From positions 62,001 to 126,000 of the forward strand of contig JAJFIA010000019.1 of the NCBI GenBank assembly GCA_021775255.1: DNA of 64,000 nt, in the 5' to 3' direction. Source of the DNA: Roseovarius sp. GTDB taxonomy: Bacteria > Pseudomonadota > Alphaproteobacteria > Rhodobacterales > Rhodobacteraceae. The notes beneath the pieces were generated by a model. The model did no database searches. It was not told where the DNA came from and saw nothing but the letters and a program-made list of their open reading frames with translations. The position numbers and the translations under genes were made by a program. Shown here piece by piece: positions 1-64,000 of the stretch; position 1 is the first letter of the stretch, and every line of letters begins with the position of its first letter.

Positions 1-1
1 T

Positions 2-118
2 TCGGTTGATCCGTTTGAAACCGCAACCGAGCTTGAAAATGTACAGTTTCAGCTGGAAAGCATCTACACACTTACCGCTCGAACCTCGCGGCTCACATTG
101 TTGAATTTCCTGTCATGA
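2..118 (+). CDS. flgL: Flagellar hook-filament junction protein FlgL, C-terminal end (partial)
   Basis: The open frame enters from the left edge of the window and ends in a TGA that overlaps the flgI start (ATGA). The 38 visible residues form an amphipathic helix with the FETATELENVQ and LESIYTLTAR pattern typical of the C-terminal D0 domain of flagellin and hook-associated proteins. FlgL sits between hook and filament outside the cell. The identification rests on this short tail plus the flgL-flgI gene order usual in Rhodobacterales; another flagellin-like protein cannot be excluded. Confidence 0.72.
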   Translation, partial: SVDPFETATELENVQFQLESIYTLTARTSRLTLLNFLS

Positions 119-1233
119 CCCTGAAAGCAAACCACTTCTTCCTATGCTTTATGATTGCTGTCGGGCTGGCTGCCATCCCGGTCTCGGCAAGTCCGGTCCG
201 GATCAAGGATCTGGTTGAGTTTGATGGCGTGCGTGGCAATGATCTGGTGGGATATGGCCTTGTTGTTGGCCTTAACGGCACCGGCGATGGCCTGCGCAAC
301 GCGCCATTCACCGAAGAGATCATGTCAAATATTCTTGAGCGTCTTGGCGTCAATGTAACCGGCGAGCAATTCCGCCCGAAAAATGTGGCCGCTGTGTTTG
401 TTACCGCCACCATGCCCGCATTTTCCCGCGCCGGGGGTAAGATTGATGTGACAGTCTCGGCCATTGGGGATGCAAAAAGCCTGCTGGGCGGCACCCTTGT
501 GATGACTCCGTTAAATGCCGCTGATGGGCAGATTTATGCGGTATCCCAGGGGACAATCATTGCCGGTGGGGCCTCTGCCACAGGCGATGGCGGTGGCGTG
601 GTTCAGGGTGTGCCCACATCCGGTGTGATCCCGTCAGGGGCGTATATTGAACGTGAGGTGGATTTTGATTTCTCGGCCCTTACGGACATGCGTCTGGCCC
701 TGCGGGAACCGGATTTCACCACCGCGAGCAGGATTGAAGCCGCGATAAACGGCACCTTTGGCCGTGTCGTGGCCGTGATGCAGGATTCGGGTACAATCCA
801 GCTTGATCTCACCCGCACTCAGCTACGCTCACCGGCCCATGTTATCATGCAGGTTGAGAATATCATGGTTGAGCCGGAGCGTAAGGCACGGGTTGTTGTT
901 GATCAGCGCTCGGGCACCATTGTGATGGGGGATGATGTGAGAATTTCCAGAGTGGCCGTATCGCAGGGCAACCTGACACTGAGGGTTCAGGAAGCGCCAT
1001 TAGTCAGCCAGCCCAACCCGTTTGCCGATGGAGAAACCGTTATCGTGCCCCGAACCCAGGCTTCGATAAATGAAGAGCCGGGTATTGGCCTGGCGGAAGT
1101 GCCGCCCGGCACATCTCTATCAGAGGTCATTGCCGGCCTGAACGCGCTGGGTGTTTCGCCGCGCGACATGATCGACATTCTCAAAAGCATCAAAGCCGCT
1201 GGTGCCTTGCATGCTGAATTTGTTGTTCGGTAA
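115..1233 (+). CDS. flgI: Flagellar P-ring protein FlgI
   Basis: FlgI forms the periplasmic P-ring, the peptidoglycan-level bushing around the flagellar rod. The 372-residue product starts with a Sec signal peptide (hydrophobic core about residues 11-24, cleavage near SAS) followed directly by the family's opening RIKDLVEFDGVRGNDLVGYG stretch and the GLNGTGD motif. The C-terminal part holds the typical PRTQ and MIDILKSIKAAGALHAE segments. Length matches the family. The start codon overlaps the stop of flgL (ATGA), so the two are translationally coupled in a flagellar operon. Confidence 0.96.
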   Translation: MTLKANHFFLCFMIAVGLAAIPVSASPVRIKDLVEFDGVRGNDLVGYGLVVGLNGTGDGLRNAPFTEEIMSNILERLGVNVTGEQFRPKNVAAVFVTATMPAFSRAGGKIDVTVSAIGDAKSLLGGTLVMTPLNAADGQIYAVSQGTIIAGGASATGDGGGVVQGVPTSGVIPSGAYIEREVDFDFSALTDMRLALREPDFTTASRIEAAINGTFGRVVAVMQDSGTIQLDLTRTQLRSPAHVIMQVENIMVEPERKARVVVDQRSGTIVMGDDVRISRVAVSQGNLTLRVQEAPLVSQPNPFADGETVIVPRTQASINEEPGIGLAEVPPGTSLSEVIAGLNALGVSPRDMIDILKSIKAAGALHAEFVVR

Positions 1234-1234
1234 A

Positions 1235-1277
1235 GGGTTTCGGGATCAAGGTGAGATACCACTTGAACCCGAAACCC
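1235..1277. terminator. Inverted repeat downstream of flgI
   Basis: A 10-bp perfect stem, GGGTTTCGGG at 1235-1244 and CCCGAAACCC at 1268-1277, begins one base after the flgI stop. The intervening bases pair partly. It lies between convergent genes (flgI and the phosphate cotransporter), so it may end transcription from both sides. No long T tract follows, so intrinsic terminator function is probable but not certain. Confidence 0.55.
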
Positions 1278-1375
1278 ATGTAACATTCATATGCCGAGCA
1301 GGTTTCTGCATTTTGCCGTGATTCAATGATATGTTGAAACGCAACAGGATCGCCGCCGAAGTGGTGAAGTTTGAT

Positions 1376-3055
1376 TTATTCGGCAGCATCCGCATCCATA
1401 TCCTGAATGAGCCGTGTCTCCAAAAGCTGACCATTACGATAAAGGATCGGATAGGCCACTGCCGAGATATGTGAGTTCACATCACTCAGTGAACGCAGAG
1501 TTTCCAGATGCGCATCGCTGGTTTCAAAGCTCTCTACCCGACCTTCCTGCAATCGCCTGAGATGGCGTTTTCGGCTTCTGCGTTCGATATGTTTGATCTC
1601 TGTTTTTTCCATCACCAAAAGCCGGGCACTTTCCAGATCATCTGAGATCAGCACATTTGAGGCCAGTTTGAGATTGGCCATTACCGCCTCATGCAACCGC
1701 ACCAGTTCTGATAATCCCTCAGAGGAAAACCGCATGTTTTTATCGCGCTTTTCAGTTGCGATCGCTGTAAGACGTTTTGAAATCACATCCCCCGCTGTTT
1801 CAAGACGGATGGCATATTCCATCAATCCCCTGACAATTTTTGCTTCGGATTTTGTATAGTTTTCCATTGGCATCGACGCAACATATGAGCGGATCTCAGA
1901 CAGGGCGGCATTAACCGGCTGATCTTGTTCATGCACCATCCTGATCAGAGATTTATCGCCGGTTTTATAAATTTCGGGGACCGGGAGGAACATGCGCTCT
2001 ATCATATCATTCATCCGCAGCAGTTCCCGCTTGAGGCTGGCAATGGCCAATTGCGGGTGATTCAGCACGGTTTCATCCAGCGCACTGACTTGCTCAAGCT
2101 CGGCATTTACACCACTTGCTTTTGACGTGGCTGGAAACAAGGCAGCTATCGGGGCTTCCAGCATCCGGTTGAATGGCAGCACCAGAAGAACCAGTGTCAG
2201 GTTGAAGGCGATATGGGCATAAACCAGCGATTGCCCGGCGCTGACCAGAATCAGATGATCGGGGTGCGCCAATTTATTGATCCCCAACAGCATTACAAAT
2301 GCCCAACTGCCGCGCAGGATCAGATTGGCAAACGGGATGCGCCGCGCCTGCTGGGGCATGTCACGTGTGTGCCAGAGCGGAATGATGGCGCTGCCCAGAT
2401 TAGCACCAAGCAGCAGGGATAAGGCCGCTGCGAAAGGGATCGCACCGATATGTGTCAGGGTAACGCACATCAAAATCGCAGCCACGCTGGAATGCATCAC
2501 AAAAGCCAGCACCGCGCCCACCAGAAATGCAGTGATAAAATCACGGGCCAGATAGCTGGATATCGCCGGTAAAAAGGCGCTATCCCGAATCGGATCCATC
2601 GCAGCGCGCAAAAACTGTAATGAAATAAGGATAAAGGCAATGCCCATCAGGATGCGCCCCATCTGCCGCAATCTGCGATTCTCAACCTTGACAAACAACC
2701 AGCCGCCGATGGTCAGCAAAACCGGCACCAGCCAATCAAGCCTGAAGGAAAGCACCTGAATGACCAGAGCTGATCCGAGATCCCCGCCCAAAACAATCGC
2801 CAATCCGGCGGGAAAAGCCAGATACCCGCTGGCGGCAAAACCTGTGACCAGCAATGTAACTGCCGCTGAACTTTGCAAAACGATTGATAACATCACCCCG
2901 GTCAGGCTTGAGCCAATCAAATTGTCTTTTTCTGTCAGCAGCCGTTTGAACGACGCGCCAAAACTGCGCTCGATCCCGGTGCGCACCATGCGGACCGCAA
3001 ACAAAAGCAGCATCGTGGCCCCGGCCAGAGAAATCAGAAAGCTGAGAATAACCAT
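1376..3055 (-). CDS. Na+/phosphate cotransporter family protein (NptA/PhoU-like)
   Basis: A 559-residue inner-membrane protein. The N-terminal half (about residues 1-310) has 8-9 hydrophobic segments with the duplicated signature of Na/Pi cotransporters: QSSAAVT near residue 61 and the related HSSVAA near 188. The C-terminal half (about 330-550) is helical and PhoU-like. The family imports, or in some bacteria exports, inorganic phosphate with sodium. It is the last gene of a deoR-hisN-like operon, only 3 bp after the phosphatase, which would release phosphate from a phospho-ester. Confidence 0.88.
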   Translation of the reverse strand: MVILSFLISLAGATMLLLFAVRMVRTGIERSFGASFKRLLTEKDNLIGSSLTGVMLSIVLQSSAAVTLLVTGFAASGYLAFPAGLAIVLGGDLGSALVIQVLSFRLDWLVPVLLTIGGWLFVKVENRRLRQMGRILMGIAFILISLQFLRAAMDPIRDSAFLPAISSYLARDFITAFLVGAVLAFVMHSSVAAILMCVTLTHIGAIPFAAALSLLLGANLGSAIIPLWHTRDMPQQARRIPFANLILRGSWAFVMLLGINKLAHPDHLILVSAGQSLVYAHIAFNLTLVLLVLPFNRMLEAPIAALFPATSKASGVNAELEQVSALDETVLNHPQLAIASLKRELLRMNDMIERMFLPVPEIYKTGDKSLIRMVHEQDQPVNAALSEIRSYVASMPMENYTKSEAKIVRGLMEYAIRLETAGDVISKRLTAIATEKRDKNMRFSSEGLSELVRLHEAVMANLKLASNVLISDDLESARLLVMEKTEIKHIERRSRKRHLRRLQEGRVESFETSDAHLETLRSLSDVNSHISAVAYPILYRNGQLLETRLIQDMDADAAE

Positions 3056-3058
3056 GGC

Positions 3059-3838
3059 CTATCCATTCACCAATTCAAGAATTGCGGCGTGAAGCGCGGG
3101 CGTGGCCGCCGTGACCACATGCGCCGTGCCGGATTTCAGGGTCAGGGGATTGCCTTGCCAGTCGGTTATCACACCGCCCGCCGCCTCGATCACCACCGAA
3201 AGCGCAAGGTAATCATAAGGGTGCAGATCATAATCCACCACCGCATCGGCATAGCCCATCGCGACCAAAGCATGCGGATAACAGTCATGGCCCTGCCGCC
3301 GGGTTTGCCCCGCCCGCATCAGCCGTCCGAATATTTCCGGGTGGCCGCGGTAAATCTTGTCGCTGTCATTTACGTATAGAATCGCCCGGTTCAGCGCGGT
3401 TTGATCCGAGCAGTGAATATCCTGCCCGTTCATCACCGCGCCCGCGTCTTTTTGACCGATGATGAGTTCATCAAGCGCAGGCATGCCGATCACGCCAATA
3501 TCGGCAATCCCGTGGCTGGTATGGCTGAGCAAAAAGCCAAACAATGGATGCCCGGACAGAAATGAGCGGGTGCCGTCGATGGGGTCAATGATCCACATCT
3601 GATCTTTATCCGGCCCCTCAACCCCGTGTTCTTCGCCAAAAATACCATCCCCGGGGCAGTGTTCATTCAGGTAATCCCTGACCAGAGTTTCAACCCCGCG
3701 ATCGGCCTGGGTTACCGGGCTTTCATCGGGTTTGAACTCCACCCCAAGCTGCCCCCGGAAAAAGCCGCGCGCGGCACCCATGGCGATTTTGGCAATTTCA
3801 ATTGCGTGGTTTCTGGTTTGATTATTGTGCTGCAACAT
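3059..3838 (-). CDS. Inositol-monophosphatase family phosphatase, HisN-like
   Basis: Metal-dependent sugar-phosphate phosphatase. It shows the three family motifs: GEEHG (metal ligand Glu), DPIDGTRSF (metal-binding Asp residues) and, near the C-terminus, HPYDYLALSVVIEAAGG. These fit histidinol-phosphatase or inositol-monophosphatase activity; the exact substrate cannot be told from sequence. I start at the Met beginning MLQHNNQ (259 aa), which overlaps the end of the upstream regulator by 17 bp; an upstream ATG in the same frame would extend the protein to 274 aa. It lies between a DeoR regulator and a phosphate cotransporter, suggesting phospho-ester use. Confidence 0.85.
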   Translation of the reverse strand: MLQHNNQTRNHAIEIAKIAMGAARGFFRGQLGVEFKPDESPVTQADRGVETLVRDYLNEHCPGDGIFGEEHGVEGPDKDQMWIIDPIDGTRSFLSGHPLFGFLLSHTSHGIADIGVIGMPALDELIIGQKDAGAVMNGQDIHCSDQTALNRAILYVNDSDKIYRGHPEIFGRLMRAGQTRRQGHDCYPHALVAMGYADAVVDYDLHPYDYLALSVVIEAAGGVITDWQGNPLTLKSGTAHVVTAATPALHAAILELVNG

Positions 3839-4619
3839 GGTGCTTCTCATCCTCTGGAACATCCACCCGGATACCCCATTCATTCAACTTATGTGCCAAC
3901 GCCACATCCGGCGGTGCATCGCTTGTCAGAATATCAACAGATCCCGGCTCAAACCCGCGATGCGGGGCTGTCTGGTTGTATTTGCTATGATCCATGGCCA
4001 TCAATGTGAGTGCCGAATTATCCGATACAACCGATGCCAGATCGGCCTCGGCGGTATTGGAGAACAAAAACCCATGCTTGGAATTCAGGGCATCAGCGCT
4101 CAGCACAGCGACATCATAGGAATAGCGCCGCGCCTGTTGTTCCGTGACAAAGCCGAACGCGCCGCGCTCATTGCTGTGCATCTCACCACCCAGCAAAAAC
4201 ACCCGGTTGTTATTGTGCCCCACCAACACCTGCGCCACGCCCAGCGAATTGGTGGCAACGGTCAGATGATGGCGCACCCGCAGTTCCTCGGCAACAAAGG
4301 CGGTGGTGCTGGCGACATCCAGAAACAGCGTCATCCCATCGGAAACTGAGCGCAGAACCACCCGGGCAATCCGGCGTTTTGCGTCTGCGTGCCGGGCAAT
4401 CCGCCGGTAAAAGCTGGGATCAGACCGGGCCCCCACAATATAGGCGCCGCCATGCACCCGCGCCACCGAGCCGGCCTTGGAAAGCGCCTTGATCGTGCGC
4501 CGCACGGTTTCTTCCGATACATCCAGCGCCAGCGCCAGCTCGGAATTGCGCGCAAACCCGCCCGCCCGGCGCATCGCATCCAGCAATTCCAATTCCCGAT
4601 GTGAGGTTTTTTCTGCCAT
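3822..4619 (-). CDS. DeoR-family transcriptional regulator
   Basis: A 265-residue repressor. Residues about 8-60 form a winged helix (LALDVSEETVRRTIKAL) and residues about 75-250 the DeoR C-terminal sensor domain (LDVASTTAFVAEEL, TNSLGVAQVL, LLGGEMHSNERGAFG), which binds phosphorylated sugars in this family. It is the first gene of an operon with the HisN-like phosphatase and the Na/Pi cotransporter, overlapping the former, so it probably controls this operon in response to a phospho-sugar or polyol-phosphate. Ligand identity is unknown. Confidence 0.9.
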   Translation of the reverse strand: MAEKTSHRELELLDAMRRAGGFARNSELALALDVSEETVRRTIKALSKAGSVARVHGGAYIVGARSDPSFYRRIARHADAKRRIARVVLRSVSDGMTLFLDVASTTAFVAEELRVRHHLTVATNSLGVAQVLVGHNNNRVFLLGGEMHSNERGAFGFVTEQQARRYSYDVAVLSADALNSKHGFLFSNTAEADLASVVSDNSALTLMAMDHSKYNQTAPHRGFEPGSVDILTSDAPPDVALAHKLNEWGIRVDVPEDEKHHVAAQ

Positions 4620-4740
4620 TTGCCTGCAAATACTCGTTTTCAGGGGTGGAAATCATAAAACCCACAGATATTCCAGTGATATTTTGGGGTTATGACCGAT
4701 ATTGCATCAAATTTCCGTGAAACCGGGCAATATTGGTTAA

Positions 4741-4777
4741 AAAGCCACAAAAAACGCCGCCGGGAAAACCCGGCGGC
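4741..4777 (-). terminator. Rho-independent terminator of rpmI-rplT
   Basis: On the minus strand a 9-bp perfect GC stem (GCCGCCGGG, 4-base loop, CCCGGCGGC; 4756-4777) is followed by a run of T residues (4749-4754). It sits about 30 bp after the rplT stop, a textbook intrinsic terminator. Confidence 0.9.
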
Positions 4778-4807
4778 ATTCAATCTGTCCCTCATAGACG
4801 GATTTTT

Positions 4808-5173
4808 TTATTTGGCCAAAGCGGCCTGTGCCTGATTCACGATCGCGGTGAAGGCGGCGGGCTCATGCACGGCGAGATCGGCGAGAACCTTGCGATCCAC
4901 CTCAACCCCGGCAAGATTGAGGCCATTGATGAAGCGCGAATATGTCAGGGCCTCATCATGGGTGCGAACGGCGGCATTGATACGCTGAATCCACAGGGCG
5001 CGGAAATTGCGCTTGCGCACTTTGCGGTCGCGGGTGGCGTATTGGTTGGCTTTGTCCACCGCTTGTGCGGCAACTTTGAAGGTATTGCTGCGGCGGCCAT
5101 AATAGCCTTTGGCAGCTTTGATTACTTTTTTGTGACGGGCGTGGGTTACGACACCACTTTTAACACGTGACAT
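4808..5173 (-). CDS. rplT: 50S ribosomal protein L20
   Basis: A 121-residue very basic protein, full length for L20. It begins [19 protein letters not shown] and carries the [12 protein letters not shown] and [10 protein letters not shown] motifs of the family. L20 is essential for early 50S assembly and in many bacteria represses its own operon by binding mRNA. It follows rpmI by 13 bp in the same transcript. The infC gene that often precedes rpmI is not here. Confidence 0.98.
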
Positions 5174-5186
5174 ATCTCAAATCTCC

Positions 5187-5387
5187 TTAGCGCGAATAGG
5201 GCATCATAGGCTTGATGATACCTTCATCAGCCTTGCTCAGCGTGGTTGTTCCACGCGCATTGCGAAGGAATTTGTTGCTGCGTTTGATCATGCCGTGGCG
5301 TTTGCCGGCCTGAGCCGCCACCACGCGGCCCGAGGCCGTCACTTTGAACCGCTTTTTGCAGCTCGATTTCGTTTTCATCTTAGGCAT
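5187..5387 (-). CDS. rpmI: 50S ribosomal protein L35
   Basis: A 66-residue basic protein starting [20 protein letters not shown], the invariant L35 opening, and ending near [10 protein letters not shown] chose this ATG rather than a frame extension 16 codons upstream because it gives the exact family length and has a GGAG-type ribosome site just upstream (GAGCCGGAAAT on the minus strand). It is the first gene of the rpmI-rplT operon. Confidence 0.97.
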
Positions 5388-5516
5388 TTCCGGCTCCTTT
5401 AAGATCGGTAGAGTTAGCGCGACTCGGCATGCCAAACTGGCCGGACGCGCACTAAGACGCGCCGTATACGCGGGCTTGGGCGATTTCGCAAGCGAAGAAT
5501 CGCGGCCAAGGGGCCA

Positions 5517-5741
5517 CTATCCGATGAAACGGGCAATCACCTCGATCAGCAGATCGGGAAAACCAAGAATGCTGTATTTGTCGGGGTTTTGGCTAACCGC
5601 CCAATAAATCAAGCCGCCCCCGATCATGAGGGTAAGGAAGGCAATCTTCGGCGCGCGACGCTCGGCAAAGGCCGAGACAATCGAAGGTAGTGAAAAAACC
5701 CCGATGAGGGCCCCGATAACAAGCGTCAGATCTGGATCCAT
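5517..5741 (-). CDS. Small membrane protein, unknown function
   Basis: A 74-residue protein with two hydrophobic segments (about residues 5-22 and 34-50) separated by a short basic loop (ERRAPK). The ATG at 5739-5741 is preceded by GGAG at good spacing; a TTG four codons earlier is less likely. It lies between pyk and rpmI on the same strand. Similar short proteins often sit beside pyk in Rhodobacterales, but I do not recognise a named family. Confidence 0.75.
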   Translation of the reverse strand: MDPDLTLVIGALIGVFSLPSIVSAFAERRAPKIAFLTLMIGGGLIYWAVSQNPDKYSILGFPDLLIEVIARFIG

Positions 5742-5789
5742 TTGACACTCCAAATAATTACAATTTGTATTTATCTGGTCAGTCTAGCC

Positions 5790-7229
5790 TTATTCCCCCG
5801 GATAAATCAAACTTTCCTGACAGGGTGCCACGCGCAGGATGTTGGTGCTGCCCGGAACATTGAAAGGCACACCGGCGGTGACAACGATCTGATCCTGTTC
5901 GGTGGCATAGCCATGGGCGACGGCGGCGCGGGCAGCGTTGATCACCGCCATTTTGAACCGGTCGAGCCGCTCGGTCATCACACAGTTCACCCCCCAGCTC
6001 AGCGCCAGCCGCCGGGCGGTATTGCGTTCGCTGGAAAGCGCCAGGATCGGCACGCGCGGGCGCTCGCGGGCAACGAGGGCTGCGGTGGTGCCCGATTGGG
6101 AAAAACAACAGATCGCCCTGATGTCGGTTGTCTCGGCAATTTCACGCGCGGCAGCGACAATGCCGTCGGCCACGGTTGAGCGCGTGGCCCGGCGCGAGGC
6201 CTCGATCAGTTCGGTATAGGTATCATCGCCCTCAACCTCGCGGGCGACGTTATCCATGGTTGTCACCGCCTCGATCGGATAGTCGCCCGCGGCGGATTCG
6301 GCCGAGAGCATGATCGCATCGGCGCCTTCGTAAATTGCCGTGGCCACATCAGAGACCTCGGCGCGGGTGGGCATGGGGCTTGTCACCATTGATTCAAGCA
6401 TCTGTGTTGCCACGATCACCGGTTTGGCCGCCGCCCGGCAATCACGTACAAGGCGCTTTTGGATCGGCGGCACATTCTGCACCGGCAGTTCCACCCCAAG
6501 ATCGCCGCGTGCCACCATGATGCCATCGGATTCCTCGAGAATGGCGGCGAATTTCGCCACCGCGTTTGGCTTTTCGATCTTTGACATGATCGCCGCGCGG
6601 CCCTTGCTGAGCGTGCGGGCCTCAACCACATCCTCGGGCCGCTGTACAAAGCTGAGCGCCAGCCAATCGACCCCAAGTTCGCAGGCGAATTCCAGATCGT
6701 TGCGGTCTTTTTCCGATAATGCCGCCAGTGGCAGCTCGACATCGGGCACATTCACCCCCTTGCGGTTTGAGATTATGCCGCCGGTTATGACCTGGCAATC
6801 GGCGAAATCCTTGCCGCAATCCAGAACCTTAAGGCGGATTTTACCATCATTCACTAGCAGCGAAGCCCCTGGCCTGAGGGCTGCAAATATTTCAGGGTGG
6901 GGCAGGTTCACACGGGTTGCATCGCCCTCGGTCTTGTCCAGATCAAGGCGGAAGCCGGCACCGGGGGGCAGCTCTTCCTCGCCTTTGGCAAATACGCCGA
7001 CGCGCAGTTTTGGCCCCTGAAGATCGGCCAGAATGGCAATCGGGCTGTTGAGGTCGGCCTCAATCTGGCGGATGATCCGGTGTTTTTCGGCGATACTTTC
7101 ATGGCTGCCATGGCTCATGTTGAGGCGAAACACATCCGCGCCGGCCTCGTGCAATGCGCGGATGGTTTTGTAATCCTCGGATGCCGGCCCCAGAGTGGCG
7201 ACGATTTTGACATTGCGTTCACGTTTCAT
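5790..7229 (-). CDS. pyk: Pyruvate kinase
   Basis: Catalyses phosphoenolpyruvate + ADP to pyruvate + ATP, the last step of glycolysis. The 479-residue protein has the opening KIVATLGPAS, the RLNMSHG substrate loop, ADLQGPKLRVG, and the active-site signature IMSKIEKPNAV with the catalytic Lys, followed by MVARGDLGVELP and ATQMLESM. The C-terminal allosteric domain (about 350-479) is complete. It stands as a single gene on the minus strand, followed by a small membrane protein gene. Confidence 0.97.
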   Translation of the reverse strand: MKRERNVKIVATLGPASEDYKTIRALHEAGADVFRLNMSHGSHESIAEKHRIIRQIEADLNSPIAILADLQGPKLRVGVFAKGEEELPPGAGFRLDLDKTEGDATRVNLPHPEIFAALRPGASLLVNDGKIRLKVLDCGKDFADCQVITGGIISNRKGVNVPDVELPLAALSEKDRNDLEFACELGVDWLALSFVQRPEDVVEARTLSKGRAAIMSKIEKPNAVAKFAAILEESDGIMVARGDLGVELPVQNVPPIQKRLVRDCRAAAKPVIVATQMLESMVTSPMPTRAEVSDVATAIYEGADAIMLSAESAAGDYPIEAVTTMDNVAREVEGDDTYTELIEASRRATRSTVADGIVAAAREIAETTDIRAICCFSQSGTTAALVARERPRVPILALSSERNTARRLALSWGVNCVMTERLDRFKMAVINAARAAVAHGYATEQDQIVVTAGVPFNVPGSTNILRVAPCQESLIYPGE

Positions 7230-7361
7230 GGCTGTGCTTTCCGGCTAATCATTCTGTTGGTCAATATACATGAGCGCGTTAACGCTAACAAACCTTATTA
7301 TCCAATTCACATTCCGGGGCAACTGTCCTAGGAGGAGGTATAAGAGGACTATTACAAACTC

Positions 7362-8102
7362 ATGACATACCACCCCTTTGAAATTGAAGGTGCCGAGCGC
7401 CCCGCGCGGTGGCTAATAACCTGTGATCACGCCTGCAATACGGTGCCGGATTTCGTGAATGGCGGCGATCTGGGCGTTGCCGCCGAGGATATGGCGCGCC
7501 ACATCGCCTATGACGTGGGCGCGGCGGGGGTTGCCCGCGAGCTGGCGCGGCTGTTGGACGGGCCTGCGATTTACACGAATTTTTCACGGCTGGTGATTGA
7601 CCCCAACCGCGGCGAGGATGATCCGACCCTGCTGATGAAGCTTTATGACGGCACGATCATTCCCGGCAATCGCCACGCGGATGCAGCAGAGCTTGAGCGC
7701 CGTCTTAACCGCTGTCACCGGCCCTATCACACGGCCCTGGCCGCACTGGCCGCACGGCGCGAGGATACGGTTATTTTGGCGGTTCACAGTTTTACCCGTC
7801 AGCTTCGTGGCGGCGCGCCCCGGCCCTGGCATCTGGGCCTGCTTTATGCGGCGGATGAACGCCTGTCGCGGCCGATGCTGATGCGGCTGGAGCAGGAGCC
7901 GGATATCTGTGTGGGGGCAAATCAGCCCTATGGCGGCCACCTGCCGGGCGATTCGATTGCCCGCCATGCGATTGCCTATGAGCGGCCCAATATCCTGCTG
8001 GAATTGCGCAATGACCTGATTGAAAACGAGGCGCAACAAACCGGCTGGGCCACTCGCCTTGCGCCCATGCTGATTGAGGCCGCAAAAGCGGCTGGTGTTT
8101 GA
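7362..8102 (+). CDS. N-formylglutamate amidohydrolase family protein
   Basis: A 246-residue cytoplasmic hydrolase of the N-formylglutamate amidohydrolase family (PF05013). Visible family features are the N-terminal LITCDHACNTVP segment, DVGAAGVARELARLL, TNFSRLVIDPNR, VHSFTR and the HAIAYERPNILLELRNDLI stretch near the C-terminus. The family hydrolyses N-formylglutamate, the end product of one histidine route, to formate and glutamate. No other hut genes are adjacent, so the substrate is inferred from family only. Confidence 0.88.
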   Translation: MTYHPFEIEGAERPARWLITCDHACNTVPDFVNGGDLGVAAEDMARHIAYDVGAAGVARELARLLDGPAIYTNFSRLVIDPNRGEDDPTLLMKLYDGTIIPGNRHADAAELERRLNRCHRPYHTALAALAARREDTVILAVHSFTRQLRGGAPRPWHLGLLYAADERLSRPMLMRLEQEPDICVGANQPYGGHLPGDSIARHAIAYERPNILLELRNDLIENEAQQTGWATRLAPMLIEAAKAAGV

Positions 8103-8216
8103 AATCGTGCATTTTCCCCGGCGCGATAAGCCCTGCGGCCTGTTGCCGCTGGTTCTTGCAGGGCTGCATCCGCCCCCCCACATTGAGCTTGAAACATTCT
8201 TTGAGGGGATATTGCA

Positions 8217-8456
8217 ATGACACAGGAAACTCTCACATCCTTCTTCGGCTGGATGGCGGTTCTGAATATTGCCTTTTTATCCATCAGCATGTTGTTGATC
8301 ATGGCGCTAAAGGATTGGGCTGCAAATCTTCATTCACGCCTGTTCAGGGTCGAGTCCGCTGATGTGCATCAATTGATGTATGAGTGGCTTGGTTATTACA
8401 AGGCTGCAACATTTTTGCTTTCGGTTGTGCCTTATTTTGCGCTGCGGCTGATCTGA
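8217..8456 (+). CDS. Small membrane protein, DUF6868-like
   Basis: A 79-residue protein with two hydrophobic segments (about residues 8-30 and 58-76) and the pattern TLTSFFGWMAVLN and YEWLGYYKA seen in DUF6868 proteins. A GAGGGG ribosome site lies 8 bp before the ATG. Function is unknown; the next gene downstream is a DUF1244 protein on the same strand 88 bp away. Confidence 0.75.
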   Translation: MTQETLTSFFGWMAVLNIAFLSISMLLIMALKDWAANLHSRLFRVESADVHQLMYEWLGYYKAATFLLSVVPYFALRLI

Positions 8457-8544
8457 CCCCCGTGTTGCGATAGTGTTGTACCCCCGCCGCCGGGCTGTTA
8501 GGTTTTTGCCACAGCCTGTTTTGCAATCCGGAGAAACACATAAA

Positions 8545-8859
8545 ATGGACGATCAGACCCGCATTGAAATTGAAGCCGCCGCGTTTCGGCGTCTGCGCGA
8601 GCACCTGATGGAAAAGCGCACCGATGTGCAGAATATTGACATGATGAACCTCGCCGGTTTTTGCCGCAACTGCCTGTCGCGCTGGTATCAGGAGGCCGCC
8701 AATGAGCACGGCATCGAGATGGATAAAAATGCCGCACGCGAAGCCTATTACGGCATGACAATGGACGAGTGGAAAGCCAAATATCAGACCGGTGCCAGCG
8801 ATGAAAAGCAGGCCTCTTTCAAGGTGGCTTTTGCCGAGAATGTGGGCGAAGGTGACTGA
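8545..8859 (+). CDS. DUF1244 family protein
   Basis: A 104-residue soluble protein. The central segment MNLAGFCRNCLSRWYQEAA with two Cys (C-x2-C) and the YYGMTMDEWKAKYQ stretch are the DUF1244 hallmarks. The start is the ATG with GGAG upstream; the longer open frame beginning at 8473 has no family-like extension. The family is common in Proteobacteria and has no established function. Confidence 0.88.
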   Translation: MDDQTRIEIEAAAFRRLREHLMEKRTDVQNIDMMNLAGFCRNCLSRWYQEAANEHGIEMDKNAAREAYYGMTMDEWKAKYQTGASDEKQASFKVAFAENVGEGD

Positions 8860-8864
8860 AATCA

Positions 8865-8894
8865 GGTAGGGCGGTGGGTTGCACCCACCCTACC
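8865..8894. terminator. Hairpin repeat downstream of the DUF1244 gene
   Basis: GGTAGGG/GTGGGT pairs with ACCCAC/CCTACC around a 3-base loop, with a 2-base bulge. The GTAGGGTGGGT motif recurs at 15455-15537, so this looks like a dispersed intergenic hairpin repeat that may also end transcription. Confidence 0.5.
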
Positions 8895-8935
8895 GGCATC
8901 TTCACGGTTGTGCGTTCATCGAGTAAACTTGCCAT

Positions 8936-9952
8936 ATGAGCCAGCGGAATTTCATCGCCAAAGGGGCCGCCAGTTATCAGGTGGATTATGACGGCCCCCC
9001 CAAAGATTTTCATTTCCTGCTATTGCCCAACCTGACCATGCTGGCCTTCAGTGCCGCGGTCGAGCCTTTACGGGTGGCCAATCAGGTAAGCGGCAAGGCG
9101 CTTTATCGCTGGTTTGTCATGACGGAAGGCGGGGTGCCGGTGCGCTGTTCAAACGGCATCCTGGTCACCCCGGATAGCGGATTGGAAGATGTGCCAAAAT
9201 CGGCCCTTGCCTTTATCTGCGGCGGGACCGAGCCCAAGGACAGCATCAGCCCCCGTGCCATTCAGTGGGTCAGCCGCCAGCGAGCGTTTGGCTGCAAGGT
9301 TGGTGGCATCTGCACCGGGGCATTCGCGCTGGCCCGTGCCGGGCTGCTTGGGGGGCGAAGATTTACGCTGCATTGGGAAAATCAGCCGGCCTTTGCCGAG
9401 CATTTCATCGGGCTTGAACCAACCACCAGTCTTTATGAAAACGATGGCGGATTGATGACCTGCGGCGGTGGTAGTGCCGCCACGGATATGATGCTGGATA
9501 TGATCGAGACGGATCACGGCAAGGACCTGGCCAATGTGGTGGCGGATATGTGCATTCACGCGCGCGCAAGCAATCGTGAGGCACCGCAGAAATCGCCCTT
9601 GTCGGTGGCGCTGGGCAGTCGTAACAGGCATCTGATCAGCGCCTTGCAGCAGATGAATGATAATCTGGAAACACCGCTTGAGATGGCGCAGATCGCCCAA
9701 GGGGCGAATATATCACGGCGGCAGTTGGAACGGTTGTTCAGGCGTTATGTAGCGGTGACACCGGCTCAGTTTTACCTTGACCTGAGGATCTCGCGCGCCC
9801 ACGCGCTCCTGAATGAAACGGCGCTATCCATTGCCGAAATTGCCGCTGCCACCGGTTTCAACAGCACATCGCAACTGGCCTTGCGATTTCGCAAGAGATT
9901 TGGCCAACCACCCGGAGCGTTTCGCAAAAGCTGGACAATAGAAAAACGGTAA
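8936..9952 (+). CDS. GlxA-family transcriptional regulator (GATase-like + AraC)
   Basis: A 338-residue regulator. Residues about 25-195 form a DJ-1/PfpI-like (class I glutamine amidotransferase-like) ligand domain with the nucleophile-elbow region GGICTGAFALARAGLL. Residues about 235-335 carry two AraC-type helix-turn-helix units (MAQIAQGANISRRQLERLF and IAEIAAATGFNSTSQLALRFRK shape). Relatives control use of amines and amino acids such as carnitine, glycine betaine or arginine. It is convergent with the D-amino-acid gene set next to it; whether it controls those genes is not shown. Confidence 0.9.
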   Translation: MSQRNFIAKGAASYQVDYDGPPKDFHFLLLPNLTMLAFSAAVEPLRVANQVSGKALYRWFVMTEGGVPVRCSNGILVTPDSGLEDVPKSALAFICGGTEPKDSISPRAIQWVSRQRAFGCKVGGICTGAFALARAGLLGGRRFTLHWENQPAFAEHFIGLEPTTSLYENDGGLMTCGGGSAATDMMLDMIETDHGKDLANVVADMCIHARASNREAPQKSPLSVALGSRNRHLISALQQMNDNLETPLEMAQIAQGANISRRQLERLFRRYVAVTPAQFYLDLRISRAHALLNETALSIAEIAAATGFNSTSQLALRFRKRFGQPPGAFRKSWTIEKR

Positions 9953-9970
9953 GCCGGGCTTAAGCCCGGC
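9953..9970. terminator. Perfect 18-bp palindrome between convergent genes
   Basis: GCCGGGCTTAAGCCCGGC starts immediately after the stop of the GlxA-type gene and lies 12 bp from the stop of the convergent aminotransferase gene. A short GC-rich cruciform placed between two converging genes fits a bidirectional terminator or a dispersed intergenic repeat. Confidence 0.6.
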
Positions 9971-9982
9971 CTACGCCATAAA

Positions 9983-10843
9983 TCAAATCGCCGTTTTCAG
10001 GCTTTCTTCCAGATATATTTCACGCAGGCGTTTGGCCACAGGCCCCGGCGTGCCATCACCAAGGGGCGTGCCGTCTATTTCAACCACTGGCATCACGAAG
10101 GTCGAGGCCGAGGTGACAAAGGCCTCATCGGCCTGTTTCGCCTCGTCAATGCTGAAGCTGCGCTCTTCCACTTCCATCTGCGCCTCGCGGGCATAGCGCA
10201 AAACGGCGGCCCGGGTGATGCCGTGCAGGATGTCGTTGGACAATTCCCGGGTGATGATCCTGCCATTCTTGACGATATAGGCGTTGTTGCTGGTGCCCTC
10301 GGTAACTTTGCCATCCTCCACCAGCCAGGCATCATCACACCCCGCCGCCTTGGCCATCATCTTGCCCATCGACGGATACAGAAGCTGCACCGTTTTGATA
10401 TCGCGGCGGCCCCAGCGGATGTCGTCGATCGAAATCACCTTGATGCCTTTTCCCGCCGCCGGATTATTGGCGAGGTTGGGCTTGGATTGGGTAAACATCA
10501 CCAGCGTCGGTTTGGTGGCCTCGGGATCTGGAAATACGAAATCCCGGTCACCATCCGATCCGCGGGTGACCTGCAGATAGATCAACCCATTCTCGATCTC
10601 ATTCAGGCGCACCAGCTCGCGGTGAATGCCCAGCAGCTCATCCATGTCGCAAGGCGGGCTCATATCCAGCTCGCGCAAGGAGCGCAGAAGCCGCCCGGCA
10701 TGGCCGTCAAAAGAAATCAGCTTGCCGTCCAGCACGGTCGTCACCTCATACACCCCGTCCGACATCAGGAATCCGCGATCAAAAATCGAGATTTTGGCCT
10801 CATGTTCAGGCAAATATTCGCCGTTCACGTAAACAGTGCGCAT
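9983..10843 (-). CDS. D-amino-acid transaminase (class IV aminotransferase)
   Basis: PLP enzyme that exchanges amino groups between D-amino acids and 2-oxo acids. The 286-residue protein shows fold-type IV features: YVNGEYLPEHEAKISIFDRGF at the N-terminus (DRGF), the RRDIKTVQLL segment with the PLP-binding Lys, VTEGTSNNAYIV and HGITRAAVLRYA. I start at the ATG giving MRTVYVNG; an upstream extension overlaps the preceding gene. It is 4 bp downstream of the dgcA-like gene, so it is the third member of a D-amino-acid operon. Confidence 0.88.
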   Translation of the reverse strand: MRTVYVNGEYLPEHEAKISIFDRGFLMSDGVYEVTTVLDGKLISFDGHAGRLLRSLRELDMSPPCDMDELLGIHRELVRLNEIENGLIYLQVTRGSDGDRDFVFPDPEATKPTLVMFTQSKPNLANNPAAGKGIKVISIDDIRWGRRDIKTVQLLYPSMGKMMAKAAGCDDAWLVEDGKVTEGTSNNAYIVKNGRIITRELSNDILHGITRAAVLRYAREAQMEVEERSFSIDEAKQADEAFVTSASTFVMPVVEIDGTPLGDGTPGPVAKRLREIYLEESLKTAI

Positions 10844-10847
10844 GTCT

Positions 10848-11810
10848 TTATCCCCATAATTCCGGCGCGGGCGGATACACCCCAGCCGCGTCAAATTTCA
10901 AAGCGTTGTCTCTGTCTTCCGCCAGCAAAAGCGGGCCGTCAAGGTCTGTTATCATCGCACCTTGCGCCACCAGCGTCGCCGGGGCCATCGCCAATGACGA
11001 CCCGATCATGCAGCCGACCATCACCCGGAAGCCTTCTGTCAGCGCGGCCTTACGCAGCTCTAATGCCTCGGTTAGACCACCGGTTTTATCGAGCTTGATG
11101 TTGATCACATCATATTTGCCCTTAAGCCCGGCAAGGCTGGCGCGGTCATGACAGCTTTCATCGGCACAAACCGGCACCGGCCGCTCAATCCCGATCAGCG
11201 CGTCATCCTCACCCGCCGGCAAAGGCTGTTCCACAAGCGCCACCCCGAGACGCACAAGATGTGGGGCAAGATCAGCGTAAACATCCGCGCTCCAGCCCTC
11301 ATTGGCATCCACGATAATGGTCGATTTTGGCGCCCCCGCGCGCACCGCCTCAAGCCGGGGCATGTCATCAGGCGTGCCCAGCTTGATCTTGAGAATCGGG
11401 CGAAAGGCGTTTTTTGCGGCCTGAGCCTGCATGTTTGAAGGCGTATCCAGAGATAGCGTATAGGCGGTAATTTCCGGGCCCGGCTTGGGCAGTCCGGCCA
11501 GTTCCCATGCCCGGCACCCCGCCTTTTTGGCCTCCAGATCCCACAGCGCACAATCCAGCGCATTGCGCGCCGCCCCGGCAGGCATGGTATAAAGCCCGGC
11601 ACGATCAACCGGGGGTTTGACACTTTCGATCTGCGCGGTGACGCCTTCCAGCGTCTCACCGTAGCGCGCATAAGGCACACATTCGCCCCAGCCTTCATGC
11701 CCTGCATCGCTTATCCGAACGGTCAGCACTTTTGCCTCGGTCCGCGATCCGCGCGAAATGGTAAATACCTGCGCCAGCTTGAACACATCGCGTGTCACGG
11801 AAATATGCAC
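10848..11810 (-). CDS. dgcA: N-acetyl-D-glutamate racemase / dipeptide epimerase (DgcA)
   Basis: Enolase-superfamily enzyme of 320 residues. The barrel shows KIKLG (catalytic Lys pair region), IIVDANEGW and VEQPLPAGE (metal ligands Asp and Glu), CADESC and INIKLDKTGGLTEAL. Such sequences are annotated as L-Ala-D/L-Glu epimerases; those next to dgcN are described as N-acetyl-D-glutamate racemase in a D-glutamate catabolic route. The likely start is a GTG at 11808-11810 giving VHISVTRDVF, since the upstream frame has no family-like residues. Neighbours dgcN and a D-amino-acid aminotransferase support the D-Glu role. Confidence 0.82.
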   Translation of the reverse strand: MHISVTRDVFKLAQVFTISRGSRTEAKVLTVRISDAGHEGWGECVPYARYGETLEGVTAQIESVKPPVDRAGLYTMPAGAARNALDCALWDLEAKKAGCRAWELAGLPKPGPEITAYTLSLDTPSNMQAQAAKNAFRPILKIKLGTPDDMPRLEAVRAGAPKSTIIVDANEGWSADVYADLAPHLVRLGVALVEQPLPAGEDDALIGIERPVPVCADESCHDRASLAGLKGKYDVINIKLDKTGGLTEALELRKAALTEGFRVMVGCMIGSSLAMAPATLVAQGAMITDLDGPLLLAEDRDNALKFDAAGVYPPAPELWG

Positions 11811-11886
11811 GAAACAGCCCCTTTCATTTTTCCCTAAATACTCCCGCCGGAGGCATCCCAAAGCAAGCCAAAAGCGCAGCCATCGG

Positions 11887-12888
11887 TTAAATTGCCGCCA
11901 ACGCTTCCACCAGCTTACCCGCCCCAAATCGGTAGGGATCTGTGGCTTTCACCCCCATACGGGCCTCAACCTCCGCCAGATAATCGCGCGCGCGGGCCTC
12001 ATCCATATGCTGGGTATTGACAGAAATGCCAACCACCTGACAGGCCGGATTGGCCACCTGCGCCAGCGGCAGGGCTGTGTCGCGCAACCGTTCAAGCGTC
12101 GGCAGCGCAAAGCCCGGAAGCCCGCGCATATGATCACGGGTCGGCTCATGTGCCAGGATCAGCACATCGGGCTGCCCGCCATGGATCAGCGCCATGGTTA
12201 CTCCGGAATAGGATATATGAAACAGGCTGCCCTGCCCCTCGATCAGATCCCAGTGATCGGCATCATTATCGGGCGTGAGATATTCCACCGATCCGGCCAT
12301 GAAATCGGCAATTACCGCATCCAGCGGCACACCGTGGCCGGTGATCAGAATGCCGGTCTGACCGGTGGCACGAAACGTGGCCTTCAGCCCGCGCTTATGC
12401 ATCTCGGCTTCCATCGCCATGGCGGTGTACATCTTGCCAACCGAGCAATCCGTGCCCACGGCGAGACAGCGCTTGCCCGTGCGTTTCACCCCATTGGCAA
12501 TCGGATAGCCATCGGTCGGCACACGCACATCATGCAAAGTGCCGCCAAAGGTCTGCGCGGCGGCCACCAGATCGCCCTCATCGCGCAGCAGGTTATGCAG
12601 ACCCGAGGCAATATCAAACCCCATCTCAAGCGCCTTGATCAGCACTTCTTTCCATTGGGATGAGATGTATCCGCCCCGGTTGGCCACGCCGATGACCAGC
12701 GTTTTGGCACCGGCGGCTTTGGCCTCGGCCAATGTCATGTCAGTGAGGTTCAGATCCGCGCCACAGCCCGGCAGACGGAACTGACCAAGGGCAAATTCAG
12801 GCCGCCAGTCACGGATGCCAATGGCCACTTTCGCCGCCAGCATGTCGGGCGCATCGCCCAGAAACAAAAGATAGGGTGTCTCAATCAT
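11887..12888 (-). CDS. dgcN: D-glutamate N-acetyltransferase DgcN (DUF1611)
   Basis: A 333-residue DUF1611-family protein with an N-terminal Rossmann-like part (LVIGVANRGGYI) and a C-terminal P-loop (GTDCSVGKM near residue 145) followed by FRATGQTGILI and EGQGSLFHISYSGV. In the described pathway DgcN acetylates D-glutamate, DgcA racemises the product, and deacetylation returns L-glutamate. It leads the dgcN-dgcA-aminotransferase gene set on this strand. The reaction is known for the family from other marine bacteria; here it is inferred. Confidence 0.83.
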   Translation of the reverse strand: MIETPYLLFLGDAPDMLAAKVAIGIRDWRPEFALGQFRLPGCGADLNLTDMTLAEAKAAGAKTLVIGVANRGGYISSQWKEVLIKALEMGFDIASGLHNLLRDEGDLVAAAQTFGGTLHDVRVPTDGYPIANGVKRTGKRCLAVGTDCSVGKMYTAMAMEAEMHKRGLKATFRATGQTGILITGHGVPLDAVIADFMAGSVEYLTPDNDADHWDLIEGQGSLFHISYSGVTMALIHGGQPDVLILAHEPTRDHMRGLPGFALPTLERLRDTALPLAQVANPACQVVGISVNTQHMDEARARDYLAEVEARMGVKATDPYRFGAGKLVEALAAI

Positions 12889-13021
12889 CGCGTATGTCCT
12901 TGCCGTGAATCACATTTTGCGCAATTTTAACCGGATTTATTGCCAAATTCTGTCATAATCGCGCCAATAATCAATAATGATGCAAGAAGCTTCGATACAT
13001 ATGCGTATTTTTCGAAGAAGC

Positions 13022-14275
13022 TTAATCCTGTTTGTCTGCCGCTGCGCTGCTTATTTCATCGGCCAGCGCCTCGGCCTGCAACATCCCTGGCTGCCCCATC
13101 CCGATCACACCGGTCGCTTGCACTTCGCCGGTATCTTCCGCCGCCGCCGATCTGACCCGGCGCGCCACAGCAATCAGGGCAACACCAACCCCGATTACTG
13201 CCAGCATGATCTGCAGGCCGCGCCCATCCATCAGGGCAATGGTATTGGGGCCAAGCAACATGCCGAACACCTGCCCAAGCTGGAGCAAGAACACCATGGT
13301 CCCGCTGGCTGGCACCACCTGACCGGGGCTTAGCTGATCATTGGCATGTGCCGCCAGAATTGAATAAACCGGCAGGGTGGATGCCGCAATTACCGCAAAC
13401 CCCATCACGATCCGCGAAGGCGTTGTATCCACCACCATCCAGAATGCCGCCAGCGCCGAAACCACGCCCAGCGCGATCACCACATGACGCCGGTCTGTAT
13501 TGTCCGAAATCCAGCCCAGCGGATACTGCACAAAGGCCGCTGCAAGCATTGCCACCACCAGCGCACCGGAAGCCTGAGCATTGCTGAACCCCTGCTGCAA
13601 TGCGTAAAGTGGCAAACTGATAAACCAGGCTGAAACGCCAGCACTCATCAGCACGATCCCCAAAACTGCCATCGGGGTTATTTTGTAAAGCTTCCGCACC
13701 GGCATACGCTCGGGCGCGGTAAATTCCGGTGCCTTGTTTGCCGACAATAACAGCGGCACAATCGCAAGTGAGATCAGGATCGAAACAATGCCAAACAGCA
13801 GGTTACCGCTTGGATCTGGCAAGCCGACAATGGCCGTGCCCAGCGCCGGCCCTGCCATCTGGATCACAAAATAAACCGACAGAACCTGCGCCCTGATCCG
13901 GTTTGCCGATTTGGCATTCAGCCAGCTTTCAGTAATCACATACAAGCCGGGAAAGCACACACCCGCGAGAAACCGCATCGCGCTCCAGCTATACGGGTCG
14001 GCTGTTAACAAATGGATGATGGCCGAAACGGAAACCACCGAGGCCAGTGCAGAAAACACCCGGATATGGCCCACCTTTTCCACCAGACGTGGTGCCATGA
14101 TGGTGCCCGCCAATGCGCCAAGCGGGTAACAGGTCTGCATGACCGAAATGGTGAAATCGCTGAACCCCAGATCACTGCCGCGGATGGTCAGCAATGTCAC
14201 CAGAAGCCCGTTGGCCACCATCAGCATCAGCATACCCAAAAACAGGGCCCAGTTTTCGCGCAATGCTTGTTTCAT
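13022..14275 (-). CDS. MFS transporter
   Basis: A 417-residue inner-membrane protein with 12 predicted hydrophobic segments, in two halves joined around residues 185-210 (FTAPERMPVRKLYK loop). The first half has the DLGFSDFTISVMQTCYPLGALAGT stretch and the loop RLVEKVGHIRVF typical of major facilitator proteins. Substrate is unknown; YcaD-like and other small-molecule exporters look similar. The gene stands alone on the minus strand between dgcN and the divergent mcl. Confidence 0.85.
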   Translation of the reverse strand: MKQALRENWALFLGMLMLMVANGLLVTLLTIRGSDLGFSDFTISVMQTCYPLGALAGTIMAPRLVEKVGHIRVFSALASVVSVSAIIHLLTADPYSWSAMRFLAGVCFPGLYVITESWLNAKSANRIRAQVLSVYFVIQMAGPALGTAIVGLPDPSGNLLFGIVSILISLAIVPLLLSANKAPEFTAPERMPVRKLYKITPMAVLGIVLMSAGVSAWFISLPLYALQQGFSNAQASGALVVAMLAAAFVQYPLGWISDNTDRRHVVIALGVVSALAAFWMVVDTTPSRIVMGFAVIAASTLPVYSILAAHANDQLSPGQVVPASGTMVFLLQLGQVFGMLLGPNTIALMDGRGLQIMLAVIGVGVALIAVARRVRSAAAEDTGEVQATGVIGMGQPGMLQAEALADEISSAAADKQD

Positions 14276-14494
14276 GTCAGGGCCTTCGGATGATACGTGG
14301 CAGATAATTCATGCCTGTTGCTGCCATTTTCTTACACAACGCATGGATTCTATGGGCATTACGCAGCTATTTCCGACAGATAGGTCGCATTCTGGCAATG
14401 CTGCATCTGCAAAATCACCTTGCGCTTGGTAGCGTAATTTAATACCGGTTGCCGCGATAATTTTGCAATTTCCTTACCGAAAGGCCCCACAGAT

Positions 14495-15451
14495 ATGAGC
14501 TTCCGCCTTCAGCCTCCCGCCCCCGCACGCCCCAATCGCTGCCAGTTGTTTGGCCCCGGGTCGAACTTCAAATTGCTTCCCAAGATGGCGGCCAGTGCGG
14601 CGGATGTTATCAATATTGATCTGGAAGATTCCGTGGCCCCAACCGACAAGGACGCGGCCCGCGCCAACGCGATTGAGGCGATCAATTCAATCGACTGGGG
14701 CAAGAAATACCTGTCGGTGCGGATCAACGGGCTGGATAGCCCGTGGTGGTATCGTGATGTGGTTGATCTGCTGGAAGAGGGCGGTGAGCGGCTGGATCAG
14801 ATCATGATCCCCAAGGTGGGTTGTGCGGCCGATGTTTACGCGGTGGATGCGCTTGTCACCTCGATCGAGGCCGCCACCGGGCGCAAAAAGCGCATCAGTT
14901 TCGAGGTGATTATTGAGAGCGCAGCAGGCATCGCCCATGTGGAAGAGATTGCCGCGTCATCGCCCCGGCTGCAGGCGATGAGCCTTGGTGCTGCGGATTT
15001 TGCCGCCTCCATGGGCATGGCCACCACCGGCATCGGCGGCACGCAGGAAAATTACTATATGTTGCAGGATGGCCAGAAACACTGGTCCGATCCCTGGCAT
15101 TGGGCCACGGCGGCGATTGTCTCGGCCTGCCGCACCCATGGGATACTGCCGGTTGACGGCCCGTTTGGGGATTTTTCTGATGATGAAGGGTTCAGGGCGC
15201 AGGCGCGGCGGGTGGCCACATTAGGCATGGTCGGCAAATGGGCGATCCACCCCAAGCAGATTGCTTTGGCCAATGAGGTGTTCACGCCATCTGATGCGGC
15301 TGTCGCCGAGGCGCGCGAGATCCTTGCCGCGATGGAAGCGGCCAAGGCCAAGGGCGAAGGGGCCACGGTTTACAAGGGGCGTCTGGTGGATATTGCCAGC
15401 ATCAAACAGGCCGAGGTGATCGTGCGTCAGGCGGAAATGTTTGCGGAGTGA
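14495..15451 (+). CDS. mcl1: L-malyl-CoA / beta-methylmalyl-CoA lyase
   Basis: A 318-residue CitE-like enzyme cleaving malyl-CoA to acetyl-CoA and glyoxylate and beta-methylmalyl-CoA to propionyl-CoA and glyoxylate, steps of the ethylmalonyl-CoA pathway. Length and the N-terminal MSFRLQPPAPARPNRCQLFG opening match Mcl1 of Rhodobacter closely. Also visible are DLEDSVAP, IMIPKVGCAADVYAVDAL, FEVIIESAAGIAHVEE (metal-binding Glu), SLGAADFAASMGM (Asp) and GMVGKWAIHPKQ. It stands alone on the plus strand. Confidence 0.95.
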   Translation: MSFRLQPPAPARPNRCQLFGPGSNFKLLPKMAASAADVINIDLEDSVAPTDKDAARANAIEAINSIDWGKKYLSVRINGLDSPWWYRDVVDLLEEGGERLDQIMIPKVGCAADVYAVDALVTSIEAATGRKKRISFEVIIESAAGIAHVEEIAASSPRLQAMSLGAADFAASMGMATTGIGGTQENYYMLQDGQKHWSDPWHWATAAIVSACRTHGILPVDGPFGDFSDDEGFRAQARRVATLGMVGKWAIHPKQIALANEVFTPSDAAVAEAREILAAMEAAKAKGEGATVYKGRLVDIASIKQAEVIVRQAEMFAE

Positions 15452-15454
15452 AAG

Positions 15455-15537
15455 TAAGGTGGGGTTCGAGCCGACTCGGAAACGCTCCGGAGGAGCGTTT
15501 CAGGCAAGAACGGCGTCAGCCTGGGAAACCCACCCTA
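15455..15537. repeat. Intergenic hairpin repeat between mcl and the phosphatidyltransferase gene
   Basis: An inner hairpin (AAACGCTC / GAGCGTTT) sits within outer arms related to GTAGGGTGGGTT (GTAAGGTGGGGTT on the left, AACCCACCCTAC on the right). The outer motif is shared with the hairpin at 8865-8894, so this is one of a dispersed repeat family lying between convergent genes. Confidence 0.5.
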
Positions 15538-16167
15538 CACTTTCTTCAACCGGGTGATCAGCCGCGCGCTGCGCCTTATTGAGGTGGCCAGCGCGCCTAT
15601 TGCCACAACCCATAAGGCAATCTGTAAAACACCAACCTCCCCGCCCCAGAGCGGTTGCAGAATGGCCACCAGGACCGCCAATGTGATCACCGCCATGCGG
15701 TGAGGTTTGGCCATCGGGCCGCAAAAATCATTCTCGCCGGTGGTGGCGCGGCCCAACTCGCGGATATAGGCGGTGGTGAGTGCGGCAGCGGCAGCAGCCC
15801 AGCCTAAAGCAGGCTGGCCCAGGCCCATGCCAAGCCCTACCAGTATCAGCACATCCGACACCCGGTCGGGGGCCTCGTTCCAAAACGCCCCATCGGGCGC
15901 GGATTTGCCTGCTTCCACCGCGACCATGCCGTCAAGCAGGTTGCAGATCAGCCTGAGCTGACAGAATACTGCCGCCGCCATGAGCAGGATCACACCGCCA
16001 AAGCCCGGCATGGATGCGCCGAAATAAAACGCCAGCCCGGCAAGGGCGGCGGCAACCATGCTGGCGATGGATATTTGGTTGGGGGTTATATCAGTCTCGG
16101 CCAGCTTTGCCGTCAGGCGCTTGGCCCAGCCGGTGTTGCGGCTGGCAATTGGGCGTCGATCGGTCAT
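15535..16167 (-). CDS. CDP-alcohol phosphatidyltransferase family protein
   Basis: A 210-residue membrane protein with about six hydrophobic segments. The CDP-alcohol motif region reads LLDGMVAVEAGKSAPDGAFWNEAPDR, split by family spacing: it keeps the first Asp-Gly, the Ala, the Gly and the last Asp, but the usual Arg is Val and one usual Asp is Asn. It should transfer a phosphatidyl group from CDP-diacylglycerol to an alcohol, or be a related enzyme. The start overlaps the upstream gene (ATGA), and it is the last gene of a four-gene lipid operon. Confidence 0.85.
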   Translation of the reverse strand: MTDRRPIASRNTGWAKRLTAKLAETDITPNQISIASMVAAALAGLAFYFGASMPGFGGVILLMAAAVFCQLRLICNLLDGMVAVEAGKSAPDGAFWNEAPDRVSDVLILVGLGMGLGQPALGWAAAAAALTTAYIRELGRATTGENDFCGPMAKPHRMAVITLAVLVAILQPLWGGEVGVLQIALWVVAIGALATSIRRSARLITRLKKV

Positions 16168-16550
16168 GGCGCGCGTCTCCACATAAGGAAATTATAGCTC
16201 AGGGCATAAAGGCTTGCCACGGTGAACGGCAGGCTGATGGTGCGGCTGATTTCAGGCGTTCCCGCCGCCAGATGCGCCGTGACCAGCAGGCAAAATGAGA
16301 GGCTCAGGGCAATCACCGGCGGCAGCCACCAGCCCTTTGAGCGCGCCATGCGTGCGCGCAAGAAATCCAGCGTGCGCTTGAGGGCCAATGTGATCGCACC
16401 GGATAGTGCCCCTTGCAAGATCCCGGCAATCAGTGACTTGGGCATCGGATGGCTCCAGTTGGCATAGGCGGCCCAGCCGCCCATCAATCCGAAAGCAAAA
16501 AGCACATGAACCCAGCCGCTTTGCGCCAGCCGCGCAATCATGCGCCCCAC
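16164..16550 (-). CDS. Small integral membrane protein of the lipid operon
   Basis: A 128-residue protein with four hydrophobic segments (about residues 13-30, 40-58, 75-95 and 103-122) and little polar sequence. It overlaps the CDP-diglyceride synthase gene upstream by 13 bp and the CDP-alcohol transferase gene downstream by 4 bp, so all are translated together. I do not recognise a named family; a role in phospholipid synthesis or transport is inferred from position only. Confidence 0.78.
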   Translation of the reverse strand: MGRMIARLAQSGWVHVLFAFGLMGGWAAYANWSHPMPKSLIAGILQGALSGAITLALKRTLDFLRARMARSKGWWLPPVIALSLSFCLLVTAHLAAGTPEISRTISLPFTVASLYALSYNFLMWRRAP

Positions 16551-17485
16551 CAGTAATGGGTCAGATGAAAGAAAACAGGGGCAGCAAATATCACCGAATC
16601 AAGCCGGTCAATAAAGCCGCCATGGCCGGCGATGACATCGCCCCAATCCTTAACCCCCCGGTCGCGTTTGATGGCCGACATCACCAGCCCGCCGAAAAAC
16701 CCCATGAGCGAAATGATCATCGCCATGATCCCCGCCTGCCAGATTGCAAACGGCGTGATCCACCAAAGCGCGGTGCCCAGCAACGTGGCGCTGAGCACAC
16801 CGCCAACAAAGCCTTCGACGGTTTTCGAGGGCGACAGGCGCGGCGCGATCCTGGTTTTTCCGGTCAGCTTGCCCCAGATATATTGCAGCACATCGCTGGC
16901 CTGTACCACGATGATCAGGAAGGCGATCAGCAGGACATTCTGGCCTTCATATCCGGGGATTTGCAGGCTCAGAAGTGCCGGCACATATGAGATGCAATAG
17001 ATCGTGACCATGGCCGCCCATTGCACCTCGGCCACGCGGATTAGGAAATTCCCGGATTCGCCGCGGATGACCGACAGGATTGGCAGGCCAAGGAACACAT
17101 AGACCGGGATGAAGATGGTGAAAAAGCCGTGCCAATCTGTCCAGATCAGGATGTATTGTATGGGCAATACAACGTAAAATACCGCCGCCAGCATCCAGTG
17201 ATCGGCGCGGCGCGCATTGGTCAGGGTAACAAATTCGCGCAAGGCGGCGAATGAGCAGATCCCGAATAAAAGGATCACCCCGCTGCGGCCCATCCAGAAT
17301 GCAAGGCCCAGCAATATGGCCATCACCCACCAGGCATTGATCCGGGCGTTGAGGTTATCGATTACCGCGCGCGAGGCCTTGTCTCGTGGACGCGCCGACA
17401 AAAGGCTGCCAATGGCCGAGGCCACGGTCAGGATGATCAGCACCCCGACGAGAAGCGCCATCAGTTTTGCGTGATAGCCGGTCAT
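16538..17485 (-). CDS. Phosphatidate cytidylyltransferase (CDP-diglyceride synthase family)
   Basis: Makes CDP-diacylglycerol from CTP and phosphatidic acid. The 315-residue polytopic protein has the family signature near its C-terminus, running from SAIKRDRGVKDWG to HGGFIDRLDS, and the upstream LSPSKTVEGFVGG segment. It overlaps the acyltransferase gene upstream by 4 bp (ATGA). A second, housekeeping cdsA would be expected elsewhere; this copy belongs to a compact module with an acyltransferase and a CDP-alcohol transferase. Confidence 0.92.
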   Translation of the reverse strand: MTGYHAKLMALLVGVLIILTVASAIGSLLSARPRDKASRAVIDNLNARINAWWVMAILLGLAFWMGRSGVILLFGICSFAALREFVTLTNARRADHWMLAAVFYVVLPIQYILIWTDWHGFFTIFIPVYVFLGLPILSVIRGESGNFLIRVAEVQWAAMVTIYCISYVPALLSLQIPGYEGQNVLLIAFLIIVVQASDVLQYIWGKLTGKTRIAPRLSPSKTVEGFVGGVLSATLLGTALWWITPFAIWQAGIMAMIISLMGFFGGLVMSAIKRDRGVKDWGDVIAGHGGFIDRLDSVIFAAPVFFHLTHYWWGA

Positions 17486-18123
17486 GGTATGATCCCTTCA
17501 CCGGGGCCAAGCGCCAGCACGGCGTTTTGCGCGCGATCAAGGAAATTGCGTTTATCCTCGCCCGGTTTCAGGGCGATCGGCTCGCCAAAGGTGACGGTGC
17601 AGATGAACGGGATCGGGATGATCTCACCCTTGGGCAGCACCCGGTTTAGGTTTTCGATCCATACCGGCACCAGCCGCACATCGGGGCGCTTATCGGCCAG
17701 ATGATAAATCCCCGGCCTGAACGGCAGGATTTTTTCATCGCTGGAATTGCGCAGCCCTTCGGGGAAGATGATCAGGCTTTCATCAGCATCCAAAGCCTCA
17801 AGCATTTGCTCAACCGGGTCGAGCGTGCGGGTTTCCGGGTTGCGGTCAATCAGCAACGCATTGATCACCTCGCGGCCGATAAAACTTTTGAGTTTTGAGG
17901 TCAGCCAGTAATCCGCCGCCGCGACCGGCCTTGTGCGCCGCCGGATATGCGGCGGCAGAACCGTCCACAGCAGGATGAAATCGCCATTGCTGGTGTGGTT
18001 GGCGAAATAGATGGTAACGGCATCCCCCGGCTCAACCCCTTTCCAGAAGCCGCGCACCGCCGTGATGAAGCGCGAAAACCAGATAATAGCGAGGCCGAAC
18101 ATTTTGGCATAAAGGCGTTTCAA
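17482..18123 (-). CDS. 1-acyl-sn-glycerol-3-phosphate acyltransferase-like (PlsC family)
   Basis: A 213-residue membrane-associated acyltransferase. It has the catalytic HxxxxD motif as HTSNGD near residue 42 and the substrate-binding FPEGLRNS near residue 119, plus PVWIENLNRVLP. It would add an acyl chain to lysophosphatidate or a related acceptor. As the first gene of the four-gene lipid set it supplies phosphatidate to the following cytidylyltransferase. Confidence 0.9.
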   Translation of the reverse strand: MKRLYAKMFGLAIIWFSRFITAVRGFWKGVEPGDAVTIYFANHTSNGDFILLWTVLPPHIRRRTRPVAAADYWLTSKLKSFIGREVINALLIDRNPETRTLDPVEQMLEALDADESLIIFPEGLRNSSDEKILPFRPGIYHLADKRPDVRLVPVWIENLNRVLPKGEIIPIPFICTVTFGEPIALKPGEDKRNFLDRAQNAVLALGPGEGIIP

Positions 18124-18214
18124 GATAATTCAGGGCCTGTTATTGCAATGTGTTAAGGTTTGATAGCAGAAGTATCCGCCAAAACACACGGCTGTAAATC
18201 CTGAATTGACAGGG

Positions 18215-18832
18215 TTATGCGCGATACCTTGCCAAGAACATCTCAACCGCGCCGGTGACAACCCGCTCTATATCGGCCTCAGATGCCTCATCGGCCATGC
18301 CACACAGATGGCGCACAAAAAGATCACTTTTGCACAGCTCGCCAAACTGATTGGCGGCCAGTTGCATATCGTCGATCTTCAGGGTGCCATTGTCGCAATA
18401 GCCCTGAAGCACCTTGCTCATCCTCTCACAAACCAGCGCCGGACCGGATTGGTAAAACCGGCGGCCAAGCTCGGGAAACCTGTGCGATTCCGCGACACAG
18501 ATGCGAAAAACCTGCTGGCCGAAATTTGACAGGAAAAACCGCACGATCCGGTTGGCGGCAACGCGCAGCACCTCTTCAACCGGGGCCTCGGCATTGATCA
18601 CATCCAGTGCCTCATCGGCCTGACGGTTGCATTCCAGCCGGGCAACTTCGGAAAACAACAGGCGTTTATCGGGGAAATAACTGTAAAGCGTAGCCTTGGA
18701 AACACCGGCCTCGCGGGCGATCTCATCCACGCTGGCACCTTCAAATCCGTCACGCATGAAAATCGCGCGCGCGCCTTCCAGGACCTGATCAAACTTGCGG
18801 CCTTTTTTTATTTCTGCGGCCATCGCCGACAT
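18215..18832 (-). CDS. TetR-family transcriptional regulator
   Basis: A helix-turn-helix is seen near the N-terminus (ASVDEIAREAGVSKATLYSYFPDK), followed by a helical ligand domain with RFPELGRRFYQSGP. I start at the ATG giving MSAMAAEIKK because GGG lies 7 bp upstream; ATGs at 18838 and 18823 are alternatives. Just upstream of the start is a TATACGG-containing element that resembles sequences before the divergent-region small gene and mbfA, hinting at self-control. Ligand unknown. Confidence 0.9.
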   Translation of the reverse strand: MSAMAAEIKKGRKFDQVLEGARAIFMRDGFEGASVDEIAREAGVSKATLYSYFPDKRLLFSEVARLECNRQADEALDVINAEAPVEEVLRVAANRIVRFFLSNFGQQVFRICVAESHRFPELGRRFYQSGPALVCERMSKVLQGYCDNGTLKIDDMQLAANQFGELCKSDLFVRHLCGMADEASEADIERVVTGAVEMFLARYRA

Positions 18833-18842
18833 GTGCATCCCC

Positions 18843-18864
18843 TGACTGTATACGGCCAGTCTAG
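18843..18864. promoter_or_regulatory. Candidate TetR operator upstream of the TetR gene
   Basis: The element CTGTATACGGCCAGTCTAG lies directly before the TetR start codon. Read on the other strand it contains CCGTATACAGT, similar to CCGTATAGTTCAG at 19148-19160. Position and similarity suggest an autoregulatory site; this is inference. Confidence 0.35.
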
Positions 18865-18941
18865 TCTTGATGGCACCGCTCCCGCAAGCATAACCGCATG
18901 GGGATCGCGGGCGGGAAGGCCCCGCCCGCATCATAATTTGG

Positions 18942-19100
18942 TTACTTGCCGATGTCTGTGGTGTCGCGGGTTACCGGCGCGGGGGCCGGATCGGGATATG
19001 TCAGATTCGGTGTCAGGCCGCTCAGGTCAAAGGCCATGGAAGCAGCAGGAACAAGGGCGATGCCAAGGGCAAGGGTGAGGGCGGTAAGAGTGTGTTTCAT
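18942..19100 (-). CDS. Small exported protein (52 aa), unknown
   Basis: A short frame with a clear Sec signal peptide: MKHTLTALTLALGIALVPAA then SMA, leaving about 29 mature residues rich in Pro, Thr and Asp (PDPAPAPVT). A strong ribosome site (AAGGAAAA) lies upstream of the ATG. It is on the same strand as, and just upstream of, the TetR gene, with paired AACCG-type boxes in its own leader. No family recognised; alphaproteobacterial genomes carry similar tiny exported proteins next to TetR or efflux genes. Confidence 0.6.
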   Translation of the reverse strand: MKHTLTALTLALGIALVPAASMAFDLSGLTPNLTYPDPAPAPVTRDTTDIGK

Positions 19101-19115
19101 TTCATTTTCCTTTTC

Positions 19116-19160
19116 TGAACCGGTTAGTTCACTTATTGCAAACTAAACCGTATAGTTCAG
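19116..19160. promoter_or_regulatory. Direct-repeat operator candidate upstream of the small exported protein
   Basis: Two related 14-bp boxes, AACCGGTTAGTTCA (19118-19131) and AACCGTATAGTTCA (19146-19159), lie 28 bp apart start to start, matching at 12 of 14 positions. The first is also a TGAAC/GTTCA inverted repeat. The layout fits binding by the neighbouring TetR regulator. Confidence 0.45.
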
Positions 19161-19275
19161 ATTACAAGGGAAAAGTGAACCATTCTGTTTAGAAAATTTG
19201 AAAAGCCTGTATATTCAAGCAATTACATGCTGATTATTTTTTGCAATCCCGGCAAACTGCCCATTTACATGCGAT

Positions 19276-20679
19276 TCAGGCGAGTCCGGGCAGCCATAAA
19301 ACGATCATCGGGAAGGCAACCAGCAGGCCGATTGTTATCGCATCGGCGATAAAGAAGGGCATCACACCTTTGAACACGTCCTGCACGCTCAGATCCGGCC
19401 GCACCCCGGCGACGACAAAGCAGTTCAGGCCGATGGGGGGCGTGATCAGGCAAAACTCGGCCATTTTGACCACCAATATGCCAAACCAGATGGCGCACAT
19501 CGGCCCGGACATGCCAAAGGCGCTGTCGGCCGCCGAGACAAACTCGCCACCATTCAGCGCCATTACCGCCGGATAGACCACCGGCAATGTCAGTAAAAGC
19601 ATGCCGATGGCGTCCATGAACATGCCCAAAACCGCGTAGGCCAGCAGGATACAGATGAGAATCAGGATCGGGGCCATGGTCAATGAGGTGATCCATTCGG
19701 AAAAGGCGGCGGGCAGATTGGCAAAGCCGAGGAAACGCACATAGATCAGCACGCCCCAGATGATGGTAAAGATCATCACGCTGAGCTTGGCGGTTTCCAG
19801 CAGGGCATCCTTGAGCTGAGTCCAGCGCATGCCACGATAAAGAGCGATGACAAACACCACAAACGCACCGATGGCACCGCCTTCGGTGGGGGTGCCCCAG
19901 GCATCGCCGCCAAACGGGTTGTAGACAAAGAAAACGATGCTCATGACCACAAACACAATCGGCAGGGCAGGCGGCAAAGAGGCAAGTCTTTCGCGCCAGG
20001 TAAAGCCGCCCACGGGTGGGCCGAAGCCCTTGATCGTCACTGCCATGCCGATGATCAGGAAGGCATAGACAAAGGCCGAAAACACCCCGGGGATGAAGCC
20101 CGCAAGCAGCAGTTTGCCCACGTCCTGCTCGACTATGATGGCATAGATCACCAGAATGGCCGAGGGCGGGATCAGGCTTGCCAATGTGCCCGCCGCCGCC
20201 ACGACACCGGCGGCAAAGCGTTTGTCATAGCCAATTTCAAGCATCTCGGGGATGGCAATCCGGGCAAACACCGCCGCCGTGGCCACGCTCGCCCCCGATA
20301 CGGCGGCAAACCCGGCGGTGGCAAACACCGTGGCCACCGCAAGCCCCCCCGGCACCCAGGCAATCCAGCGTTTGGCGGCCTCAAACAGCGCCTTGGTCAG
20401 CCCCGCGTAATAGGCCAGATAGCCGATCAGGATGAAGGTGGGGATCAGGCTGAGCGCCTGACTTGACACCTTGGAATGCGGCACCTGCCCGGCGGCTTTC
20501 ACACCCACGGTCAGCGCCTTGGTGAATTTATCGGGGGCATAGCCGAACTTGGCCCAGAAAATCCAGATGATGCCAATCAGGCCGGACATAGCGGCGGCAA
20601 AGGCCACGCGCATGCCAAATACCACCAGCACAAGCATCCCGCCGGTGACCACCAGGCCAATATCTATTGGCTCCATCAC
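19276..20679 (-). CDS. dctM: TRAP transporter large permease (DctM)
   Basis: A 467-residue polytopic protein with about 12-13 hydrophobic segments, the channel subunit of a tripartite ATP-independent periplasmic transporter. Family features include FAAAMSGLIGI, GGLAVATVFATAGFAAVSGASVAT, GTLASLIPPSAILVIYA and MDAIGMLLLTLPVVYP, split across the length. The start overlaps the small permease gene by 4 bp (ATGA). It works with dctQ and dctP encoded upstream on the same strand. Confidence 0.95.
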   Translation of the reverse strand: MMEPIDIGLVVTGGMLVLVVFGMRVAFAAAMSGLIGIIWIFWAKFGYAPDKFTKALTVGVKAAGQVPHSKVSSQALSLIPTFILIGYLAYYAGLTKALFEAAKRWIAWVPGGLAVATVFATAGFAAVSGASVATAAVFARIAIPEMLEIGYDKRFAAGVVAAAGTLASLIPPSAILVIYAIIVEQDVGKLLLAGFIPGVFSAFVYAFLIIGMAVTIKGFGPPVGGFTWRERLASLPPALPIVFVVMSIVFFVYNPFGGDAWGTPTEGGAIGAFVVFVIALYRGMRWTQLKDALLETAKLSVMIFTIIWGVLIYVRFLGFANLPAAFSEWITSLTMAPILILICILLAYAVLGMFMDAIGMLLLTLPVVYPAVMALNGGEFVSAADSAFGMSGPMCAIWFGILVVKMAEFCLITPPIGLNCFVVAGVRPDLSVQDVFKGVMPFFIADAITIGLLVAFPMIVLWLPGLA

Positions 20680-21320
20680 GCGGCCCCCTGATCTTCACGG
20701 CTCGAAACATGCTCGGCCTCAAGGGCGGCTTGTGTGGCCGCATCAATCGCCAAAGGCACCGCAACGGGGCGCTCGCGGCCATGGATAAAGGCGCGGCCAT
20801 AGCCCCATACCTGCAACATCAGCCGCAGGCACAACACCCCGAACGCCACCGGCACCAGCAATTTCGCGGGCCAGAGCGGGATGCTGATGTCGATCGAGCT
20901 GTCGCGGCTCCACCACGGCGCGCTCATATCAAAGCTGCGCTGGAAATGCGCCCACGCGCCCCAGACCAGCAGCAGCATCAGGGTGAGAATGGCCAAAGTG
21001 GTGAGCATCTCGACCAGCCAAAGCGCCCGGCCGCGCAAGGCCCCGACAACAATATCCATGCGGATATGCCCGCCTTCGCGCTGCACGTAAGAAATGCCCA
21101 TGAAAGCAATCAAAGGCATCGCCTGTTCGATCCAGTCGACATAGCCGGGCAAGGGCGCGTTAAACAGATTACGCCCGCCAACCGAGGCCACCGCCAGAAA
21201 CATCAGCGATAAAACCGCCAGCCCGCTGATCAGCGCCAAAAAACGCTCCAGCCGCAGCAATTTCAGATCAAGCTGGCTCAGGCGGCTGCCATCTTCCAAT
21301 ACGGTTGCACTTCCTGCCAT
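20676..21320 (-). CDS. dctQ: TRAP transporter small permease (DctQ)
   Basis: About 214 residues with four hydrophobic segments. It contains the family-like VGGRNLFNAPLPGYVDWIEQ and IAFMGISYVQREGGHIRMDI stretches, which are typical of DctQ. It partners DctM. I start at MAGSATVLEDG; a longer frame reaches 21380 but its extra residues look non-family. The C-terminal tail is longer than usual and polar. Confidence 0.92.
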   Translation of the reverse strand: MAGSATVLEDGSRLSQLDLKLLRLERFLALISGLAVLSLMFLAVASVGGRNLFNAPLPGYVDWIEQAMPLIAFMGISYVQREGGHIRMDIVVGALRGRALWLVEMLTTLAILTLMLLLVWGAWAHFQRSFDMSAPWWSRDSSIDISIPLWPAKLLVPVAFGVLCLRLMLQVWGYGRAFIHGRERPVAVPLAIDAATQAALEAEHVSSREDQGAA

Positions 21321-21396
21321 GGCGCGAAAATCCCAAACTGGAGGTTGCAAAACGGGCAGCCCATGAAAGGCCGCCCGCAAATCATTGCATTATCAA

Positions 21397-22410
21397 TCAG
21401 TTGCCGCGTTTTTCGGCCAGTGTTTTCTGCACCAGATCATAAAGCTCCTGCCCCGGAAGGCCGCGTGCTTTCATATCTTCAATCCAGGCCTCACGGATCG
21501 GATCCGCCGCCGTTTTGCGAAACGCGGCCAGCTCGGATTCGGGGATCACCACCTTGGTCACGCCTTTTTCAACCAGGATGTCCTCCCACTTTTTCAAAAG
21601 CTTGTTGTAGTTTTCAACATAATAGGCAATCGCCTCATCAACCGAGCTGTCAAGCGCGGCGCGTTCCTCATCGGAAAGGTTATTATAGGCGTCGATATTC
21701 ACCACCACCGGACAGTTTACCGTGCCGGGGTTGAGGTTTGATGTCCACCATGATGCCTGATTGATGGTGCCAAACGATAGATGCGCGTGCTGGGCAAAGG
21801 CGACCGTATCCACCACGCCCGATTCCATGGCATTATAGGCCTCGGTTGCGGTCACCGAGGTGGGCACCGCGCCGACGGCGGCAAAGGCCTGTCCGATACC
21901 GCCCGTGGCGCGCACCCGCATGCCATTGAATTCTTCCAGTTTGGTGCGCGGCTCCCCGGTGCCGACAATATTGTATTGCGGCATCGGTGAGGTCATCAGC
22001 AGCTTGGCATTCCACCGCGCCAGATCGGCCTGTACCGCCGGATGGGCATAAACCGCGTTGCTGACGGCCACTTCTTCTTCAAGGGTGTTGACGCCTAAGA
22101 ACGGCAGCTCAAGCACCGTGATGGTGGGGTTTTTATCGCGGTGATAGCCGGCACAGAACTGCGCCATCTCAAACGCGCCGATGGAAATGCCGTCAAGGTT
22201 TTCCTTGTTTTTGGAAAGGCCGCCATAGCTGATATTGAGGGTAAATTCGCCGTTTGTTTTGGCGCTTACCAGCTCGGCCAGCTTTTCAACATGCTCGGTA
22301 AAGGCGCGGCGCTTGCCCCAGAGTGAGACATTCCATTCGGTTGCCATCGCTTGGGTGGCAAAGCCCAGTGTCAGGGCAGCTACTGCCGCCGTATTCATAA
22401 AGTTACGCAT
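21397..22410 (-). CDS. dctP: TRAP transporter substrate-binding protein (DctP family)
   Basis: A 337-residue periplasmic solute receptor with a signal peptide (MRNFMNTAAVAALTLGFA, cleavage after AMA). It carries GGLSKNKENLDGISIGAFEMA, the RVRATGGIGQAF segment with the conserved Arg that usually pairs with a ligand carboxylate, and a long C-terminal helical stretch. The start has a GGAGGA site 5-6 bp upstream. It is first of dctP-dctQ-dctM. Ligand is probably an organic acid; exact identity is not readable. Confidence 0.93.
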   Translation of the reverse strand: MRNFMNTAAVAALTLGFATQAMATEWNVSLWGKRRAFTEHVEKLAELVSAKTNGEFTLNISYGGLSKNKENLDGISIGAFEMAQFCAGYHRDKNPTITVLELPFLGVNTLEEEVAVSNAVYAHPAVQADLARWNAKLLMTSPMPQYNIVGTGEPRTKLEEFNGMRVRATGGIGQAFAAVGAVPTSVTATEAYNAMESGVVDTVAFAQHAHLSFGTINQASWWTSNLNPGTVNCPVVVNIDAYNNLSDEERAALDSSVDEAIAYYVENYNKLLKKWEDILVEKGVTKVVIPESELAAFRKTAADPIREAWIEDMKARGLPGQELYDLVQKTLAEKRGN

Positions 22411-22547
22411 ATGTTCCTCCCAGAACTTTAGTTGATTTACGCCGCAGTTTAGCGATTTCACCGGGTAACGCCATGGTATATTGCCAAAAAATAAACAGCC
22501 GAAAATAGCCCGCGTTAATTGCTTGAATAATATGACCGTATAGGTAA

Positions 22548-22564
22548 TTTAGAATTATTCTAAT
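22548..22564. promoter_or_regulatory. Irr-type iron control element upstream of mbfA
   Basis: TTTAGAATTATTCTAAT is a near-perfect palindrome (TTAGAAT around a central T/A pair) matching the iron control element recognised by Irr in alphaproteobacteria. It ends 12 bp before the mbfA start, overlapping the untranslated leader, a position suited to repression under low iron. Confidence 0.7.
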
Positions 22565-22576
22565 CAAGGAGCCACC

Positions 22577-23554
22577 ATGATCCCAGGTATTTCATCCCGC
22601 CGCCGTTTTTCCGATCTAAGTGAGCGCGAGGTTCTGGCGCTGGCGATCTCATCGGAAGAGGATGACGCCCGGATTTATCGCAGCTATGCCGAGATGCTGC
22701 GCGCGGATTATCCCGACAGCGCCAAGGTGTTCGACGGCATGGCGCTTGAGGAAGACGGCCACCGCCAGCAGTTGATTGACATGCATGTCAGGCGTTTTGG
22801 CGATGTCATCCCGCTTATTCGTCGCGAGCATGTGGCGGGGTTTTACGCCCGTCGCCCGGTCTGGCTGATGCAGAACCTGTCGATTGATCGCATCCGCGAA
22901 GAGGCCGCGATGATGGAGCGGGACGCCGAAGTGTTTTACCTCAAAGCCGCCACCAAAAGCACCGATGCCGACACCCGCAAATTGCTGGGCACCCTGGCCG
23001 CCGCCGAGGCCGGGCACCAGAATGCCGCCACCACGCTGGCGATTGAACATCTTGATGAAGATGCGCTTGCCGCCGAAGGCCGGACGGCGCACCGGCAGTT
23101 TATCCTTACATGGGTGCAGCCCGGCCTTGCGGGGCTGATGGATGGCTCGGTATCGACGCTGGCGCCGATATTTGCCACCGCCTTTGCCACCCATGACACC
23201 TGGACAACCTTTCTTGTGGGCCTTGCCGCTTCCGTGGGTGCGGGCATCTCGATGGGCTTTACCGAAGCCGCCAGCGATGATGGCGAACTGTCGGGGCGCG
23301 GCTCGCCCGTCAAGCGCGGTTTTGCCTCGGGCATCATGACAACGCTGGGCGGTCTGGGCCACGCCCTGCCTTATCTGATCACCGATTTCTGGACAGCAAC
23401 AACCATCGCCATGATCGTGGTGGTGGTTGAGCTGTGGGCGATTGCCTGGATCCAGAACCGTTACATGGAAACGCCGTTTTTCCGCGCCGCGTTTCAGGTG
23501 GTGCTGGGCGGTGCGCTGGTGTTTGCCGCCGGGGTGCTGATTGGCAGCGGATAG
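22577..23554 (+). CDS. mbfA: Membrane-bound ferritin / iron exporter MbfA (erythrin-VIT)
   Basis: A 325-residue two-part protein. Residues about 15-170 are a ferritin-like di-iron domain with Glu/His ligands (EEDDAR, LEEDGHRQQ, MERDAEVFY, AAEAGHQNA). Residues about 175-325 are a VIT1-like membrane domain with five hydrophobic segments, starting PGLAGLMDGSVSTLAPIF. Relatives export iron and protect against iron and peroxide stress. A strong AAGGAG site precedes the ATG and an Irr box overlaps the leader. It is divergent from the TRAP genes. Confidence 0.93.
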   Translation: MIPGISSRRRFSDLSEREVLALAISSEEDDARIYRSYAEMLRADYPDSAKVFDGMALEEDGHRQQLIDMHVRRFGDVIPLIRREHVAGFYARRPVWLMQNLSIDRIREEAAMMERDAEVFYLKAATKSTDADTRKLLGTLAAAEAGHQNAATTLAIEHLDEDALAAEGRTAHRQFILTWVQPGLAGLMDGSVSTLAPIFATAFATHDTWTTFLVGLAASVGAGISMGFTEAASDDGELSGRGSPVKRGFASGIMTTLGGLGHALPYLITDFWTATTIAMIVVVVELWAIAWIQNRYMETPFFRAAFQVVLGGALVFAAGVLIGSG

Positions 23555-23555
23555 T

Positions 23556-23999
23556 TCACCCGCGCAAATCCTTGGGGGAGCCCATCACCACATATGATGT
23601 GATCGCGTTGACCTGCGGTAATGTGCCGATCACATCCGTATGAAACGCCTTGTAGCTGGGTAAATCCGCCACCTCGATGCGTAGCAGATATTCCACCGAT
23701 CCGGTGATGTTGTGGCACTCCACCACCTCGGGCGCGAGGCTCATGGCCCGTTCAAACGCCACCTGACTGGCCTTGGTGTGGGAATTCAGGCCGACTGTGG
23801 CAAAGGCGGTAAAACCCACCCCCATGGCCTGCCGGTTGAGCACCGCGCGGTAGCCCGCAATCACCCCGCGTTTTTCAAGCGCCGCCACCCGGCGCAGGCA
23901 GGCCGAGGCGGAAAGCCCGACCTTTTCAGCCAGGTCAAGATTGCTGATACGGCCATCGCGGGAAAGTGCGCGCAATATATTATCGTCTATATTATCCAT
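23556..23999 (-). CDS. Lrp/AsnC-family transcriptional regulator
   Basis: A 147-residue regulator with an N-terminal winged helix (DGRISNLDLAEKVGLSASACLRRV) and a C-terminal RAM domain (VVECHNITGSVEYLLRIEVADL) that binds amino acids. It starts 82 bp from, and divergent to, a LysE-type amino-acid exporter, the usual arrangement in which Lrp activates the exporter when the amino acid accumulates. An ATG six codons upstream is an alternative start. It ends 1 bp from mbfA, convergent. Confidence 0.92.
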   Translation of the reverse strand: MDNIDDNILRALSRDGRISNLDLAEKVGLSASACLRRVAALEKRGVIAGYRAVLNRQAMGVGFTAFATVGLNSHTKASQVAFERAMSLAPEVVECHNITGSVEYLLRIEVADLPSYKAFHTDVIGTLPQVNAITSYVVMGSPKDLRG

Positions 24000-24081
24000 A
24001 ACGCCGGATAGTTGCATATTATTTTGTCAAACGCAAAAGAACGCAATTCAATGGCGCAAATATATGAATAAGGTTGCTCGT

Positions 24082-24675
24082 ATGACCTATGAACTTCTTA
24101 CTGCCCTTGTTGGCTTTGCCCTTGTCACCGTGATCACGCCGGGGCCGAATAACCTTATGCTGATGGCCTCGGGTGCGAATTTTGGTTTTCAAAGAACGCT
24201 GCCGCATATGCTGGGCATTGGGCTGGGCTTTCCATTGATGGTTTTTTGCGTTGGCATCGGGGTGATGCACCTGTTTGATCTGTGGCCGCAAAGCTACATG
24301 ATCCTCAAGGTTTTCAGTGTGGCTTACCTGCTTTATCTGGCGTGGAAGATCGCCCATGCCGCCCCGCCTGAAAAGGGGCAGGCAGGGGGCAGGCCGCTGA
24401 CATTCCTGCAATCAGCGGCATTTCAATGGGTAAATCCCAAGGCCTGGAGCATGGCCCTGTCGGCAATCACGCTTTATGCAACCGGCCGCGATTTACCGGC
24501 GGTGTTATGGGTTGCAGGGGTTTATATCTGCGTCTCATTTATCAGCACCACCGGCTGGACTGTATTAGGCCAGCAAATGCGGCGGCTGCTGAAAAATCCA
24601 CGGCGGTTGCAGGTGTTCAACTGGGCCATGGCCATATTGCTGGTTGCCACGCTGGTGCCGGTGTTATTGCATTGA
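24082..24675 (+). CDS. LysE/RhtB family amino-acid exporter
   Basis: A 197-residue inner-membrane protein with six hydrophobic segments. The first loop has the family signature TPGPNNLMLMASGANFG and the second half has FQWVNPKAWSMALSAITLY. It exports amino acids or homoserine lactone-like compounds. The ATG at 24082 has AAGG upstream; a start at 24064 is also possible. Divergent Lrp-type gene next door is the probable regulator. Confidence 0.92.
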   Translation: MTYELLTALVGFALVTVITPGPNNLMLMASGANFGFQRTLPHMLGIGLGFPLMVFCVGIGVMHLFDLWPQSYMILKVFSVAYLLYLAWKIAHAAPPEKGQAGGRPLTFLQSAAFQWVNPKAWSMALSAITLYATGRDLPAVLWVAGVYICVSFISTTGWTVLGQQMRRLLKNPRRLQVFNWAMAILLVATLVPVLLH

Positions 24676-24888
24676 ATATGCGGCCTCTGTCGCCCGCCAA
24701 AATTGCGAATCGCAATGCCCTGAATCCATTGCCTTGAACCTCAGAAAAACAGTGAAATTTGTAAAAATGGCGGGTGCCATGGCGCAATGTCGGGTTTACT
24801 GAAATCATACCCTGCGCCATAACCGGGATTTGATTGCATATTTGCAGCACTACAGCCATATAGCCATGGCGAAGCAGTGGAGCGCGAC

Positions 24889-25851
24889 ATGACCAACTAC
24901 CTCGATTTTGAAAAACCCCTCTCGGAGATTGAAGGCAAGGCGGAAGAGCTGCGCGCGATGGCGCGGGCCAATGAAGAGATGGATGTTGAAAAAGAGGCCA
25001 GCGCGCTGGATAAAAAGGCAGCAAGCCTGCTGAAGGAAATTTACAGCGATCTTTCCGCATGGCGCAAATGTCAGGTGGCGCGCCACCCCGACAGGCCGCA
25101 TTGCAAGAATTATATCTCGGCGCTCTTCACCGAATACACGCCCCTGGCCGGAGACCGCAATTTTGCCGATGATCATGCGGTGATGGGCGGGCTGGCGCGC
25201 ATCGGCGACCGGCCGGTGATGGTGCTGGGGCATGAGAAGGGCAACAACACAAAATCCCGGATTGAGCGCAATTTTGGCATGGCCCGGCCCGAAGGCTATC
25301 GCAAGGCCATCCGCCTGATGGAGATGGCCGATAAGTTCGGCCTGCCGGTGGTGACGCTGGTGGATACCCCCGGCGCCTATCCCGGCAAGGGGGCCGAAGA
25401 GCGCGGCCAATCCGAGGCGATTGCGCGCGCCACCGAAAAATGCCTGCAAATCGGTGTGCCATTGGTGAGCGTGATCATCGGCGAGGGCGGATCAGGCGGG
25501 GCCGTGGCCTTTGCCAGCGGCAATACTCTGGCGATGCTGGAGCATTCGATCTATTCGGTGATCTCGCCCGAGGGCTGCGCCAGCATCTTATGGAAAGACG
25601 CCGAAAAGATGCGCGAAGCCGCCGAGGCCCTGCGCCTGACAGCGCCAGAGCTGAAAAAGCTGGGGGTCGCGGATCAGATCATCCCCGAGCCGATGGGCGG
25701 CGCGCACCGCAATCCTGATCAGGCGATCAAAGCCGTGGGCAAGGTGATTGAAAAGATGCTGGATGATCTTGCCGGCAAAACCCGCAAAGAGCTGATTGCC
25801 CACCGCCGCGATAAATTTCTGAAGCTGGGCGACAAGGGCCTTGCCGCCTGA
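24889..25851 (+). CDS. accA: Acetyl-CoA carboxylase carboxyltransferase subunit alpha
   Basis: A 320-residue cytosolic subunit that, with AccD, moves the carboxyl group from biotin to acetyl-CoA, giving malonyl-CoA for fatty-acid synthesis. Starts [21 protein letters not shown], then has [63 protein letters not shown] and [13 protein letters not shown], all AccA landmarks (oxyanion-hole glycines included). A GTG four codons upstream is less likely than this ATG. Single gene. Confidence 0.97.
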
Positions 25852-25867
25852 ACCACGCGCCACAGCC

Positions 25868-27637
25868 TCAAAGGCTCTGCAACACGTCCGTACATTTTCT
25901 GACAAACAGCTTCAGCGCCAGCAAAGTGCCCAGCGTGACCAATATGATCAGGGCAATATTGGCGTATATCCCGGCCTTGCACAGCAGCAGCACCAGATAA
26001 AGCAGGCCCAGCCACGGCAGGCTGAGGGCGGCGATGAAAAACATCCGGTGCAGGCCCTTGCGCTCTCCGGGGCCAATCATCGCGGCGTCATAATCATAGC
26101 CCTTGCCCTCGATCAGCGGCAGGGCCTGAAAACTGTATTTATTGAGATAGATCATCTCGAACAGCTTTGAAATCACCGCTCGATTGCTGAAATATGCCTC
26201 ATGCGAGGCCCCCGGATCGGGCGTGTTCAGATTGGCCACATGCACGTTATCAACCCGCAAATTCAGGCTCTTGCGGCCCACCGGCGAATGCAGCGGGCCG
26301 CTGATCACATCGGCCTGATCCCAGAAATTCACCCAATGCACATGCGGCTTGTTGTTGCGTGCAAAGGGTGCCGTGCTGATGTCACCGCGCAGGTTGTCGA
26401 TCACCCGCAGGTAGCGATGAAATTTGCTGCGGGTGCTTTCAAAGAAATAATTGATCTTGTCGATCGGGCTGGCGATGGTCACGAAATGGTGGATTTTTTC
26501 AAGCGGGGCGGGGCCGCTTATCGGGTCGCCGGGATTGGTTGCACGGTTGTCGCGCGCCAGAGAAAGCACCGTGTCATGGGCCACGCTGGTGCCAAGGCTG
26601 TGACTGATCACGATCACCCGCCGGCATTTCGGATCGGCCAGCACATGCCGCATCAGATGCCCGCAAACCTGCAAAACCCGGTGGCGTTTTTGATGCTTTT
26701 CATCGGTTTCCTCATAGGTCGCCCAGGCCTCGACATCGCCCATCTTGTCCGACAGGAACTTGCGCAGCCCAAGCGCCAGCACGCCGCTGCTGACCAAACC
26801 GGCGGCAGTCGAGACATTTGGCGAAAACCTGTCACTCAGATATTTGCCAAACACCGTACCGCTGTCCCCGATATAGGGGATGACCTGCATTTGCTGCAAC
26901 ACCATCAGAACAGCCCAGATCAGCAACCCGCCGCATAACAGAATGGCCAGCAGCATCGTGGCCAGAACAAACAGATTGTGGTATTCGCTGCGCTGGTAAA
27001 AGCTGTACCAGGCCCGCGCCAGAATGTGCAGACCGGGGAGCCTATCGGGCGTATCCCTATGCTTTTGTTCAACAAATGTCAGGAAATCGGTGAATGATCC
27101 ATCCGGCATATCCGCTGTTACATCCAGCTTTTCAAACGCGGCGTAATCCTCAAGCAGGGTGTCGAAATCATCGGGATTTGTCTGCGCGGGCCAGCTTCCG
27201 GGGCCGCGCTCTTGCAGTTCGGCCAGGGCCGAGCGGCGCAAGCGGTGCCGTTCGCGCCACGGGCTGCGCAGGGTTCTGAGCGGGCGTGCGGCCTGCCATA
27301 ATATCCATTTGGCCACCGACCACGGCGCGCGTGATCCGGCCATGATCGGGGCCCAGTAGGCCTCGTATACACGGGTTTCAGCACCGTCATGCCTGGTACG
27401 GATATAGGTAACGGTTTCACCTGTTTCGATCCGGTCCGGCTCAATCTTCGGGGTGATCTGCGATAAAAATCCCAGATTTTCATCCCGCTCCCGATTGGAT
27501 TTTGACAGGTAAAGATCAATCGCATCAATCAGCCGGCTTGCCTCCTCATAGCGGCGCTGGCTACCCATGCCGTGAAAATAGATCACCGCGGTATAATCCG
27601 ATGGGCCATGTTTTCTGGCGCTTCCGATCTTTGCCAT
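25868..27637 (-). CDS. Large membrane protein with alpha/beta-hydrolase fold
   Basis: A 589-residue protein. An N-terminal strand carries the oxyanion-type HGMGSQRRYEEASR motif; the nucleophile elbow SHSLGTSVAHDTV lies near residue 355. Hydrophobic pairs at about 225-255 and 525-570 would anchor it in the membrane. This is the layout of a serine esterase or lipase, or of a protein that inspects lipids, but no named family is recognised. It is monocistronic, convergent with accA. The first ATG in the frame (27682) would add 15 residues. Confidence 0.78.
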   Translation of the reverse strand: MAKIGSARKHGPSDYTAVIYFHGMGSQRRYEEASRLIDAIDLYLSKSNRERDENLGFLSQITPKIEPDRIETGETVTYIRTRHDGAETRVYEAYWAPIMAGSRAPWSVAKWILWQAARPLRTLRSPWRERHRLRRSALAELQERGPGSWPAQTNPDDFDTLLEDYAAFEKLDVTADMPDGSFTDFLTFVEQKHRDTPDRLPGLHILARAWYSFYQRSEYHNLFVLATMLLAILLCGGLLIWAVLMVLQQMQVIPYIGDSGTVFGKYLSDRFSPNVSTAAGLVSSGVLALGLRKFLSDKMGDVEAWATYEETDEKHQKRHRVLQVCGHLMRHVLADPKCRRVIVISHSLGTSVAHDTVLSLARDNRATNPGDPISGPAPLEKIHHFVTIASPIDKINYFFESTRSKFHRYLRVIDNLRGDISTAPFARNNKPHVHWVNFWDQADVISGPLHSPVGRKSLNLRVDNVHVANLNTPDPGASHEAYFSNRAVISKLFEMIYLNKYSFQALPLIEGKGYDYDAAMIGPGERKGLHRMFFIAALSLPWLGLLYLVLLLCKAGIYANIALIILVTLGTLLALKLFVRKCTDVLQSL

Positions 27638-27822
27638 TTTGCACCCCTGCCATGATGATTTAACAATCCATGGGTGTATCAATAGTGAAAAATGCCCGTT
27701 TTGTCATCCCTGCCGGACTACCCCATATGCCATTTCAATCCCGTCCGTCTTAAGGTGGATATGAAATCCATGTGGGCGATGCAGCGGATCGTGGTGGTAT
27801 TGCAGGGGGGATGTCCGGGGCG

Positions 27823-28470
27823 TTATCCCACCAGCATCCTCAGTCCCTGCGTCACGTCCGAGCGCACCGCGCGGCGCAGGCCCGGCTCATCCCCGGTTTT
27901 CAGCGCGGTGATGATGGCCCGGTGGTAATGCGGCGGCTCTTTATGGTGCAGCCGTCCGTAAAGCGCGCGCATCGTCGGGCCAAGCTGAAGCCAGACCGTT
28001 TCGGCCATGGCCAGCATCGCAGGGGCCTGAGCCCGCAGATAAAGCGTGCGGTGAAATTCCAGATTGCGCCGGATATAGGCCACCGCATCATAGCGCACCA
28101 CATCTTCGGCAATTTTGGCGTTGACGCTTTGCAACCGCTCGATCAGGGCGATATGCGCCCGTGGCAGGGCGCGGCTTGCCAGCTCAACCTCAATCAAAGC
28201 CCGCAAAGCCGCCAGCTCCTCAATCCGCTCATTGCTCAGCTCAGGGGTGGACACCCGCCCCGAGCGCGACAAGGTGAGCGCGCCTTCTGCCGAAAGCCGC
28301 CGCACCGCCTCGCGCGCGGGGGTCATTGAAACGTCAAATTCCGCCGCCACCCCGCGCAGCGTCAGGGCCTTGCCCGGTGCGATCTCGCCGTGCATGATCC
28401 GGCTGCGCAGCCCGCGATAGATACGGTCATGGGCGGGCGGAGATGGGTCTGGGCGTGGGTTATGCGGCAT
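27823..28470 (-). CDS. GntR-family regulator (FCD/FadR subfamily)
   Basis: A 215-residue regulator. Residues about 15-80 form the GntR winged helix (IMHGEIAPGKALTLRGVAAEF then VSMTPAREAVRRLSAEG). Residues about 90-210 are an all-helical FCD ligand domain with ALRALIEVELA and FHRTLYLRA (His as a metal ligand). Ligands in this group are small carboxylates. It lies 32 bp downstream of the metallopeptidase gene on the same strand; no obvious metabolic target is adjacent. Confidence 0.9.
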   Translation of the reverse strand: MPHNPRPDPSPPAHDRIYRGLRSRIMHGEIAPGKALTLRGVAAEFDVSMTPAREAVRRLSAEGALTLSRSGRVSTPELSNERIEELAALRALIEVELASRALPRAHIALIERLQSVNAKIAEDVVRYDAVAYIRRNLEFHRTLYLRAQAPAMLAMAETVWLQLGPTMRALYGRLHHKEPPHYHRAIITALKTGDEPGLRRAVRSDVTQGLRMLVG

Positions 28471-28502
28471 GTGGGTATTTGTGATCACAAATGCCGCACC
28501 CG

Positions 28503-29195
28503 TCAATCCCTGAAACGATATTTGTGCAAACCGGCCCCGTTTTCACGCAGCCAGCGGCGCGGCGCGTTGTAATCGGGCATCAAATCTTCAACCACGGCCC
28601 AGAACGCAGATGAATGGTTCATCTCCTGCAAATGCGCCACCTCATGCGCCGCCACATAGCGCAGCACTTCGGGCGGGGCCATGATCAGCCGCCAGGAATA
28701 ATTCAACGCCGCCGCCGCCGAGCACGAGCCCCAGCGCGAGCGGGTATCGCGCAATGTAAGCCTTGTGTATTTCCGCCCCAGCAGCCCGGCATAATGATCC
28801 GATGCCGCCGCAAGCCGGTCGCGCGCACGGGTTTTGAGATAGGCCTGTAGCCGGGGGGCCACATGTTTGTCTGTGCCCGGCACAAGCACCTTGCCCTCTG
28901 CCTCAATCACCCGCCGCCCCGCGCCGGGGGCTATGATCAGGGTCCGGCCCTCGATCGGCAGCGCCCCCCCGCGGGCAACCCGTACATGCTCGGGCTGTCC
29001 GGTCAGTTGCCGCCGCAGCCAGCCGGCTTTTTCATGGGCAAATTGCAGCGCCTCGCGCTCGGGTACGCCATGGGGCAATGTCAGCGTCACGCGCCCGTCA
29101 AGGCCTGATACCCGCAGCGAAATCCGCCTGGCCCGCGCCGATCTGCGCAAGGTCAGTGCAACGGGGGGGTTGCCTTGTAGTATGTGATCGCCCAT
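28503..29195 (-). CDS. YgjP/SprT-like metallopeptidase (DUF45)
   Basis: A 230-residue protein with the zinc motif HEVAHLQEMNHS (HExxH plus a downstream His) near residue 185 and the preceding SRWGSCS segment that defines the YgjP (DUF45, M48-like) family. The N-terminal half is a beta-rich region (RRSARARRISLRVSG). Function is unknown; a role in proteolysis or DNA-repair-like processing is proposed for relatives. It heads a two-gene unit with the GntR regulator. Confidence 0.9.
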   Translation of the reverse strand: MGDHILQGNPPVALTLRRSARARRISLRVSGLDGRVTLTLPHGVPEREALQFAHEKAGWLRRQLTGQPEHVRVARGGALPIEGRTLIIAPGAGRRVIEAEGKVLVPGTDKHVAPRLQAYLKTRARDRLAAASDHYAGLLGRKYTRLTLRDTRSRWGSCSAAAALNYSWRLIMAPPEVLRYVAAHEVAHLQEMNHSSAFWAVVEDLMPDYNAPRRWLRENGAGLHKYRFRD

Positions 29196-29308
29196 ATGCC
29201 CTCATGCCTTGAATCATTCGCCGGGGCGTTAAAGCCTTTGACACCCTGAGCCTGTTATGGCAGGGGACGCTAGCCATCGGCAAGACATCAGATTAAAGGG
29301 GACAACCC

Positions 29309-29635
29309 ATGCCCAAAGAAGAATGGGGCGTAAAGCGCCTGTGCCAGGAAACCGGCAAGCGATTTTACGACCTGAACAAAAATCCGATCATCAACCCCTA
29401 TACCGGTGAGGTATTTGAGGTTGAATCCGCCAAAACCCGTACCATCAAGGCCGATGCCGAGGATGCCACCGCCAAAAAAGCGCAGGACACGGATGTGGAT
29501 GCCGGTGAGGATGTGCTTGAGGATGAGGATGATCTGGATGTAGATCTTGGTGATGATGTTTTGGATGATGATGACGATGATAGCGTTTCATTGGAAGAAA
29601 TCGCCGATGTGCCCGCGGATGACACCGACGATTGA
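29309..29635 (+). CDS. TIGR02300 family acidic protein
   Basis: A 108-residue protein. The first 35 residues hold the family's conserved KRLCQETGKRFYDLNKNPII and NPYTGE segments; only one of the Cys residues of a zinc ribbon is visible. From about residue 60 it is almost all Asp and Glu (DDDDD runs). The family is restricted to alphaproteobacteria and has no known function. It is the first gene before tRNA-Ala. Confidence 0.88.
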   Translation: MPKEEWGVKRLCQETGKRFYDLNKNPIINPYTGEVFEVESAKTRTIKADAEDATAKKAQDTDVDAGEDVLEDEDDLDVDLGDDVLDDDDDDSVSLEEIADVPADDTDD

Positions 29636-29719
29636 TCGCATTCTGCCGGGTTTTTCGACTTGAACCCGCCCGCCACTGCGCATAGACAGCGGCACGAGGC
29701 CAAACCGGCCTGAATTCAT

Positions 29720-29795
<76 letters not shown>

Positions 29796-30053
29796 ATTTA
29801 CTAGGTTATATTCATAAAATCAGTAATTTATTCGATAATTACAGAACTTATTTCCTGATACATTCCCCACTGCGTGCCGGATTGAAGCGAAATTTTATGG
29901 GACAATTCAGACCGCAGGGATAATTCTGGTGTTGGCCGGTTCAGGGAAGGACGAATCGACCGTTTGGCCCGGCATCCTGACATTGGCTGCAACCTGCCAG
30001 GATGATTGAAGCGCGGGCAGGGCATGGCTTGATTGATCAGCAGAGTGCCGGTC
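29796..30053. other. Intergenic region between tRNA-Ala and the Fnr gene
   Basis: A 258-bp stretch that is AT-richer than its surroundings at its left end. I see no gene, no copy of the tRNA 3' end and no clear terminator hairpin. Frames here are short and without family features. Confidence 0.6.
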
Positions 30054-30809
30054 TTAGCTGATTTTCGCTGGTTTGAAACCGGCCTCTTGCCCTTGCCGCT
30101 GATTTTGCGTGTTTTTGTCGCCATTGGCGATCCGGCGCAAGGTTGGAAAATCCAGAATCCTCAGATTTGATATACTCTCAAGCGCAATAATGCCCCGGGC
30201 CTGCAAATCCTTGAACGAGCGGCTCACGGTTTCGGGCTGCATCCCCAGATAATCCGCCAGATCAATCCGCCGCAACGGGATATGCACCCTGTCTTCGGCC
30301 TGATGCCTGCGACACTCAAACAAAAATGAGGCCAGTTTTTCCAGCGCCTGTTTCTTGGCCAGATCAGCGGCGTGATCCATCGCCCGGCAGGCCTGATTGC
30401 GCAGGCTGTTCCATGCCACTTTATGCGCCCCCAGATTATGATCAACAACCGTTTCAAATTCCTGTGGGGCAAGGCGGCAAATGCCGGTTTTTCCAAGGGC
30501 AATAAGATGCCCGCGCTGGCGATTGCCCATCCCCCGCATATCTATGATATCGCCTTGCATGAAAAGCGCCGCAATGGTTTTGCGCCCATCCTCCAGAAGA
30601 TGCTGCAACGAAAGCACCCCGGTGGTGACGGCCATGATCGGCCAGATCAGCAATTCTTCACTGGTGATGCTTTCACCGCGCTGCATAATGACCTGGCGCG
30701 ACCGGGCATAGAGCGTCTCAAGCTGATCACTGGTCAGGTGATCGCAAAAACCCCCTTCTCCGGTGTTGAGCGAACATGTCTGGCATTTACTGATGGGCGA
30801 GTCAGGCAA
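30054..30809 (-). CDS. fnrL: Crp/Fnr-family oxygen-responsive regulator (FnrL-like)
   Basis: A 251-residue regulator. Cys9, Cys12 and Cys22 near the N-terminus and a central Cys in GKTGICRL give the four ligands expected for an oxygen-labile [4Fe-4S] cluster. A cAMP-type beta-barrel (about 30-140) and a dimer helix follow, then a helix-turn-helix with ETVSR, the Glu/Ser/Arg set that reads TTGAT. The start is a TTG, since an in-frame stop lies five codons upstream. It is divergent from the island and Fnr-type boxes lie at 31325 and 36863. The C-terminal tail is longer than usual and polar. Confidence 0.9.
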   Translation of the reverse strand: MPDSPISKCQTCSLNTGEGGFCDHLTSDQLETLYARSRQVIMQRGESITSEELLIWPIMAVTTGVLSLQHLLEDGRKTIAALFMQGDIIDMRGMGNRQRGHLIALGKTGICRLAPQEFETVVDHNLGAHKVAWNSLRNQACRAMDHAADLAKKQALEKLASFLFECRRHQAEDRVHIPLRRIDLADYLGMQPETVSRSFKDLQARGIIALESISNLRILDFPTLRRIANGDKNTQNQRQGQEAGFKPAKIS

Positions 30810-30990
30810 GGTGACAGCTTTCGGCTATGTACAAGTGATTTCACAGGTCAGAAAAAATTATGACAGAGGTTTGTTGCATAACGATTTGGGATCGGTAAAA
30901 AATTGTCAGGATATGTTAATTTATGTAACAAATCCCCGAATTCCGGCTTTGCGCTTGCCTGTGCCGCCGCAGGCGTAATAGCCCTTGAAT

Positions 30991-31293
30991 ATGCGGCGCA
31001 TCCTTGTTGTTTTTGCCATAACTGCCTTTGCCATGCTGTTCATATTCAACAGCGCCGATTGGTATGCCAAAAATGCGGCTTTGCCACGGTATTGCGCAAA
31101 CCCCCAGAAAACCGTTGAAATCGTGCGTGAAATCATCACCAGCGATACCCCCGGAGCTGGCAAAAAAAGGCGGCCCTATATCGTTGCGGCCAAGCTGATC
31201 TTCCTGATCCCGCAGGCAGAAGATGAGCCGCTGGAGGATTATATCATCCGTCTGCGAATGCGGATTTCACAGGCCTGTGGCGCGCAGTTCTAA
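30991..31293 (+). CDS. Membrane-anchored small protein, unknown
   Basis: About 100 residues. An N-terminal hydrophobic segment (RRILVVFAITAFAMLFIF) is a signal anchor, followed by a soluble domain with a Cys near YCANPQKTVEIV and another near the C-terminus (QACGAQF), a possible disulfide in the periplasm. A TTG two codons upstream is an alternative start. It is the first plus-strand gene after the Fnr gene. I do not recognise a family. Confidence 0.6.
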   Translation: MRRILVVFAITAFAMLFIFNSADWYAKNAALPRYCANPQKTVEIVREIITSDTPGAGKKRRPYIVAAKLIFLIPQAEDEPLEDYIIRLRMRISQACGAQF

Positions 31294-31324
31294 CCCGGCA
31301 CAACAGCCTATAAAAATTCGAATC

Positions 31325-31338
31325 TTGATACCTATCAA
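31325..31338. promoter_or_regulatory. Fnr box 1, TTGAT-N4-ATCAA
   Basis: TTGATACCTATCAA is a perfect inverted repeat matching the Fnr/FnrL consensus. It lies 63 bp before the first micro-protein of the bd-like gene set and 516 bp from the fnr start. It predicts low-oxygen activation of the island. Confidence 0.85.
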
Positions 31339-31401
31339 TTACACGATACCGCAAATGTGGTCGCCTCAAAGCTTCAATCATCGCGTCGCAGCGGGAAAGT
31401 T

Positions 31402-31524
31402 ATGCAGCAAAAGAAACAAAATACGGGTTTGGGCAAGCTGGTCTTTGCCGCAACAGCGGTGGCGATGGTGTATTTCTTCTGGTGGCTACTGATTTTTGAT
31501 CATGGCGTAATCTCAATTCATTAA
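31402..31524 (+). CDS. Micro-membrane protein 1 (40 aa)
   Basis: ATG to TAA gives 40 residues: a short polar start (MQQKKQNTG), one hydrophobic helix (LVFAATAVAMVYFFWWLLIF) and a tail DHGVISIH. Size and layout resemble accessory peptides of terminal oxidases (CydX, CcoQ). It is 63 bp after Fnr box 1 and is followed within 22 bp by a second micro-protein. Called from position and topology, not from homology. Confidence 0.6.
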   Translation: MQQKKQNTGLGKLVFAATAVAMVYFFWWLLIFDHGVISIH

Positions 31525-31546
31525 TCTGCCGGAGGGGGCCCGTAAA

Positions 31547-31675
31547 ATGATGGCGCGCAAATATCTGGTTTTCGTACTGGCGCTGGTTATATGGGCCGGG
31601 GTTTTCTATTTCATCGACAAATCAATCATGCAGGCGCAGGGCCTGCCGGTTGGCGCGGATATGATGCCGATATGA
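31547..31675 (+). CDS. Micro-membrane protein 2 (42 aa)
   Basis: ATG to TGA gives 42 residues with one hydrophobic helix (YLVFVLALVIWAGVFYF) and a short polar tail. GGAGG at 31530-31534 lies 12 bp before the ATG. The stop overlaps the start of the bd-like subunit gene (ATGA), so the two are translationally coupled. This suggests a small subunit or assembly factor of that protein. Confidence 0.62.
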   Translation: MMARKYLVFVLALVIWAGVFYFIDKSIMQAQGLPVGADMMPI

Positions 31676-33417
31676 AATATTTCATCGCCGCCCTTCTGGC
31701 CCTTCTCGCCGTTTCCCTGCCTGATCTGGTTGCCGCCGCAAGTGATGCCCTTCCCCCTGACGCAGCGCCCCAGCCCTCGCGGCTGGATTATCCGGTGATT
31801 GCCGGCATCTCGGCGCGCAGTTTGGCGTGGTCGATGGCGCAGATGCATCTGTTTCTGGCCGCCTTCGTGTTGGCGGTGCCGCTTTTCTCCATCGCCACCG
31901 AATTCATGGGTGTTGTCACCGGCGATGACCGGTTTGATACCATGGCGCGCGAATTCATGAAAATCACCATGGCCGCCTATTCGCTGACGGCTCTGGTCGG
32001 CGGCGGTCTGTTGCTGACACTTTTGGTGTTTTATCCGCATCTGATGGGCTATTTGGTCAAGGTATTCCGCGGTCAGATGCTGATTTACGCCCTGCTGTTT
32101 GGCCTCGAATCGATCACGCTCTATCTCTATTTCTATTCCTGGGATGCGCTCCGGCGTGGCAACCGCAAATATTATCACATGTCAATCGGTCTGGTGCTCA
32201 ATACCGTCGGCCTCACCCTGATGTTCGTGGCCAATGCCTGGGTCAGCTTCATGATGTCGCCTGCGGGCATCGCGCCGGATGGTGCCATCACCGGCACCGT
32301 GTGGGAGGCCACCCGCAACCCCTTGTGGAACCCGTTGAACCTGCACCGGTTTCTGGCCAATATCGCCTATGGCGGGGCGATTGTCGGGGGCTATGCCGCT
32401 TATATGTTTCTGGCGGAAAAAGATCCGGTGCAGAAGGCGCATTACGACTGGATGGGCTATACTTCCAACTTCATCGCCATTCTGGGGTTTCTGCCGCTGC
32501 CCTTCGCCGGTTACTGGCTGATGGCCGAAATATACGCCTATTCCCAGCAGATGGGCATCACCGCCATGGGCGGCATTCTGGCCTGGCTTTTCATCATTCA
32601 GGCGGTGCTGATCGGCACCATCATGCTGGCGGCGAATTATTACCTGTGGTCGGGCCTGATGCGCACCGATCGCGGCGCGCAATATGGCAGATACGTGAAA
32701 TATATCGCCGTGGTGATCGTTGGCGGCTTTCTTGTCTGGGTCACGCCGCACACCCTGATCCTGACCACGTCCGAGATCCAAAATCTTGGCGGCACACATC
32801 ACAAAATCCTTGGGCCTTTGGGCATCATGCCGGCCAAGAATACCGCCGTGAACCTGATGCTGGTGTTTACATTCCTGTCGTTTCAGATGTTTTACCGCTC
32901 ATCGCGCGAACCGGTGGTGCCCTGGGCCAAATCCGCCAATATGGTGGTGGTGGCGCTTTATGTGGTCGGCATTGCCAACATCATCGGCGCCGGCATTTAC
33001 GGCTATATCACGCCAACGGTTTACAAGGTCGGTGCCTCGGTGCCGCAGGTGGTGACCACTCTCACCATCATCATCGGATCGGTGATCATTGATGTCTTCA
33101 TGCTGCGCGGTGCCAAATCCGAGAAGGTGCATTGGGGCCGCATGACCGAACGCTCGCAATACGCACTCTTCGTGTTGCCGGTGGCGTTTACATGGCTGAT
33201 GGGGCTGATGGGCTATATCCGCTCATCCTTGCGCACCAACTGGCATGTCTACACCGTGATGAAGGATAACAGCCCCGAAAATTACATTCCCACGCTGGGC
33301 GACGCGGGCAATACAATCACCGGTATTACCCTCGCGTTCATGGCGGTGATGGTATTTGTGTTCTGGCTGTCGCGCCTTGGCCAGACCAGGCAAAAAAATG
33401 CGGAGATATCCGCATGA
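31672..33417 (+). CDS. Cytochrome bd-like oxidase subunit I (CydA-like)
   Basis: A 581-residue protein with an N-terminal signal-like segment and about 13 hydrophobic helices. Features aligning with CydA: His59 in AQMHLFL (CydA His19, haem ligand), Glu146 in GLESITL (Glu107), FVANAW (ILVANGW), and His225 in NLHRFLANIAYGG (His186). The quinol-oxidation Q-loop motif (GRQPW) is absent and no CydB follows, so it is not a normal quinol oxidase. The next genes encode c-type cytochromes, suggesting exchange of electrons with cytochrome c. Start overlaps micro-protein 2 (ATGA). Confidence 0.75.
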   Translation: MKYFIAALLALLAVSLPDLVAAASDALPPDAAPQPSRLDYPVIAGISARSLAWSMAQMHLFLAAFVLAVPLFSIATEFMGVVTGDDRFDTMAREFMKITMAAYSLTALVGGGLLLTLLVFYPHLMGYLVKVFRGQMLIYALLFGLESITLYLYFYSWDALRRGNRKYYHMSIGLVLNTVGLTLMFVANAWVSFMMSPAGIAPDGAITGTVWEATRNPLWNPLNLHRFLANIAYGGAIVGGYAAYMFLAEKDPVQKAHYDWMGYTSNFIAILGFLPLPFAGYWLMAEIYAYSQQMGITAMGGILAWLFIIQAVLIGTIMLAANYYLWSGLMRTDRGAQYGRYVKYIAVVIVGGFLVWVTPHTLILTTSEIQNLGGTHHKILGPLGIMPAKNTAVNLMLVFTFLSFQMFYRSSREPVVPWAKSANMVVVALYVVGIANIIGAGIYGYITPTVYKVGASVPQVVTTLTIIIGSVIIDVFMLRGAKSEKVHWGRMTERSQYALFVLPVAFTWLMGLMGYIRSSLRTNWHVYTVMKDNSPENYIPTLGDAGNTITGITLAFMAVMVFVFWLSRLGQTRQKNAEISA

Positions 33418-34550
33418 CATTTCTGCGGGTCATCGGCTTCAGCCTTGCCCTGCTGGGGTTTTATGCGCTTTACGCCCATACGCTGCCGCAGGTCGAGCCG
33501 GACCTGTCCGAGCCTGAGATACTCGCAACCGAAGGCCTGGACATGCCCGGCATGATCGCCCTTGGTGAAGGGCTTTTTACCGGCAAGGGCACCTGTACGC
33601 TTTGTCATAACGGCATGGGCCGCGCCCCGGATACGCTGGCGATGGATCTTGCTGTCACCTTCCCCGAACGCCTTTTGGATGCGAATTATTCCGGCGTTGC
33701 CGCAGGTGGTGACGGGGCGCAAGCCGTTGAAAGTTACATCCGCGAATCCATGCTGGAGCCTTCCGCCTTTGTGGTTCCGGGTTTTGGCAAGAAGGGCACA
33801 AATGATGCGGTAAGCCCGATGCCGGTGGTTGATGCGCCCCCGATCGAGCTGGCCCCGGTTGAGATAAACGCCGTTATCGCCTTTCTGCAGGATCGCGCCG
33901 GCCTCACGCCCACCGTGGCTTTGCCTTCTGCGGCTGACACTCCCGAAGCGGACGCGCCCGCGGCCGATGAGGGCCTGGTTGAGGCCCCGGTCACGGATGC
34001 GCAATCCGCGCTTGATAAATTCTCCTGCGCCGCCTGCCATGATCTTGAGGGCAGCGGTGCCGATCTTGGCCCCGCTCTGGGCGGTATCAGCATGCGCATG
34101 AGCCGCGCCGGGCTGATGGAGGCCATACTTGATCCAAACGCCGAGATTGCAACCGGCTTTGATGCGGGCCTGATGCCCGACACATTCGGCGAAGATATGC
34201 ACGCCAGTGAACTTTTGCTGATCGTTGATTACCTGATGGCCCTGCCTGCGCCCAGGCCCTCTGATACACCCGAGGATGAAGGCCCTGCCAGTGATGCGAT
34301 TGACGTGATTGATGCCTATGGCTGCGCCGGTTGCCACGATCTTGAGGATAGCGGCGCCGATCTCGGCCCGGCGCTAAATGGCATTTCCGCCCGCATGGAC
34401 CGCGAGCAGTTGATAACAGCCATCACCAATCCCAATGCAACTATCGCCGACGGTTTTGAGGCCGATATGATGCCCGACACCTTTGGCGACGATATCAGCG
34501 ATGCCGAGATGATCCTGCTCCTCGATTACCTGATGAAACTGCCGGAATAG
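33414..34550 (+). CDS. Tri-haem c-type cytochrome, membrane anchored
   Basis: A 378-residue periplasmic cytochrome with an N-terminal anchor (VIGFSLALLGFYALYA) and three haem c sites: CTLCH (61-65), CAACH (205-209) and CAGCH (304-308). The second and third domains are a tandem duplication, sharing GADLGPAL, the arrangement around AIL/ITNPNA and MPDTFG, in which Met is the likely sixth haem ligand. They are joined by Pro/Ala/Asp-rich linkers. Start overlaps the bd-like gene (ATGA), placing it in the same complex or chain. Confidence 0.9.
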   Translation: MTFLRVIGFSLALLGFYALYAHTLPQVEPDLSEPEILATEGLDMPGMIALGEGLFTGKGTCTLCHNGMGRAPDTLAMDLAVTFPERLLDANYSGVAAGGDGAQAVESYIRESMLEPSAFVVPGFGKKGTNDAVSPMPVVDAPPIELAPVEINAVIAFLQDRAGLTPTVALPSAADTPEADAPAADEGLVEAPVTDAQSALDKFSCAACHDLEGSGADLGPALGGISMRMSRAGLMEAILDPNAEIATGFDAGLMPDTFGEDMHASELLLIVDYLMALPAPRPSDTPEDEGPASDAIDVIDAYGCAGCHDLEDSGADLGPALNGISARMDREQLITAITNPNATIADGFEADMMPDTFGDDISDAEMILLLDYLMKLPE

Positions 34551-34559
34551 GGGAAGAAC

Positions 34560-36830
34560 ATGCGCTTTTTGAAACATCCCCTGACCCTGGCAATTCTGGT
34601 TCTTGCAGGCCTTTATGTATCGTTTGCCTATATCCTCAACCCGCCGCTGCCCGCCTCGGTTCTGATCACTTACATGAGCATCTGTAGCATTGGCGTGCTG
34701 CTTGTCGTCACCTTTGACAACAAAACCGCCACGCGGTTTTTCGCGCCGCTTCTGTCGCTGTTCGAATCGCCAGAACGCAAGGCCCTGCGCGCCGTTGCTT
34801 TCGCCTGCGTTGTCGCCGGTGCGGGGGCTTTGGCTTACAGCAATGCAAAGCCCGCCATTGTCTCACCGGTTGAGCTGCGCACGGTGCATCCTGCGCCACC
34901 TTCCTCGCTGAAGGCCTACGGCAAAAGCTATAATCTGCTGACGCTGGAAAATCCGTATCGCGCCGGGCTTGATGAAAATTCCGATGAATACCGCGGGATC
35001 GTCGCCGAAGGGGCCGGGCTGTATTATGAAAACTGCGTCTATTGCCATGGCGATCTGCTGGATGGCAAAGGCCATTTTGCCGATGCCTTCACCCCCCGCC
35101 CGATCAATTTTCAGGATGTCGGCACCATCGCACAACTGCAAGAGGCGTTCCTTTTCTGGCGCATCACCAAAGGCGGCCCCGGCCTGCCGGTTGAGGGCAC
35201 GCCGTGGTCCTCGGCCATGCCGGTGTGGGAAGAGATGCTGAAGGAAGATGAGGTCTGGAAGATCATCTCGTTCCTATATGATTACACCGGGTTCGAGCCG
35301 CGCTCATGGGAGCTTGAGGAAACGGAAAGCACCACTGAAACAGCGGAAACCACGACCCAAGGCGACCTTGATGAAGACGCGGTAGATGCGATTTACATGA
35401 AACGCTGCGCGCAATGCCACGGCGAGGAGGGCGATGGCCTGGGCATCGCGGCCGAGCGCATGTACCCCGCCCCGCGCGATTTCACCCTTGGCCTGTTCAA
35501 ATATAAAACCACCGATTCCAATAGTGAATTCCCGTCCGACGCCGATCTGGCTGCGACTATCCGCAACGGCCTGCCGGGCACCGCCATGCCGGGCTGGAAA
35601 ACCATCCTTACCGATGCTGAAATTGACGCGCTGATCTACAAGATCAAAGCGTTCGGATTTTGGGAGGAGGAAACGGCCGAAGATCTGGGCCTCACCCCGA
35701 TTGATCCGGGCGCGCCGCCTGAGGTCACCGGGGCATTGCTGGCCACTGGCCGCACACAGTTTGAAAAGGCCTGTGTGCAATGCCATGGTGAGGCTGGCCG
35801 TGGCAATATCACCTCGGGCAAGCGGCTCAGGGACGACTGGGAAAACCGCATCTGGCCGCGCAATCTCACCCGGCCTGAAACCTGGCGCTGGACGTTCGAC
35901 GCAAGGGGCGTGTTCCAGCGCCTGACAGCGGGTATTCCCTCAACCCCAATGCCCGAGCACGCCACCAATATAAGCCTTGAGGATCGCTGGGCCATCGCCA
36001 GTTACGTGATGACATTGCGCGAGACGGCCACGCCGCTCAGCAAAGGCGATAGCGTCATTCGCGCGGTGCGGGTTGCGGGCGATCTGCCCAGCGTGGCCGA
36101 TGATCCCGCGTGGGATGCCGCCCCGGCGATGACCTTCCGGTTCAGCCCCAACATCATAAAACAGCCGCGCCTGTTTACGTCGCTCAATGATATGGTGACG
36201 GTGCGGGCGCTTTATAATGACAGCGATATTGCCCTCCGGGTTGATGTCGATGACCGCACCTATTCGGTGCCCGGCTCGGAACTGGAACAGCAATATGCAC
36301 TCGACGGGGTGACGGCCACGCGCGATGCGATTGCCATACAGCTACCGGCGGCACTATCAGGCACGGCGGAAAAGCCCTATTTCCGTCAGGGTGATCGCCG
36401 CAATCCGGTGAACATGTGGTATTGGCAGGCCCCCTCGCAAGACCCGGAACTGCCCGCCACGATCGAGATTTGGGATGCCAATGGGCAGGAGCACGCGCCA
36501 ATCCCGCGCCCCGACAGTACCAGCCTTGCGGCCAATGGCGCGTGGCAGGATGGCCGCTGGCAGGTGGTGTTTTCCCGCGCGCTTGAAACCGGTGCGCCTG
36601 AGGATCTGCAATTCTCCGAAGGGGTCTATACCCCCATCGCATTTGCCAACTGGGATGGGCTTAACGGCGAGTCAGGCCTGCGCCAAAGCTTTACCTCTTG
36701 GTACTGGATATTGCTCGAACCCGAGGACAATCCGACAAGAGTAATGGGGTTGACCATATTGGCCGCGCTCATCGCGGCAATTGCCTTTATCGCCATCGCC
36801 CGGCGCGCCCGCAGGCGGCTCGCGGCCTGA
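34560..36830 (+). CDS. Membrane tri-haem cytochrome c fused to ethylbenzene-dehydrogenase-like haem domain
   Basis: A 756-residue protein. Three hydrophobic helices lie in the first 95 residues; three cytochrome c domains follow with CVYCH (159-163), CAQCH (283-287) and CVQCH (405-409), each with a later Met ligand (SSAMPVW, GTAMPGW, STPMPEH). Residues about 495-720 resemble the haem b-binding gamma subunit of ethylbenzene dehydrogenase/DMSO-reductase relatives (RAVRVAGDLPSVADDPAWD). One C-terminal helix ends in a basic tail. It could carry electrons from a membrane donor to the periplasmic molybdoenzyme or peroxidases. Confidence 0.85.
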   Translation: MRFLKHPLTLAILVLAGLYVSFAYILNPPLPASVLITYMSICSIGVLLVVTFDNKTATRFFAPLLSLFESPERKALRAVAFACVVAGAGALAYSNAKPAIVSPVELRTVHPAPPSSLKAYGKSYNLLTLENPYRAGLDENSDEYRGIVAEGAGLYYENCVYCHGDLLDGKGHFADAFTPRPINFQDVGTIAQLQEAFLFWRITKGGPGLPVEGTPWSSAMPVWEEMLKEDEVWKIISFLYDYTGFEPRSWELEETESTTETAETTTQGDLDEDAVDAIYMKRCAQCHGEEGDGLGIAAERMYPAPRDFTLGLFKYKTTDSNSEFPSDADLAATIRNGLPGTAMPGWKTILTDAEIDALIYKIKAFGFWEEETAEDLGLTPIDPGAPPEVTGALLATGRTQFEKACVQCHGEAGRGNITSGKRLRDDWENRIWPRNLTRPETWRWTFDARGVFQRLTAGIPSTPMPEHATNISLEDRWAIASYVMTLRETATPLSKGDSVIRAVRVAGDLPSVADDPAWDAAPAMTFRFSPNIIKQPRLFTSLNDMVTVRALYNDSDIALRVDVDDRTYSVPGSELEQQYALDGVTATRDAIAIQLPAALSGTAEKPYFRQGDRRNPVNMWYWQAPSQDPELPATIEIWDANGQEHAPIPRPDSTSLAANGAWQDGRWQVVFSRALETGAPEDLQFSEGVYTPIAFANWDGLNGESGLRQSFTSWYWILLEPEDNPTRVMGLTILAALIAAIAFIAIARRARRRLAA

Positions 36831-36862
36831 AAAGATGTGAAATTTTGTTAAATTACTGAATC

Positions 36863-36876
36863 TTGATACCCGTCAA
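36863..36876. promoter_or_regulatory. Fnr box 2, TTGAT-N4-GTCAA
   Basis: TTGATACCCGTCAA matches the Fnr/Dnr consensus with one changed base in the right half and shares TTGATACC with box 1. It lies 95 bp before the first peroxidase gene and predicts a second low-oxygen promoter inside the island. Confidence 0.75.
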
Positions 36877-36971
36877 TGAAATATCCGGCATCCGGCGCGA
36901 CCCTTCGCTTGGGATTCCAATCCGTTTCGTGATTTCCGAAACCGGATTCAACTTAGCAGAAGGGGAAATCA

Positions 36972-38090
36972 ATGCCGATATCTCGATCCAAACGCAGGCT
37001 TGCGCGGACGCTGGGCGCCTCACTGATGAGCGCCACCCTGCTGGCCGGGGCCGCTTTCGCCGGCGAGGCTCTGGGGCCGATTGTGCCGCCGGAAGTGGAT
37101 GCGGCCAAGGCCAAACTTGGCCAGCGCCTGTTTTTTGACCAGCGCCTGTCGGGTGATGCCGCACTTTCATGTGCCAGTTGCCACCAGCCGGAAAACGGTT
37201 TTGCCGACGGGATGCCGCTCTCACTGGCCTATCCCGGCTCCAAGGGGTTTCGCAACACGCCAACCCTGATCAACACGGCGCTTGCCGCCAACTGGTTTCA
37301 TGACGGGCGATTGGGCACCAATCTCAATGACGTGACCCGCGAAATGATCACCGAAGATTACCTGATGAACATGGATATGCGCCTGATGCAGGAGCGCGTC
37401 AAACAGGATCCGCTCTATGTGGAAATGTTTGCCGCCGCCGGATACGGCGAGCCGTCCAATGGCTCGATCCGCAACGCGATCCCGGAATATCTGGCAACGC
37501 TCACGTCACGCGGGGCGCCGTTTGATGAAGGCTCCATGTCTGAGTCTGCCACCCGGGGTCAGGCCTTGTTTGAAGGCAAGGCAGGTTGTGTCAGTTGCCA
37601 TAGCGGCCCGCGCCTGACCGATGATCAGGCCTATAATATCGGCACGCCGGAAAACCCCGATATCTGGTCGGATCCGATGCGTCACATGACCTATACGGCC
37701 TTTGCATCCTTCATGGGGGTTGAAAACTACATGAATATCCGCCGCGATGTGGGCGCGCAGATCATCCGGCACCCGGCGGATGGCTCGGATGTGGGCAGTT
37801 TCAACACACCCACCCTGCGCGAGCTGACCTATACCGCGCCTTACATGCATAACGGCATGCTGGCTTCGCTGGAGGATGTGGTGGCGTTCTATAACGCCGG
37901 CGGTGGCGATGATGCCAACAAAGACGCCCGTATCAAACCGCTTGGCCTCACAGATGCCGAGCAGGCCGATATCGTGGCCTTCCTCAAGGCGCTTTCCGGC
38001 GATCCGCTGACCGGCCCTGAATTTGTCTGGCCCGATCCGATTTCAACCAATTATCCCGCCATCGAAAACTGGCGCGATGTACAGAACTAG
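36972..38090 (+). CDS. Di-haem cytochrome c peroxidase family protein (IdrP-type), first copy
   Basis: A 372-residue exported protein (signal peptide about residues 1-30, ending AFA). It has two haem c sites, CASCH (67-71) and CVSCH (206-210), and the family segments LFFDQRLSGD, GFRNTPTLIN, WFHDGR and YTAPYMHNGM. The MauG/CcpA family reduces peroxides. Two such genes beside an AioA-family enzyme are the hallmark of iodate reductase loci (IdrP1, IdrP2), where they are thought to remove reactive iodine species or peroxide. AAGGGG precedes the ATG. Confidence 0.9.
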   Translation: MPISRSKRRLARTLGASLMSATLLAGAAFAGEALGPIVPPEVDAAKAKLGQRLFFDQRLSGDAALSCASCHQPENGFADGMPLSLAYPGSKGFRNTPTLINTALAANWFHDGRLGTNLNDVTREMITEDYLMNMDMRLMQERVKQDPLYVEMFAAAGYGEPSNGSIRNAIPEYLATLTSRGAPFDEGSMSESATRGQALFEGKAGCVSCHSGPRLTDDQAYNIGTPENPDIWSDPMRHMTYTAFASFMGVENYMNIRRDVGAQIIRHPADGSDVGSFNTPTLRELTYTAPYMHNGMLASLEDVVAFYNAGGGDDANKDARIKPLGLTDAEQADIVAFLKALSGDPLTGPEFVWPDPISTNYPAIENWRDVQN

Positions 38091-38105
38091 GACGGGAGAA
38101 GAAAG

Positions 38106-39248
38106 ATGAAACAGATGAATGGAAAACTTTTCCTGATGGCCGGTGTTGCGGCCATTGCAACCACGGCCTCACTGGCCAATGCGCAGGAATATCCCGCCCT
38201 GGCCCCGCTGGGCGATCCGCCGATCCCGCTGGATAACCCGATGTCGGACGCCAAGGTTGAACTCGGCAAGATCCTGTTTTGGGATCCGCGCCTTGGCGGC
38301 GATGCCTCAACCGCCTGCGTTACCTGCCACGAGCCCGATCAGGGCTGGGCCTTTGGCGACAGCCTCAGCCGCGGCTATCCCGGTACGGTGCATTGGCGCA
38401 ATTCCCAGTCGGTGATCAACTCGGCCTATCTGGGGCAGCTTTTCTGGGCCGGCTCCGCCGCGAGCCTTGAAAAACAGGCCCCCGCAGCGGCCAAAGGCGC
38501 GGTTGCCGGCAATGGCGAAAACGACGTGATGGAAACCCGGCTGGCGTTTATCCCCGAATACCGAAAGCGCTTCAAGGAGGTGTTTGGCACCGAATATCCG
38601 CTGATTGGCGATGCCTGGGCCGCGATTGCCGCGTTTGAGCGCACGTTGATCGTCAACGATACGCCGGTTGATCAATATCTCGCGGGCGATACCAGCGCCC
38701 TGGATGACGATCAGATTGCCGGTATGGAATTGTTCAACGGCAAGGCCGGCTGCATTCAGTGCCACAATGGCGCGCAGGCCACCGACGAGAATTACTATAA
38801 CCTCGGCGTGCCCCCGGCAGAGCGCTGGGAAGACGACGGTCTGGCGCAGGTCACCTTCCGTTACGAGATCCTCGCCAAGGGCGTGACGCAGGATATGTAC
38901 CGGGTGCTGAAGGATGATCCGGGGCTTTATTTCCGCACCAAGGAAAAAGACCACATGGGCAAATTCCGCACCCCGCCGCTGCGTTATATCTCCTACACGG
39001 CCCCATATATGCACAACGGCGCGTTTTGGGATCTGGAAGAAGTGGTTCAGTTCTACAACGCCGGTGGCGGCGAGAACGACTTCACCGATGGCACCATGGC
39101 AGCCACCAAATCCGACCTGATCAAGCCTTTGGGCCTTGATGAAACCGAGGTCGAACAACTGGTTGCCTTCCTCGAAGCCTTCTCGGGCGAAGAGCTGGAG
39201 ATCGACCCACCTGAATTGCCACCCTATGAAGCCCTGGCTTCCGAGTGA
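38106..39248 (+). CDS. Di-haem cytochrome c peroxidase family protein (IdrP-type), second copy
   Basis: A 380-residue exported protein with signal peptide (cleavage after ANA) and haem c sites CVTCH (71-75) and CIQCH (216-220). It shares ILFWDPRLGGD, HWRNSQSVIN and YTAPYMHNGAFWDLEEV with the first copy but is clearly diverged, so the pair is not a recent duplication. It is 15 bp downstream of the first copy and 20 bp before the Rieske gene. Role inferred as in the first copy. Confidence 0.9.
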   Translation: MKQMNGKLFLMAGVAAIATTASLANAQEYPALAPLGDPPIPLDNPMSDAKVELGKILFWDPRLGGDASTACVTCHEPDQGWAFGDSLSRGYPGTVHWRNSQSVINSAYLGQLFWAGSAASLEKQAPAAAKGAVAGNGENDVMETRLAFIPEYRKRFKEVFGTEYPLIGDAWAAIAAFERTLIVNDTPVDQYLAGDTSALDDDQIAGMELFNGKAGCIQCHNGAQATDENYYNLGVPPAERWEDDGLAQVTFRYEILAKGVTQDMYRVLKDDPGLYFRTKEKDHMGKFRTPPLRYISYTAPYMHNGAFWDLEEVVQFYNAGGGENDFTDGTMAATKSDLIKPLGLDETEVEQLVAFLEAFSGEELEIDPPELPPYEALASE

Positions 39249-39268
39249 GCCCAAGGAAAGGACTGAAA

Positions 39269-39850
39269 ATGTCACAAGACATGAACACCAAGCCCACCAT
39301 GACCCGCAAGCAAGCGGCCAAAGCTGTGGGGCATAAATGCCTGGTCTCACGGCGCAATTTCCTGATCGGGGCGGGGGTGACCACCACCATCATGATCACG
39401 CTTGACCCCGGCACGCCGCAGGCGCAGCAGGTTCCGGCACAGATCACCGAATATCCGCGCAAGTTCATCACCAAACTATCCAGTCTGAAACAGGATGAAC
39501 CGTTTGATTTCAGCTATCCCGATGAGGGCGAATATTCTGACAACATGATTGTCAAAATGGGCGCTCAGGGCGGCGGCGGCATCGGCCCTGACAAAGATGT
39601 CGTGGCCTTCAACTATGCCTGCACCCATCAGGGCGGCAGCCTGTTTGACAGCTACAAGGCAGATACCAAATCCATGGGGGCCTGCCCGCTGCACCTGTCG
39701 ACTTACGATCTGACACGCCACGGCATTCTGATCTCGGGGCAAGCTTACCAAAGCCTGCCGCAGATCCTGCTGGAGCTTGAGGGTGACGATATCTACGCCA
39801 CCGGAATTTTCGGGCTGATCTACGGCCGCAAAAACAACCTGCAAGGTTAG
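39269..39850 (+). CDS. idrB: Rieske [2Fe-2S] subunit, arsenite oxidase / iodate reductase small subunit family
   Basis: A 193-residue protein with a twin-arginine signal (VSRRNFLIGAG near residue 28) that carries the folded complex to the periplasm. Cluster ligands are in CTHQGG and CPLHLSTYDL. The extra two cysteines that form a disulfide in many Rieske proteins are Gly and Leu here. It directly precedes the molybdopterin subunit (12 bp), giving the order small then large. The iodate reductase assignment depends on the neighbouring di-haem peroxidases; AioB is the alternative. Confidence 0.72.
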   Translation: MSQDMNTKPTMTRKQAAKAVGHKCLVSRRNFLIGAGVTTTIMITLDPGTPQAQQVPAQITEYPRKFITKLSSLKQDEPFDFSYPDEGEYSDNMIVKMGAQGGGGIGPDKDVVAFNYACTHQGGSLFDSYKADTKSMGACPLHLSTYDLTRHGILISGQAYQSLPQILLELEGDDIYATGIFGLIYGRKNNLQG

Positions 39851-39862
39851 GAGAGGAAGACC

Positions 39863-42541
39863 ATGTCAACTCCGTATTATATCCCGGACCAGAACGTCCC
39901 CCTGCCGCCCGCCGATGCCGAGGTGATCACCACAGCCTGTGATTACTGCATCGTGGCCTGCGGCTACAAAGTATATCGCTGGCCTGTGAAGGGTAATAAA
40001 TCAGGCGGTGCCACTGCCGACAGCAACGCCTTTGGCGAGGATTTCCCGGTCGCCCCTCTGGGCCCGTGGGTTGCCCCGAACCAGCACAATATCGTGCTGC
40101 ATAAAGGCGAGCCGCATCATGTGGTGATCATCCCCGACAAAGACACCGAATTTGTAAATACCGACGGTGACAGCTCACTCAGGGGCGGCTGCATTGCACA
40201 AAAATGCTATAACCCGGAAAAACCGACACGTGATCGGCTGACCTCGCCGATGATGCGCATTTATGGCCTGTTGCAACCGGTCACTTGGGATTTTGCGCTC
40301 GATATTGCCGCCGAGATGGGCAAATACGTGATCAAAAAGCACGGGACAAATGCCTACGGCGTCAAAACCTACTCCTACCAGTATATGGAGAACACCTACG
40401 CCATCACCAAATACGCCCTACGCTCGATCAATACCGCCAATTTCACCTTCCACGATACCCCTTCGGATGTATCTTCCACGCCCGGTTTCCGGGATGCGGG
40501 CTTTGATAATTTCGGCCCGGCTTATGAAGACTGGAAAAACGCCGAAACCCTGCTGATCTGTGGCACCGATCCCTATGAGACCAAAACCATCCTGTTCACG
40601 CAATGGATCATGAAAGGCATTCAGAATGGCCAGAAAACCATCTTCATGGTGCCGCGTAAAACCGCGGGTGTGGCTTATGCCGAACAAAACGGCGGTCTGT
40701 GGCTGGATGTGACACCCGGCACTGATCTGCTGGTGGTCAATGCCATTGCCCGGATCATCGTTGAAAACGGCTGGCAGGATAAGGAATGGATCAAAAACTG
40801 GGTCAATGATAAATGGGGCTCATCCTCGGGCTTTGGTCAGGGCACGCGCAACACGCCGTGGCAATGGCGCACGACCTGGGGCATGTTCCAGACCAAAGGC
40901 TTTGATGACTGGGCCGAATGGCTGCTGGCGCAGGATGAGTTCACGCTTGAGAACGCCGCCGAAGTTTCCGGTGTGGATGCGGCCAAAATTCAGCTCGCCG
41001 CCGAGATGATGGCCAAACCGCGTGAGGATGGCTCCCGGCCCAAAACCTCGATCATGATCGAAAAGGGGTTTTACTGGTCCAACAACACCGGCAACACGCA
41101 AGCCATCTCGGCGCTTGGCATAACCGTGGGGGCCGGCGGCCGCCCCGGTCAGGTCATTGGTCGCGCCGGTGGGCACCAGCGTGGCGGGGTGCGCGGCGGT
41201 GGTTATCCGCGTAACAAATCGCCGATGAAACTGCCGGGCCGTCGCAGGCGGGCGCTGGATACCGATACCTGGACCATGGCGGGCCACACCCGCATGGCAC
41301 ATGTCATCGGCACCACCTGGATTCAGTCGATGCTCGGCTCACAGCAGATGTCTGCGCGCTTCCATGAGCTGACCCGCGGCAACCCGCATCAGATCCAGTC
41401 GATCAACCGCGACAAAATCCTGAAAACCCTGAAGGCGCGGGTTGATAGCGGCGGCATGGTGGTGGTCAATCAGGATATCTATCTGGTGGATCCCATCGGC
41501 AACCAGTTTGCCGACATCATCTTCCCGGCGGCCACCTGGGGCGAGGAGGATTTCCTGCGCGCCAATGGCGAGCGCCGTATCCGGCTCTATCAGAAATTCT
41601 ATGATGCGCCGGGCGAGGCGAAACCGGATTGGTGGATCATCAGCCAACTGGCCAAAAAGATGGGTTTTGAGGGATTTGACTGGGAAAACTCAAATGATGT
41701 GGCCGAAGAGCTGGCCAAATTCACCCGGGGCAGCCGCAAAGACTTCAACATGGTCAAGGTGGCAGCCAAACGCGAAGGCAAGACCCTGCACCAGAAGTTC
41801 CGCGAAATGGGCACCAACGGTATTCAGGGGCCGGTCTATATGCATCCCGATGGTACGCTTGAGGGTACCCTTCGCCTGCATGACACCACCCGGCAACTGT
41901 TGCCGGACGGGCCGACTGCGTTGAACATGTACAACAAGAAACTGACGCATTTCAATTCGCAGACCGGCAAGTGCAACATCCAGAAATCGCCGTGGTCACT
42001 GTTCTCGGATTACTGGGAATGGATGAAGCCCAAAGGCGATGAATTGTGGTGCACATCAGGCCGCGCCAACGAGCGCTGGCAGTCGGGTTTTGACGATACC
42101 CGCAGGCCCTATATTGTGCAGCGCTGGCCTGATAACTGGGTCGAGATCAATACCGAAGACGCCGCCAAACGGGGCATTGAAAGCGGTGATATGGTCTTGC
42201 TGTCGAATGATCGGGTGCCGTCGCTGAAAGATACCACGCTGGGGGTCGAAGGCTCGGATTATTCCTTCACCGGCCAGATGGAAAACGGCAATGTCGAGCT
42301 ATCCGAGGCGGCGGTCACGGCGGTGGCGATGGTCACCCGCGCGGTCAAGCCGGGGGTCATGTATATGGACTTTCTGCATTCAAGCCAACCGGCCAATGCA
42401 CTGGCAGGCCGGGTGGTTGACTGGATCAGTGGCAACTACAACTACAAGATGGGCATCGCGAAAATCACCAAAATCGGTGAATCTCCTTATAAGCACAGCT
42501 TCCGCTCCATGTCCTTTGCGCCGCGTGACATTGTCATCTGA
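39863..42541 (+). CDS. idrA: Molybdopterin large subunit, AioA/IdrA family (probable iodate reductase)
   Basis: An 892-residue DMSO-reductase-superfamily enzyme without its own signal, exported with IdrB. The N-terminal CDYCIVACGYKVYRWP holds the Fe-S ligands Cys26, Cys29 and Cys33; Cys110 in RGGCIAQK may be a fourth. YMENTY, YEDW and RAGGHQRGG (Arg434, His438) align with arsenite oxidase, but the AioA substrate His and Glu align here with Gly208 and Asp215/Asn216. Together with two di-haem peroxidases this points to iodate reductase rather than arsenite oxidase. Other oxyanions remain possible. Confidence 0.7.
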   Translation: MSTPYYIPDQNVPLPPADAEVITTACDYCIVACGYKVYRWPVKGNKSGGATADSNAFGEDFPVAPLGPWVAPNQHNIVLHKGEPHHVVIIPDKDTEFVNTDGDSSLRGGCIAQKCYNPEKPTRDRLTSPMMRIYGLLQPVTWDFALDIAAEMGKYVIKKHGTNAYGVKTYSYQYMENTYAITKYALRSINTANFTFHDTPSDVSSTPGFRDAGFDNFGPAYEDWKNAETLLICGTDPYETKTILFTQWIMKGIQNGQKTIFMVPRKTAGVAYAEQNGGLWLDVTPGTDLLVVNAIARIIVENGWQDKEWIKNWVNDKWGSSSGFGQGTRNTPWQWRTTWGMFQTKGFDDWAEWLLAQDEFTLENAAEVSGVDAAKIQLAAEMMAKPREDGSRPKTSIMIEKGFYWSNNTGNTQAISALGITVGAGGRPGQVIGRAGGHQRGGVRGGGYPRNKSPMKLPGRRRRALDTDTWTMAGHTRMAHVIGTTWIQSMLGSQQMSARFHELTRGNPHQIQSINRDKILKTLKARVDSGGMVVVNQDIYLVDPIGNQFADIIFPAATWGEEDFLRANGERRIRLYQKFYDAPGEAKPDWWIISQLAKKMGFEGFDWENSNDVAEELAKFTRGSRKDFNMVKVAAKREGKTLHQKFREMGTNGIQGPVYMHPDGTLEGTLRLHDTTRQLLPDGPTALNMYNKKLTHFNSQTGKCNIQKSPWSLFSDYWEWMKPKGDELWCTSGRANERWQSGFDDTRRPYIVQRWPDNWVEINTEDAAKRGIESGDMVLLSNDRVPSLKDTTLGVEGSDYSFTGQMENGNVELSEAAVTAVAMVTRAVKPGVMYMDFLHSSQPANALAGRVVDWISGNYNYKMGIAKITKIGESPYKHSFRSMSFAPRDIVI

Positions 42542-42547
42542 TCCGGG

Positions 42548-42623
42548 CCGGGGCGCGCCATTCAGGGTGCGCCCCGGTCACATGAAGTTTTCCACCGGCC
42601 AATGCGCAGGCGCTGGCCGGTGG
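42548..42623 (+). terminator. Two hairpins between idrA and the HEAT-repeat gene
   Basis: First hairpin: CCGGGGCGC (42548-42556) with GCGCCCCGG (42569-42577). Second: CCACCGGCCA (42592-42601) with TGGCCGGTGG (42614-42623). Both stems are perfect and GC-rich. Without a T tract they may protect the idr mRNA 3' end or partly stop transcription, lowering expression of the downstream accessory genes. Confidence 0.55.
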
Positions 42624-42699
42624 TTCGTGTCATTGACCTGCGCCAAAGACCTCACCGGTCGGGCTGCTGGGCTGCACCATTAAAACCACGGGGTTACCT

Positions 42700-44883
42700 A
42701 TGAAAACCAAAGTAACACAACAGCTTAGCGCCCTCTTGAAAGACGGAATCGACGTTCACCGCTGCGCCGCCGCGCGCGCGCTTGGGGTGCTGCGCGGGCC
42801 GCAGGCCATTGCAGGGCTGACCCAGGCATTGCTTGATGAAGACCCGGATGTGCGCAGCGATGCGGCCAGTGCCTTGGCTGAAATCAAAGCCCCTGAAACT
42901 GCTGAAAGACTGATGGATAATCTGATCGGTGATCCCGAGGCGGATGTCAAAAAAGCGGCAATCACCGCATTGGTGGCGATGCGTCACGCGCCGGTCGTGC
43001 CGCTGTTGCGGGCGCTGGTAGTGTCGCGCGCCAGCGATCAGATTGCCTGGGATGAAGATGCATTTTATCAAAATGGCTGGGACAGTTGGGACGATATCCA
43101 GATCCTTGCGATCAAAAGCCTTGGTGCCTTTGCTGCCGAAGAGGCGGTCACCGATATTCTTGAGGCCATGAGTGATGAGCAAGGCCAGGACATCAGCGAA
43201 CCCGCCTTTGAAGCTCTGGCGAAAATGGGGAAGGACGGCGCCAAAGCACTGGCGCAGATTTACACGCTTGATGACCCCCGTCTCGGCCGCCGCCTTGCCC
43301 GTGCGGCCGGAAATTCCGACAATCCGCATCTTGAGGCGCTGCATGCCGGGATGCTGAATGACAAATCGCCCATGATCCGCGCGCTGGCGCTTGCAAGCCT
43401 TGCCCCAGCCGATACCCGCCTTGCGCGGCTGTTCAATGATCCCGATGCAGGCGTGCGCGCCGCCGCGGTGCGCCATCACGGCGGGGCACATCTGCCCGGT
43501 CTGCGCGGCATGATCAAGGATCCATCCCCCGAGGTGCGCGTTGAAGTGTTCAAACTCATCGCTGAGCACCCCGGTGAATTCCGCGAAAAACCCCTGATCG
43601 AGGCGATCAAAAGCACCCTCAAGGGCGATCCTGAAGCGGCCAAACATGCCGCCCTTGCGCTTTTTGCCTTGAAAGGCCCGAAGGTTGCCAAAGGCTTTAC
43701 CCATGTGCTGGACAAAGCCGATATTCCGCGTGAATTTCGCATCGGCATTCTGGAAACCCTTGAAAAAGCAGGCGATATTGCCGTGCCCGCGTTGCTGGGT
43801 GTCGCCGCTGATCCTGATCGGCAGTTGCGCCTTGCCAGCCTCACGGCGCTGGCAAACATTGCCGCCGCTGATCCGGTCTGGCCAAATGATGCGGGCCTTG
43901 GTCTGCTGACGGCGCTCAAGGGTGAGCTGATCCTGCCGCCCGATGGGCCGGAGGAAGAACAGGTTGACCCCGAACCGGCATTCGAGCCGGATCAGGCCGA
44001 ACTGGAAGAGATTGCGCTTGAAATCGACGAATCCCTGCCGCTGATCGCCGAGGATGCCGCCCCGGGATCAACCCTGCGCGCGATCATGACCAATGAACCG
44101 GAAGCGGCCACATCCGAACCTGAGGAGATCAGGCTTGATGCCACACAAGAGCGCCTGTTGCAGGCCACGAACACCCGAAAATTCGCCAAACGCAAAATCT
44201 CGTGGCAGACCGAGGTGGCGCCCTATCTGGATGTGCGCCGCTTTTCCGCCCGGCTTTTGGGGCAGGTGGTGCATAGAGATGTCACTGCGGCGCTGATCGC
44301 GGCACTGGCCGATGCGCCTGATTCTGAAACACAGGAGGCGGTGCTGTTTTCCCTGGCAGAACATGGTGCCAGAACCGGGCCTCTGCCTGCGTGCCTGCTT
44401 GATCGGCTACGCACATTTCTGGGCCATGAAAGCTCGGATATCCGCGTGCTGGCGACGCGGCTTCTGGGCTTTTTGCCTGATGGTGACATTGAGCAACTGG
44501 CCGAACTCACGCGCCATCAGGATCAGCTTGTCCGGGCCGAAGCCATCCGCGCACTGGATCAGCGGGGCGTGGCGCATCGGGCGCTTTATGATGCCCTGAA
44601 GGATGATTATCCCGGCGCGGGCATTGCCGCCGCGCGCGCGCTGGCGCGCCTGAGCGGCGATGATGCGGTGGCTGATCTGGTGGAATTTGCAACAAGAAAT
44701 GACGGCACCTATCGCCGCGACATCGGCAATCTGTTGGGGCAATACGCGCCCGTCACGGGGACCGCCCGTTTGCTTGATCTGTTGCGTGATGAGACCCGAA
44801 AATCCGAATGGCTGGTGGCGATCGACGCGCTGGCCGAGCTTTTCCAACATCAGGCCCCGGAGCAGGATCTGCTGGTCGCCTGA
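42700..44883 (+). CDS. HEAT/PBS-lyase repeat protein
   Basis: A 727-residue cytoplasmic-looking protein built of about 30-residue helical repeats, for example DPDVRSDAASALAEIKAPE near residue 48 and similar units through residue 395 and again after 500. A Pro/Glu-rich acidic linker (about 405-480) separates two solenoids. Such scaffolds bind other proteins; in respiratory loci they may aid assembly or maturation. No signal peptide is seen. It follows idrA after two hairpins and precedes the cupredoxin-like gene by 25 bp. Confidence 0.85.
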   Translation: MKTKVTQQLSALLKDGIDVHRCAAARALGVLRGPQAIAGLTQALLDEDPDVRSDAASALAEIKAPETAERLMDNLIGDPEADVKKAAITALVAMRHAPVVPLLRALVVSRASDQIAWDEDAFYQNGWDSWDDIQILAIKSLGAFAAEEAVTDILEAMSDEQGQDISEPAFEALAKMGKDGAKALAQIYTLDDPRLGRRLARAAGNSDNPHLEALHAGMLNDKSPMIRALALASLAPADTRLARLFNDPDAGVRAAAVRHHGGAHLPGLRGMIKDPSPEVRVEVFKLIAEHPGEFREKPLIEAIKSTLKGDPEAAKHAALALFALKGPKVAKGFTHVLDKADIPREFRIGILETLEKAGDIAVPALLGVAADPDRQLRLASLTALANIAAADPVWPNDAGLGLLTALKGELILPPDGPEEEQVDPEPAFEPDQAELEEIALEIDESLPLIAEDAAPGSTLRAIMTNEPEAATSEPEEIRLDATQERLLQATNTRKFAKRKISWQTEVAPYLDVRRFSARLLGQVVHRDVTAALIAALADAPDSETQEAVLFSLAEHGARTGPLPACLLDRLRTFLGHESSDIRVLATRLLGFLPDGDIEQLAELTRHQDQLVRAEAIRALDQRGVAHRALYDALKDDYPGAGIAAARALARLSGDDAVADLVEFATRNDGTYRRDIGNLLGQYAPVTGTARLLDLLRDETRKSEWLVAIDALAELFQHQAPEQDLLVA

Positions 44884-44908
44884 CCGCCCCCAAATGAAAG
44901 GAAACCCA

Positions 44909-45649
44909 ATGACAAAATTCTTCTCAACCTCCGCAATGGCCCTAGCCCTTTTGGGATTGGCCACAGCGGTCAGTGCCAAAGGCTACAAGGAAATCGACGT
45001 GGCGGATGGCGGCAGCTTTACCGGCACCGTTGCCGCCGGCGGAGCCGAGGCCGATACCCGCAGCTATACGATCTCGAAGGATCCCCAGATTTGCGGCGAG
45101 GGATCGCGCGAAGTGCCATTTGTCGAGGTCAACGGTGATGGTATGCTGATGAATGCGGTGGTTTTTCTCAGTGAGGTTGATGAAGGCAAGGCGTTTGACC
45201 CTGAAAGGATCAACCTGACCCTTGATCAGAAAAACTGTGAATTTTCCACCTATCTGGGCGTGATGGCCAACAATGGCGAGTTGACGGCGATAAACTCCGA
45301 CATGACCCTGCACAATATCCACACCTATGAGCTAATCGGCAAGGCGCGGCGCACGGTGATGAATGTCTCGCAGCCCAACGCGGGCGACAGCGTGACCAAA
45401 GCCGTGAAGCTGCGCAAAGGCAACGGTATGAAGGTGGAATGTGACGCCCATGATTTCATGCACAGCTTCGTTTTTGTCGCCAAGAACCCCTATTATGCGG
45501 TGGTCGATGAGGCCGGTGGCTTTGCGATCGACGGTATTCCCGCAGGCACCTATGAGGTGATGATCTGGCACGGCTTTCTTGGCGAGGTTGAGATTGGTGA
45601 AATCACCGTCGATGCCGGTGGCACGGTGAATATGGATCTGAGTTACTAG
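44909..45649 (+). CDS. Exported cupredoxin-like protein with carboxypeptidase-regulatory-like end
   Basis: A 246-residue periplasmic protein with a signal peptide (MALALLGLATAVSA). The likely copper ligands are a His in LHNIHTYE and the group C-x2-H-x2-M in ECDAHDFM, the plastocyanin-like arrangement seen in methylamine-utilisation-type proteins. The C-terminal part (YYAVVDEAGGFAIDGIPAGTYEV) is a small beta-sandwich of the carboxypeptidase-regulatory type. It could be a soluble electron carrier for the island. AAGGAAA precedes the ATG. Confidence 0.78.
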   Translation: MTKFFSTSAMALALLGLATAVSAKGYKEIDVADGGSFTGTVAAGGAEADTRSYTISKDPQICGEGSREVPFVEVNGDGMLMNAVVFLSEVDEGKAFDPERINLTLDQKNCEFSTYLGVMANNGELTAINSDMTLHNIHTYELIGKARRTVMNVSQPNAGDSVTKAVKLRKGNGMKVECDAHDFMHSFVFVAKNPYYAVVDEAGGFAIDGIPAGTYEVMIWHGFLGEVEIGEITVDAGGTVNMDLSY

Positions 45650-45671
45650 GTTATCAACAGGAGCGCCTGCA

Positions 45672-45779
45672 ATGATAAAACGCCGTAAGATCAATACGTT
45701 TGATGCGTTTGTTCTGGCGGGCGCTCTGGTTAATGTGGCGGTGGTGCTGCTGCTGGTGGGGTATTGGTTATTCGCCTGA
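45672..45779 (+). CDS. Micro-membrane protein 3 (35 aa)
   Basis: ATG to TGA gives 35 residues: basic start MIKRRKINTF, then one hydrophobic helix (AFVLAGALVNVAVVLLLVGY). AGGAG lies 9 bp before the ATG. Its end overlaps the start of the next gene by 16 bp, supporting translation as a coupled pair. Function unknown; it is the third single-helix peptide in the island. Confidence 0.6.
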   Translation: MIKRRKINTFDAFVLAGALVNVAVVLLLVGYWLFA

Positions 45780-46621
45780 GCCGCAAAACCCTGGCGCTGG
45801 CCATGGCCTGCGCCTGTGCCGCATCCCTTGGCTGGGCGGCGCAGGTTTTCTGGCCCTCGGCCCCGCGCGGGATGGTGGCCGTTCCTGCCGGCCCGGCGGT
45901 TTTGGGCTATGTGTATCACACCGGGCTTTATGGCCCGATGCCTTATGAGGTGGCCGCGTTTCATATCGACCGGTTTGAGGTGACCAATGCTGATTACGCT
46001 GAATTTGCAAGCGCCACGGGCCACGAATCTGCGGCTTTCGCGGATGACCCCGAGTTCAATCAGCCCGATCAGCCGGTAACCGGGGTATTGCATGGTGATG
46101 CGCGTGCCTATTGTGCCTGGGCGGGCAAGCGCCTGCCCACGGAAATCGAATGGGAAAAGGCCGCGCGCGGCCCTGACGGGCAGAAATATCCCTGGGGGAA
46201 TGCGCCTGATCCATCCCGCGCCCATCTTGCTGGCAAGGCTCCGGTTTCGGTCAACAGCTACCCGGATGATATCAGCCCCTACGGCGTGCGTGGCCTGGCG
46301 GGCAATGTCTCGGAATGGGTGGCGGATACCCGCACCGCCCGCGCAGGGGTTTGCCGTGACAACGCGGTGCTTGACCGCAAGGCGACACCGGAAATGCGCG
46401 CCCTGATTGCCGAGCTGACAGCGGCCAATGGCGGCGTTTTGCCTGAGCTGTGCATTCCGCCCGACGAGGCCGATCAAAGCATCCCCGGCGAGCCCTGTGC
46501 CTATATCAAGGGCAATAGCTGGAACGGGCGCGCCCATATGACTGTCGCGAGCAACAGAATGTGGGATTATACAGATACATACGCAGAGTTTACCGGCTTT
46601 CGCTGCGCAAAGGATGGGTGA
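45764..46621 (+). CDS. Formylglycine-generating-enzyme-like (SUMF1/FGE-sulfatase) protein
   Basis: About 285 residues: an N-terminal hydrophobic helix, then one FGE-type domain (about residues 42-285) with MVAVPAGPAVLGY, FHIDRFEVTNADYAEF, RAYCAWAGKRLPTEIEWEKAARG, YPWGN, GLAGNVSEWVAD and a final TGFRCAKDG. Family members oxidise Cys or Ser, or act as non-enzymatic partners in respiratory loci. A TTG start at 45764 fits the hydrophobic N-terminus; a later ATG is at 45803. The domain faces the periplasm if the helix is an anchor. Confidence 0.83.
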   Translation: MVIRLSRKTLALAMACACAASLGWAAQVFWPSAPRGMVAVPAGPAVLGYVYHTGLYGPMPYEVAAFHIDRFEVTNADYAEFASATGHESAAFADDPEFNQPDQPVTGVLHGDARAYCAWAGKRLPTEIEWEKAARGPDGQKYPWGNAPDPSRAHLAGKAPVSVNSYPDDISPYGVRGLAGNVSEWVADTRTARAGVCRDNAVLDRKATPEMRALIAELTAANGGVLPELCIPPDEADQSIPGEPCAYIKGNSWNGRAHMTVASNRMWDYTDTYAEFTGFRCAKDG

Positions 46622-46626
46622 GGAAA

Positions 46627-48264
46627 ATGGTGGTTAATCTGGCAATAGACCAAGACATTGACGGCAAATCCGGCACTGCTCCGGCGGCGATGGGGCGCAT
46701 ATTGGTGGCGCTCGATCAGTCGGATTATGCCAATAACGCCATGCGGCAGGCCCTGCGCCTTTGCACGGGACATGTCACCGGCATTCACGCCTATGCCGCC
46801 AGGCTGCATGACCGCCGTTTCAAACAGATGGAAGGCGGATTGCCCGAGCGGTATCAACGCGAAAGCGAGATGGAGCATCAGCGCGAGGTGCATGAGGATC
46901 TGATCGGCATGGGGCTTGGCCTGATCTCGGACAGCTATCACGATGCGGCTGAAATGCAGGCGAAAAAGGCGGGCATTCCGTTTCACCGGCTCTCGCCCGA
47001 GGGCAAGAATTATACCTGCCTGCTTGAGGCGATGAGCACGCGCGAACATGATATCTTGTTCATCGGAGCACTTGGCCTTGGTGCGGTTGCCGGATCAACC
47101 ATCGGTACGGTCTGCGAGCGCGTGGCGCGCCGCGCATGCATCGACGTTTTCATCGCCAAAGACCGGCGTCTGGCCATTGGTGACGGGCCGATTGTGGTTG
47201 GCATGGATGGCTCGCCCAAATCCTTTGGTGCGCTGGTAACAGCGTTTGAAATTGCCGGCAAACTGGATGCTGAGGTGCATGTGGTTGCGGCCTACGATCC
47301 CTATTATCACTATGTTGCCTTCAACAAGATTTCGACCGTTCTGGACGAAGAGGCGGGCAAGGTTTTCCGCTTCAAGGAACAGGAGCAACTGCATGAAGAG
47401 CTGATTGATGACGGCATCGCCAGGATTTATCAGGCGCATCTCAATGTGGCCGAGACCGTGGCCAAAGAGGCGGGTGTCGAGATCAAAACCAGCCTTCTTG
47501 CGGGCAAGCCCTATCAGGCGATCCGCAAATATGTGGATGAGGCGGGTGCCAGCCTTCTGATGCTGGGCAAGACAGGCGTGCATGCCGATGCGGGGCTTGA
47601 TATCGGCGGCAATACCGAGAATCTTCTGCGCATGGTGCCCTGCCATGTCTGGATTGGCATGGCCGAACATTTCCCGGCTGCCGATGTGATCGCCAACGAG
47701 ACCATCATGTGGTCGGATGAGGCGAATGAGATGATAGGCCGCGCGCCCGAATTTGTCCGGGGCATTGCCCGCACCGGGGTGATCCGTCAGGCGCAAAAAC
47801 AGGGGCATACTTTCATCACCACAAAATTTGTGTCTGAAGTCATGTCGAAAATGATGCCCGGTGGCAGCGGTGGCGACCCCGCGCAGGCGTTTGAACGGCT
47901 TGAATGGGCTGAAGATGCCCGCGCCATGCTGGAGAGCATAACCGACGAACAACTGCGCGAAAACATCGGCCTCCGGGCCGAGAAATCCGCCCGTCGCGAT
48001 GCGGTGGACCGGGTTGAGATCGCCCATATCGTGCCCTTTATGGCCGAGGCCGCACTTGAGCCTGCCAGCGCTGAAATCACCTGGCGCGCCGCCCCTCTGG
48101 CGCGGCTGCAACGGGTGCCCGAGGCATTCCGCGGACAGGTCAAAACCGCGATTGAGCGTTTCGCGCGCGACCGTGGCCTTGCAGAGGTTGGCCCCGAGAT
48201 CGAGGATGAGGCCTTTGCCGCCTCGCGCATGGCGATGTGCCCGGTCGAGCCGGGAAAAGAATAA
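46627..48264 (+). CDS. Universal stress protein pair fused to PCP_red-like domains
   Basis: A 545-residue cytoplasmic protein. Two UspA-like domains come first (MGRILVALDQSDYANNAM from about 22; GPIVVGMDGSPKSFGALV from about 187), each a nucleotide-binding fold; the second keeps a recognisable LMLGKTGVHAD. The C-terminal 170 residues contain repeats resembling PCP_red, the C-terminal domain of protochlorophyllide reductase BchB: WSDEANEMIGRAPEFVRG and WRAAPLARLQRVPEAFRG. The stop overlaps the radical SAM start by one base. It may handle a tetrapyrrole. Confidence 0.78.
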   Translation: MVVNLAIDQDIDGKSGTAPAAMGRILVALDQSDYANNAMRQALRLCTGHVTGIHAYAARLHDRRFKQMEGGLPERYQRESEMEHQREVHEDLIGMGLGLISDSYHDAAEMQAKKAGIPFHRLSPEGKNYTCLLEAMSTREHDILFIGALGLGAVAGSTIGTVCERVARRACIDVFIAKDRRLAIGDGPIVVGMDGSPKSFGALVTAFEIAGKLDAEVHVVAAYDPYYHYVAFNKISTVLDEEAGKVFRFKEQEQLHEELIDDGIARIYQAHLNVAETVAKEAGVEIKTSLLAGKPYQAIRKYVDEAGASLLMLGKTGVHADAGLDIGGNTENLLRMVPCHVWIGMAEHFPAADVIANETIMWSDEANEMIGRAPEFVRGIARTGVIRQAQKQGHTFITTKFVSEVMSKMMPGGSGGDPAQAFERLEWAEDARAMLESITDEQLRENIGLRAEKSARRDAVDRVEIAHIVPFMAEAALEPASAEITWRAAPLARLQRVPEAFRGQVKTAIERFARDRGLAEVGPEIEDEAFAASRMAMCPVEPGKE

Positions 48265-49547
48265 TGCCCAAGATCAAGGCAGACGCCCCCTATCTTGTGG
48301 CGCTGAATCTCACTGAGCGGTGCAATCTGGCTTGCGCCCATTGTTATCTGGATGCGCGCCACCTGCGCGAAGGCGGCAAGGATGAATTGTCCACCACCGA
48401 CATCAAGCGTGTGCTGGGCGAGATTGCCAGGGCTGGCCCCGAGGCGATGGTGGTTCTGACCGGCGGCGAGCCGACATTGCGGCCTGACTTGCCTGAGATT
48501 GCGGCACATGCCAGCGGTCTGGGCCTGATGGTTGTGGTGGGCAGCAACGGCATGTCTTTGACAGCTCAGCGGGTGAAAACCCTGCAACAATCCGGCGTTG
48601 CCGGCATCGGCATTTCAGTGGATTCCCTGACACCTGAAACCCATGATGAATTTCGCGGATTGAAAGGCGCATGGGCGCGGACGATGGCCGGGATTGACGC
48701 CTGCAAAGATGCCGGAATGCCGTTCCAGATCCATTTCTCGGCCACCGATGAAACCGCCGATGAGATTGACGATATGGTTGATTTCGCCCGCAATGCCGGT
48801 GCAATCGTGTTGAATGTCTTCTTCATGGTCTGCACCGGCAGGGGCGAAAAATATACCGGCATTTCAGCAGAAAAATATGATCGGGTTCTGCGCAGGGTGG
48901 CCCATGCAGCCAGGGCAGAGACCCGCCTGATGGTGCGCGCCAAATGCGCACCGCATTTCAAGCGTATCGCCATTGAGATGGACCCGAATTGGCCCATAAC
49001 TGCCGCCCACGGCTATGATGCTGGCGGTTGCATCGCAGGCACCCGCTATGCAAGGATTACCCCGCAAGGTGATGTAACCCCTTGCCCTTACATGGAAAAT
49101 TCGGCAGGTTCGGTGCTGGAGCAATCGTTTGAGGAAATCTGGCACGAAGCCCCGGTGCTCAATGCCCTGCGCGCACCCAAACTTGAGGGGCGGTGCGGCG
49201 CCTGTGAATTTCAAAAGCTTTGCGGCGGCTGTCGTGCGCGGCCGTTGGCGGCCAGCGGCAACATGATGGGCGAAGATGCGCTTTGCACCTATCAGCCTCA
49301 GGGCGGTGCGGTGATCACCCCGATGCTGCCTGCCGCACCGGCGATGAAATGGGCCCATGAAGCCGAGGCGCATCTTGCCCGTGTTCCCGGTTTCATACGC
49401 CGGATGGTGCGCCGCCGGGCCGAGGATCATGTGCGCTCCGAGGGGCGCGCGCTGGTGACCAAAGCCGATCTTACCTTGCTGGCCAAACGCCGCTTTGGCG
49501 ATGCGGGTCTGCCGGATTTTCTGCGCAATATTCAAGGGCAGAAATGA
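48264..49547 (+). CDS. Radical SAM/SPASM protein, NirJ/AhbD-like, with C-terminal PCP_red domain
   Basis: A 427-residue enzyme. The radical SAM cluster motif is C20-x3-C24-x2-C27 (CNLACAHC), followed by VVLTGGEPTLRPDL. The C-terminal auxiliary cluster region has CGACEFQKLCGGCRAR, as in NirJ (haem d1 synthesis) and AhbD (haem synthesis from coprohaem). The last 80 residues add a PCP_red-like domain (KWAHEAEAHLARVPGFIRR). It overlaps its neighbours on both sides. A tetrapyrrole side-chain modification is inferred. Confidence 0.85.
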   Translation: MPKIKADAPYLVALNLTERCNLACAHCYLDARHLREGGKDELSTTDIKRVLGEIARAGPEAMVVLTGGEPTLRPDLPEIAAHASGLGLMVVVGSNGMSLTAQRVKTLQQSGVAGIGISVDSLTPETHDEFRGLKGAWARTMAGIDACKDAGMPFQIHFSATDETADEIDDMVDFARNAGAIVLNVFFMVCTGRGEKYTGISAEKYDRVLRRVAHAARAETRLMVRAKCAPHFKRIAIEMDPNWPITAAHGYDAGGCIAGTRYARITPQGDVTPCPYMENSAGSVLEQSFEEIWHEAPVLNALRAPKLEGRCGACEFQKLCGGCRARPLAASGNMMGEDALCTYQPQGGAVITPMLPAAPAMKWAHEAEAHLARVPGFIRRMVRRRAEDHVRSEGRALVTKADLTLLAKRRFGDAGLPDFLRNIQGQK

Positions 49548-50917
49548 TGCTGGATGCGCTGATCATCGGCGGCGGCATTTCCGGGCTGGCAACAGCCCAC
49601 AACCTGATGCAGCGCGGGCTGAATGTGCAGGTTCTGGAACGTCAGGCGCGCCCCGGCGGCAATGCCATATCCCAGCGCATGGGCGGCTTCCTGATGGAGC
49701 ACGGGCCAACCACGTTCAACGCCTCGGTGCCCGGCGCATGTGAGCAGCTTGACATCCTTGGCCTGCGTGAAAGCGCATCCGATCTTGGCCCCGGAGTCAG
49801 GCGGCGCTACCTGCGCGATCAGGGGCGGCTTACCGGCATTTCCGCGCATCCCGCCGGGTTTTTCCTGTCAAATTACCTGTCGCCGCGCGCGCGCATTTCC
49901 TTGCTGTTCGAGGCCCTGCGCCCGCGCCGCAAGGATGGCCCGGAGGAAAGCATCCACGCCTTTGTCAGCCGCCGTTTTGGCCGTGAGTTTGCCGATAAGG
50001 TGATCGAGCCGCTGGCGGCGGGCCTTTTCATGGGGGATGCCAAAAACCTCTCGATCACCGCGGCCTTTCCCCGGCTGGCCAGTATGGAGCGCGAACATGG
50101 GTCAATCATCCGGGGCGTTCTCAATGCCCGCAGGGGCAATCAGCCGGGACGGCATCTTTATTCCTGGCGTGATGGCATCGGCACCATCCCCGCCACATTG
50201 GCACTGAGGCTGGGGGAGCGGATAAAAACCGGCGTGAGCGTGCTTGAAATAACCCCCCTGGCGCAGGGTTTTACGGTCAGGACCAATGCCGGAAGCATTC
50301 GATCCCGCGCCGTTGTGCTGGCGGTGCAGCCGCATGTCGCCGCCGGGTTGCTGGAGCAGTCTGATCCCGAGGCGGCATTGGCCGCAGGCGCGATCACAGC
50401 GCCACCGGTCAATGTGCTGTTCTTCGGATTCCGGCGCGAACAGGTGGCGCACCCGCTTGACGGGCTGGGGTATTTATCCACCAAAGACAGCAGCAGGATC
50501 ATTTCGGGCGCGCAGTTCCTGTCAACCATGTATGAGGGCCGTGCCCCCTCTGGCCATGTGGCCATTTCGGCCTATGCCGGCGGCACCCGCAACCCCGAAC
50601 TTGCACAACTTGATGAGGCCCTGTTACAGCGCGAAGTGCGCCGTGAGCTGGCTGAAACCCTGGGCATAAAAGGCAAGCCGGTTTTGCAGCGCAGCCGCCG
50701 CTGGGCCCTTGGCCTGCCGCAATACACGCCTGGGCATGCGGCCCGGACCAGCATATTGGAAAGCGCCGCCCAGCGCGTGCCCGGCCTTTATATAACAGGC
50801 AATTATCTGCAAGGTGTCTCGGTTGCCAACTGCCTGATCGCCGCGGATGAAACTGCGGCGCGCGTGGCAACGGCTCTGCCCGGTCTGACCACTATCAAAA
50901 CCGAAAAAGCCGGCTGA
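49544..50917 (+). CDS. Protoporphyrinogen/coproporphyrinogen oxidase (HemG/HemY-like)
   Basis: A 457-residue FAD enzyme. The dinucleotide-binding loop is GGGISGLATA at the N-terminus, followed by VLERQARPGGNA and GGFLMEHGPTTF. Later segments are EPLAAGLFMGDAKNLS and, at the end, GLYITGNYLQGVSVANCLI, the family's C-terminal FAD motif. It removes six electrons from a porphyrinogen. It overlaps the radical SAM gene by 4 bp (ATGA), so these two form a haem-making pair dedicated to the island; most relatives of this host rely on other oxidases such as HemJ. Confidence 0.88.
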   Translation: MMLDALIIGGGISGLATAHNLMQRGLNVQVLERQARPGGNAISQRMGGFLMEHGPTTFNASVPGACEQLDILGLRESASDLGPGVRRRYLRDQGRLTGISAHPAGFFLSNYLSPRARISLLFEALRPRRKDGPEESIHAFVSRRFGREFADKVIEPLAAGLFMGDAKNLSITAAFPRLASMEREHGSIIRGVLNARRGNQPGRHLYSWRDGIGTIPATLALRLGERIKTGVSVLEITPLAQGFTVRTNAGSIRSRAVVLAVQPHVAAGLLEQSDPEAALAAGAITAPPVNVLFFGFRREQVAHPLDGLGYLSTKDSSRIISGAQFLSTMYEGRAPSGHVAISAYAGGTRNPELAQLDEALLQREVRRELAETLGIKGKPVLQRSRRWALGLPQYTPGHAARTSILESAAQRVPGLYITGNYLQGVSVANCLIAADETAARVATALPGLTTIKTEKAG

Positions 50918-50924
50918 CCCGGTG

Positions 50925-53171
50925 CTATTGCACGCCTTGGTCAATCACCATCCGCAGCCCCTGAGCCAACCCGGTAAGGCTCATTGGTTTGCTGAGTCTG
51001 CGGATATTCCCAAGCTCTTTGGCAAAACTGCCTTTGTTGAGATATGAGCTGATGATCAACACCGGAATATCCTGTCGCAACCCGCGGATTGCAAGGATCA
51101 GTTCTTCGCCGCTCATCTGCGGCATCATCATATCGGTCACCACCAGATCATAACTTTGCGGATTGGCCTCAAACGCCCGCAGCGCCAGTTTTGGATCACA
51201 GAATGCCTCGACCCGGTAACCCAGCCGCGCCATCATCCGGCGCATGGTGTAAAGCAGCGCATCTTCATCATCCACCAGAAGGATATGCTCTTGTCCGCGC
51301 GGTGGCTGATCGGGGGCCGGTGTCGTGCTGACTTGCGGTTTGAACTGTGGTAGCAAGAGGGTGAAAGTCGTGCCCCCGGCGCGCGAACTTCTCAGGCCTA
51401 CCCGGCCTTCGGCCTCTTCCACCCAGTTCCGCACAATCGCCAGCCCCAGCCCGGTGCCCTTGCCCACAGGTTTGGTGGAATAAAACGGTTCAAACACTTT
51501 TTCCTGAATATCCAGCGGAATACCCGGCCCGTCATCATGCACGGTGATGACGATACTGCCAATCGCCGATTTGGGCAGAACTTCCAGCCCGCCAGTGGCA
51601 CCCGCCGCGATGCGCCGCATGCAAAGGGTGATCACCCCGCCCCGGTCATCAATGGCTTCAACGGCATTCTGGCACAGATTCATGATGATCTGGAAAAACG
51701 CGGTTGGATCAATATCGGTGGCCAAACCCGTGTCTGCGGCGTCAAAAACAATCCTGATGGTTGGCGGGGTCGAAACCCGAATAAGCTTGAGCACCTCTTC
51801 AATGGCATCTTCCAGATCAAGCCGCTGCGCCTCGCCCGGTTGTTGCCGTGCAAATGTCAAAAGCTGTTGAATCAGGGCGCGGGCGCGGTGCGAGGCGATT
51901 TCAATCTGATCGACCGAGGCCGTAATTTCACGGCTCTCGTTCAGGTCATCCGCCTCAAGCCTGATCAGCTCGGTATTGCCGATGATGGTCATCAGAACAT
52001 TGTTGAAATCATGTGCGACAGAACCTGCCAGAATACCTACGGCCTCCATTTTCTGCACCTGTGCGATCTGCGCATCCACGTGAAGCTTTTCGGTAATATC
52101 CTCGCCCACGCCAATATAATTTGTGATCTCGCCTGCCTCATCCAGAAGCGGCAGAATGCTGGTTGATGCCCAGTAATCGCTGCCATCCTTGCGCAGGTTC
52201 TTGAACACGCCGAACCATGGCCTGCCTGCGCGCAGATTATCCCAAATATCGCGGTAGGTGGCTTCGGGCGTGTGGCCGGATTTCAGGATATTGGGCGAAT
52301 GGCCGATCAGTTCGGCCTCGCTGTAGCCGGTCATTTGCAGCAGCTTTTGGTTCACAAACTCGATCTTGCCCTCGGTGTCGGTGATCAGAATCGAGGCCGG
52401 GCTTTGCTGAACCACCCAAGCCAGCTTGCGCTCTTCCTCTTCGGCTTGCCGGCGCGCTTTCAGTTCCTGTATCTGGGCCGCGTTCGAGCGCAATACCCGC
52501 CCCGCCATGACCAGAAACAACAGCGCCAGCAGCCCAAGAAGAATGGTCAGCAGCAGCATCGCACCGGCCAGATACCGCACCAGCGTTTCCCCGTCTGACA
52601 AGGCCGCAACAATATCATTCAGGTTGCGCTGACGCTGATCCAGCCAGTTTTTCTCAAGCAAAACAAGAGCTTGAAGCGCATCGGAATCATCCACCCGGAC
52701 AATCGCATCAATCTCCTCCGCAGAAAGCCCCTGATGAATGCCACGGCTAATTGCACTGATGTTGCGGGAATATTCATCAACCACACGGCTGATACGCATC
52801 AGAGCGTCTTTTTCAAGCGCGCCCGGCCCGGAATCCTGATAGGCTTCAATGGTTTGTTGCAGCAAACCGGTCTGAATTCGCAAGGTGCGCTCGTATTTCT
52901 CATCATGCCGCAGAACATAGTTCTTGAAATTATGGATCATGCCGCCATAGCCGAAATAGCCGCGAATATCCGATATCCAGATACCGCGCGGATCGGCGTC
53001 TTTTGTATAGTCCTGCCAGCCCTCTTCAATCTGGCGAAACCGCGAGGATGTCTCATGGCTCAGTCCCAGCATCAACGCCAGGATCAGCATCAGAACGCTC
53101 GCGCCCAGCAGGGTGATCGGCAAGGTGCGCAGGCGGCGCTTGCCTGATATTATAGGCGGAATATGGTGCAC
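50925..53171 (-). CDS. Hybrid sensor histidine kinase with PAS and receiver domains
   Basis: A 748-residue membrane kinase. One helix near the N-terminus and another near residue 205 enclose a periplasmic sensor with a GYGGMIHNFKNYVLR segment. A PAS domain follows (about 260-370), then the H-box GSVAHDFNNVLMTIIGNTEL, an ATPase with NLCQNAVEA, DDGPGIP and GTGLGLAIV, and a C-terminal receiver with phospho-acceptor Asp in VVTDMMMPQM. A GTG at 53169-53171 has AAAGG upstream; a TTG 14 codons earlier is an alternative. It is convergent with the HemY-like gene and divergent from a response regulator. Confidence 0.9.
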   Translation of the reverse strand: MHHIPPIISGKRRLRTLPITLLGASVLMLILALMLGLSHETSSRFRQIEEGWQDYTKDADPRGIWISDIRGYFGYGGMIHNFKNYVLRHDEKYERTLRIQTGLLQQTIEAYQDSGPGALEKDALMRISRVVDEYSRNISAISRGIHQGLSAEEIDAIVRVDDSDALQALVLLEKNWLDQRQRNLNDIVAALSDGETLVRYLAGAMLLLTILLGLLALLFLVMAGRVLRSNAAQIQELKARRQAEEEERKLAWVVQQSPASILITDTEGKIEFVNQKLLQMTGYSEAELIGHSPNILKSGHTPEATYRDIWDNLRAGRPWFGVFKNLRKDGSDYWASTSILPLLDEAGEITNYIGVGEDITEKLHVDAQIAQVQKMEAVGILAGSVAHDFNNVLMTIIGNTELIRLEADDLNESREITASVDQIEIASHRARALIQQLLTFARQQPGEAQRLDLEDAIEEVLKLIRVSTPPTIRIVFDAADTGLATDIDPTAFFQIIMNLCQNAVEAIDDRGGVITLCMRRIAAGATGGLEVLPKSAIGSIVITVHDDGPGIPLDIQEKVFEPFYSTKPVGKGTGLGLAIVRNWVEEAEGRVGLRSSRAGGTTFTLLLPQFKPQVSTTPAPDQPPRGQEHILLVDDEDALLYTMRRMMARLGYRVEAFCDPKLALRAFEANPQSYDLVVTDMMMPQMSGEELILAIRGLRQDIPVLIISSYLNKGSFAKELGNIRRLSKPMSLTGLAQGLRMVIDQGVQ

Positions 53172-53320
53172 ATCTGACCTTTCGGATACATTGCTTATCC
53201 TACCCGGGGCCAACGCGGTTTTCCATCTTTACCCATGAATTTGCAAGAATAAGTGTATAATCCGGCCCGATACCGGCTACAGTTTGACAAAATCGAATCT
53301 CAGCCGCGAAAGGCAGAACG

Positions 53321-54049
53321 CTGCACAAAGACCTGATCCTTGTTGTCGATGACGACCCGCAAATTACCTCGTTCCTCAAGCGCTATCTTGAAAAACAGGA
53401 ATATCGGGTGATCTGCGCCTCTGACGGGCGTGAAATGGCGGCTGTGCTGATGCGCGAACAGGTGGATCTGTGTATTCTCGATATTGGCCTTCCGGGCAAA
53501 TCCGGCCTTGATATAACCCGCGATCTGCGCGCAAAATCCAGCCTGCCCATTCTGGTGCTTTCCGGGCGTGATGAAACCATTGACCGGGTTGTGGGGCTGG
53601 AAATCGGTGCAGATGATTATATGGTCAAACCGTTCGAGCCGCGCGAGCTTCTGGCGCGCATCCGCACCATTTTGCGCCGGGCAAATGCGCCGGGCTCAGA
53701 CCACGCGGCGCCTATTAGATATCGCTTTGGCAATTGGGTGCTCAACCCTGGTGAGCGCTCATTGCGCAAATCCGACAGTGGCGAGCAGGTGGCACTGACC
53801 ACCTCTGAATTTGAACTTCTGCACCTTTTTGCCGCTCATCCCAACACCGTTTTTACCCGTGATCAATTGCTGGATGCGGCGCGTGGACGTGCCAGCTTTG
53901 CCGGCGACCGCACCATAGATGTCCACATTATGCGCCTGCGCAAAAAGCTTTCACCCACCGCATCAACCCCTGAGATTATCAGTACAATTCATGGCATTGG
54001 TTACAGTTTTACGGCTCAGGTTTCCGAAGATGAAAAAACTGGATTTTAG
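53321..54049 (+). CDS. OmpR-family response regulator, probable CTG start
   Basis: Receiver (ILVVDDDPQITSFLKRYL from the start; phospho-Asp in LCILDIGLPGKSGLD; TMVKPF-type Lys in YMVKPFEP) plus a winged-helix DNA-binding domain (LTTSEFELLHLFAAHP, RTIDVHIMRLRKKL). No ATG, GTG or TTG in frame precedes the receiver's first strand; the frame opens after a TGA at 53285, and a CTG at 53321 follows AAAGG by 7 bp. A GTG at 53408 would cut off the acidic pocket. It is divergent from the hybrid kinase and probably paired with it. Confidence 0.82.
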   Translation: MHKDLILVVDDDPQITSFLKRYLEKQEYRVICASDGREMAAVLMREQVDLCILDIGLPGKSGLDITRDLRAKSSLPILVLSGRDETIDRVVGLEIGADDYMVKPFEPRELLARIRTILRRANAPGSDHAAPIRYRFGNWVLNPGERSLRKSDSGEQVALTTSEFELLHLFAAHPNTVFTRDQLLDAARGRASFAGDRTIDVHIMRLRKKLSPTASTPEIISTIHGIGYSFTAQVSEDEKTGF

Positions 54050-54585
54050 AGAAACCAGGCAGCGCCAGCCAAAGCCGACCTGTCAGGGACAGGATTGCCA
54101 CGCGATGGACGCCAAATATACCAAAAACATCCACGATTGCCGGCCCCGCTAGAAACGCGGGACAACTGGCAGCAGAGGTTAATTGAGCAAGCTCACAAAA
54201 CTGTTCTGCTGCAACCGACCTTGTCAAACACTACAATTATTCATGGCGATCGACAACAGCCCCTGCCCCCGGAAATCGCGGGAAAAACGGAGGAGGCGAC
54301 TTTGCCGACAGAGGCTGGAGTGGATGGCGGTGCAGCCGGTCGAATGTCTGGCCGGCCCACAAGAACAGCATGACTGCTCCTTACCGCGTCGATTGGCGGG
54401 CGCGGACACCGCGACATCCCGCTCAAAGCCATGGTTCGCGTGGAGTGCCTAAAGCGTTTCGCCTTAAACCTGAGACAGGGTTAAGGCGAAACGCCATGTA
54501 ACATATCAGTGTTTCGCGCGTTTCGCGACAAACCCGTTATTCAGGTTTATCGCGAAACGCTTTAAGCGACGGGAATTGCCCCTAT
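54050..54585. other. Non-coding accessory DNA at the island's right edge
   Basis: A 536-bp stretch without a convincing gene. Short frames (up to about 90 codons) on both strands show no family features. It contains the paired hairpins at 54451-54563. Base composition and the debris on its right suggest a site of insertion and deletion; no transposase motif is recognised. Confidence 0.6.
54451..54563. repeat. Pair of long hairpins within a larger inverted repeat
   Basis: Hairpin 1: AGCGTTTCGCCTTAA (from 54453) pairs with TTAAGGCGAAACGC (54481-54494) across CCTGAGACAGG. Hairpin 2: GCGTTTCGCGA (54518-54528) pairs with TCGCGAAACGC (54550-54560). The outer arms AAAGCGTTTCGC (54451) and GCGAAACGCTTT (54552-54563) are also inverted. 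The sequence type recurs widely in Roseobacter-group genomes as an intergenic palindrome. Confidence 0.7.
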
Positions 54586-54850
54586 ATGGGGCTAATGTAC
54601 GGCGGCGGCGTTGCTACGCTTTGCCCGTCGGCGGGGTTGAAACTGCAAGGCAGCGGCATCCGGCTTGTCGTGTCAAGCATCCGAAGTCAATGTCTGGATC
54701 TGGCGCATTTCCGGGCCGATTTTGACCCGATTGTGCAGAAGACACTGCTGGCGGCGGTGCCCGGCCAGTTTCCCTGCTTGCTGGACGAGGGTTCCTATTC
54801 TAGACTGCGCGATGGGATGAGGCTTGGGCCGGATGGCCCAAAGCATCACC
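54586..54850 (+). pseudogene. Remnant of MlrC/M81-family protein (C-terminal piece)
   Basis: The open plus-strand frame reads GLMYGGGVATLCPSAGLKL, IRLVVSSIRSQCLDLAHF, RADFDPIV and YSRLRDGMRLGPDG. These match the C-terminal MlrC domain (microcystinase C-like, M81 family): PSA-L, VVSS-R-Q-DL--F, HFRADFEPI and YRRLRPG-RLGP. The first two thirds of the gene are missing, and about 20 residues between LDLAHF and HFRADF appear deleted, as if by recombination between the two HFR-coding spots. The frame then runs on without family features. Confidence 0.62.
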
Positions 54851-54921
54851 ATCCTAAGATTTCACAGAAGAAAACAAGCCCTCCCTCTGGTCAAAATGGA
54901 TAGGCCCCAACCCAGATCACC

Positions 54922-55296
54922 TCACCGCACCACGCCCAAGGTAACCAGCGCACCGGCCGCTGTGGTTGCTCTGGCCCCGGTTCTCGCAGCAATCCGGGCG
55001 GCTAGGGCCATGTCGAACTTGAATCCGTGCACAAGCATGGCGGAAGTGCAGCCATAAAGCACCACATTCGGGCGCATTCCGGCGATCAGGCGCAGGGCTT
55101 CGTCCAGGTCGGCCTCGCCCATACGCGTCATTTCCCCGGCATCCGGCAATTCCTCAAGATCAAAGCCGCCAATCCGGGTGAAATGGATGCTGATATCGGG
55201 CGGGCACAGGCCCACCAGATCGGGTTCCAGATTGGTGCGGGTGAAGGGAACCAACACTCCGATACGCGCGCGGACCCGCGGTTTAGGTGCATTCAT
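54922..55296 (-). pseudogene. Truncated Asp/Glu racemase / maleate isomerase-like gene
   Basis: 124 residues matching the N-terminal half of the family: RIGVLVPFTRTNLEPDL, HFTRIGG and the first catalytic Cys in VVLYGCTSAM. Family members are about 230-250 residues with a second catalytic Cys in the other half, which is absent; the frame stops after LVTLGVVR. It begins in an ATGA overlap with the dipeptidase-like gene, so it was once the last intact gene of that operon. The break lies beside the MlrC remnant, suggesting one deletion event removed the ends of both genes. Confidence 0.7.
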
Positions 55297-56309
55297 TGCG
55301 CGCCCACCCATGACTGCGTTGCAGCCCGTAGAAAATTTCCGCCCAGAAAACCGCGCAGATCGTCATCGGACCAGCCATACACTTTCAACAGCTTCACGAC
55401 TTCTACCAACCCCTCTGGGTGAAATAGCCTGATCCCCTTGGTGTCGTAATTCTGGCCTTTTGGCCAATAGTCGGGGCGGCTGGCGAGGATCGCGCCAAGG
55501 TCGGGGGCTTTGTTGCTTGTTGGTTTCCAGTCCAGCCCGAACCCCACATGCACCGGCCCAACCAGATCGGCAACATGGACCACGTGGCGCACAAACGTAT
55601 TGGCGCTTGCATCATTGTCGCCAAGGAATATCCCCATGCCGTTGATGCCGACCACTCCACCGGTTTCGGCGCAAACTCTGATCTGATCATCGGTAATATT
55701 GCGCTGATGTTTGCACAATGCGACGGGGTTCGAATGGGTGAATACGGCCGGTTTTTCCGAGCATGCCATCGCCTGAAGGCTGGAGCGTTCCCCCATGTGC
55801 GAGCAATCGAGCATCATGCCCACCCGGTTCATTTCCGCGATCACCTCGCGCCCGAAATCGCTCAGCCCGGAATCATCATCATGGCAGCCGCCGGAACCTA
55901 CATTGTTCAGGTTGTAGGCCAGAAGCATCTGGCGCACGCCAAGGTCGTGATAAACCGACACCATTCCGATATCGCCGTTCAACGCGTTCACGCCTTCAAT
56001 GTCAAATGAAACGCCTAGTTGCCCGGAGGCTCGGGCCGCCTTGATGTCGCCGGTGGTTTTGATAATCTTGACCCTGTCGCTCATCGCACCAAGCAGGCAC
56101 CGATAGGCAGACAGGGTAGCGAGAGTGTCCGGCCACGCCATCACGTCGAAACCGACATTGAGCGAGACATAGTCGACCCCGGCCGCACGCCACTGCGTTA
56201 TCTTCGACAGGTCGGTATCCGGTCCCGGAAATATCCCCGCATGGGCATCCCAGACCAGCGCGGTCTTGACAAGACCTGTTGCCCAGTCGTGCGTGTCCTG
56301 CTCGTTCAT
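55293..56309 (-). CDS. M19 membrane-dipeptidase family protein
   Basis: A 338-residue amidohydrolase-fold protein. Metal-site features: DAHAG near the N-terminus (the usual His-x-Asp has Gly instead of Asp), FDIEGVNAL (bridging Glu), FTHSNPVALCKHQRNITDD (two His) and GFGLDW. M19 enzymes cleave dipeptides, often with a D-residue, or related amides. No signal peptide is seen, so it is cytoplasmic. It lies downstream of the PhzF-like gene (3 bp) and overlaps the truncated racemase, forming a catabolic operon. Confidence 0.88.
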   Translation of the reverse strand: MNEQDTHDWATGLVKTALVWDAHAGIFPGPDTDLSKITQWRAAGVDYVSLNVGFDVMAWPDTLATLSAYRCLLGAMSDRVKIIKTTGDIKAARASGQLGVSFDIEGVNALNGDIGMVSVYHDLGVRQMLLAYNLNNVGSGGCHDDDSGLSDFGREVIAEMNRVGMMLDCSHMGERSSLQAMACSEKPAVFTHSNPVALCKHQRNITDDQIRVCAETGGVVGINGMGIFLGDNDASANTFVRHVVHVADLVGPVHVGFGLDWKPTSNKAPDLGAILASRPDYWPKGQNYDTKGIRLFHPEGLVEVVKLLKVYGWSDDDLRGFLGGNFLRAATQSWVGAQ

Positions 56310-56312
56310 TGC

Positions 56313-57221
56313 CTATGCTCCGGGGATTGTGCCCTGCAGGCTGGCCACTGCCTGCCCGCCAACGCGCACCCCGGTCAACTGGCCGTTCGCCGATGTTATG
56401 TCGCAGCGAATCCGGCTTGGCCTGCCCAATTCGGAACCCTGCTCGGCCAGCACAGTCTGCGCTCCAGCAGGAACCAGACCGTGACGCACCAAATAACCGG
56501 CAAGCGCCCCGTTTGTCGTGCCCGATGCCGGAACCTCATCTGCGCCGACCGCCGGGCAGAAGTCGCGGATATGCAGCGTGTTAAGCGCGTCTTCCGTTTC
56601 CATGGAAAAGCACGCTACTGTCTGCACGCCAATTTCGTTGGAAAACTGTGCGAGCTTTTTAAAATCCGGGGTCAGATCCCGAACCGCTTGCAGGCTTTCG
56701 ATCTGAACAAAAAGATGGGCCAGCCCGGCCTCAGCGATTTCCAGCGGGTTAACATTTGCCAGGACCCCATCATGCAGGCCAAGCGCTTCTGCGAGGCGCG
56801 CAACATCAAGTTCCGGGGTTTTCAGCACCGGCAATCCGACGCCCATGAACACGGTTGGAGGACCGCCGGCTTCACTTGCGACTTGCACTTCGACGGCACC
56901 AGCAGGGGCATGCATGGTAAAGGTCGCCTCTTCCAGCCCGGCCTTTTTCGTGAGGTAGCTGAAAAGACCCACGGTCACATGGCCGCACATGGCTATTTCG
57001 GCGGCGGGCATGAAAAAACGGACCGAGATTTCCTGCCCTTCTTCTTTGGTGACAAAACCTGTTACCGGCGCGTTGATCTCGCGCGCAATGCGCTGCATGG
57101 CCTCGGAGTCCAGACTGCCGGCGTTCAACACGATACCGCCGACATTACCGCCAAAGCGCCTGTCGGAAAAACAATCATATATGATTACTGGAAGCGAATC
57201 TGTGGGGCGGGTTTGTTGCAT
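56313..57221 (-). CDS. PhzF-family isomerase-like protein
   Basis: A 302-residue protein of the PhzF/diaminopimelate-epimerase-like fold in two halves. It has VIIYDCFSDRRFGGN, MPAAEIAMCGHVTVG, and in the second half PASGTTNGALAGYLVRHG, all family landmarks. The usual catalytic Glu in the NxSET motif is Val53 here (NAPVTGFV). It may bind or isomerise an amino-acid-like compound by another mechanism. It is first in the operon with the dipeptidase-like gene and the racemase fragment. Confidence 0.85.
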   Translation of the reverse strand: MQQTRPTDSLPVIIYDCFSDRRFGGNVGGIVLNAGSLDSEAMQRIAREINAPVTGFVTKEEGQEISVRFFMPAAEIAMCGHVTVGLFSYLTKKAGLEEATFTMHAPAGAVEVQVASEAGGPPTVFMGVGLPVLKTPELDVARLAEALGLHDGVLANVNPLEIAEAGLAHLFVQIESLQAVRDLTPDFKKLAQFSNEIGVQTVACFSMETEDALNTLHIRDFCPAVGADEVPASGTTNGALAGYLVRHGLVPAGAQTVLAEQGSELGRPSRIRCDITSANGQLTGVRVGGQAVASLQGTIPGA

Positions 57222-57317
57222 ACAATTCCTCCTGAGAACTCGGCAACGCTACTCAGAGCGTATCAAATTCACAAACGAGTCATTTTTGCCGGTGCAAAAG
57301 CCTGATTTGTGCAACCT

Positions 57318-58226
57318 CTAATGGCCAAGTTGCGATGGTGTCTTTCTTGCCTCGGCCAGGAGCCAGGTCACGATCTGGTCCAAACTCTTGTTTGGGCGTG
57401 GTCGATGCGGTCTCATGAGGTAATATGTGAATTCAGATCGGCTCATGTCTTGAAAAGGCTGGACCAAGCGACCATTCGCAAGATCGTCCGCCACCAGTGG
57501 CAGGCGGCCCAAAGCAAGACCGCGCCCGGAAATGGCAGCGTCTATACTGTGTCCGGTATGGCTGAATCTCATACCTAGTGCCAACGCAGGCAGGGCCGCG
57601 CCGACTGAACTGAGCCAATCAGCCCAGGTGACGTCCAGCATCTGATCGTGCAACAGCGGAATCGAGGTCAGATCGTCCAGCTCCAGTTCACGCCCGAGGG
57701 CCTCCGGGATGGCCGGGCTACAGACTGGGAAAACCGTGTCTTCCATCATGATCTGCTTATCCATATCAGTGCAACCGGTGGTGGCGTACCGAATTGCAAG
57801 GTCAACACTTCCATCGTTCAGGTCCAGCAGGGAATCATTCGCGTCGATCAAAAGCATCATCCCAGGTATTTCCTCGTGCAGGCGCCGGAGGCGCGGCACC
57901 AACCATTTCGAGCAAAATGAAACCGGCGCGGAAATGGTGAACGAACGCTTGGGCTTTCGCCCTGTGATGGCGGCTTTTTCGGCGGCGAGGCGGGCAAACG
58001 CATCCTGAACCGCCTTATGCAGATCCTCTCCCGCGCGCGTCAGGATCAGGGCCTGGTGATGACGCTCAAAAAGATCGACGCCCAGCGCTTTCTCAAGATT
58101 GCGAACCTGAAAACTGACTGCGGCTTGGGTCAGGCACAATTCTTGCGCAGCCTTGGTGAAGCTATTCTTTCTTGCCGCCGCCTCAAACGCGGGCAAGCTG
58201 TTCAATGGGGGTAGGTTGTATCGCAT
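57318..58226 (-). CDS. LysR-family transcriptional regulator (GcvA-like)
   Basis: A 302-residue regulator. The N-terminal helix-turn-helix reads LNSLPAFEAAARKNSFTKAA then LTQAAVSFQVRNLEKALG, typical of the GcvA/AmpR group. The effector domain (about 95-295) includes FTISAPVSFCSKWLVPRL. I start at MRYNLPPLNS; a frame extension of seven codons is less likely. It lies between the dipeptidase operon (same strand) and the divergent ABC transporter, so it probably controls one or both. Confidence 0.92.
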   Translation of the reverse strand: MRYNLPPLNSLPAFEAAARKNSFTKAAQELCLTQAAVSFQVRNLEKALGVDLFERHHQALILTRAGEDLHKAVQDAFARLAAEKAAITGRKPKRSFTISAPVSFCSKWLVPRLRRLHEEIPGMMLLIDANDSLLDLNDGSVDLAIRYATTGCTDMDKQIMMEDTVFPVCSPAIPEALGRELELDDLTSIPLLHDQMLDVTWADWLSSVGAALPALALGMRFSHTGHSIDAAISGRGLALGRLPLVADDLANGRLVQPFQDMSRSEFTYYLMRPHRPRPNKSLDQIVTWLLAEARKTPSQLGH

Positions 58227-58455
58227 GGCTGGTTCGTCTTCTTGCAAAAGTAAATCTTATCGTTGGGCAAGCATCATTCGTTTGTCAAGCCTGCGGCCGG
58301 CGGACTACCCTTTGCGGGTGATACGATGGAATTGGCTAAAATGTGGGGTGATCAGCCGTGCGTGGCAACTGGTCGGATCGGGCCGTGCTTTCCGCATCAA
58401 AACGGCCTTTTCCGACATGCCAGCCTAGCGATTTAAACGATCAGGGAGACACATA

Positions 58456-59427
58456 ATGAAACTCAAATCAACGGCCATCGCTGCGCTAATAGCGACGGGA
58501 ATGGCATCAAGCGGCGCGTTGGCCCAGGAATGTGGCGAAGTATCGATCACCGAAATGGACTGGGCTTCGGCCGCGGTTGTTACGGCGGTCGCGACATTTC
58601 TGATGCAAGAGGGGTATGGCTGCGACGTAACCAAGGTCCCGTCGGCATCGACACCGGCACTGGCCTCGGTTGCGGAAACCGGCAAACCGGACATTCTGAC
58701 CGAGCTTTGGGTAAGTAGCACGCCAGCCTATGACGAGTTGGAAGAGGCTGGAAAAGTCGAACCTCTCACGGCGGTCCTGTCTGATGGCGGCGTGGAGGGA
58801 TGGTGGATCCCGAAATACCTTGTTGATGAACATCCCGAACTGACGACTTTGGAGGGTGTGCTGGCCAGCCCTGATCTATTGGGCAGCCGGTTCGATCAGT
58901 GCCCGGAAGGCTGGTATTGCAAGACCGTCAATCGCAACCTGATCAAGGCCACCGGGCTTGAAGAGGCCGGTTTTGAAATTTTCGAGCATGGCTCGGGCGA
59001 GACCATGGCCACGGCGATCGCTGCGGCATATTCAAACAAGGAACCATGGTTGGGCTACTATTGGGCACCGACCTCGGTTCTGGGAAAATACCCGATGGTC
59101 ATGGTCGATCTCGGCGAATTCAACCAAGAGGCCCACGATTGCAACACACGCGCGGATTGTGCCAACCCGGAAGTCTCGCCCTACCCTGCCAGCCGGGTGC
59201 TGACGGTGGTGACAGCCGAGTTCGCCGCCGCCAATCCCGAGGTTACCGACCTCATGCGCAACCTGTCCTTCACCAACCAGCAAATGGGTGAAATCCTGGC
59301 CTGGCAGGAAGACAACAATGCCTCTCCCGATGAAGCTGCGGTCCATTTTCTGACCACATCGGCGGATATCTGGGGAAAATGGCTAAATGATCGCGCGCGC
59401 GAAAACCTCAAGGCGCTGCTACAATAA
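58456..59427 (+). CDS. ABC transporter substrate-binding protein, glycine-betaine type (OpuAC/ProX)
   Basis: A 323-residue periplasmic receptor with a signal peptide (cleavage after GALA-Q). It has the family's MDWASAAVVTAVATFLMQEGYGC opening, IPKYLVDEHPELTTL and ending LAWQEDNNASPDEAAVHFL, plus several Trp residues that could form an aromatic cage for a quaternary amine. Cys residues at both ends of the mature protein are typical. GGGAGA lies 8 bp upstream. It is first of a three-gene transporter operon. Confidence 0.92.
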   Translation: MKLKSTAIAALIATGMASSGALAQECGEVSITEMDWASAAVVTAVATFLMQEGYGCDVTKVPSASTPALASVAETGKPDILTELWVSSTPAYDELEEAGKVEPLTAVLSDGGVEGWWIPKYLVDEHPELTTLEGVLASPDLLGSRFDQCPEGWYCKTVNRNLIKATGLEEAGFEIFEHGSGETMATAIAAAYSNKEPWLGYYWAPTSVLGKYPMVMVDLGEFNQEAHDCNTRADCANPEVSPYPASRVLTVVTAEFAAANPEVTDLMRNLSFTNQQMGEILAWQEDNNASPDEAAVHFLTTSADIWGKWLNDRARENLKALLQ

Positions 59428-59484
59428 GTTTGCAGGGCGGGAACCAATGCTCCCGCCCTTTTCATATGTTTTGGGAGAGAGATA

Positions 59485-60522
59485 TTGGCCTTCTACGATA
59501 GTTTGTTCAATGGACTGGGATTGCGCAACTGGTGCGACACCGATGCCAGCGCCGGGGTTGTCAGCATGCAGGAATTGCTGGCAAGGACGCGGGGCACGGA
59601 TGCGTCACGCGGCAGCGGCGAAGGGTTCCCGTTCCCATCGCTGGACAATCTGCACGAAGCCTGCGCGGCGATCCCTCGCACCCGTGAGATGACCGCCGGC
59701 GTCGAGGACGGCTTTCTGGCTGCCAAGGACGCGCTCAAGTTCGTGCTCGACCCCCTTACCCAACCGCTCTCCTGGGCCCTCGAGGGTGCGCTGGCCGGGT
59801 TTGGCGCGGTGCCCTGGTTCATTTTGATCCCCGCTCTTGTTGCTCTGGTCTGGTATGTTTCCAGATCGACCGGCGTTACGATATTCGTCGCGCTGTCGTT
59901 CCTCTTTCTGGGCTTCATAGACCATCTGGGATACGCGATACAAACCTTGTCAATCATCTTTGTTTGTACGGGTCTGAGCGTGCTCCTTGGCGTTCCCATC
60001 GGTATCGCCATGTCGAAATCCAACACCCTGCAACGCATGATGATCCCGCTTCTGGATCTGCTACAGACGCTGCCAAGTTTTGTTTATCTGATCCCGTTGA
60101 TCTTTATGTTCTCGGTGACCGAGCCAAAACTCTACGGCATCGCCATCATCCTTTATGCGATCGTCCCGGTGATCCGGCTGACCAACCTTGGCATCAGGCT
60201 GGTCGATCAGGATGTTATCGAGGCGGCCAACGCGTTTGGCATGAACGGCCGACAAAAGCTATTCGGGGTCGAAATACCGCTGGCGCTGCCCAATATCATG
60301 GCCGGGGTGAACCAAACGATCATGATGAGCCTGTCGATGGTCGTCATTGCTTCGCTGGTTTCGGCACCGGGGTTGGGTGTGCTTGTTCTGCGCGGCATCC
60401 GCAATCTTGAACTTGGTGTCGGCATTGTCGCGGGCCTTGGCATCGTCCTGATTGCAGTCATCCTTGATCGCACATCAAAAGCAGCATTGGCACGTGTCAA
60501 CGTCGCCCACAAAAGCCAATGA
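59485..60522 (+). CDS. ABC transporter permease, proline/glycine-betaine type (ProW-like)
   Basis: A 345-residue membrane protein. The N-terminal 100 residues are polar; about seven hydrophobic segments follow. The permease loop reads IEAANAFGMNGRQKLFGVEIPLALPNIMAGVNQTI, which couples to the ATPase. The start is a TTG (59485-59487) 5 bp after GGGAGAGA; the next in-frame ATG would remove part of the family N-terminus. It works with the receptor upstream and the ATPase downstream. Confidence 0.92.
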   Translation: MAFYDSLFNGLGLRNWCDTDASAGVVSMQELLARTRGTDASRGSGEGFPFPSLDNLHEACAAIPRTREMTAGVEDGFLAAKDALKFVLDPLTQPLSWALEGALAGFGAVPWFILIPALVALVWYVSRSTGVTIFVALSFLFLGFIDHLGYAIQTLSIIFVCTGLSVLLGVPIGIAMSKSNTLQRMMIPLLDLLQTLPSFVYLIPLIFMFSVTEPKLYGIAIILYAIVPVIRLTNLGIRLVDQDVIEAANAFGMNGRQKLFGVEIPLALPNIMAGVNQTIMMSLSMVVIASLVSAPGLGVLVLRGIRNLELGVGIVAGLGIVLIAVILDRTSKAALARVNVAHKSQ

Positions 60523-60531
60523 GGCATAAAA

Positions 60532-61599
60532 ATGAGTAATTCTGAAACAAGTCATGCACAAATTCAGATCCGCGGGCTCTACAAGATATTCGGCTCAAAG
60601 CCGCGTGAGGTTCTGCCCCTAGTCAAGAACGGAATGAGCAAATCAGATCTGCTGGCGAAAACCGGGCATGTTCTGGGCCTTCAAGACATCAACGTCGATA
60701 TGCAGGATGGTGAAATCACCGTTGTCATGGGGCTGTCAGGGTCGGGCAAATCCACGCTTATCCGCCACCTGAACCGCCTGATTGATCCCACAGGTGGCGA
60801 AATACTGGTCGATGGCCGCGACGTCATGAAACTGAAAGCCGAAGAACTCCGCGCTCTTCGCCAGACGGAAATGTCGATGGTGTTCCAGAAATTTGCCCTG
60901 CTACCTCACCGCACGGTTTTGGAAAACGCCGCCATGGCCCTAAAGGTACGCAGTGCGCCCGCCGAAGAACAGGATCGCGAGGGGCGGCGTTGGCTGGCCA
61001 GAGTTGGTCTGGAAGGGGTAGAGGGCCACTACCCCTATCAGCTTTCCGGTGGCATGCAGCAGCGCGTTGGCATTGCCCGGGCCTTGACGTCCAACAGTGG
61101 CATCATGCTGATGGACGAAGCCTTTTCCGCACTCGACCCACTGATCCGAACAGACATGCAGGATCTGCTTTTGGAATTGCAGCAGGAATTGCACAAGACC
61201 ATCGTGTTCATCACCCATGATCTTGATGAGGCACTCAAACTGGCGGATCATCTGGTGATCCTGAAAGATGGTGCCATAATTCAGCAGGGCGAGCCACAGG
61301 AGATTCTTCTGAACCCGGCTGACCCCTATATCGAAGACTTCGTCAGCGACATCAACCGCGCGCGGGTTTTGCGCGTTCGTTCGGTCATGCAACCGGCCGG
61401 TGACACGGTTGATTATGCCGGCGAAGTTGGGCCGTTGGACAACCTCGAAAGCCTGATTGCCCGCTCGGGTGGTGATACGACGCACAAATTTCGCGTGGTC
61501 GACCAAGGCGCGACCATTGGTGAGATCGACATGCGCGAACTGGTGAAGGCATTGGTGCCGCGCGTATCCAGCGGTGAACGGGCAGCAGCCCAAGTCTGA
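60532..61599 (+). CDS. ABC transporter ATP-binding protein, betaine type (ProV-like)
   Basis: A 355-residue ATPase. Walker A is GLSGSGKST, the ABC signature LSGGMQQRVGIARAL and Walker B IMLMDEAFSALDPL, followed by the switch His in FITHDLDEAL. The N-terminus is long with the ProV-type LVKNGMSKSDLLAKTGHVLGLQ insert. Only a short, CBS-like remnant follows after residue 270. It energises import of a betaine-like compound. Confidence 0.94.
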   Translation: MSNSETSHAQIQIRGLYKIFGSKPREVLPLVKNGMSKSDLLAKTGHVLGLQDINVDMQDGEITVVMGLSGSGKSTLIRHLNRLIDPTGGEILVDGRDVMKLKAEELRALRQTEMSMVFQKFALLPHRTVLENAAMALKVRSAPAEEQDREGRRWLARVGLEGVEGHYPYQLSGGMQQRVGIARALTSNSGIMLMDEAFSALDPLIRTDMQDLLLELQQELHKTIVFITHDLDEALKLADHLVILKDGAIIQQGEPQEILLNPADPYIEDFVSDINRARVLRVRSVMQPAGDTVDYAGEVGPLDNLESLIARSGGDTTHKFRVVDQGATIGEIDMRELVKALVPRVSSGERAAAQV

Positions 61600-61607
61600 A
61601 AAACAAT

Positions 61608-62204
61608 TCACACCCGGTCGGCACGAGGAAAAAATGATCGGCTCAGAAACACTGGAGAATTCGGCGGCCACGGTGGATGACGGCAATTTCGTGCCGTCCG
61701 GGGTAGCATATTTCCATCTCGATGGGCACCTTCGCGAATGGCGAGGATGAACAGGCGCTCCAGTTTGTGGGGCGCACCGACTTCCGCCGCCGTAAAGAGG
61801 CCTGCCGCAAGCTTGTAGCCCATGCCGACCAATCCGCCGACGACTTCGGGGAAACCGAGGCGGAGATGATGGGCGGCATTTTCGAGGAAGATGAAGGGTG
61901 GTTCGACCTCGCCGATGATTCGTGCGACATGCGGCCAGAGGTGGCGCGGATCCTCGGTGCCGCGCCGTTTGCCTGCGACGGAGAACGGCTGGCACGGATA
62001 GCCCGCAGTGACGATGTCCACAGCGCCGCGCCACGGGCGGCCATCGAAACTGGCAACATCGTCCCAGACAGGCGTGCAATCCAAGGTCGCGTCTTCCATC
62101 CGCGCCACGAGAGTGGCTGCAGCGTAGGTCTCCCGTTCGACATGGCCCACAGTTCGATATCCGGGGATGGCGATGGTAAGCCCAAGTGGCTGAGGACTCG
62201 ACAT
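61608..62204 (-). pseudogene. Truncated DNA (cytosine-5-)methyltransferase
   Basis: A 198-residue fragment with the catalytic motif TAGYPCQPFSVAGKRRG (PCQ with the nucleophile Cys) and FIFLENAAHHL (motif VI, ENV in intact enzymes). The N-terminal SAM-binding motif (FSGIGG) and the C-terminal target-recognition and motif IX-X regions are missing, so it cannot be active. Some positions read like recent decay. It is close to phage- and island-encoded methylases of alphaproteobacteria and is convergent with the ABC ATPase gene. Confidence 0.8.
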
Positions 62205-62458
62205 ACTAACGACTTTTTCTCGTAAAGGCAGTCGAACACCTTCGAAAACCCGCGATTAACTGAGCGTTTTCATTCTCTTAGTTCGGTATTGGTGCGGGAA
62301 AATGCGGGCTTGAAAGCAACAGAGCACCAAAGCCAGTAATCCTCACAAAATCTGCCGGTCTGATGCATACGATTGTGCAAAATCATCGCGATTTCGATAT
62401 CGCCGTAGTCGAGTTCGTTCCAGCAGGTTGCGCGCTCAGAACGTCAAAGGTGTGGCAA
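62205..62458. other. Intergenic region between AAA ATPase and methyltransferase remnant
   Basis: 254 bp without a convincing gene or hairpin. It lies downstream of the ATPase gene on that gene's strand and upstream of the methylase fragment; the missing methylase N-terminus is not recognisable here in any frame. Confidence 0.55.
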
Positions 62459-63625
62459 TTACTTCTGCAAGTCAGTGATTTCATCCATCAGCGCAGCCAG
62501 AGGGATGGCTGTGATATCCTTGGTCAATCCGAACGCCTCGTCCCCACCATAGACGACATATTTACGCGCCGGTTTCAAATCTTCGCAAGCAAGGTGAAAT
62601 CCTTTGGACAATTTCGGTGCGGTGGTTTTCTTGATTTCAATAGCCCAGATTTCCTGCCCGAAATCCAATACCAGATCGATTTCGGCCCCCGCAGAGGTGC
62701 GATAGAAATACGGTTGGACAGCTACAGGCAAGGCGGAAACAATATTTTCGATTACAAACCCCTCCCAACTATCACCAAGTTTCGGGTTGCCCAGTAAAGC
62801 CTCAAACTCGGGTATTTGTAGCAACGTGTGCAATATTCCACTGTCGCGAAGATAGACCTTAGGCGATTTCACCAACCGTTTCTTGACGTTGGCATGCCAC
62901 GGCTGCAAACGCCGGACCAAAAGAAGATCCACCAGCAAATCAAGGTAGTTGGTGATGGTTTTATTGTCTACTTCCAGGCTGCGCGCCAGATTTGCAGAAT
63001 TTAATAGTCCGCCGTGGAGGTGCGCCAGCATGGTCCAGAACCGGCGAAGGCGTTCAGCAGAAATCCTCGGGCCAAATTCAGGCACATCACGTTCCAGATA
63101 GGTGCGGATGAAATCGCGGCGCCAGACATCACTCAGGTGGTCATTTTTTGCCAAAAAGCTGTCGGGATAACCGCCGCGCCACCAAAGCTGTTCTTGCTGG
63201 TCCCGGCCGACCTCGCGGATATTCAGCGGGAACATTTCGCCGTAAGAAATGCGCCCTGCAAGGCTTTCGCCGGATTGACGCAGCAGATCTATTGCCGCTG
63301 ATCCAAGGATCAGGAATTGCCCCGCTTTGCGGCCCTTGCGACGGTTCTCATCAATTACCCCGCGCATTTCCTGAAAGATTTCCGGAACTTTGTGAATTTC
63401 GTCCAGCACGATCAGTTTGCCACTGTGCTGGCGTAAATAGTACCCGGGGTCGCTCAGCTTGATCCGGTCGCGCTCGGATTCCAGGTCCAGATAGACAGAA
63501 GGCCGAGTTTCAGCGATCTCATGGGCAAGGGTCGTCTTGCCAACCTGACGCGGGCCAATGATGGCTACAGCGGGGAAACTGTCCAGAAGCTCAGTAACTT
63601 CACGATATTTTTCCCTTTCAATCAT
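62459..63625 (-). CDS. AAA ATPase with DUF4143 (AAA_14 family)
   Basis: A 388-residue ATPase. Walker A is GPRQVGKTTLA near residue 24 and Walker B LIVLDEIHKVPE near residue 71, followed by ILGSAAIDLLRQSGESLAGR. A winged helix (about 200-245) precedes the DUF4143 nuclease-like end, with GAEIDLVLDF and IEIKKTT, the Asp/Glu-Lys pattern of restriction-type folds. These orphan ATPases are frequent in genomic islands and of unclear function. Upstream is an XRE regulator. Confidence 0.9.
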   Translation of the reverse strand: MIEREKYREVTELLDSFPAVAIIGPRQVGKTTLAHEIAETRPSVYLDLESERDRIKLSDPGYYLRQHSGKLIVLDEIHKVPEIFQEMRGVIDENRRKGRKAGQFLILGSAAIDLLRQSGESLAGRISYGEMFPLNIREVGRDQQEQLWWRGGYPDSFLAKNDHLSDVWRRDFIRTYLERDVPEFGPRISAERLRRFWTMLAHLHGGLLNSANLARSLEVDNKTITNYLDLLVDLLLVRRLQPWHANVKKRLVKSPKVYLRDSGILHTLLQIPEFEALLGNPKLGDSWEGFVIENIVSALPVAVQPYFYRTSAGAEIDLVLDFGQEIWAIEIKKTTAPKLSKGFHLACEDLKPARKYVVYGGDEAFGLTKDITAIPLAALMDEITDLQK

Positions 63626-63742
63626 CCTTGCAATATTGGATATTCATTCCAACTTTGCAAGGTTAAATTCAGACTTATCTATTTGGAGCAGCGCGACGCC
63701 GGTCGAAACATTTCGACTGGAACTGACGGCCACCAAAGACGA

Positions 63743-64000
63743 TTAAGCCCGTTTTTCCGTGTCGTTTTCCGCACGTATCACCGGTTGCGCCAGCGCAGCA
63801 GTTGCCTGGAAAAACGCGTCTTGCTGCTCATCCGACATGCCGCGGAACAACTCCAGAAGCGCGCGCTCGCGTTCGGATTTGGCCTGTGGTGGGGCGTCGA
63901 GCAGGTCGAAGGGGTGGCATTCGAGCGCCTCTGCCAACCGGTCGACCCAGTTCACCGTCAGCCCCCTTCGGCCTTTCTCGAGATGGCTGATTTGCTGATT
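63743..64000 (-). CDS. XRE-family helix-turn-helix protein, C-terminal part
   Basis: The frame enters from the right window edge. The first visible residues NQQISHLEKGRRGLTVNWVDRLAEALECHPFDLL are the second half of a Cro/CI-type helix-turn-helix (S-LE-G...L--LA-AL), followed by a helical tail that may form dimer contacts. The gene's start is outside the window. Such repressors often regulate mobile or island genes like those next to it. Confidence 0.82.
   Translation of the reverse strand, partial: NQQISHLEKGRRGLTVNWVDRLAEALECHPFDLLDAPPQAKSERERALLELFRGMSDEQQDAFFQATAALAQPVIRAENDTEKRA

Follow-up and report, generated by a model that had tools for sequence, protein, structure and literature searches.

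The DNA analysed here, a stretch of 64 kb from Roseovarius sp. (the window), carries a composite island in which an Idr cluster and a portable cytochrome-bd-like module, two respiratory units, are built into one. The Idr part consists of two di-haem peroxidases, a TAT Rieske subunit, IdrA and a HEAT protein; the module consists of two micro-proteins (mp1 and mp2), the bd-like subunit, c-type cytochromes, a Usp-PCP_red protein, a radical SAM protein and a HemY protein, and in the window the Idr genes are nested between the module's cytochromes and its tailoring genes. Since the same gene set recurs in other genomes, the island is more than a product of chance. Both the Idr core and this kind of bd-like protein were already known; what appears to be new is their recurring pairing in some marine bacteria, of which we found no description in the open-access literature searched. 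Microbes that reduce iodate are regarded as a source of iodide in the sea, and for the wiring of Idr into respiration the locus offers a concrete candidate partner, the bd-like gene being present in 37 of the 49 idrA genomes searched.

Window reading frames and domain calls place 15 plus-strand genes in the island, from mp1 to HemY (31402-50917), and not about 16 as the initial annotation had counted. The ATGA overlaps that it described as numerous occur at only three of the 14 junctions (mp2/bd-like, bd-like/cytochrome and radical SAM/HemY), with a one-base overlap at one further junction. Three junctions have gaps of 114-158 bases, including 141 bases between c3EB and the first peroxidase and 158 bases between idrA and the HEAT gene, which allows for several transcripts. 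Domain models and translations located all the parts that had been named, each in its proposed place, except that the label of cupredoxin was not borne out: the protein in question matched only CarboxypepD_reg and fn3_3 in Pfam, and nothing in NCBIfam. A compositional island was also considered and rejected, as GC content varies between 53 and 62% along the window with no clear step.

Table. Features of the island and of its upstream region (positions in the window)
Feature	Position	Strand	Evidence
Crp/Fnr-type regulator, divergent	30054..30809	-	HTH_Crp_2 60.9 bits; FnrL 73.3 bits, under cut-off 300
FNR/FixK-type box TTGATACCTATCAA, perfect	31325..31338	.	77 bases before mp1
mp1, 40-aa single-helix micro-protein, FFWWLLI core	31402..31524	+	kept in 10/10 loci with a bd-like match of at least 60%
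mp2, 42-aa single-helix micro-protein, D..IM..QGL core	31547..31675	+	kept in 9 of those 10 loci
Cytochrome-bd-like subunit I, 581 aa	31672..33417	+	PF01654 (Cyt_bd_oxida_I) 54.3 bits, cut-off 26.2
Tri-haem cytochrome c	33414..34550	+	three CxxCH; PF00034
Membrane-anchored tri-haem cytochrome c with EB_dh/NxrC-like b-haem domain (c3EB)	34560..36830	+	PF09459 73.4 bits
Di-haem peroxidase, first Idr peroxidase	36972..38090	+	PF03150 (CCP_MauG) 129 bits
Di-haem peroxidase, second Idr peroxidase	38106..39248	+	PF03150 (CCP_MauG) 136 bits
IdrB-like Rieske subunit, TAT-type leader SRRNFLIG	39269..39850	+	TIGR02694 (arsenite_ox_S) 114 bits, cut-off 95.65
IdrA-like molybdopterin catalytic subunit	39863..42541	+	TIGR02693 (arsenite_ox_L) 423.6 bits, cut-off 359.05
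HEAT-repeat protein, adjoins idrA	42700..44883	+	PF13646 153 bits
Secreted protein, cupredoxin-like only by eye (CDAHDFMH)	44909..45649	+	no cupredoxin model match
FGE-sulfatase-like protein	45764..46621	+	PF03781 144 bits
Usp-Usp-PCP_red-PCP_red protein	46630..48264	+	PF00582, PF08369
Radical SAM/SPASM protein, AhbD/NirJ2 kind, C-terminal PCP_red	48264..49547	+	TIGR04055 309 bits, TIGR04545 299 bits
HemY-type protoporphyrinogen oxidase family protein	49544..50917	+	TIGR00562 (proto_IX_ox) 240.3 bits, cut-off 97.85

Judged by its sequence, IdrAB is likely to be an iodate reductase. The genes idrP1, idrP2, idrB and idrA are contiguous (36972-42541) in the order P-P-B-A reported for the Idr core (PMC10989891), which is also that of the Azonexus locus; the Thiothrix record ends at idrA. 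The window IdrA is 49.8% identical to the IdrA-like protein of Azonexus and 48.7% to that of a Thiothrix plasmid, and 32-34% to AioA-like proteins. In a tree whose references are IdrA-like proteins of unproven activity, and in which two rows (L062 and L075) represent a wrong reading frame and lie on long branches, it falls with the IdrA-like proteins, and the three AioA-like rows are set apart on a branch of 9.59 (100*). Among the arsenite-site residues of AioA, which we take to be H195, E203, R419 and H423 (positions as in 1g8k), three correspond to H197, R434 and H438 of the window IdrA, whereas the position of E203 is occupied by S205, invariant in all seven IdrA rows. The two peroxidases are a further difference from the AioAB arsenite oxidase, described in PMC8692401 as having no adjoining cytochrome c peroxidases. 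The HEAT gene is present in 77 of 80 idrA loci (the 80 best-scoring among 538 confirmed relatives, with a lowest listed identity of 75%) and homologues of the secreted protein adjoin Idr in many loci; the FGE-like gene is a variable member, not found in 6 of the 13 loci with Usp-PCP_red.

In its structural model the bd-like subunit has an N-terminal helix followed by 14 long ones (pLDDT 75.8). Its fold resembles ten cytochrome bd chains at Z 28-31, with 12-18% identity over the aligned residues, and the membrane subunits of alternative complex III at Z 18-20; these two were the only folds at high Z in the list obtained, which leaves other folds possible. The Q-loop is absent: helices 252-273 and 276-293 adjoin in the model, the second being of moderate confidence (block pLDDT 56-72). 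H19, E107, H126 and H186 of E. coli CydA align with H59, E146, H169 and H225, all of them invariant; E99 is not kept in the alignment, no counterpart of M393 or E445 could be placed in the subunit, and the alignment to canonical CydA beyond helix 6 was discarded as unreliable. Neither domain models nor translations revealed a CydB among the island genes. The host genome also encodes a canonical CydA and two COX1 proteins, but a single bd-like protein of this kind, and no second partner of the CydA' type was found beside the canonical CydA. Small frames resembling mp1 precede the bd-like gene in three genomes without IdrA and also in type-B genomes, and mp2-like frames with QG[LI] precede it elsewhere.

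Both cytochromes of the module vary in composition. Annotated relatives of the first have two haems; c3EB carries three CxxCH motifs and scores 92.3 bits with TIGR03477, under the cut-off of 169.85, and its counterpart in other modules is a separate mono-haem protein plus a di-haem protein with EB_dh. In most loci inspected, radical SAM and HemY adjoin Usp-PCP_red. An apparent radical SAM-HemY fusion in G079 proved to be two different frames, and HemY is not the sole candidate protoporphyrinogen oxidase of the genome, a HemJ gene being found elsewhere in it.

We searched whole the 49 named idrA genomes drawn from 50 of the 80 loci, most of them titled as metagenome-assembled Alphaproteobacteria. 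Core, bd-like and Usp-PCP_red occur together in 33 of the 49, so that the core does keep company with the other genes; seven have one of the two (Usp-PCP_red without bd-like in three, bd-like without Usp-PCP_red in four) and nine have neither despite idrA, for example Pseudovibrio flavus, Roseibium album and Ruegeria atlantica. Among 289 genomes of the class, in which draft-genome gaps blur the absences, IdrA was found in 11, bd-like in 10 and Usp-PCP_red in 9. All nine of the latter have bd-like, against 10 of 289 overall (Fisher p 3e-16), and 7 of the 10 bd-like genomes have Idr (p 1e-9), p-values that overstate independence because related genomes are included in the counts. In G044 bd-like is present and Usp-PCP_red was not found. 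In a phylum sample, which has at least G000 and three members of the same family in common with the class sample, the four genomes with bd-like are the same four that have strong Usp-PCP_red matches. The two units are also found apart: four class genomes (G059, G148, G176 and G184) have Idr without bd-like of this kind, and the module is contiguous in G079 (96% complete) and G053 (87% complete), where IdrA was not detected. Of the single self-contained system proposed in the initial annotation, the co-occurrence stands, and five loci show the full nested order; it is not one Idr system, IdrA being without the rest in 4 of 11 class genomes and bd-like without IdrA in 3 of 10. Usp-PCP_red tracks bd-like with or without Idr, and therefore the tailoring genes go with bd-like; that they serve Idr was rejected, the four Idr genomes without bd-like having no Usp-PCP_red. 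The suggested haem of its own would accordingly suit the bd-like module better than Idr.

The relative arrangement of the two units varies. The full nested order, Idr inside the module, was found in five named loci and the window, counting only loci with Usp-PCP_red and a bd-like match of at least 60%. This leaves L043, L048 and L053 outside: L043 and L053 have their EB_dh cytochrome past HemY and on the opposite strand, and L048 carries divergent tailoring genes upstream of Idr. In G305 and G281 the module adjoins Idr and does not surround it, and in G317 Usp-PCP_red and radical SAM are on a different contig from bd-like. A plasmid-borne module was considered and dropped, neither Usp-PCP_red nor bd-like having a match in the plasmid collection.

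The link to Fnr that had been proposed was upheld by the divergent regulator gene, whose product has six Cys (three close to the N-terminus) and an FNR-like E..SR helix, and by the box TTGATACCTATCAA, the sole perfect TTGAT-N4-ATCAA in the 64 kb (0.12 expected). Of 10 related loci, four have a box with at most one mismatch at a distance of 77-93 bases from mp1, on its upstream side; the box is absent in three of the ten and weak in three more.

Our preferred reading, held tentatively and with not quite an even chance of being right, is that the module serves as a bd-type reductase that is linked to cytochrome c and contains a modified tetrapyrrole, having a periplasmic wire in common with Idr at low oxygen; its substrate, direction and haem we infer. 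One unit would be an Idr-type iodate reductase and the other a self-contained membrane redox module with two micro-subunits. Usp-PCP_red, radical SAM-PCP_red and HemY would bind and modify a tetrapyrrole to give the haem of the bd-like subunit, which would be fed by the cytochromes instead of by quinol and would, with high affinity, reduce oxygen or some similar small molecule. The cytochromes would form the wire common to this subunit and IdrAB; under FNR-type control, as oxygen falls, electrons would go to oxygen while any remains and then to iodate, and the bd-like subunit may clear the last oxygen, sparing an oxygen-sensitive Idr. Indeed, iodate reduction by R. azorensis requires low oxygen, and its Idr is thought to be oxygen-sensitive (PMC11445184). 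The contiguous module without IdrA, the micro-protein relatives in genomes without IdrA, the nesting, the co-occurrence, the bd fold with its invariant equivalents of H19, E107, H126 and H186, the missing Q-loop, the FNR box and what is described of OR-N enzymes (PMC10839748, PMC12342949) argue for this reading; the other oxidases of the host, the likeness to the alternative complex III fold, the non-universal nesting, the discordant genomes, the patchy FNR box, the unplaced M393 and E445, the loss of E99 and the published doubts about bd-like proteins of nxr clusters as canonical bd oxidases (PMC3578206) argue against it. An unlikely extension would have the module make and use an undescribed haem: Usp-PCP_red would hold a tetrapyrrole that the AhbD/NirJ2-like enzyme and HemY modify into the catalytic haem of the c-linked bd-type reductase with its two micro-subunits, within one switchable chain of cytochromes, oxygen and iodate with the nested Idr. 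If so, with an oxidase at one end, even iodide oxidation would become a conceivable direction for the chain.

The main rival, somewhat unlikely in our judgement, makes the bd-like complex the electron input for Idr: as alternative complex III does, it would oxidise membrane quinol and send the electrons through the cytochromes to IdrAB, the kind of role that has been proposed for the bd-like proteins of nxr clusters with electrons running the other way. A single chain is the simplest account of a nested operon, the Denitromonas Idr locus is described as having no quinone oxidoreductase (PMC8692401), Lucker et al. suggested that a bd-like protein, if quinone-binding, could act like alternative complex III (PMC3578206), and subunits of the latter are among the fold relatives. 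G529 would even supply a second periplasmic reductase as a possible client: there the module belongs to a run of genes on one strand whose first member is a clade III nitrous-oxide reductase (NF052460, 753 bits). However, the bd-like subunit has no Q-loop and keeps invariant equivalents of H19, E107, H126 and H186, and each unit occurs without the other, the module alone in genomes without detected IdrA and Idr without bd-like in the four class genomes, with neither module part in the nine named genomes.

This separate occurrence, together with the varying arrangement and the gaps at the c3EB-peroxidase and idrA-HEAT borders, would also suit two independent low-oxygen units that have one regulator and no common electron path. 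We consider this improbable, given the strong co-occurrence of bd-like with Idr, the nesting of one unit in the other, and the finding, in another group, of a paralogous bd-like protein of about 720 aa with its own cytochromes downstream of Idr. Far less probable is a reversed chain in which IdrAB oxidises iodide and the cytochromes carry the electrons to a bd-like oxidase and on to oxygen, in parallel with nitrite oxidoreductase and its bd-like oxidase. Wiring an oxidase to a molybdoenzyme makes sense in that direction, but the iodide/hypoiodous acid step, near +0.8 V, has a very high potential for such cofactors, and FNR-type control points to low oxygen. The accessory kit does resemble that of nxr clusters in several parts (bd-like, mono- and di-haem cytochromes c, NxrC-type subunit; PMC3578206), whereas the Idr characterised so far works as a reductase (PMC8692401, PMC11445184).

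Compared with the systems already described, the island shows both similarities and differences: (i) With the Idr clusters (idrABP1P2) of Pseudomonas SCT, Denitromonas IR-12 and Roseovarius azorensis it has in common the four core genes, a TAT Rieske subunit and an IdrA without evident signal; it differs in being nested in a bd-like/cytochrome/tetrapyrrole module and in the HEAT gene, Idr having been described as a core only, with poorly conserved surroundings (PMC8692401). In gene surveys, idrA alone does not reveal the accompanying electron-transfer set. (ii) AhbD/NirJ and HemY are related to the tailoring proteins by profile. The radical SAM protein differs, however, in its PCP_red domain and in scoring well under the cut-offs for AhbD and NirJ2 (299-309 vs 500 bits) and NirJ (175 vs 515), and HemY is additional to HemJ. 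(iii) Canonical cytochrome bd quinol oxidase has the same large-subunit fold and the counterparts of H19 and H186, but the island has no Q-loop, no CydB, low identity and cytochrome c partners. For a group of uncharacterised bd-like proteins the locus defines a minimal gene set that includes micro-subunits and probable haem-tailoring genes, and so opens their cofactor and electron donor to direct tests. (iv) The bd-like proteins of nxr clusters and the OR-N CydAA' of Nitrospirota and Nitrospinota, likened here by description, have 14 helices, no Q-loop, mono- and di-haem cytochromes c and an NxrC-type subunit (PMC3578206). The window has no NxrAB and a single bd-like protein of this kind, with micro-proteins and Usp-PCP_red, radical SAM and HemY attached. 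Those of nxr clusters, found also in the anaerobe Kuenenia, are considered unlikely to work like canonical bd oxidases (PMC3578206), those of the OR-N group are regarded as probable cytochrome-c oxidases (PMC10839748), and in Nitrospirales an OR-N5 set lies directly 3' of alternative complex III genes (PMC12342949).

The best-supported reading of the island is a composite one, in which a bd-like module that is portable and carries maturation genes of its own has repeatedly been joined to the iodate-reductase-type (Idr) cluster. The window (G000:C11:62001-126000, G000 being its own genome) lies inside a 3.40-Mb genome that is 99.7% complete, and the island forms one run of 15 genes. As regards nesting and other ARRANGEMENTS, the window's Idr genes and those for the HEAT, secreted and FGE-like proteins sit between the EB_dh cytochrome and Usp-PCP_red genes; the name cupredoxin, initially given to the secreted protein, could not be confirmed.

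Features of the island, its surroundings and the compared loci (L numbers), with coordinates in the window or locus named
Place	Feature	Coordinates	Strand	Remark
Window	Run of 15 genes	31402-50917	+	
Genes 1-2	Micro-proteins mp1, mp2		+	40 and 42 aa
Gene 3	bd-like subunit		+	581 aa
Genes 4-5	Tri-haem cytochrome; tri-haem cytochrome fused to EB_dh domain		+	
Genes 6-7	Two di-haem peroxidases		+	
Genes 8-9	Rieske subunit; IdrA		+	
Genes 10-12	HEAT protein; secreted protein; FGE-like protein	42700-44883 (HEAT)	+	
Gene 13	Usp-Usp-PCP_red-PCP_red		+	
Genes 14-15	Radical SAM-SPASM-PCP_red; HemY		+	
Window	PAS hybrid histidine kinase	50925-53213		Convergent with island
Window	tRNA-Ala	29720		
L182	ORF resembling tyrosine recombinase (by eye)	4705-5943		About 5 kb beyond window end
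L162 (G529:C83)	Clade III lactonase-type nitrous-oxide reductase	14854-16632		NF052460, 753 bits (cut-off 700)
L179 (G317:C6)	MamI-like stretch	3132-4670		49 bits (below cut-off of 80)
L075	Both peroxidases and idrA	7182-12081		

Among 289 genomes of the class, an IdrA search (threshold E 1e-60) matched 12: identity exceeded 50% in 11, and the remaining one (G233), at 32%, resembles the arsenite oxidase subunit AioA; Usp-PCP_red was present in 9 and the bd-like protein in 10, seven genomes carrying both IdrA and the bd-like protein. All 9 genomes with Usp-PCP_red also carry the bd-like protein, and the contig of the only bd-like genome without Usp-PCP_red, G044, stops after the cytochrome genes (Fisher p 3e-16 for Usp-PCP_red with bd-like and 1e-9 for IdrA with bd-like, related genomes being counted). 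In the phylum sample, the 4 of 398 genomes with the bd-like protein are the 4 with strong Usp-PCP_red matches; G386 and G442 gave weaker matches only, to longer proteins. IdrA was absent from five bd-like genomes searched: G044, G053, G079 and G317 gave molybdoenzyme stretches of just 26-27% identity and G529 none; the completeness of G053 is 87% and that of G529 78%. Both G079 and G053 hold a contiguous same-strand module in the order bd-like, di-haem c, mono-haem c, EB_dh cytochrome, Usp-PCP_red, radical SAM, HemY. From the named idrA loci compared (the best 80 of 538 confirmed relatives), 50 were submitted to whole-genome search and 49 genomes were searched: 36 held Usp-PCP_red and 37 bd-like, with both in 33, Usp-PCP_red alone in 3, bd-like alone in 4 and neither in 9 (Fisher p 6e-5, related genomes counted). 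The idr contig begins inside or after the expected bd-like position in the three genomes with Usp-PCP_red alone (L035, L044, L081). By our own count, 15 of the 37 positive genomes have one bd-like protein of at least 69% identity, 17 a two-protein set, and 5 one of the two or fragments.

Usp-PCP_red occurs in 13 of those best 80 loci. The nested order is visible at both ends in five (L034, L041, L042, L049, L082), and the visible part agrees in five that begin at a contig edge or stretch end before the bd-like gene (L035, L040, L044, L057, L081). Three are differently arranged: the EB_dh cytochrome lies behind HemY on the opposite strand in L043 and L053, and L048 has its HemY, radical SAM and Usp-PCP_red genes upstream of Idr in divergent orientation. 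The best 80 of 538 sort into three broad groups: A, which is window-like; B, where a second bd-like protein (about 720 aa) and its paralogous cytochromes come after Idr-HEAT, with the first module behind this set on contigs long enough to show it (e.g. G281); and C, with Idr and HEAT and no bd-like gene in the locus (Ruegeria, Roseibium, Pseudovibrio). The module stands ahead of the peroxidase genes in G305. The initial annotation's idea of a single system is supported in part: the parts co-occur and are nested in five loci, but the layout varies and the units also occur separately.

A structure model of the bd-like protein from 19 sequences (pLDDT 75.8, pTM 0.78) has a predicted fold of one N-terminal helix and then 14 long helices. 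Each of the ten Foldseek matches at E 0.001 or better is a cytochrome bd chain, and VIA-align gave the model Z 28-31 to ten bd chains and 18-20 to three alternative complex III subunits. In a local profile alignment, the E. coli residues H19, E107, H126 and H186 correspond to H59, E146, H169 and H225, invariant in 19/19 sequences; E. coli E99 is not conserved, no counterpart of M393 or E445 could be placed in this alignment, and the Q-loop is absent. In loci whose bd-like protein reaches at least 60%, mp1 was found in 10/10 and mp2 in 9/10. Similar small frames, with FFWW or a variant and D..xM...QG[LI], were seen by eye directly before the bd-like gene in L145, L162 and L172 (G079, G529 and G317, without IdrA), also before it in L150, L154 and L029, and as an mp1-like frame in L019; none was seen by eye there in L147, L149 or L164, and the bd-like gene of L152 is truncated by the stretch end. 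The window's mp1 and mp2 matched nothing in Pfam or NCBIfam, and we infer that they are small subunits of the bd-like complex.

The PCP_red domain, which matches a BchB profile, is named after a protochlorophyllide reductase subunit, the models nearest to the radical SAM protein are NirJ2 and haem b synthase, and HemY is a member of the protoporphyrinogen oxidase family. By family membership, these three putative maturation proteins point to tetrapyrrole modification, and since the bd-like protein accompanies Usp-PCP_red in 9/9 class genomes and 33/36 idrA genomes that carry Usp-PCP_red, the bd-like protein would be the obvious recipient. We favour a module that would act as a cytochrome-c-linked reductase, with O2 or a molecule like it as substrate. 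The grounds are that the His/Glu residues are conserved and the Q-loop is missing, that the partners are cytochromes c, and how OR-N enzymes are seen in published work (PMC10839748, PMC12342949). A serious rival is that the bd-like complex feeds quinol electrons to Idr, as the idea published for nxr-type bd-like proteins would support (PMC3578206), together with a gene for a clade III nitrous-oxide reductase that G529 carries in line with the module; the variable layout of L043, L048, L053 and G305 is somewhat against an obligate single chain and favours modularity.

In the tree, the window IdrA belongs with IdrA-like proteins from Alphaproteobacteria, Vibrio, Azonexus and Thiothrix, and three AioA-like rows lie far away. 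Of E203 and three further AioA residues, which we take to be the arsenite site, E203 is replaced by Ser in 7/7 aligned IdrA and the other three are conserved. A HEAT gene adjoins idrA in 77 of the best 80 of 538 loci, and its product may help Idr to assemble or serve it as a scaffold; L074 and L091 stop at idrA, and L075 gave no HEAT match and no Rieske match between peroxidases and idrA. In the Vibrio locus L169, a HEAT match upstream of Idr scored 24.8 bits, below the Pfam cut-off of 27.7.

The literature drawn on comprises passages of PMC8692401, PMC11445184, PMC10989891, PMC10839748, PMC12342949, PMC3578206, PMC8115632 and PMC8387239, and no mention of the HEAT protein was found in these passages. 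In open-access full text, with subscription papers mostly outside, no text was found on iodate reduction together with cytochrome bd, on CydAA, cytochrome c and radical SAM jointly, or on any three of PCP_red, radical SAM, universal stress protein, bd-like and protoporphyrinogen oxidase; iodate with radical SAM matched a single text, a review on the DMSO reductase family, and in those listed matches that concern iodate, HEAT repeat, cytochrome bd and radical SAM were all absent. Novelty is claimed solely within these searches.

A divergent Crp/Fnr-type regulator gene lies upstream of the island, and the single perfect FNR-type box in the window is 77 bases 5' of the first micro-protein. In ten related loci with mp1, a box with 0-1 mismatch stands 77-93 bases before mp1 in four, the best has 2 mismatches in three, and none better than 3 mismatches was found near mp1 in three; by chance, a box with at most 1 mismatch occurs in 2% of random 200-base stretches of the same loci. 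A 65% relative of the PAS hybrid histidine kinase lies on the minus strand after HemY in L035, so this kinase may be a sensor linked to the island. The recombinase-like ORF and tRNA-Ala may mark a mobile stretch. The nitrous-oxide reductase gene of L162 comes first in a run that it shares, on one strand, with the bd-like module; its genome is 78% complete and gave no IdrA match. The MamI-like stretch of L179 lies near a bd-like module, and its host may be magnetotactic.
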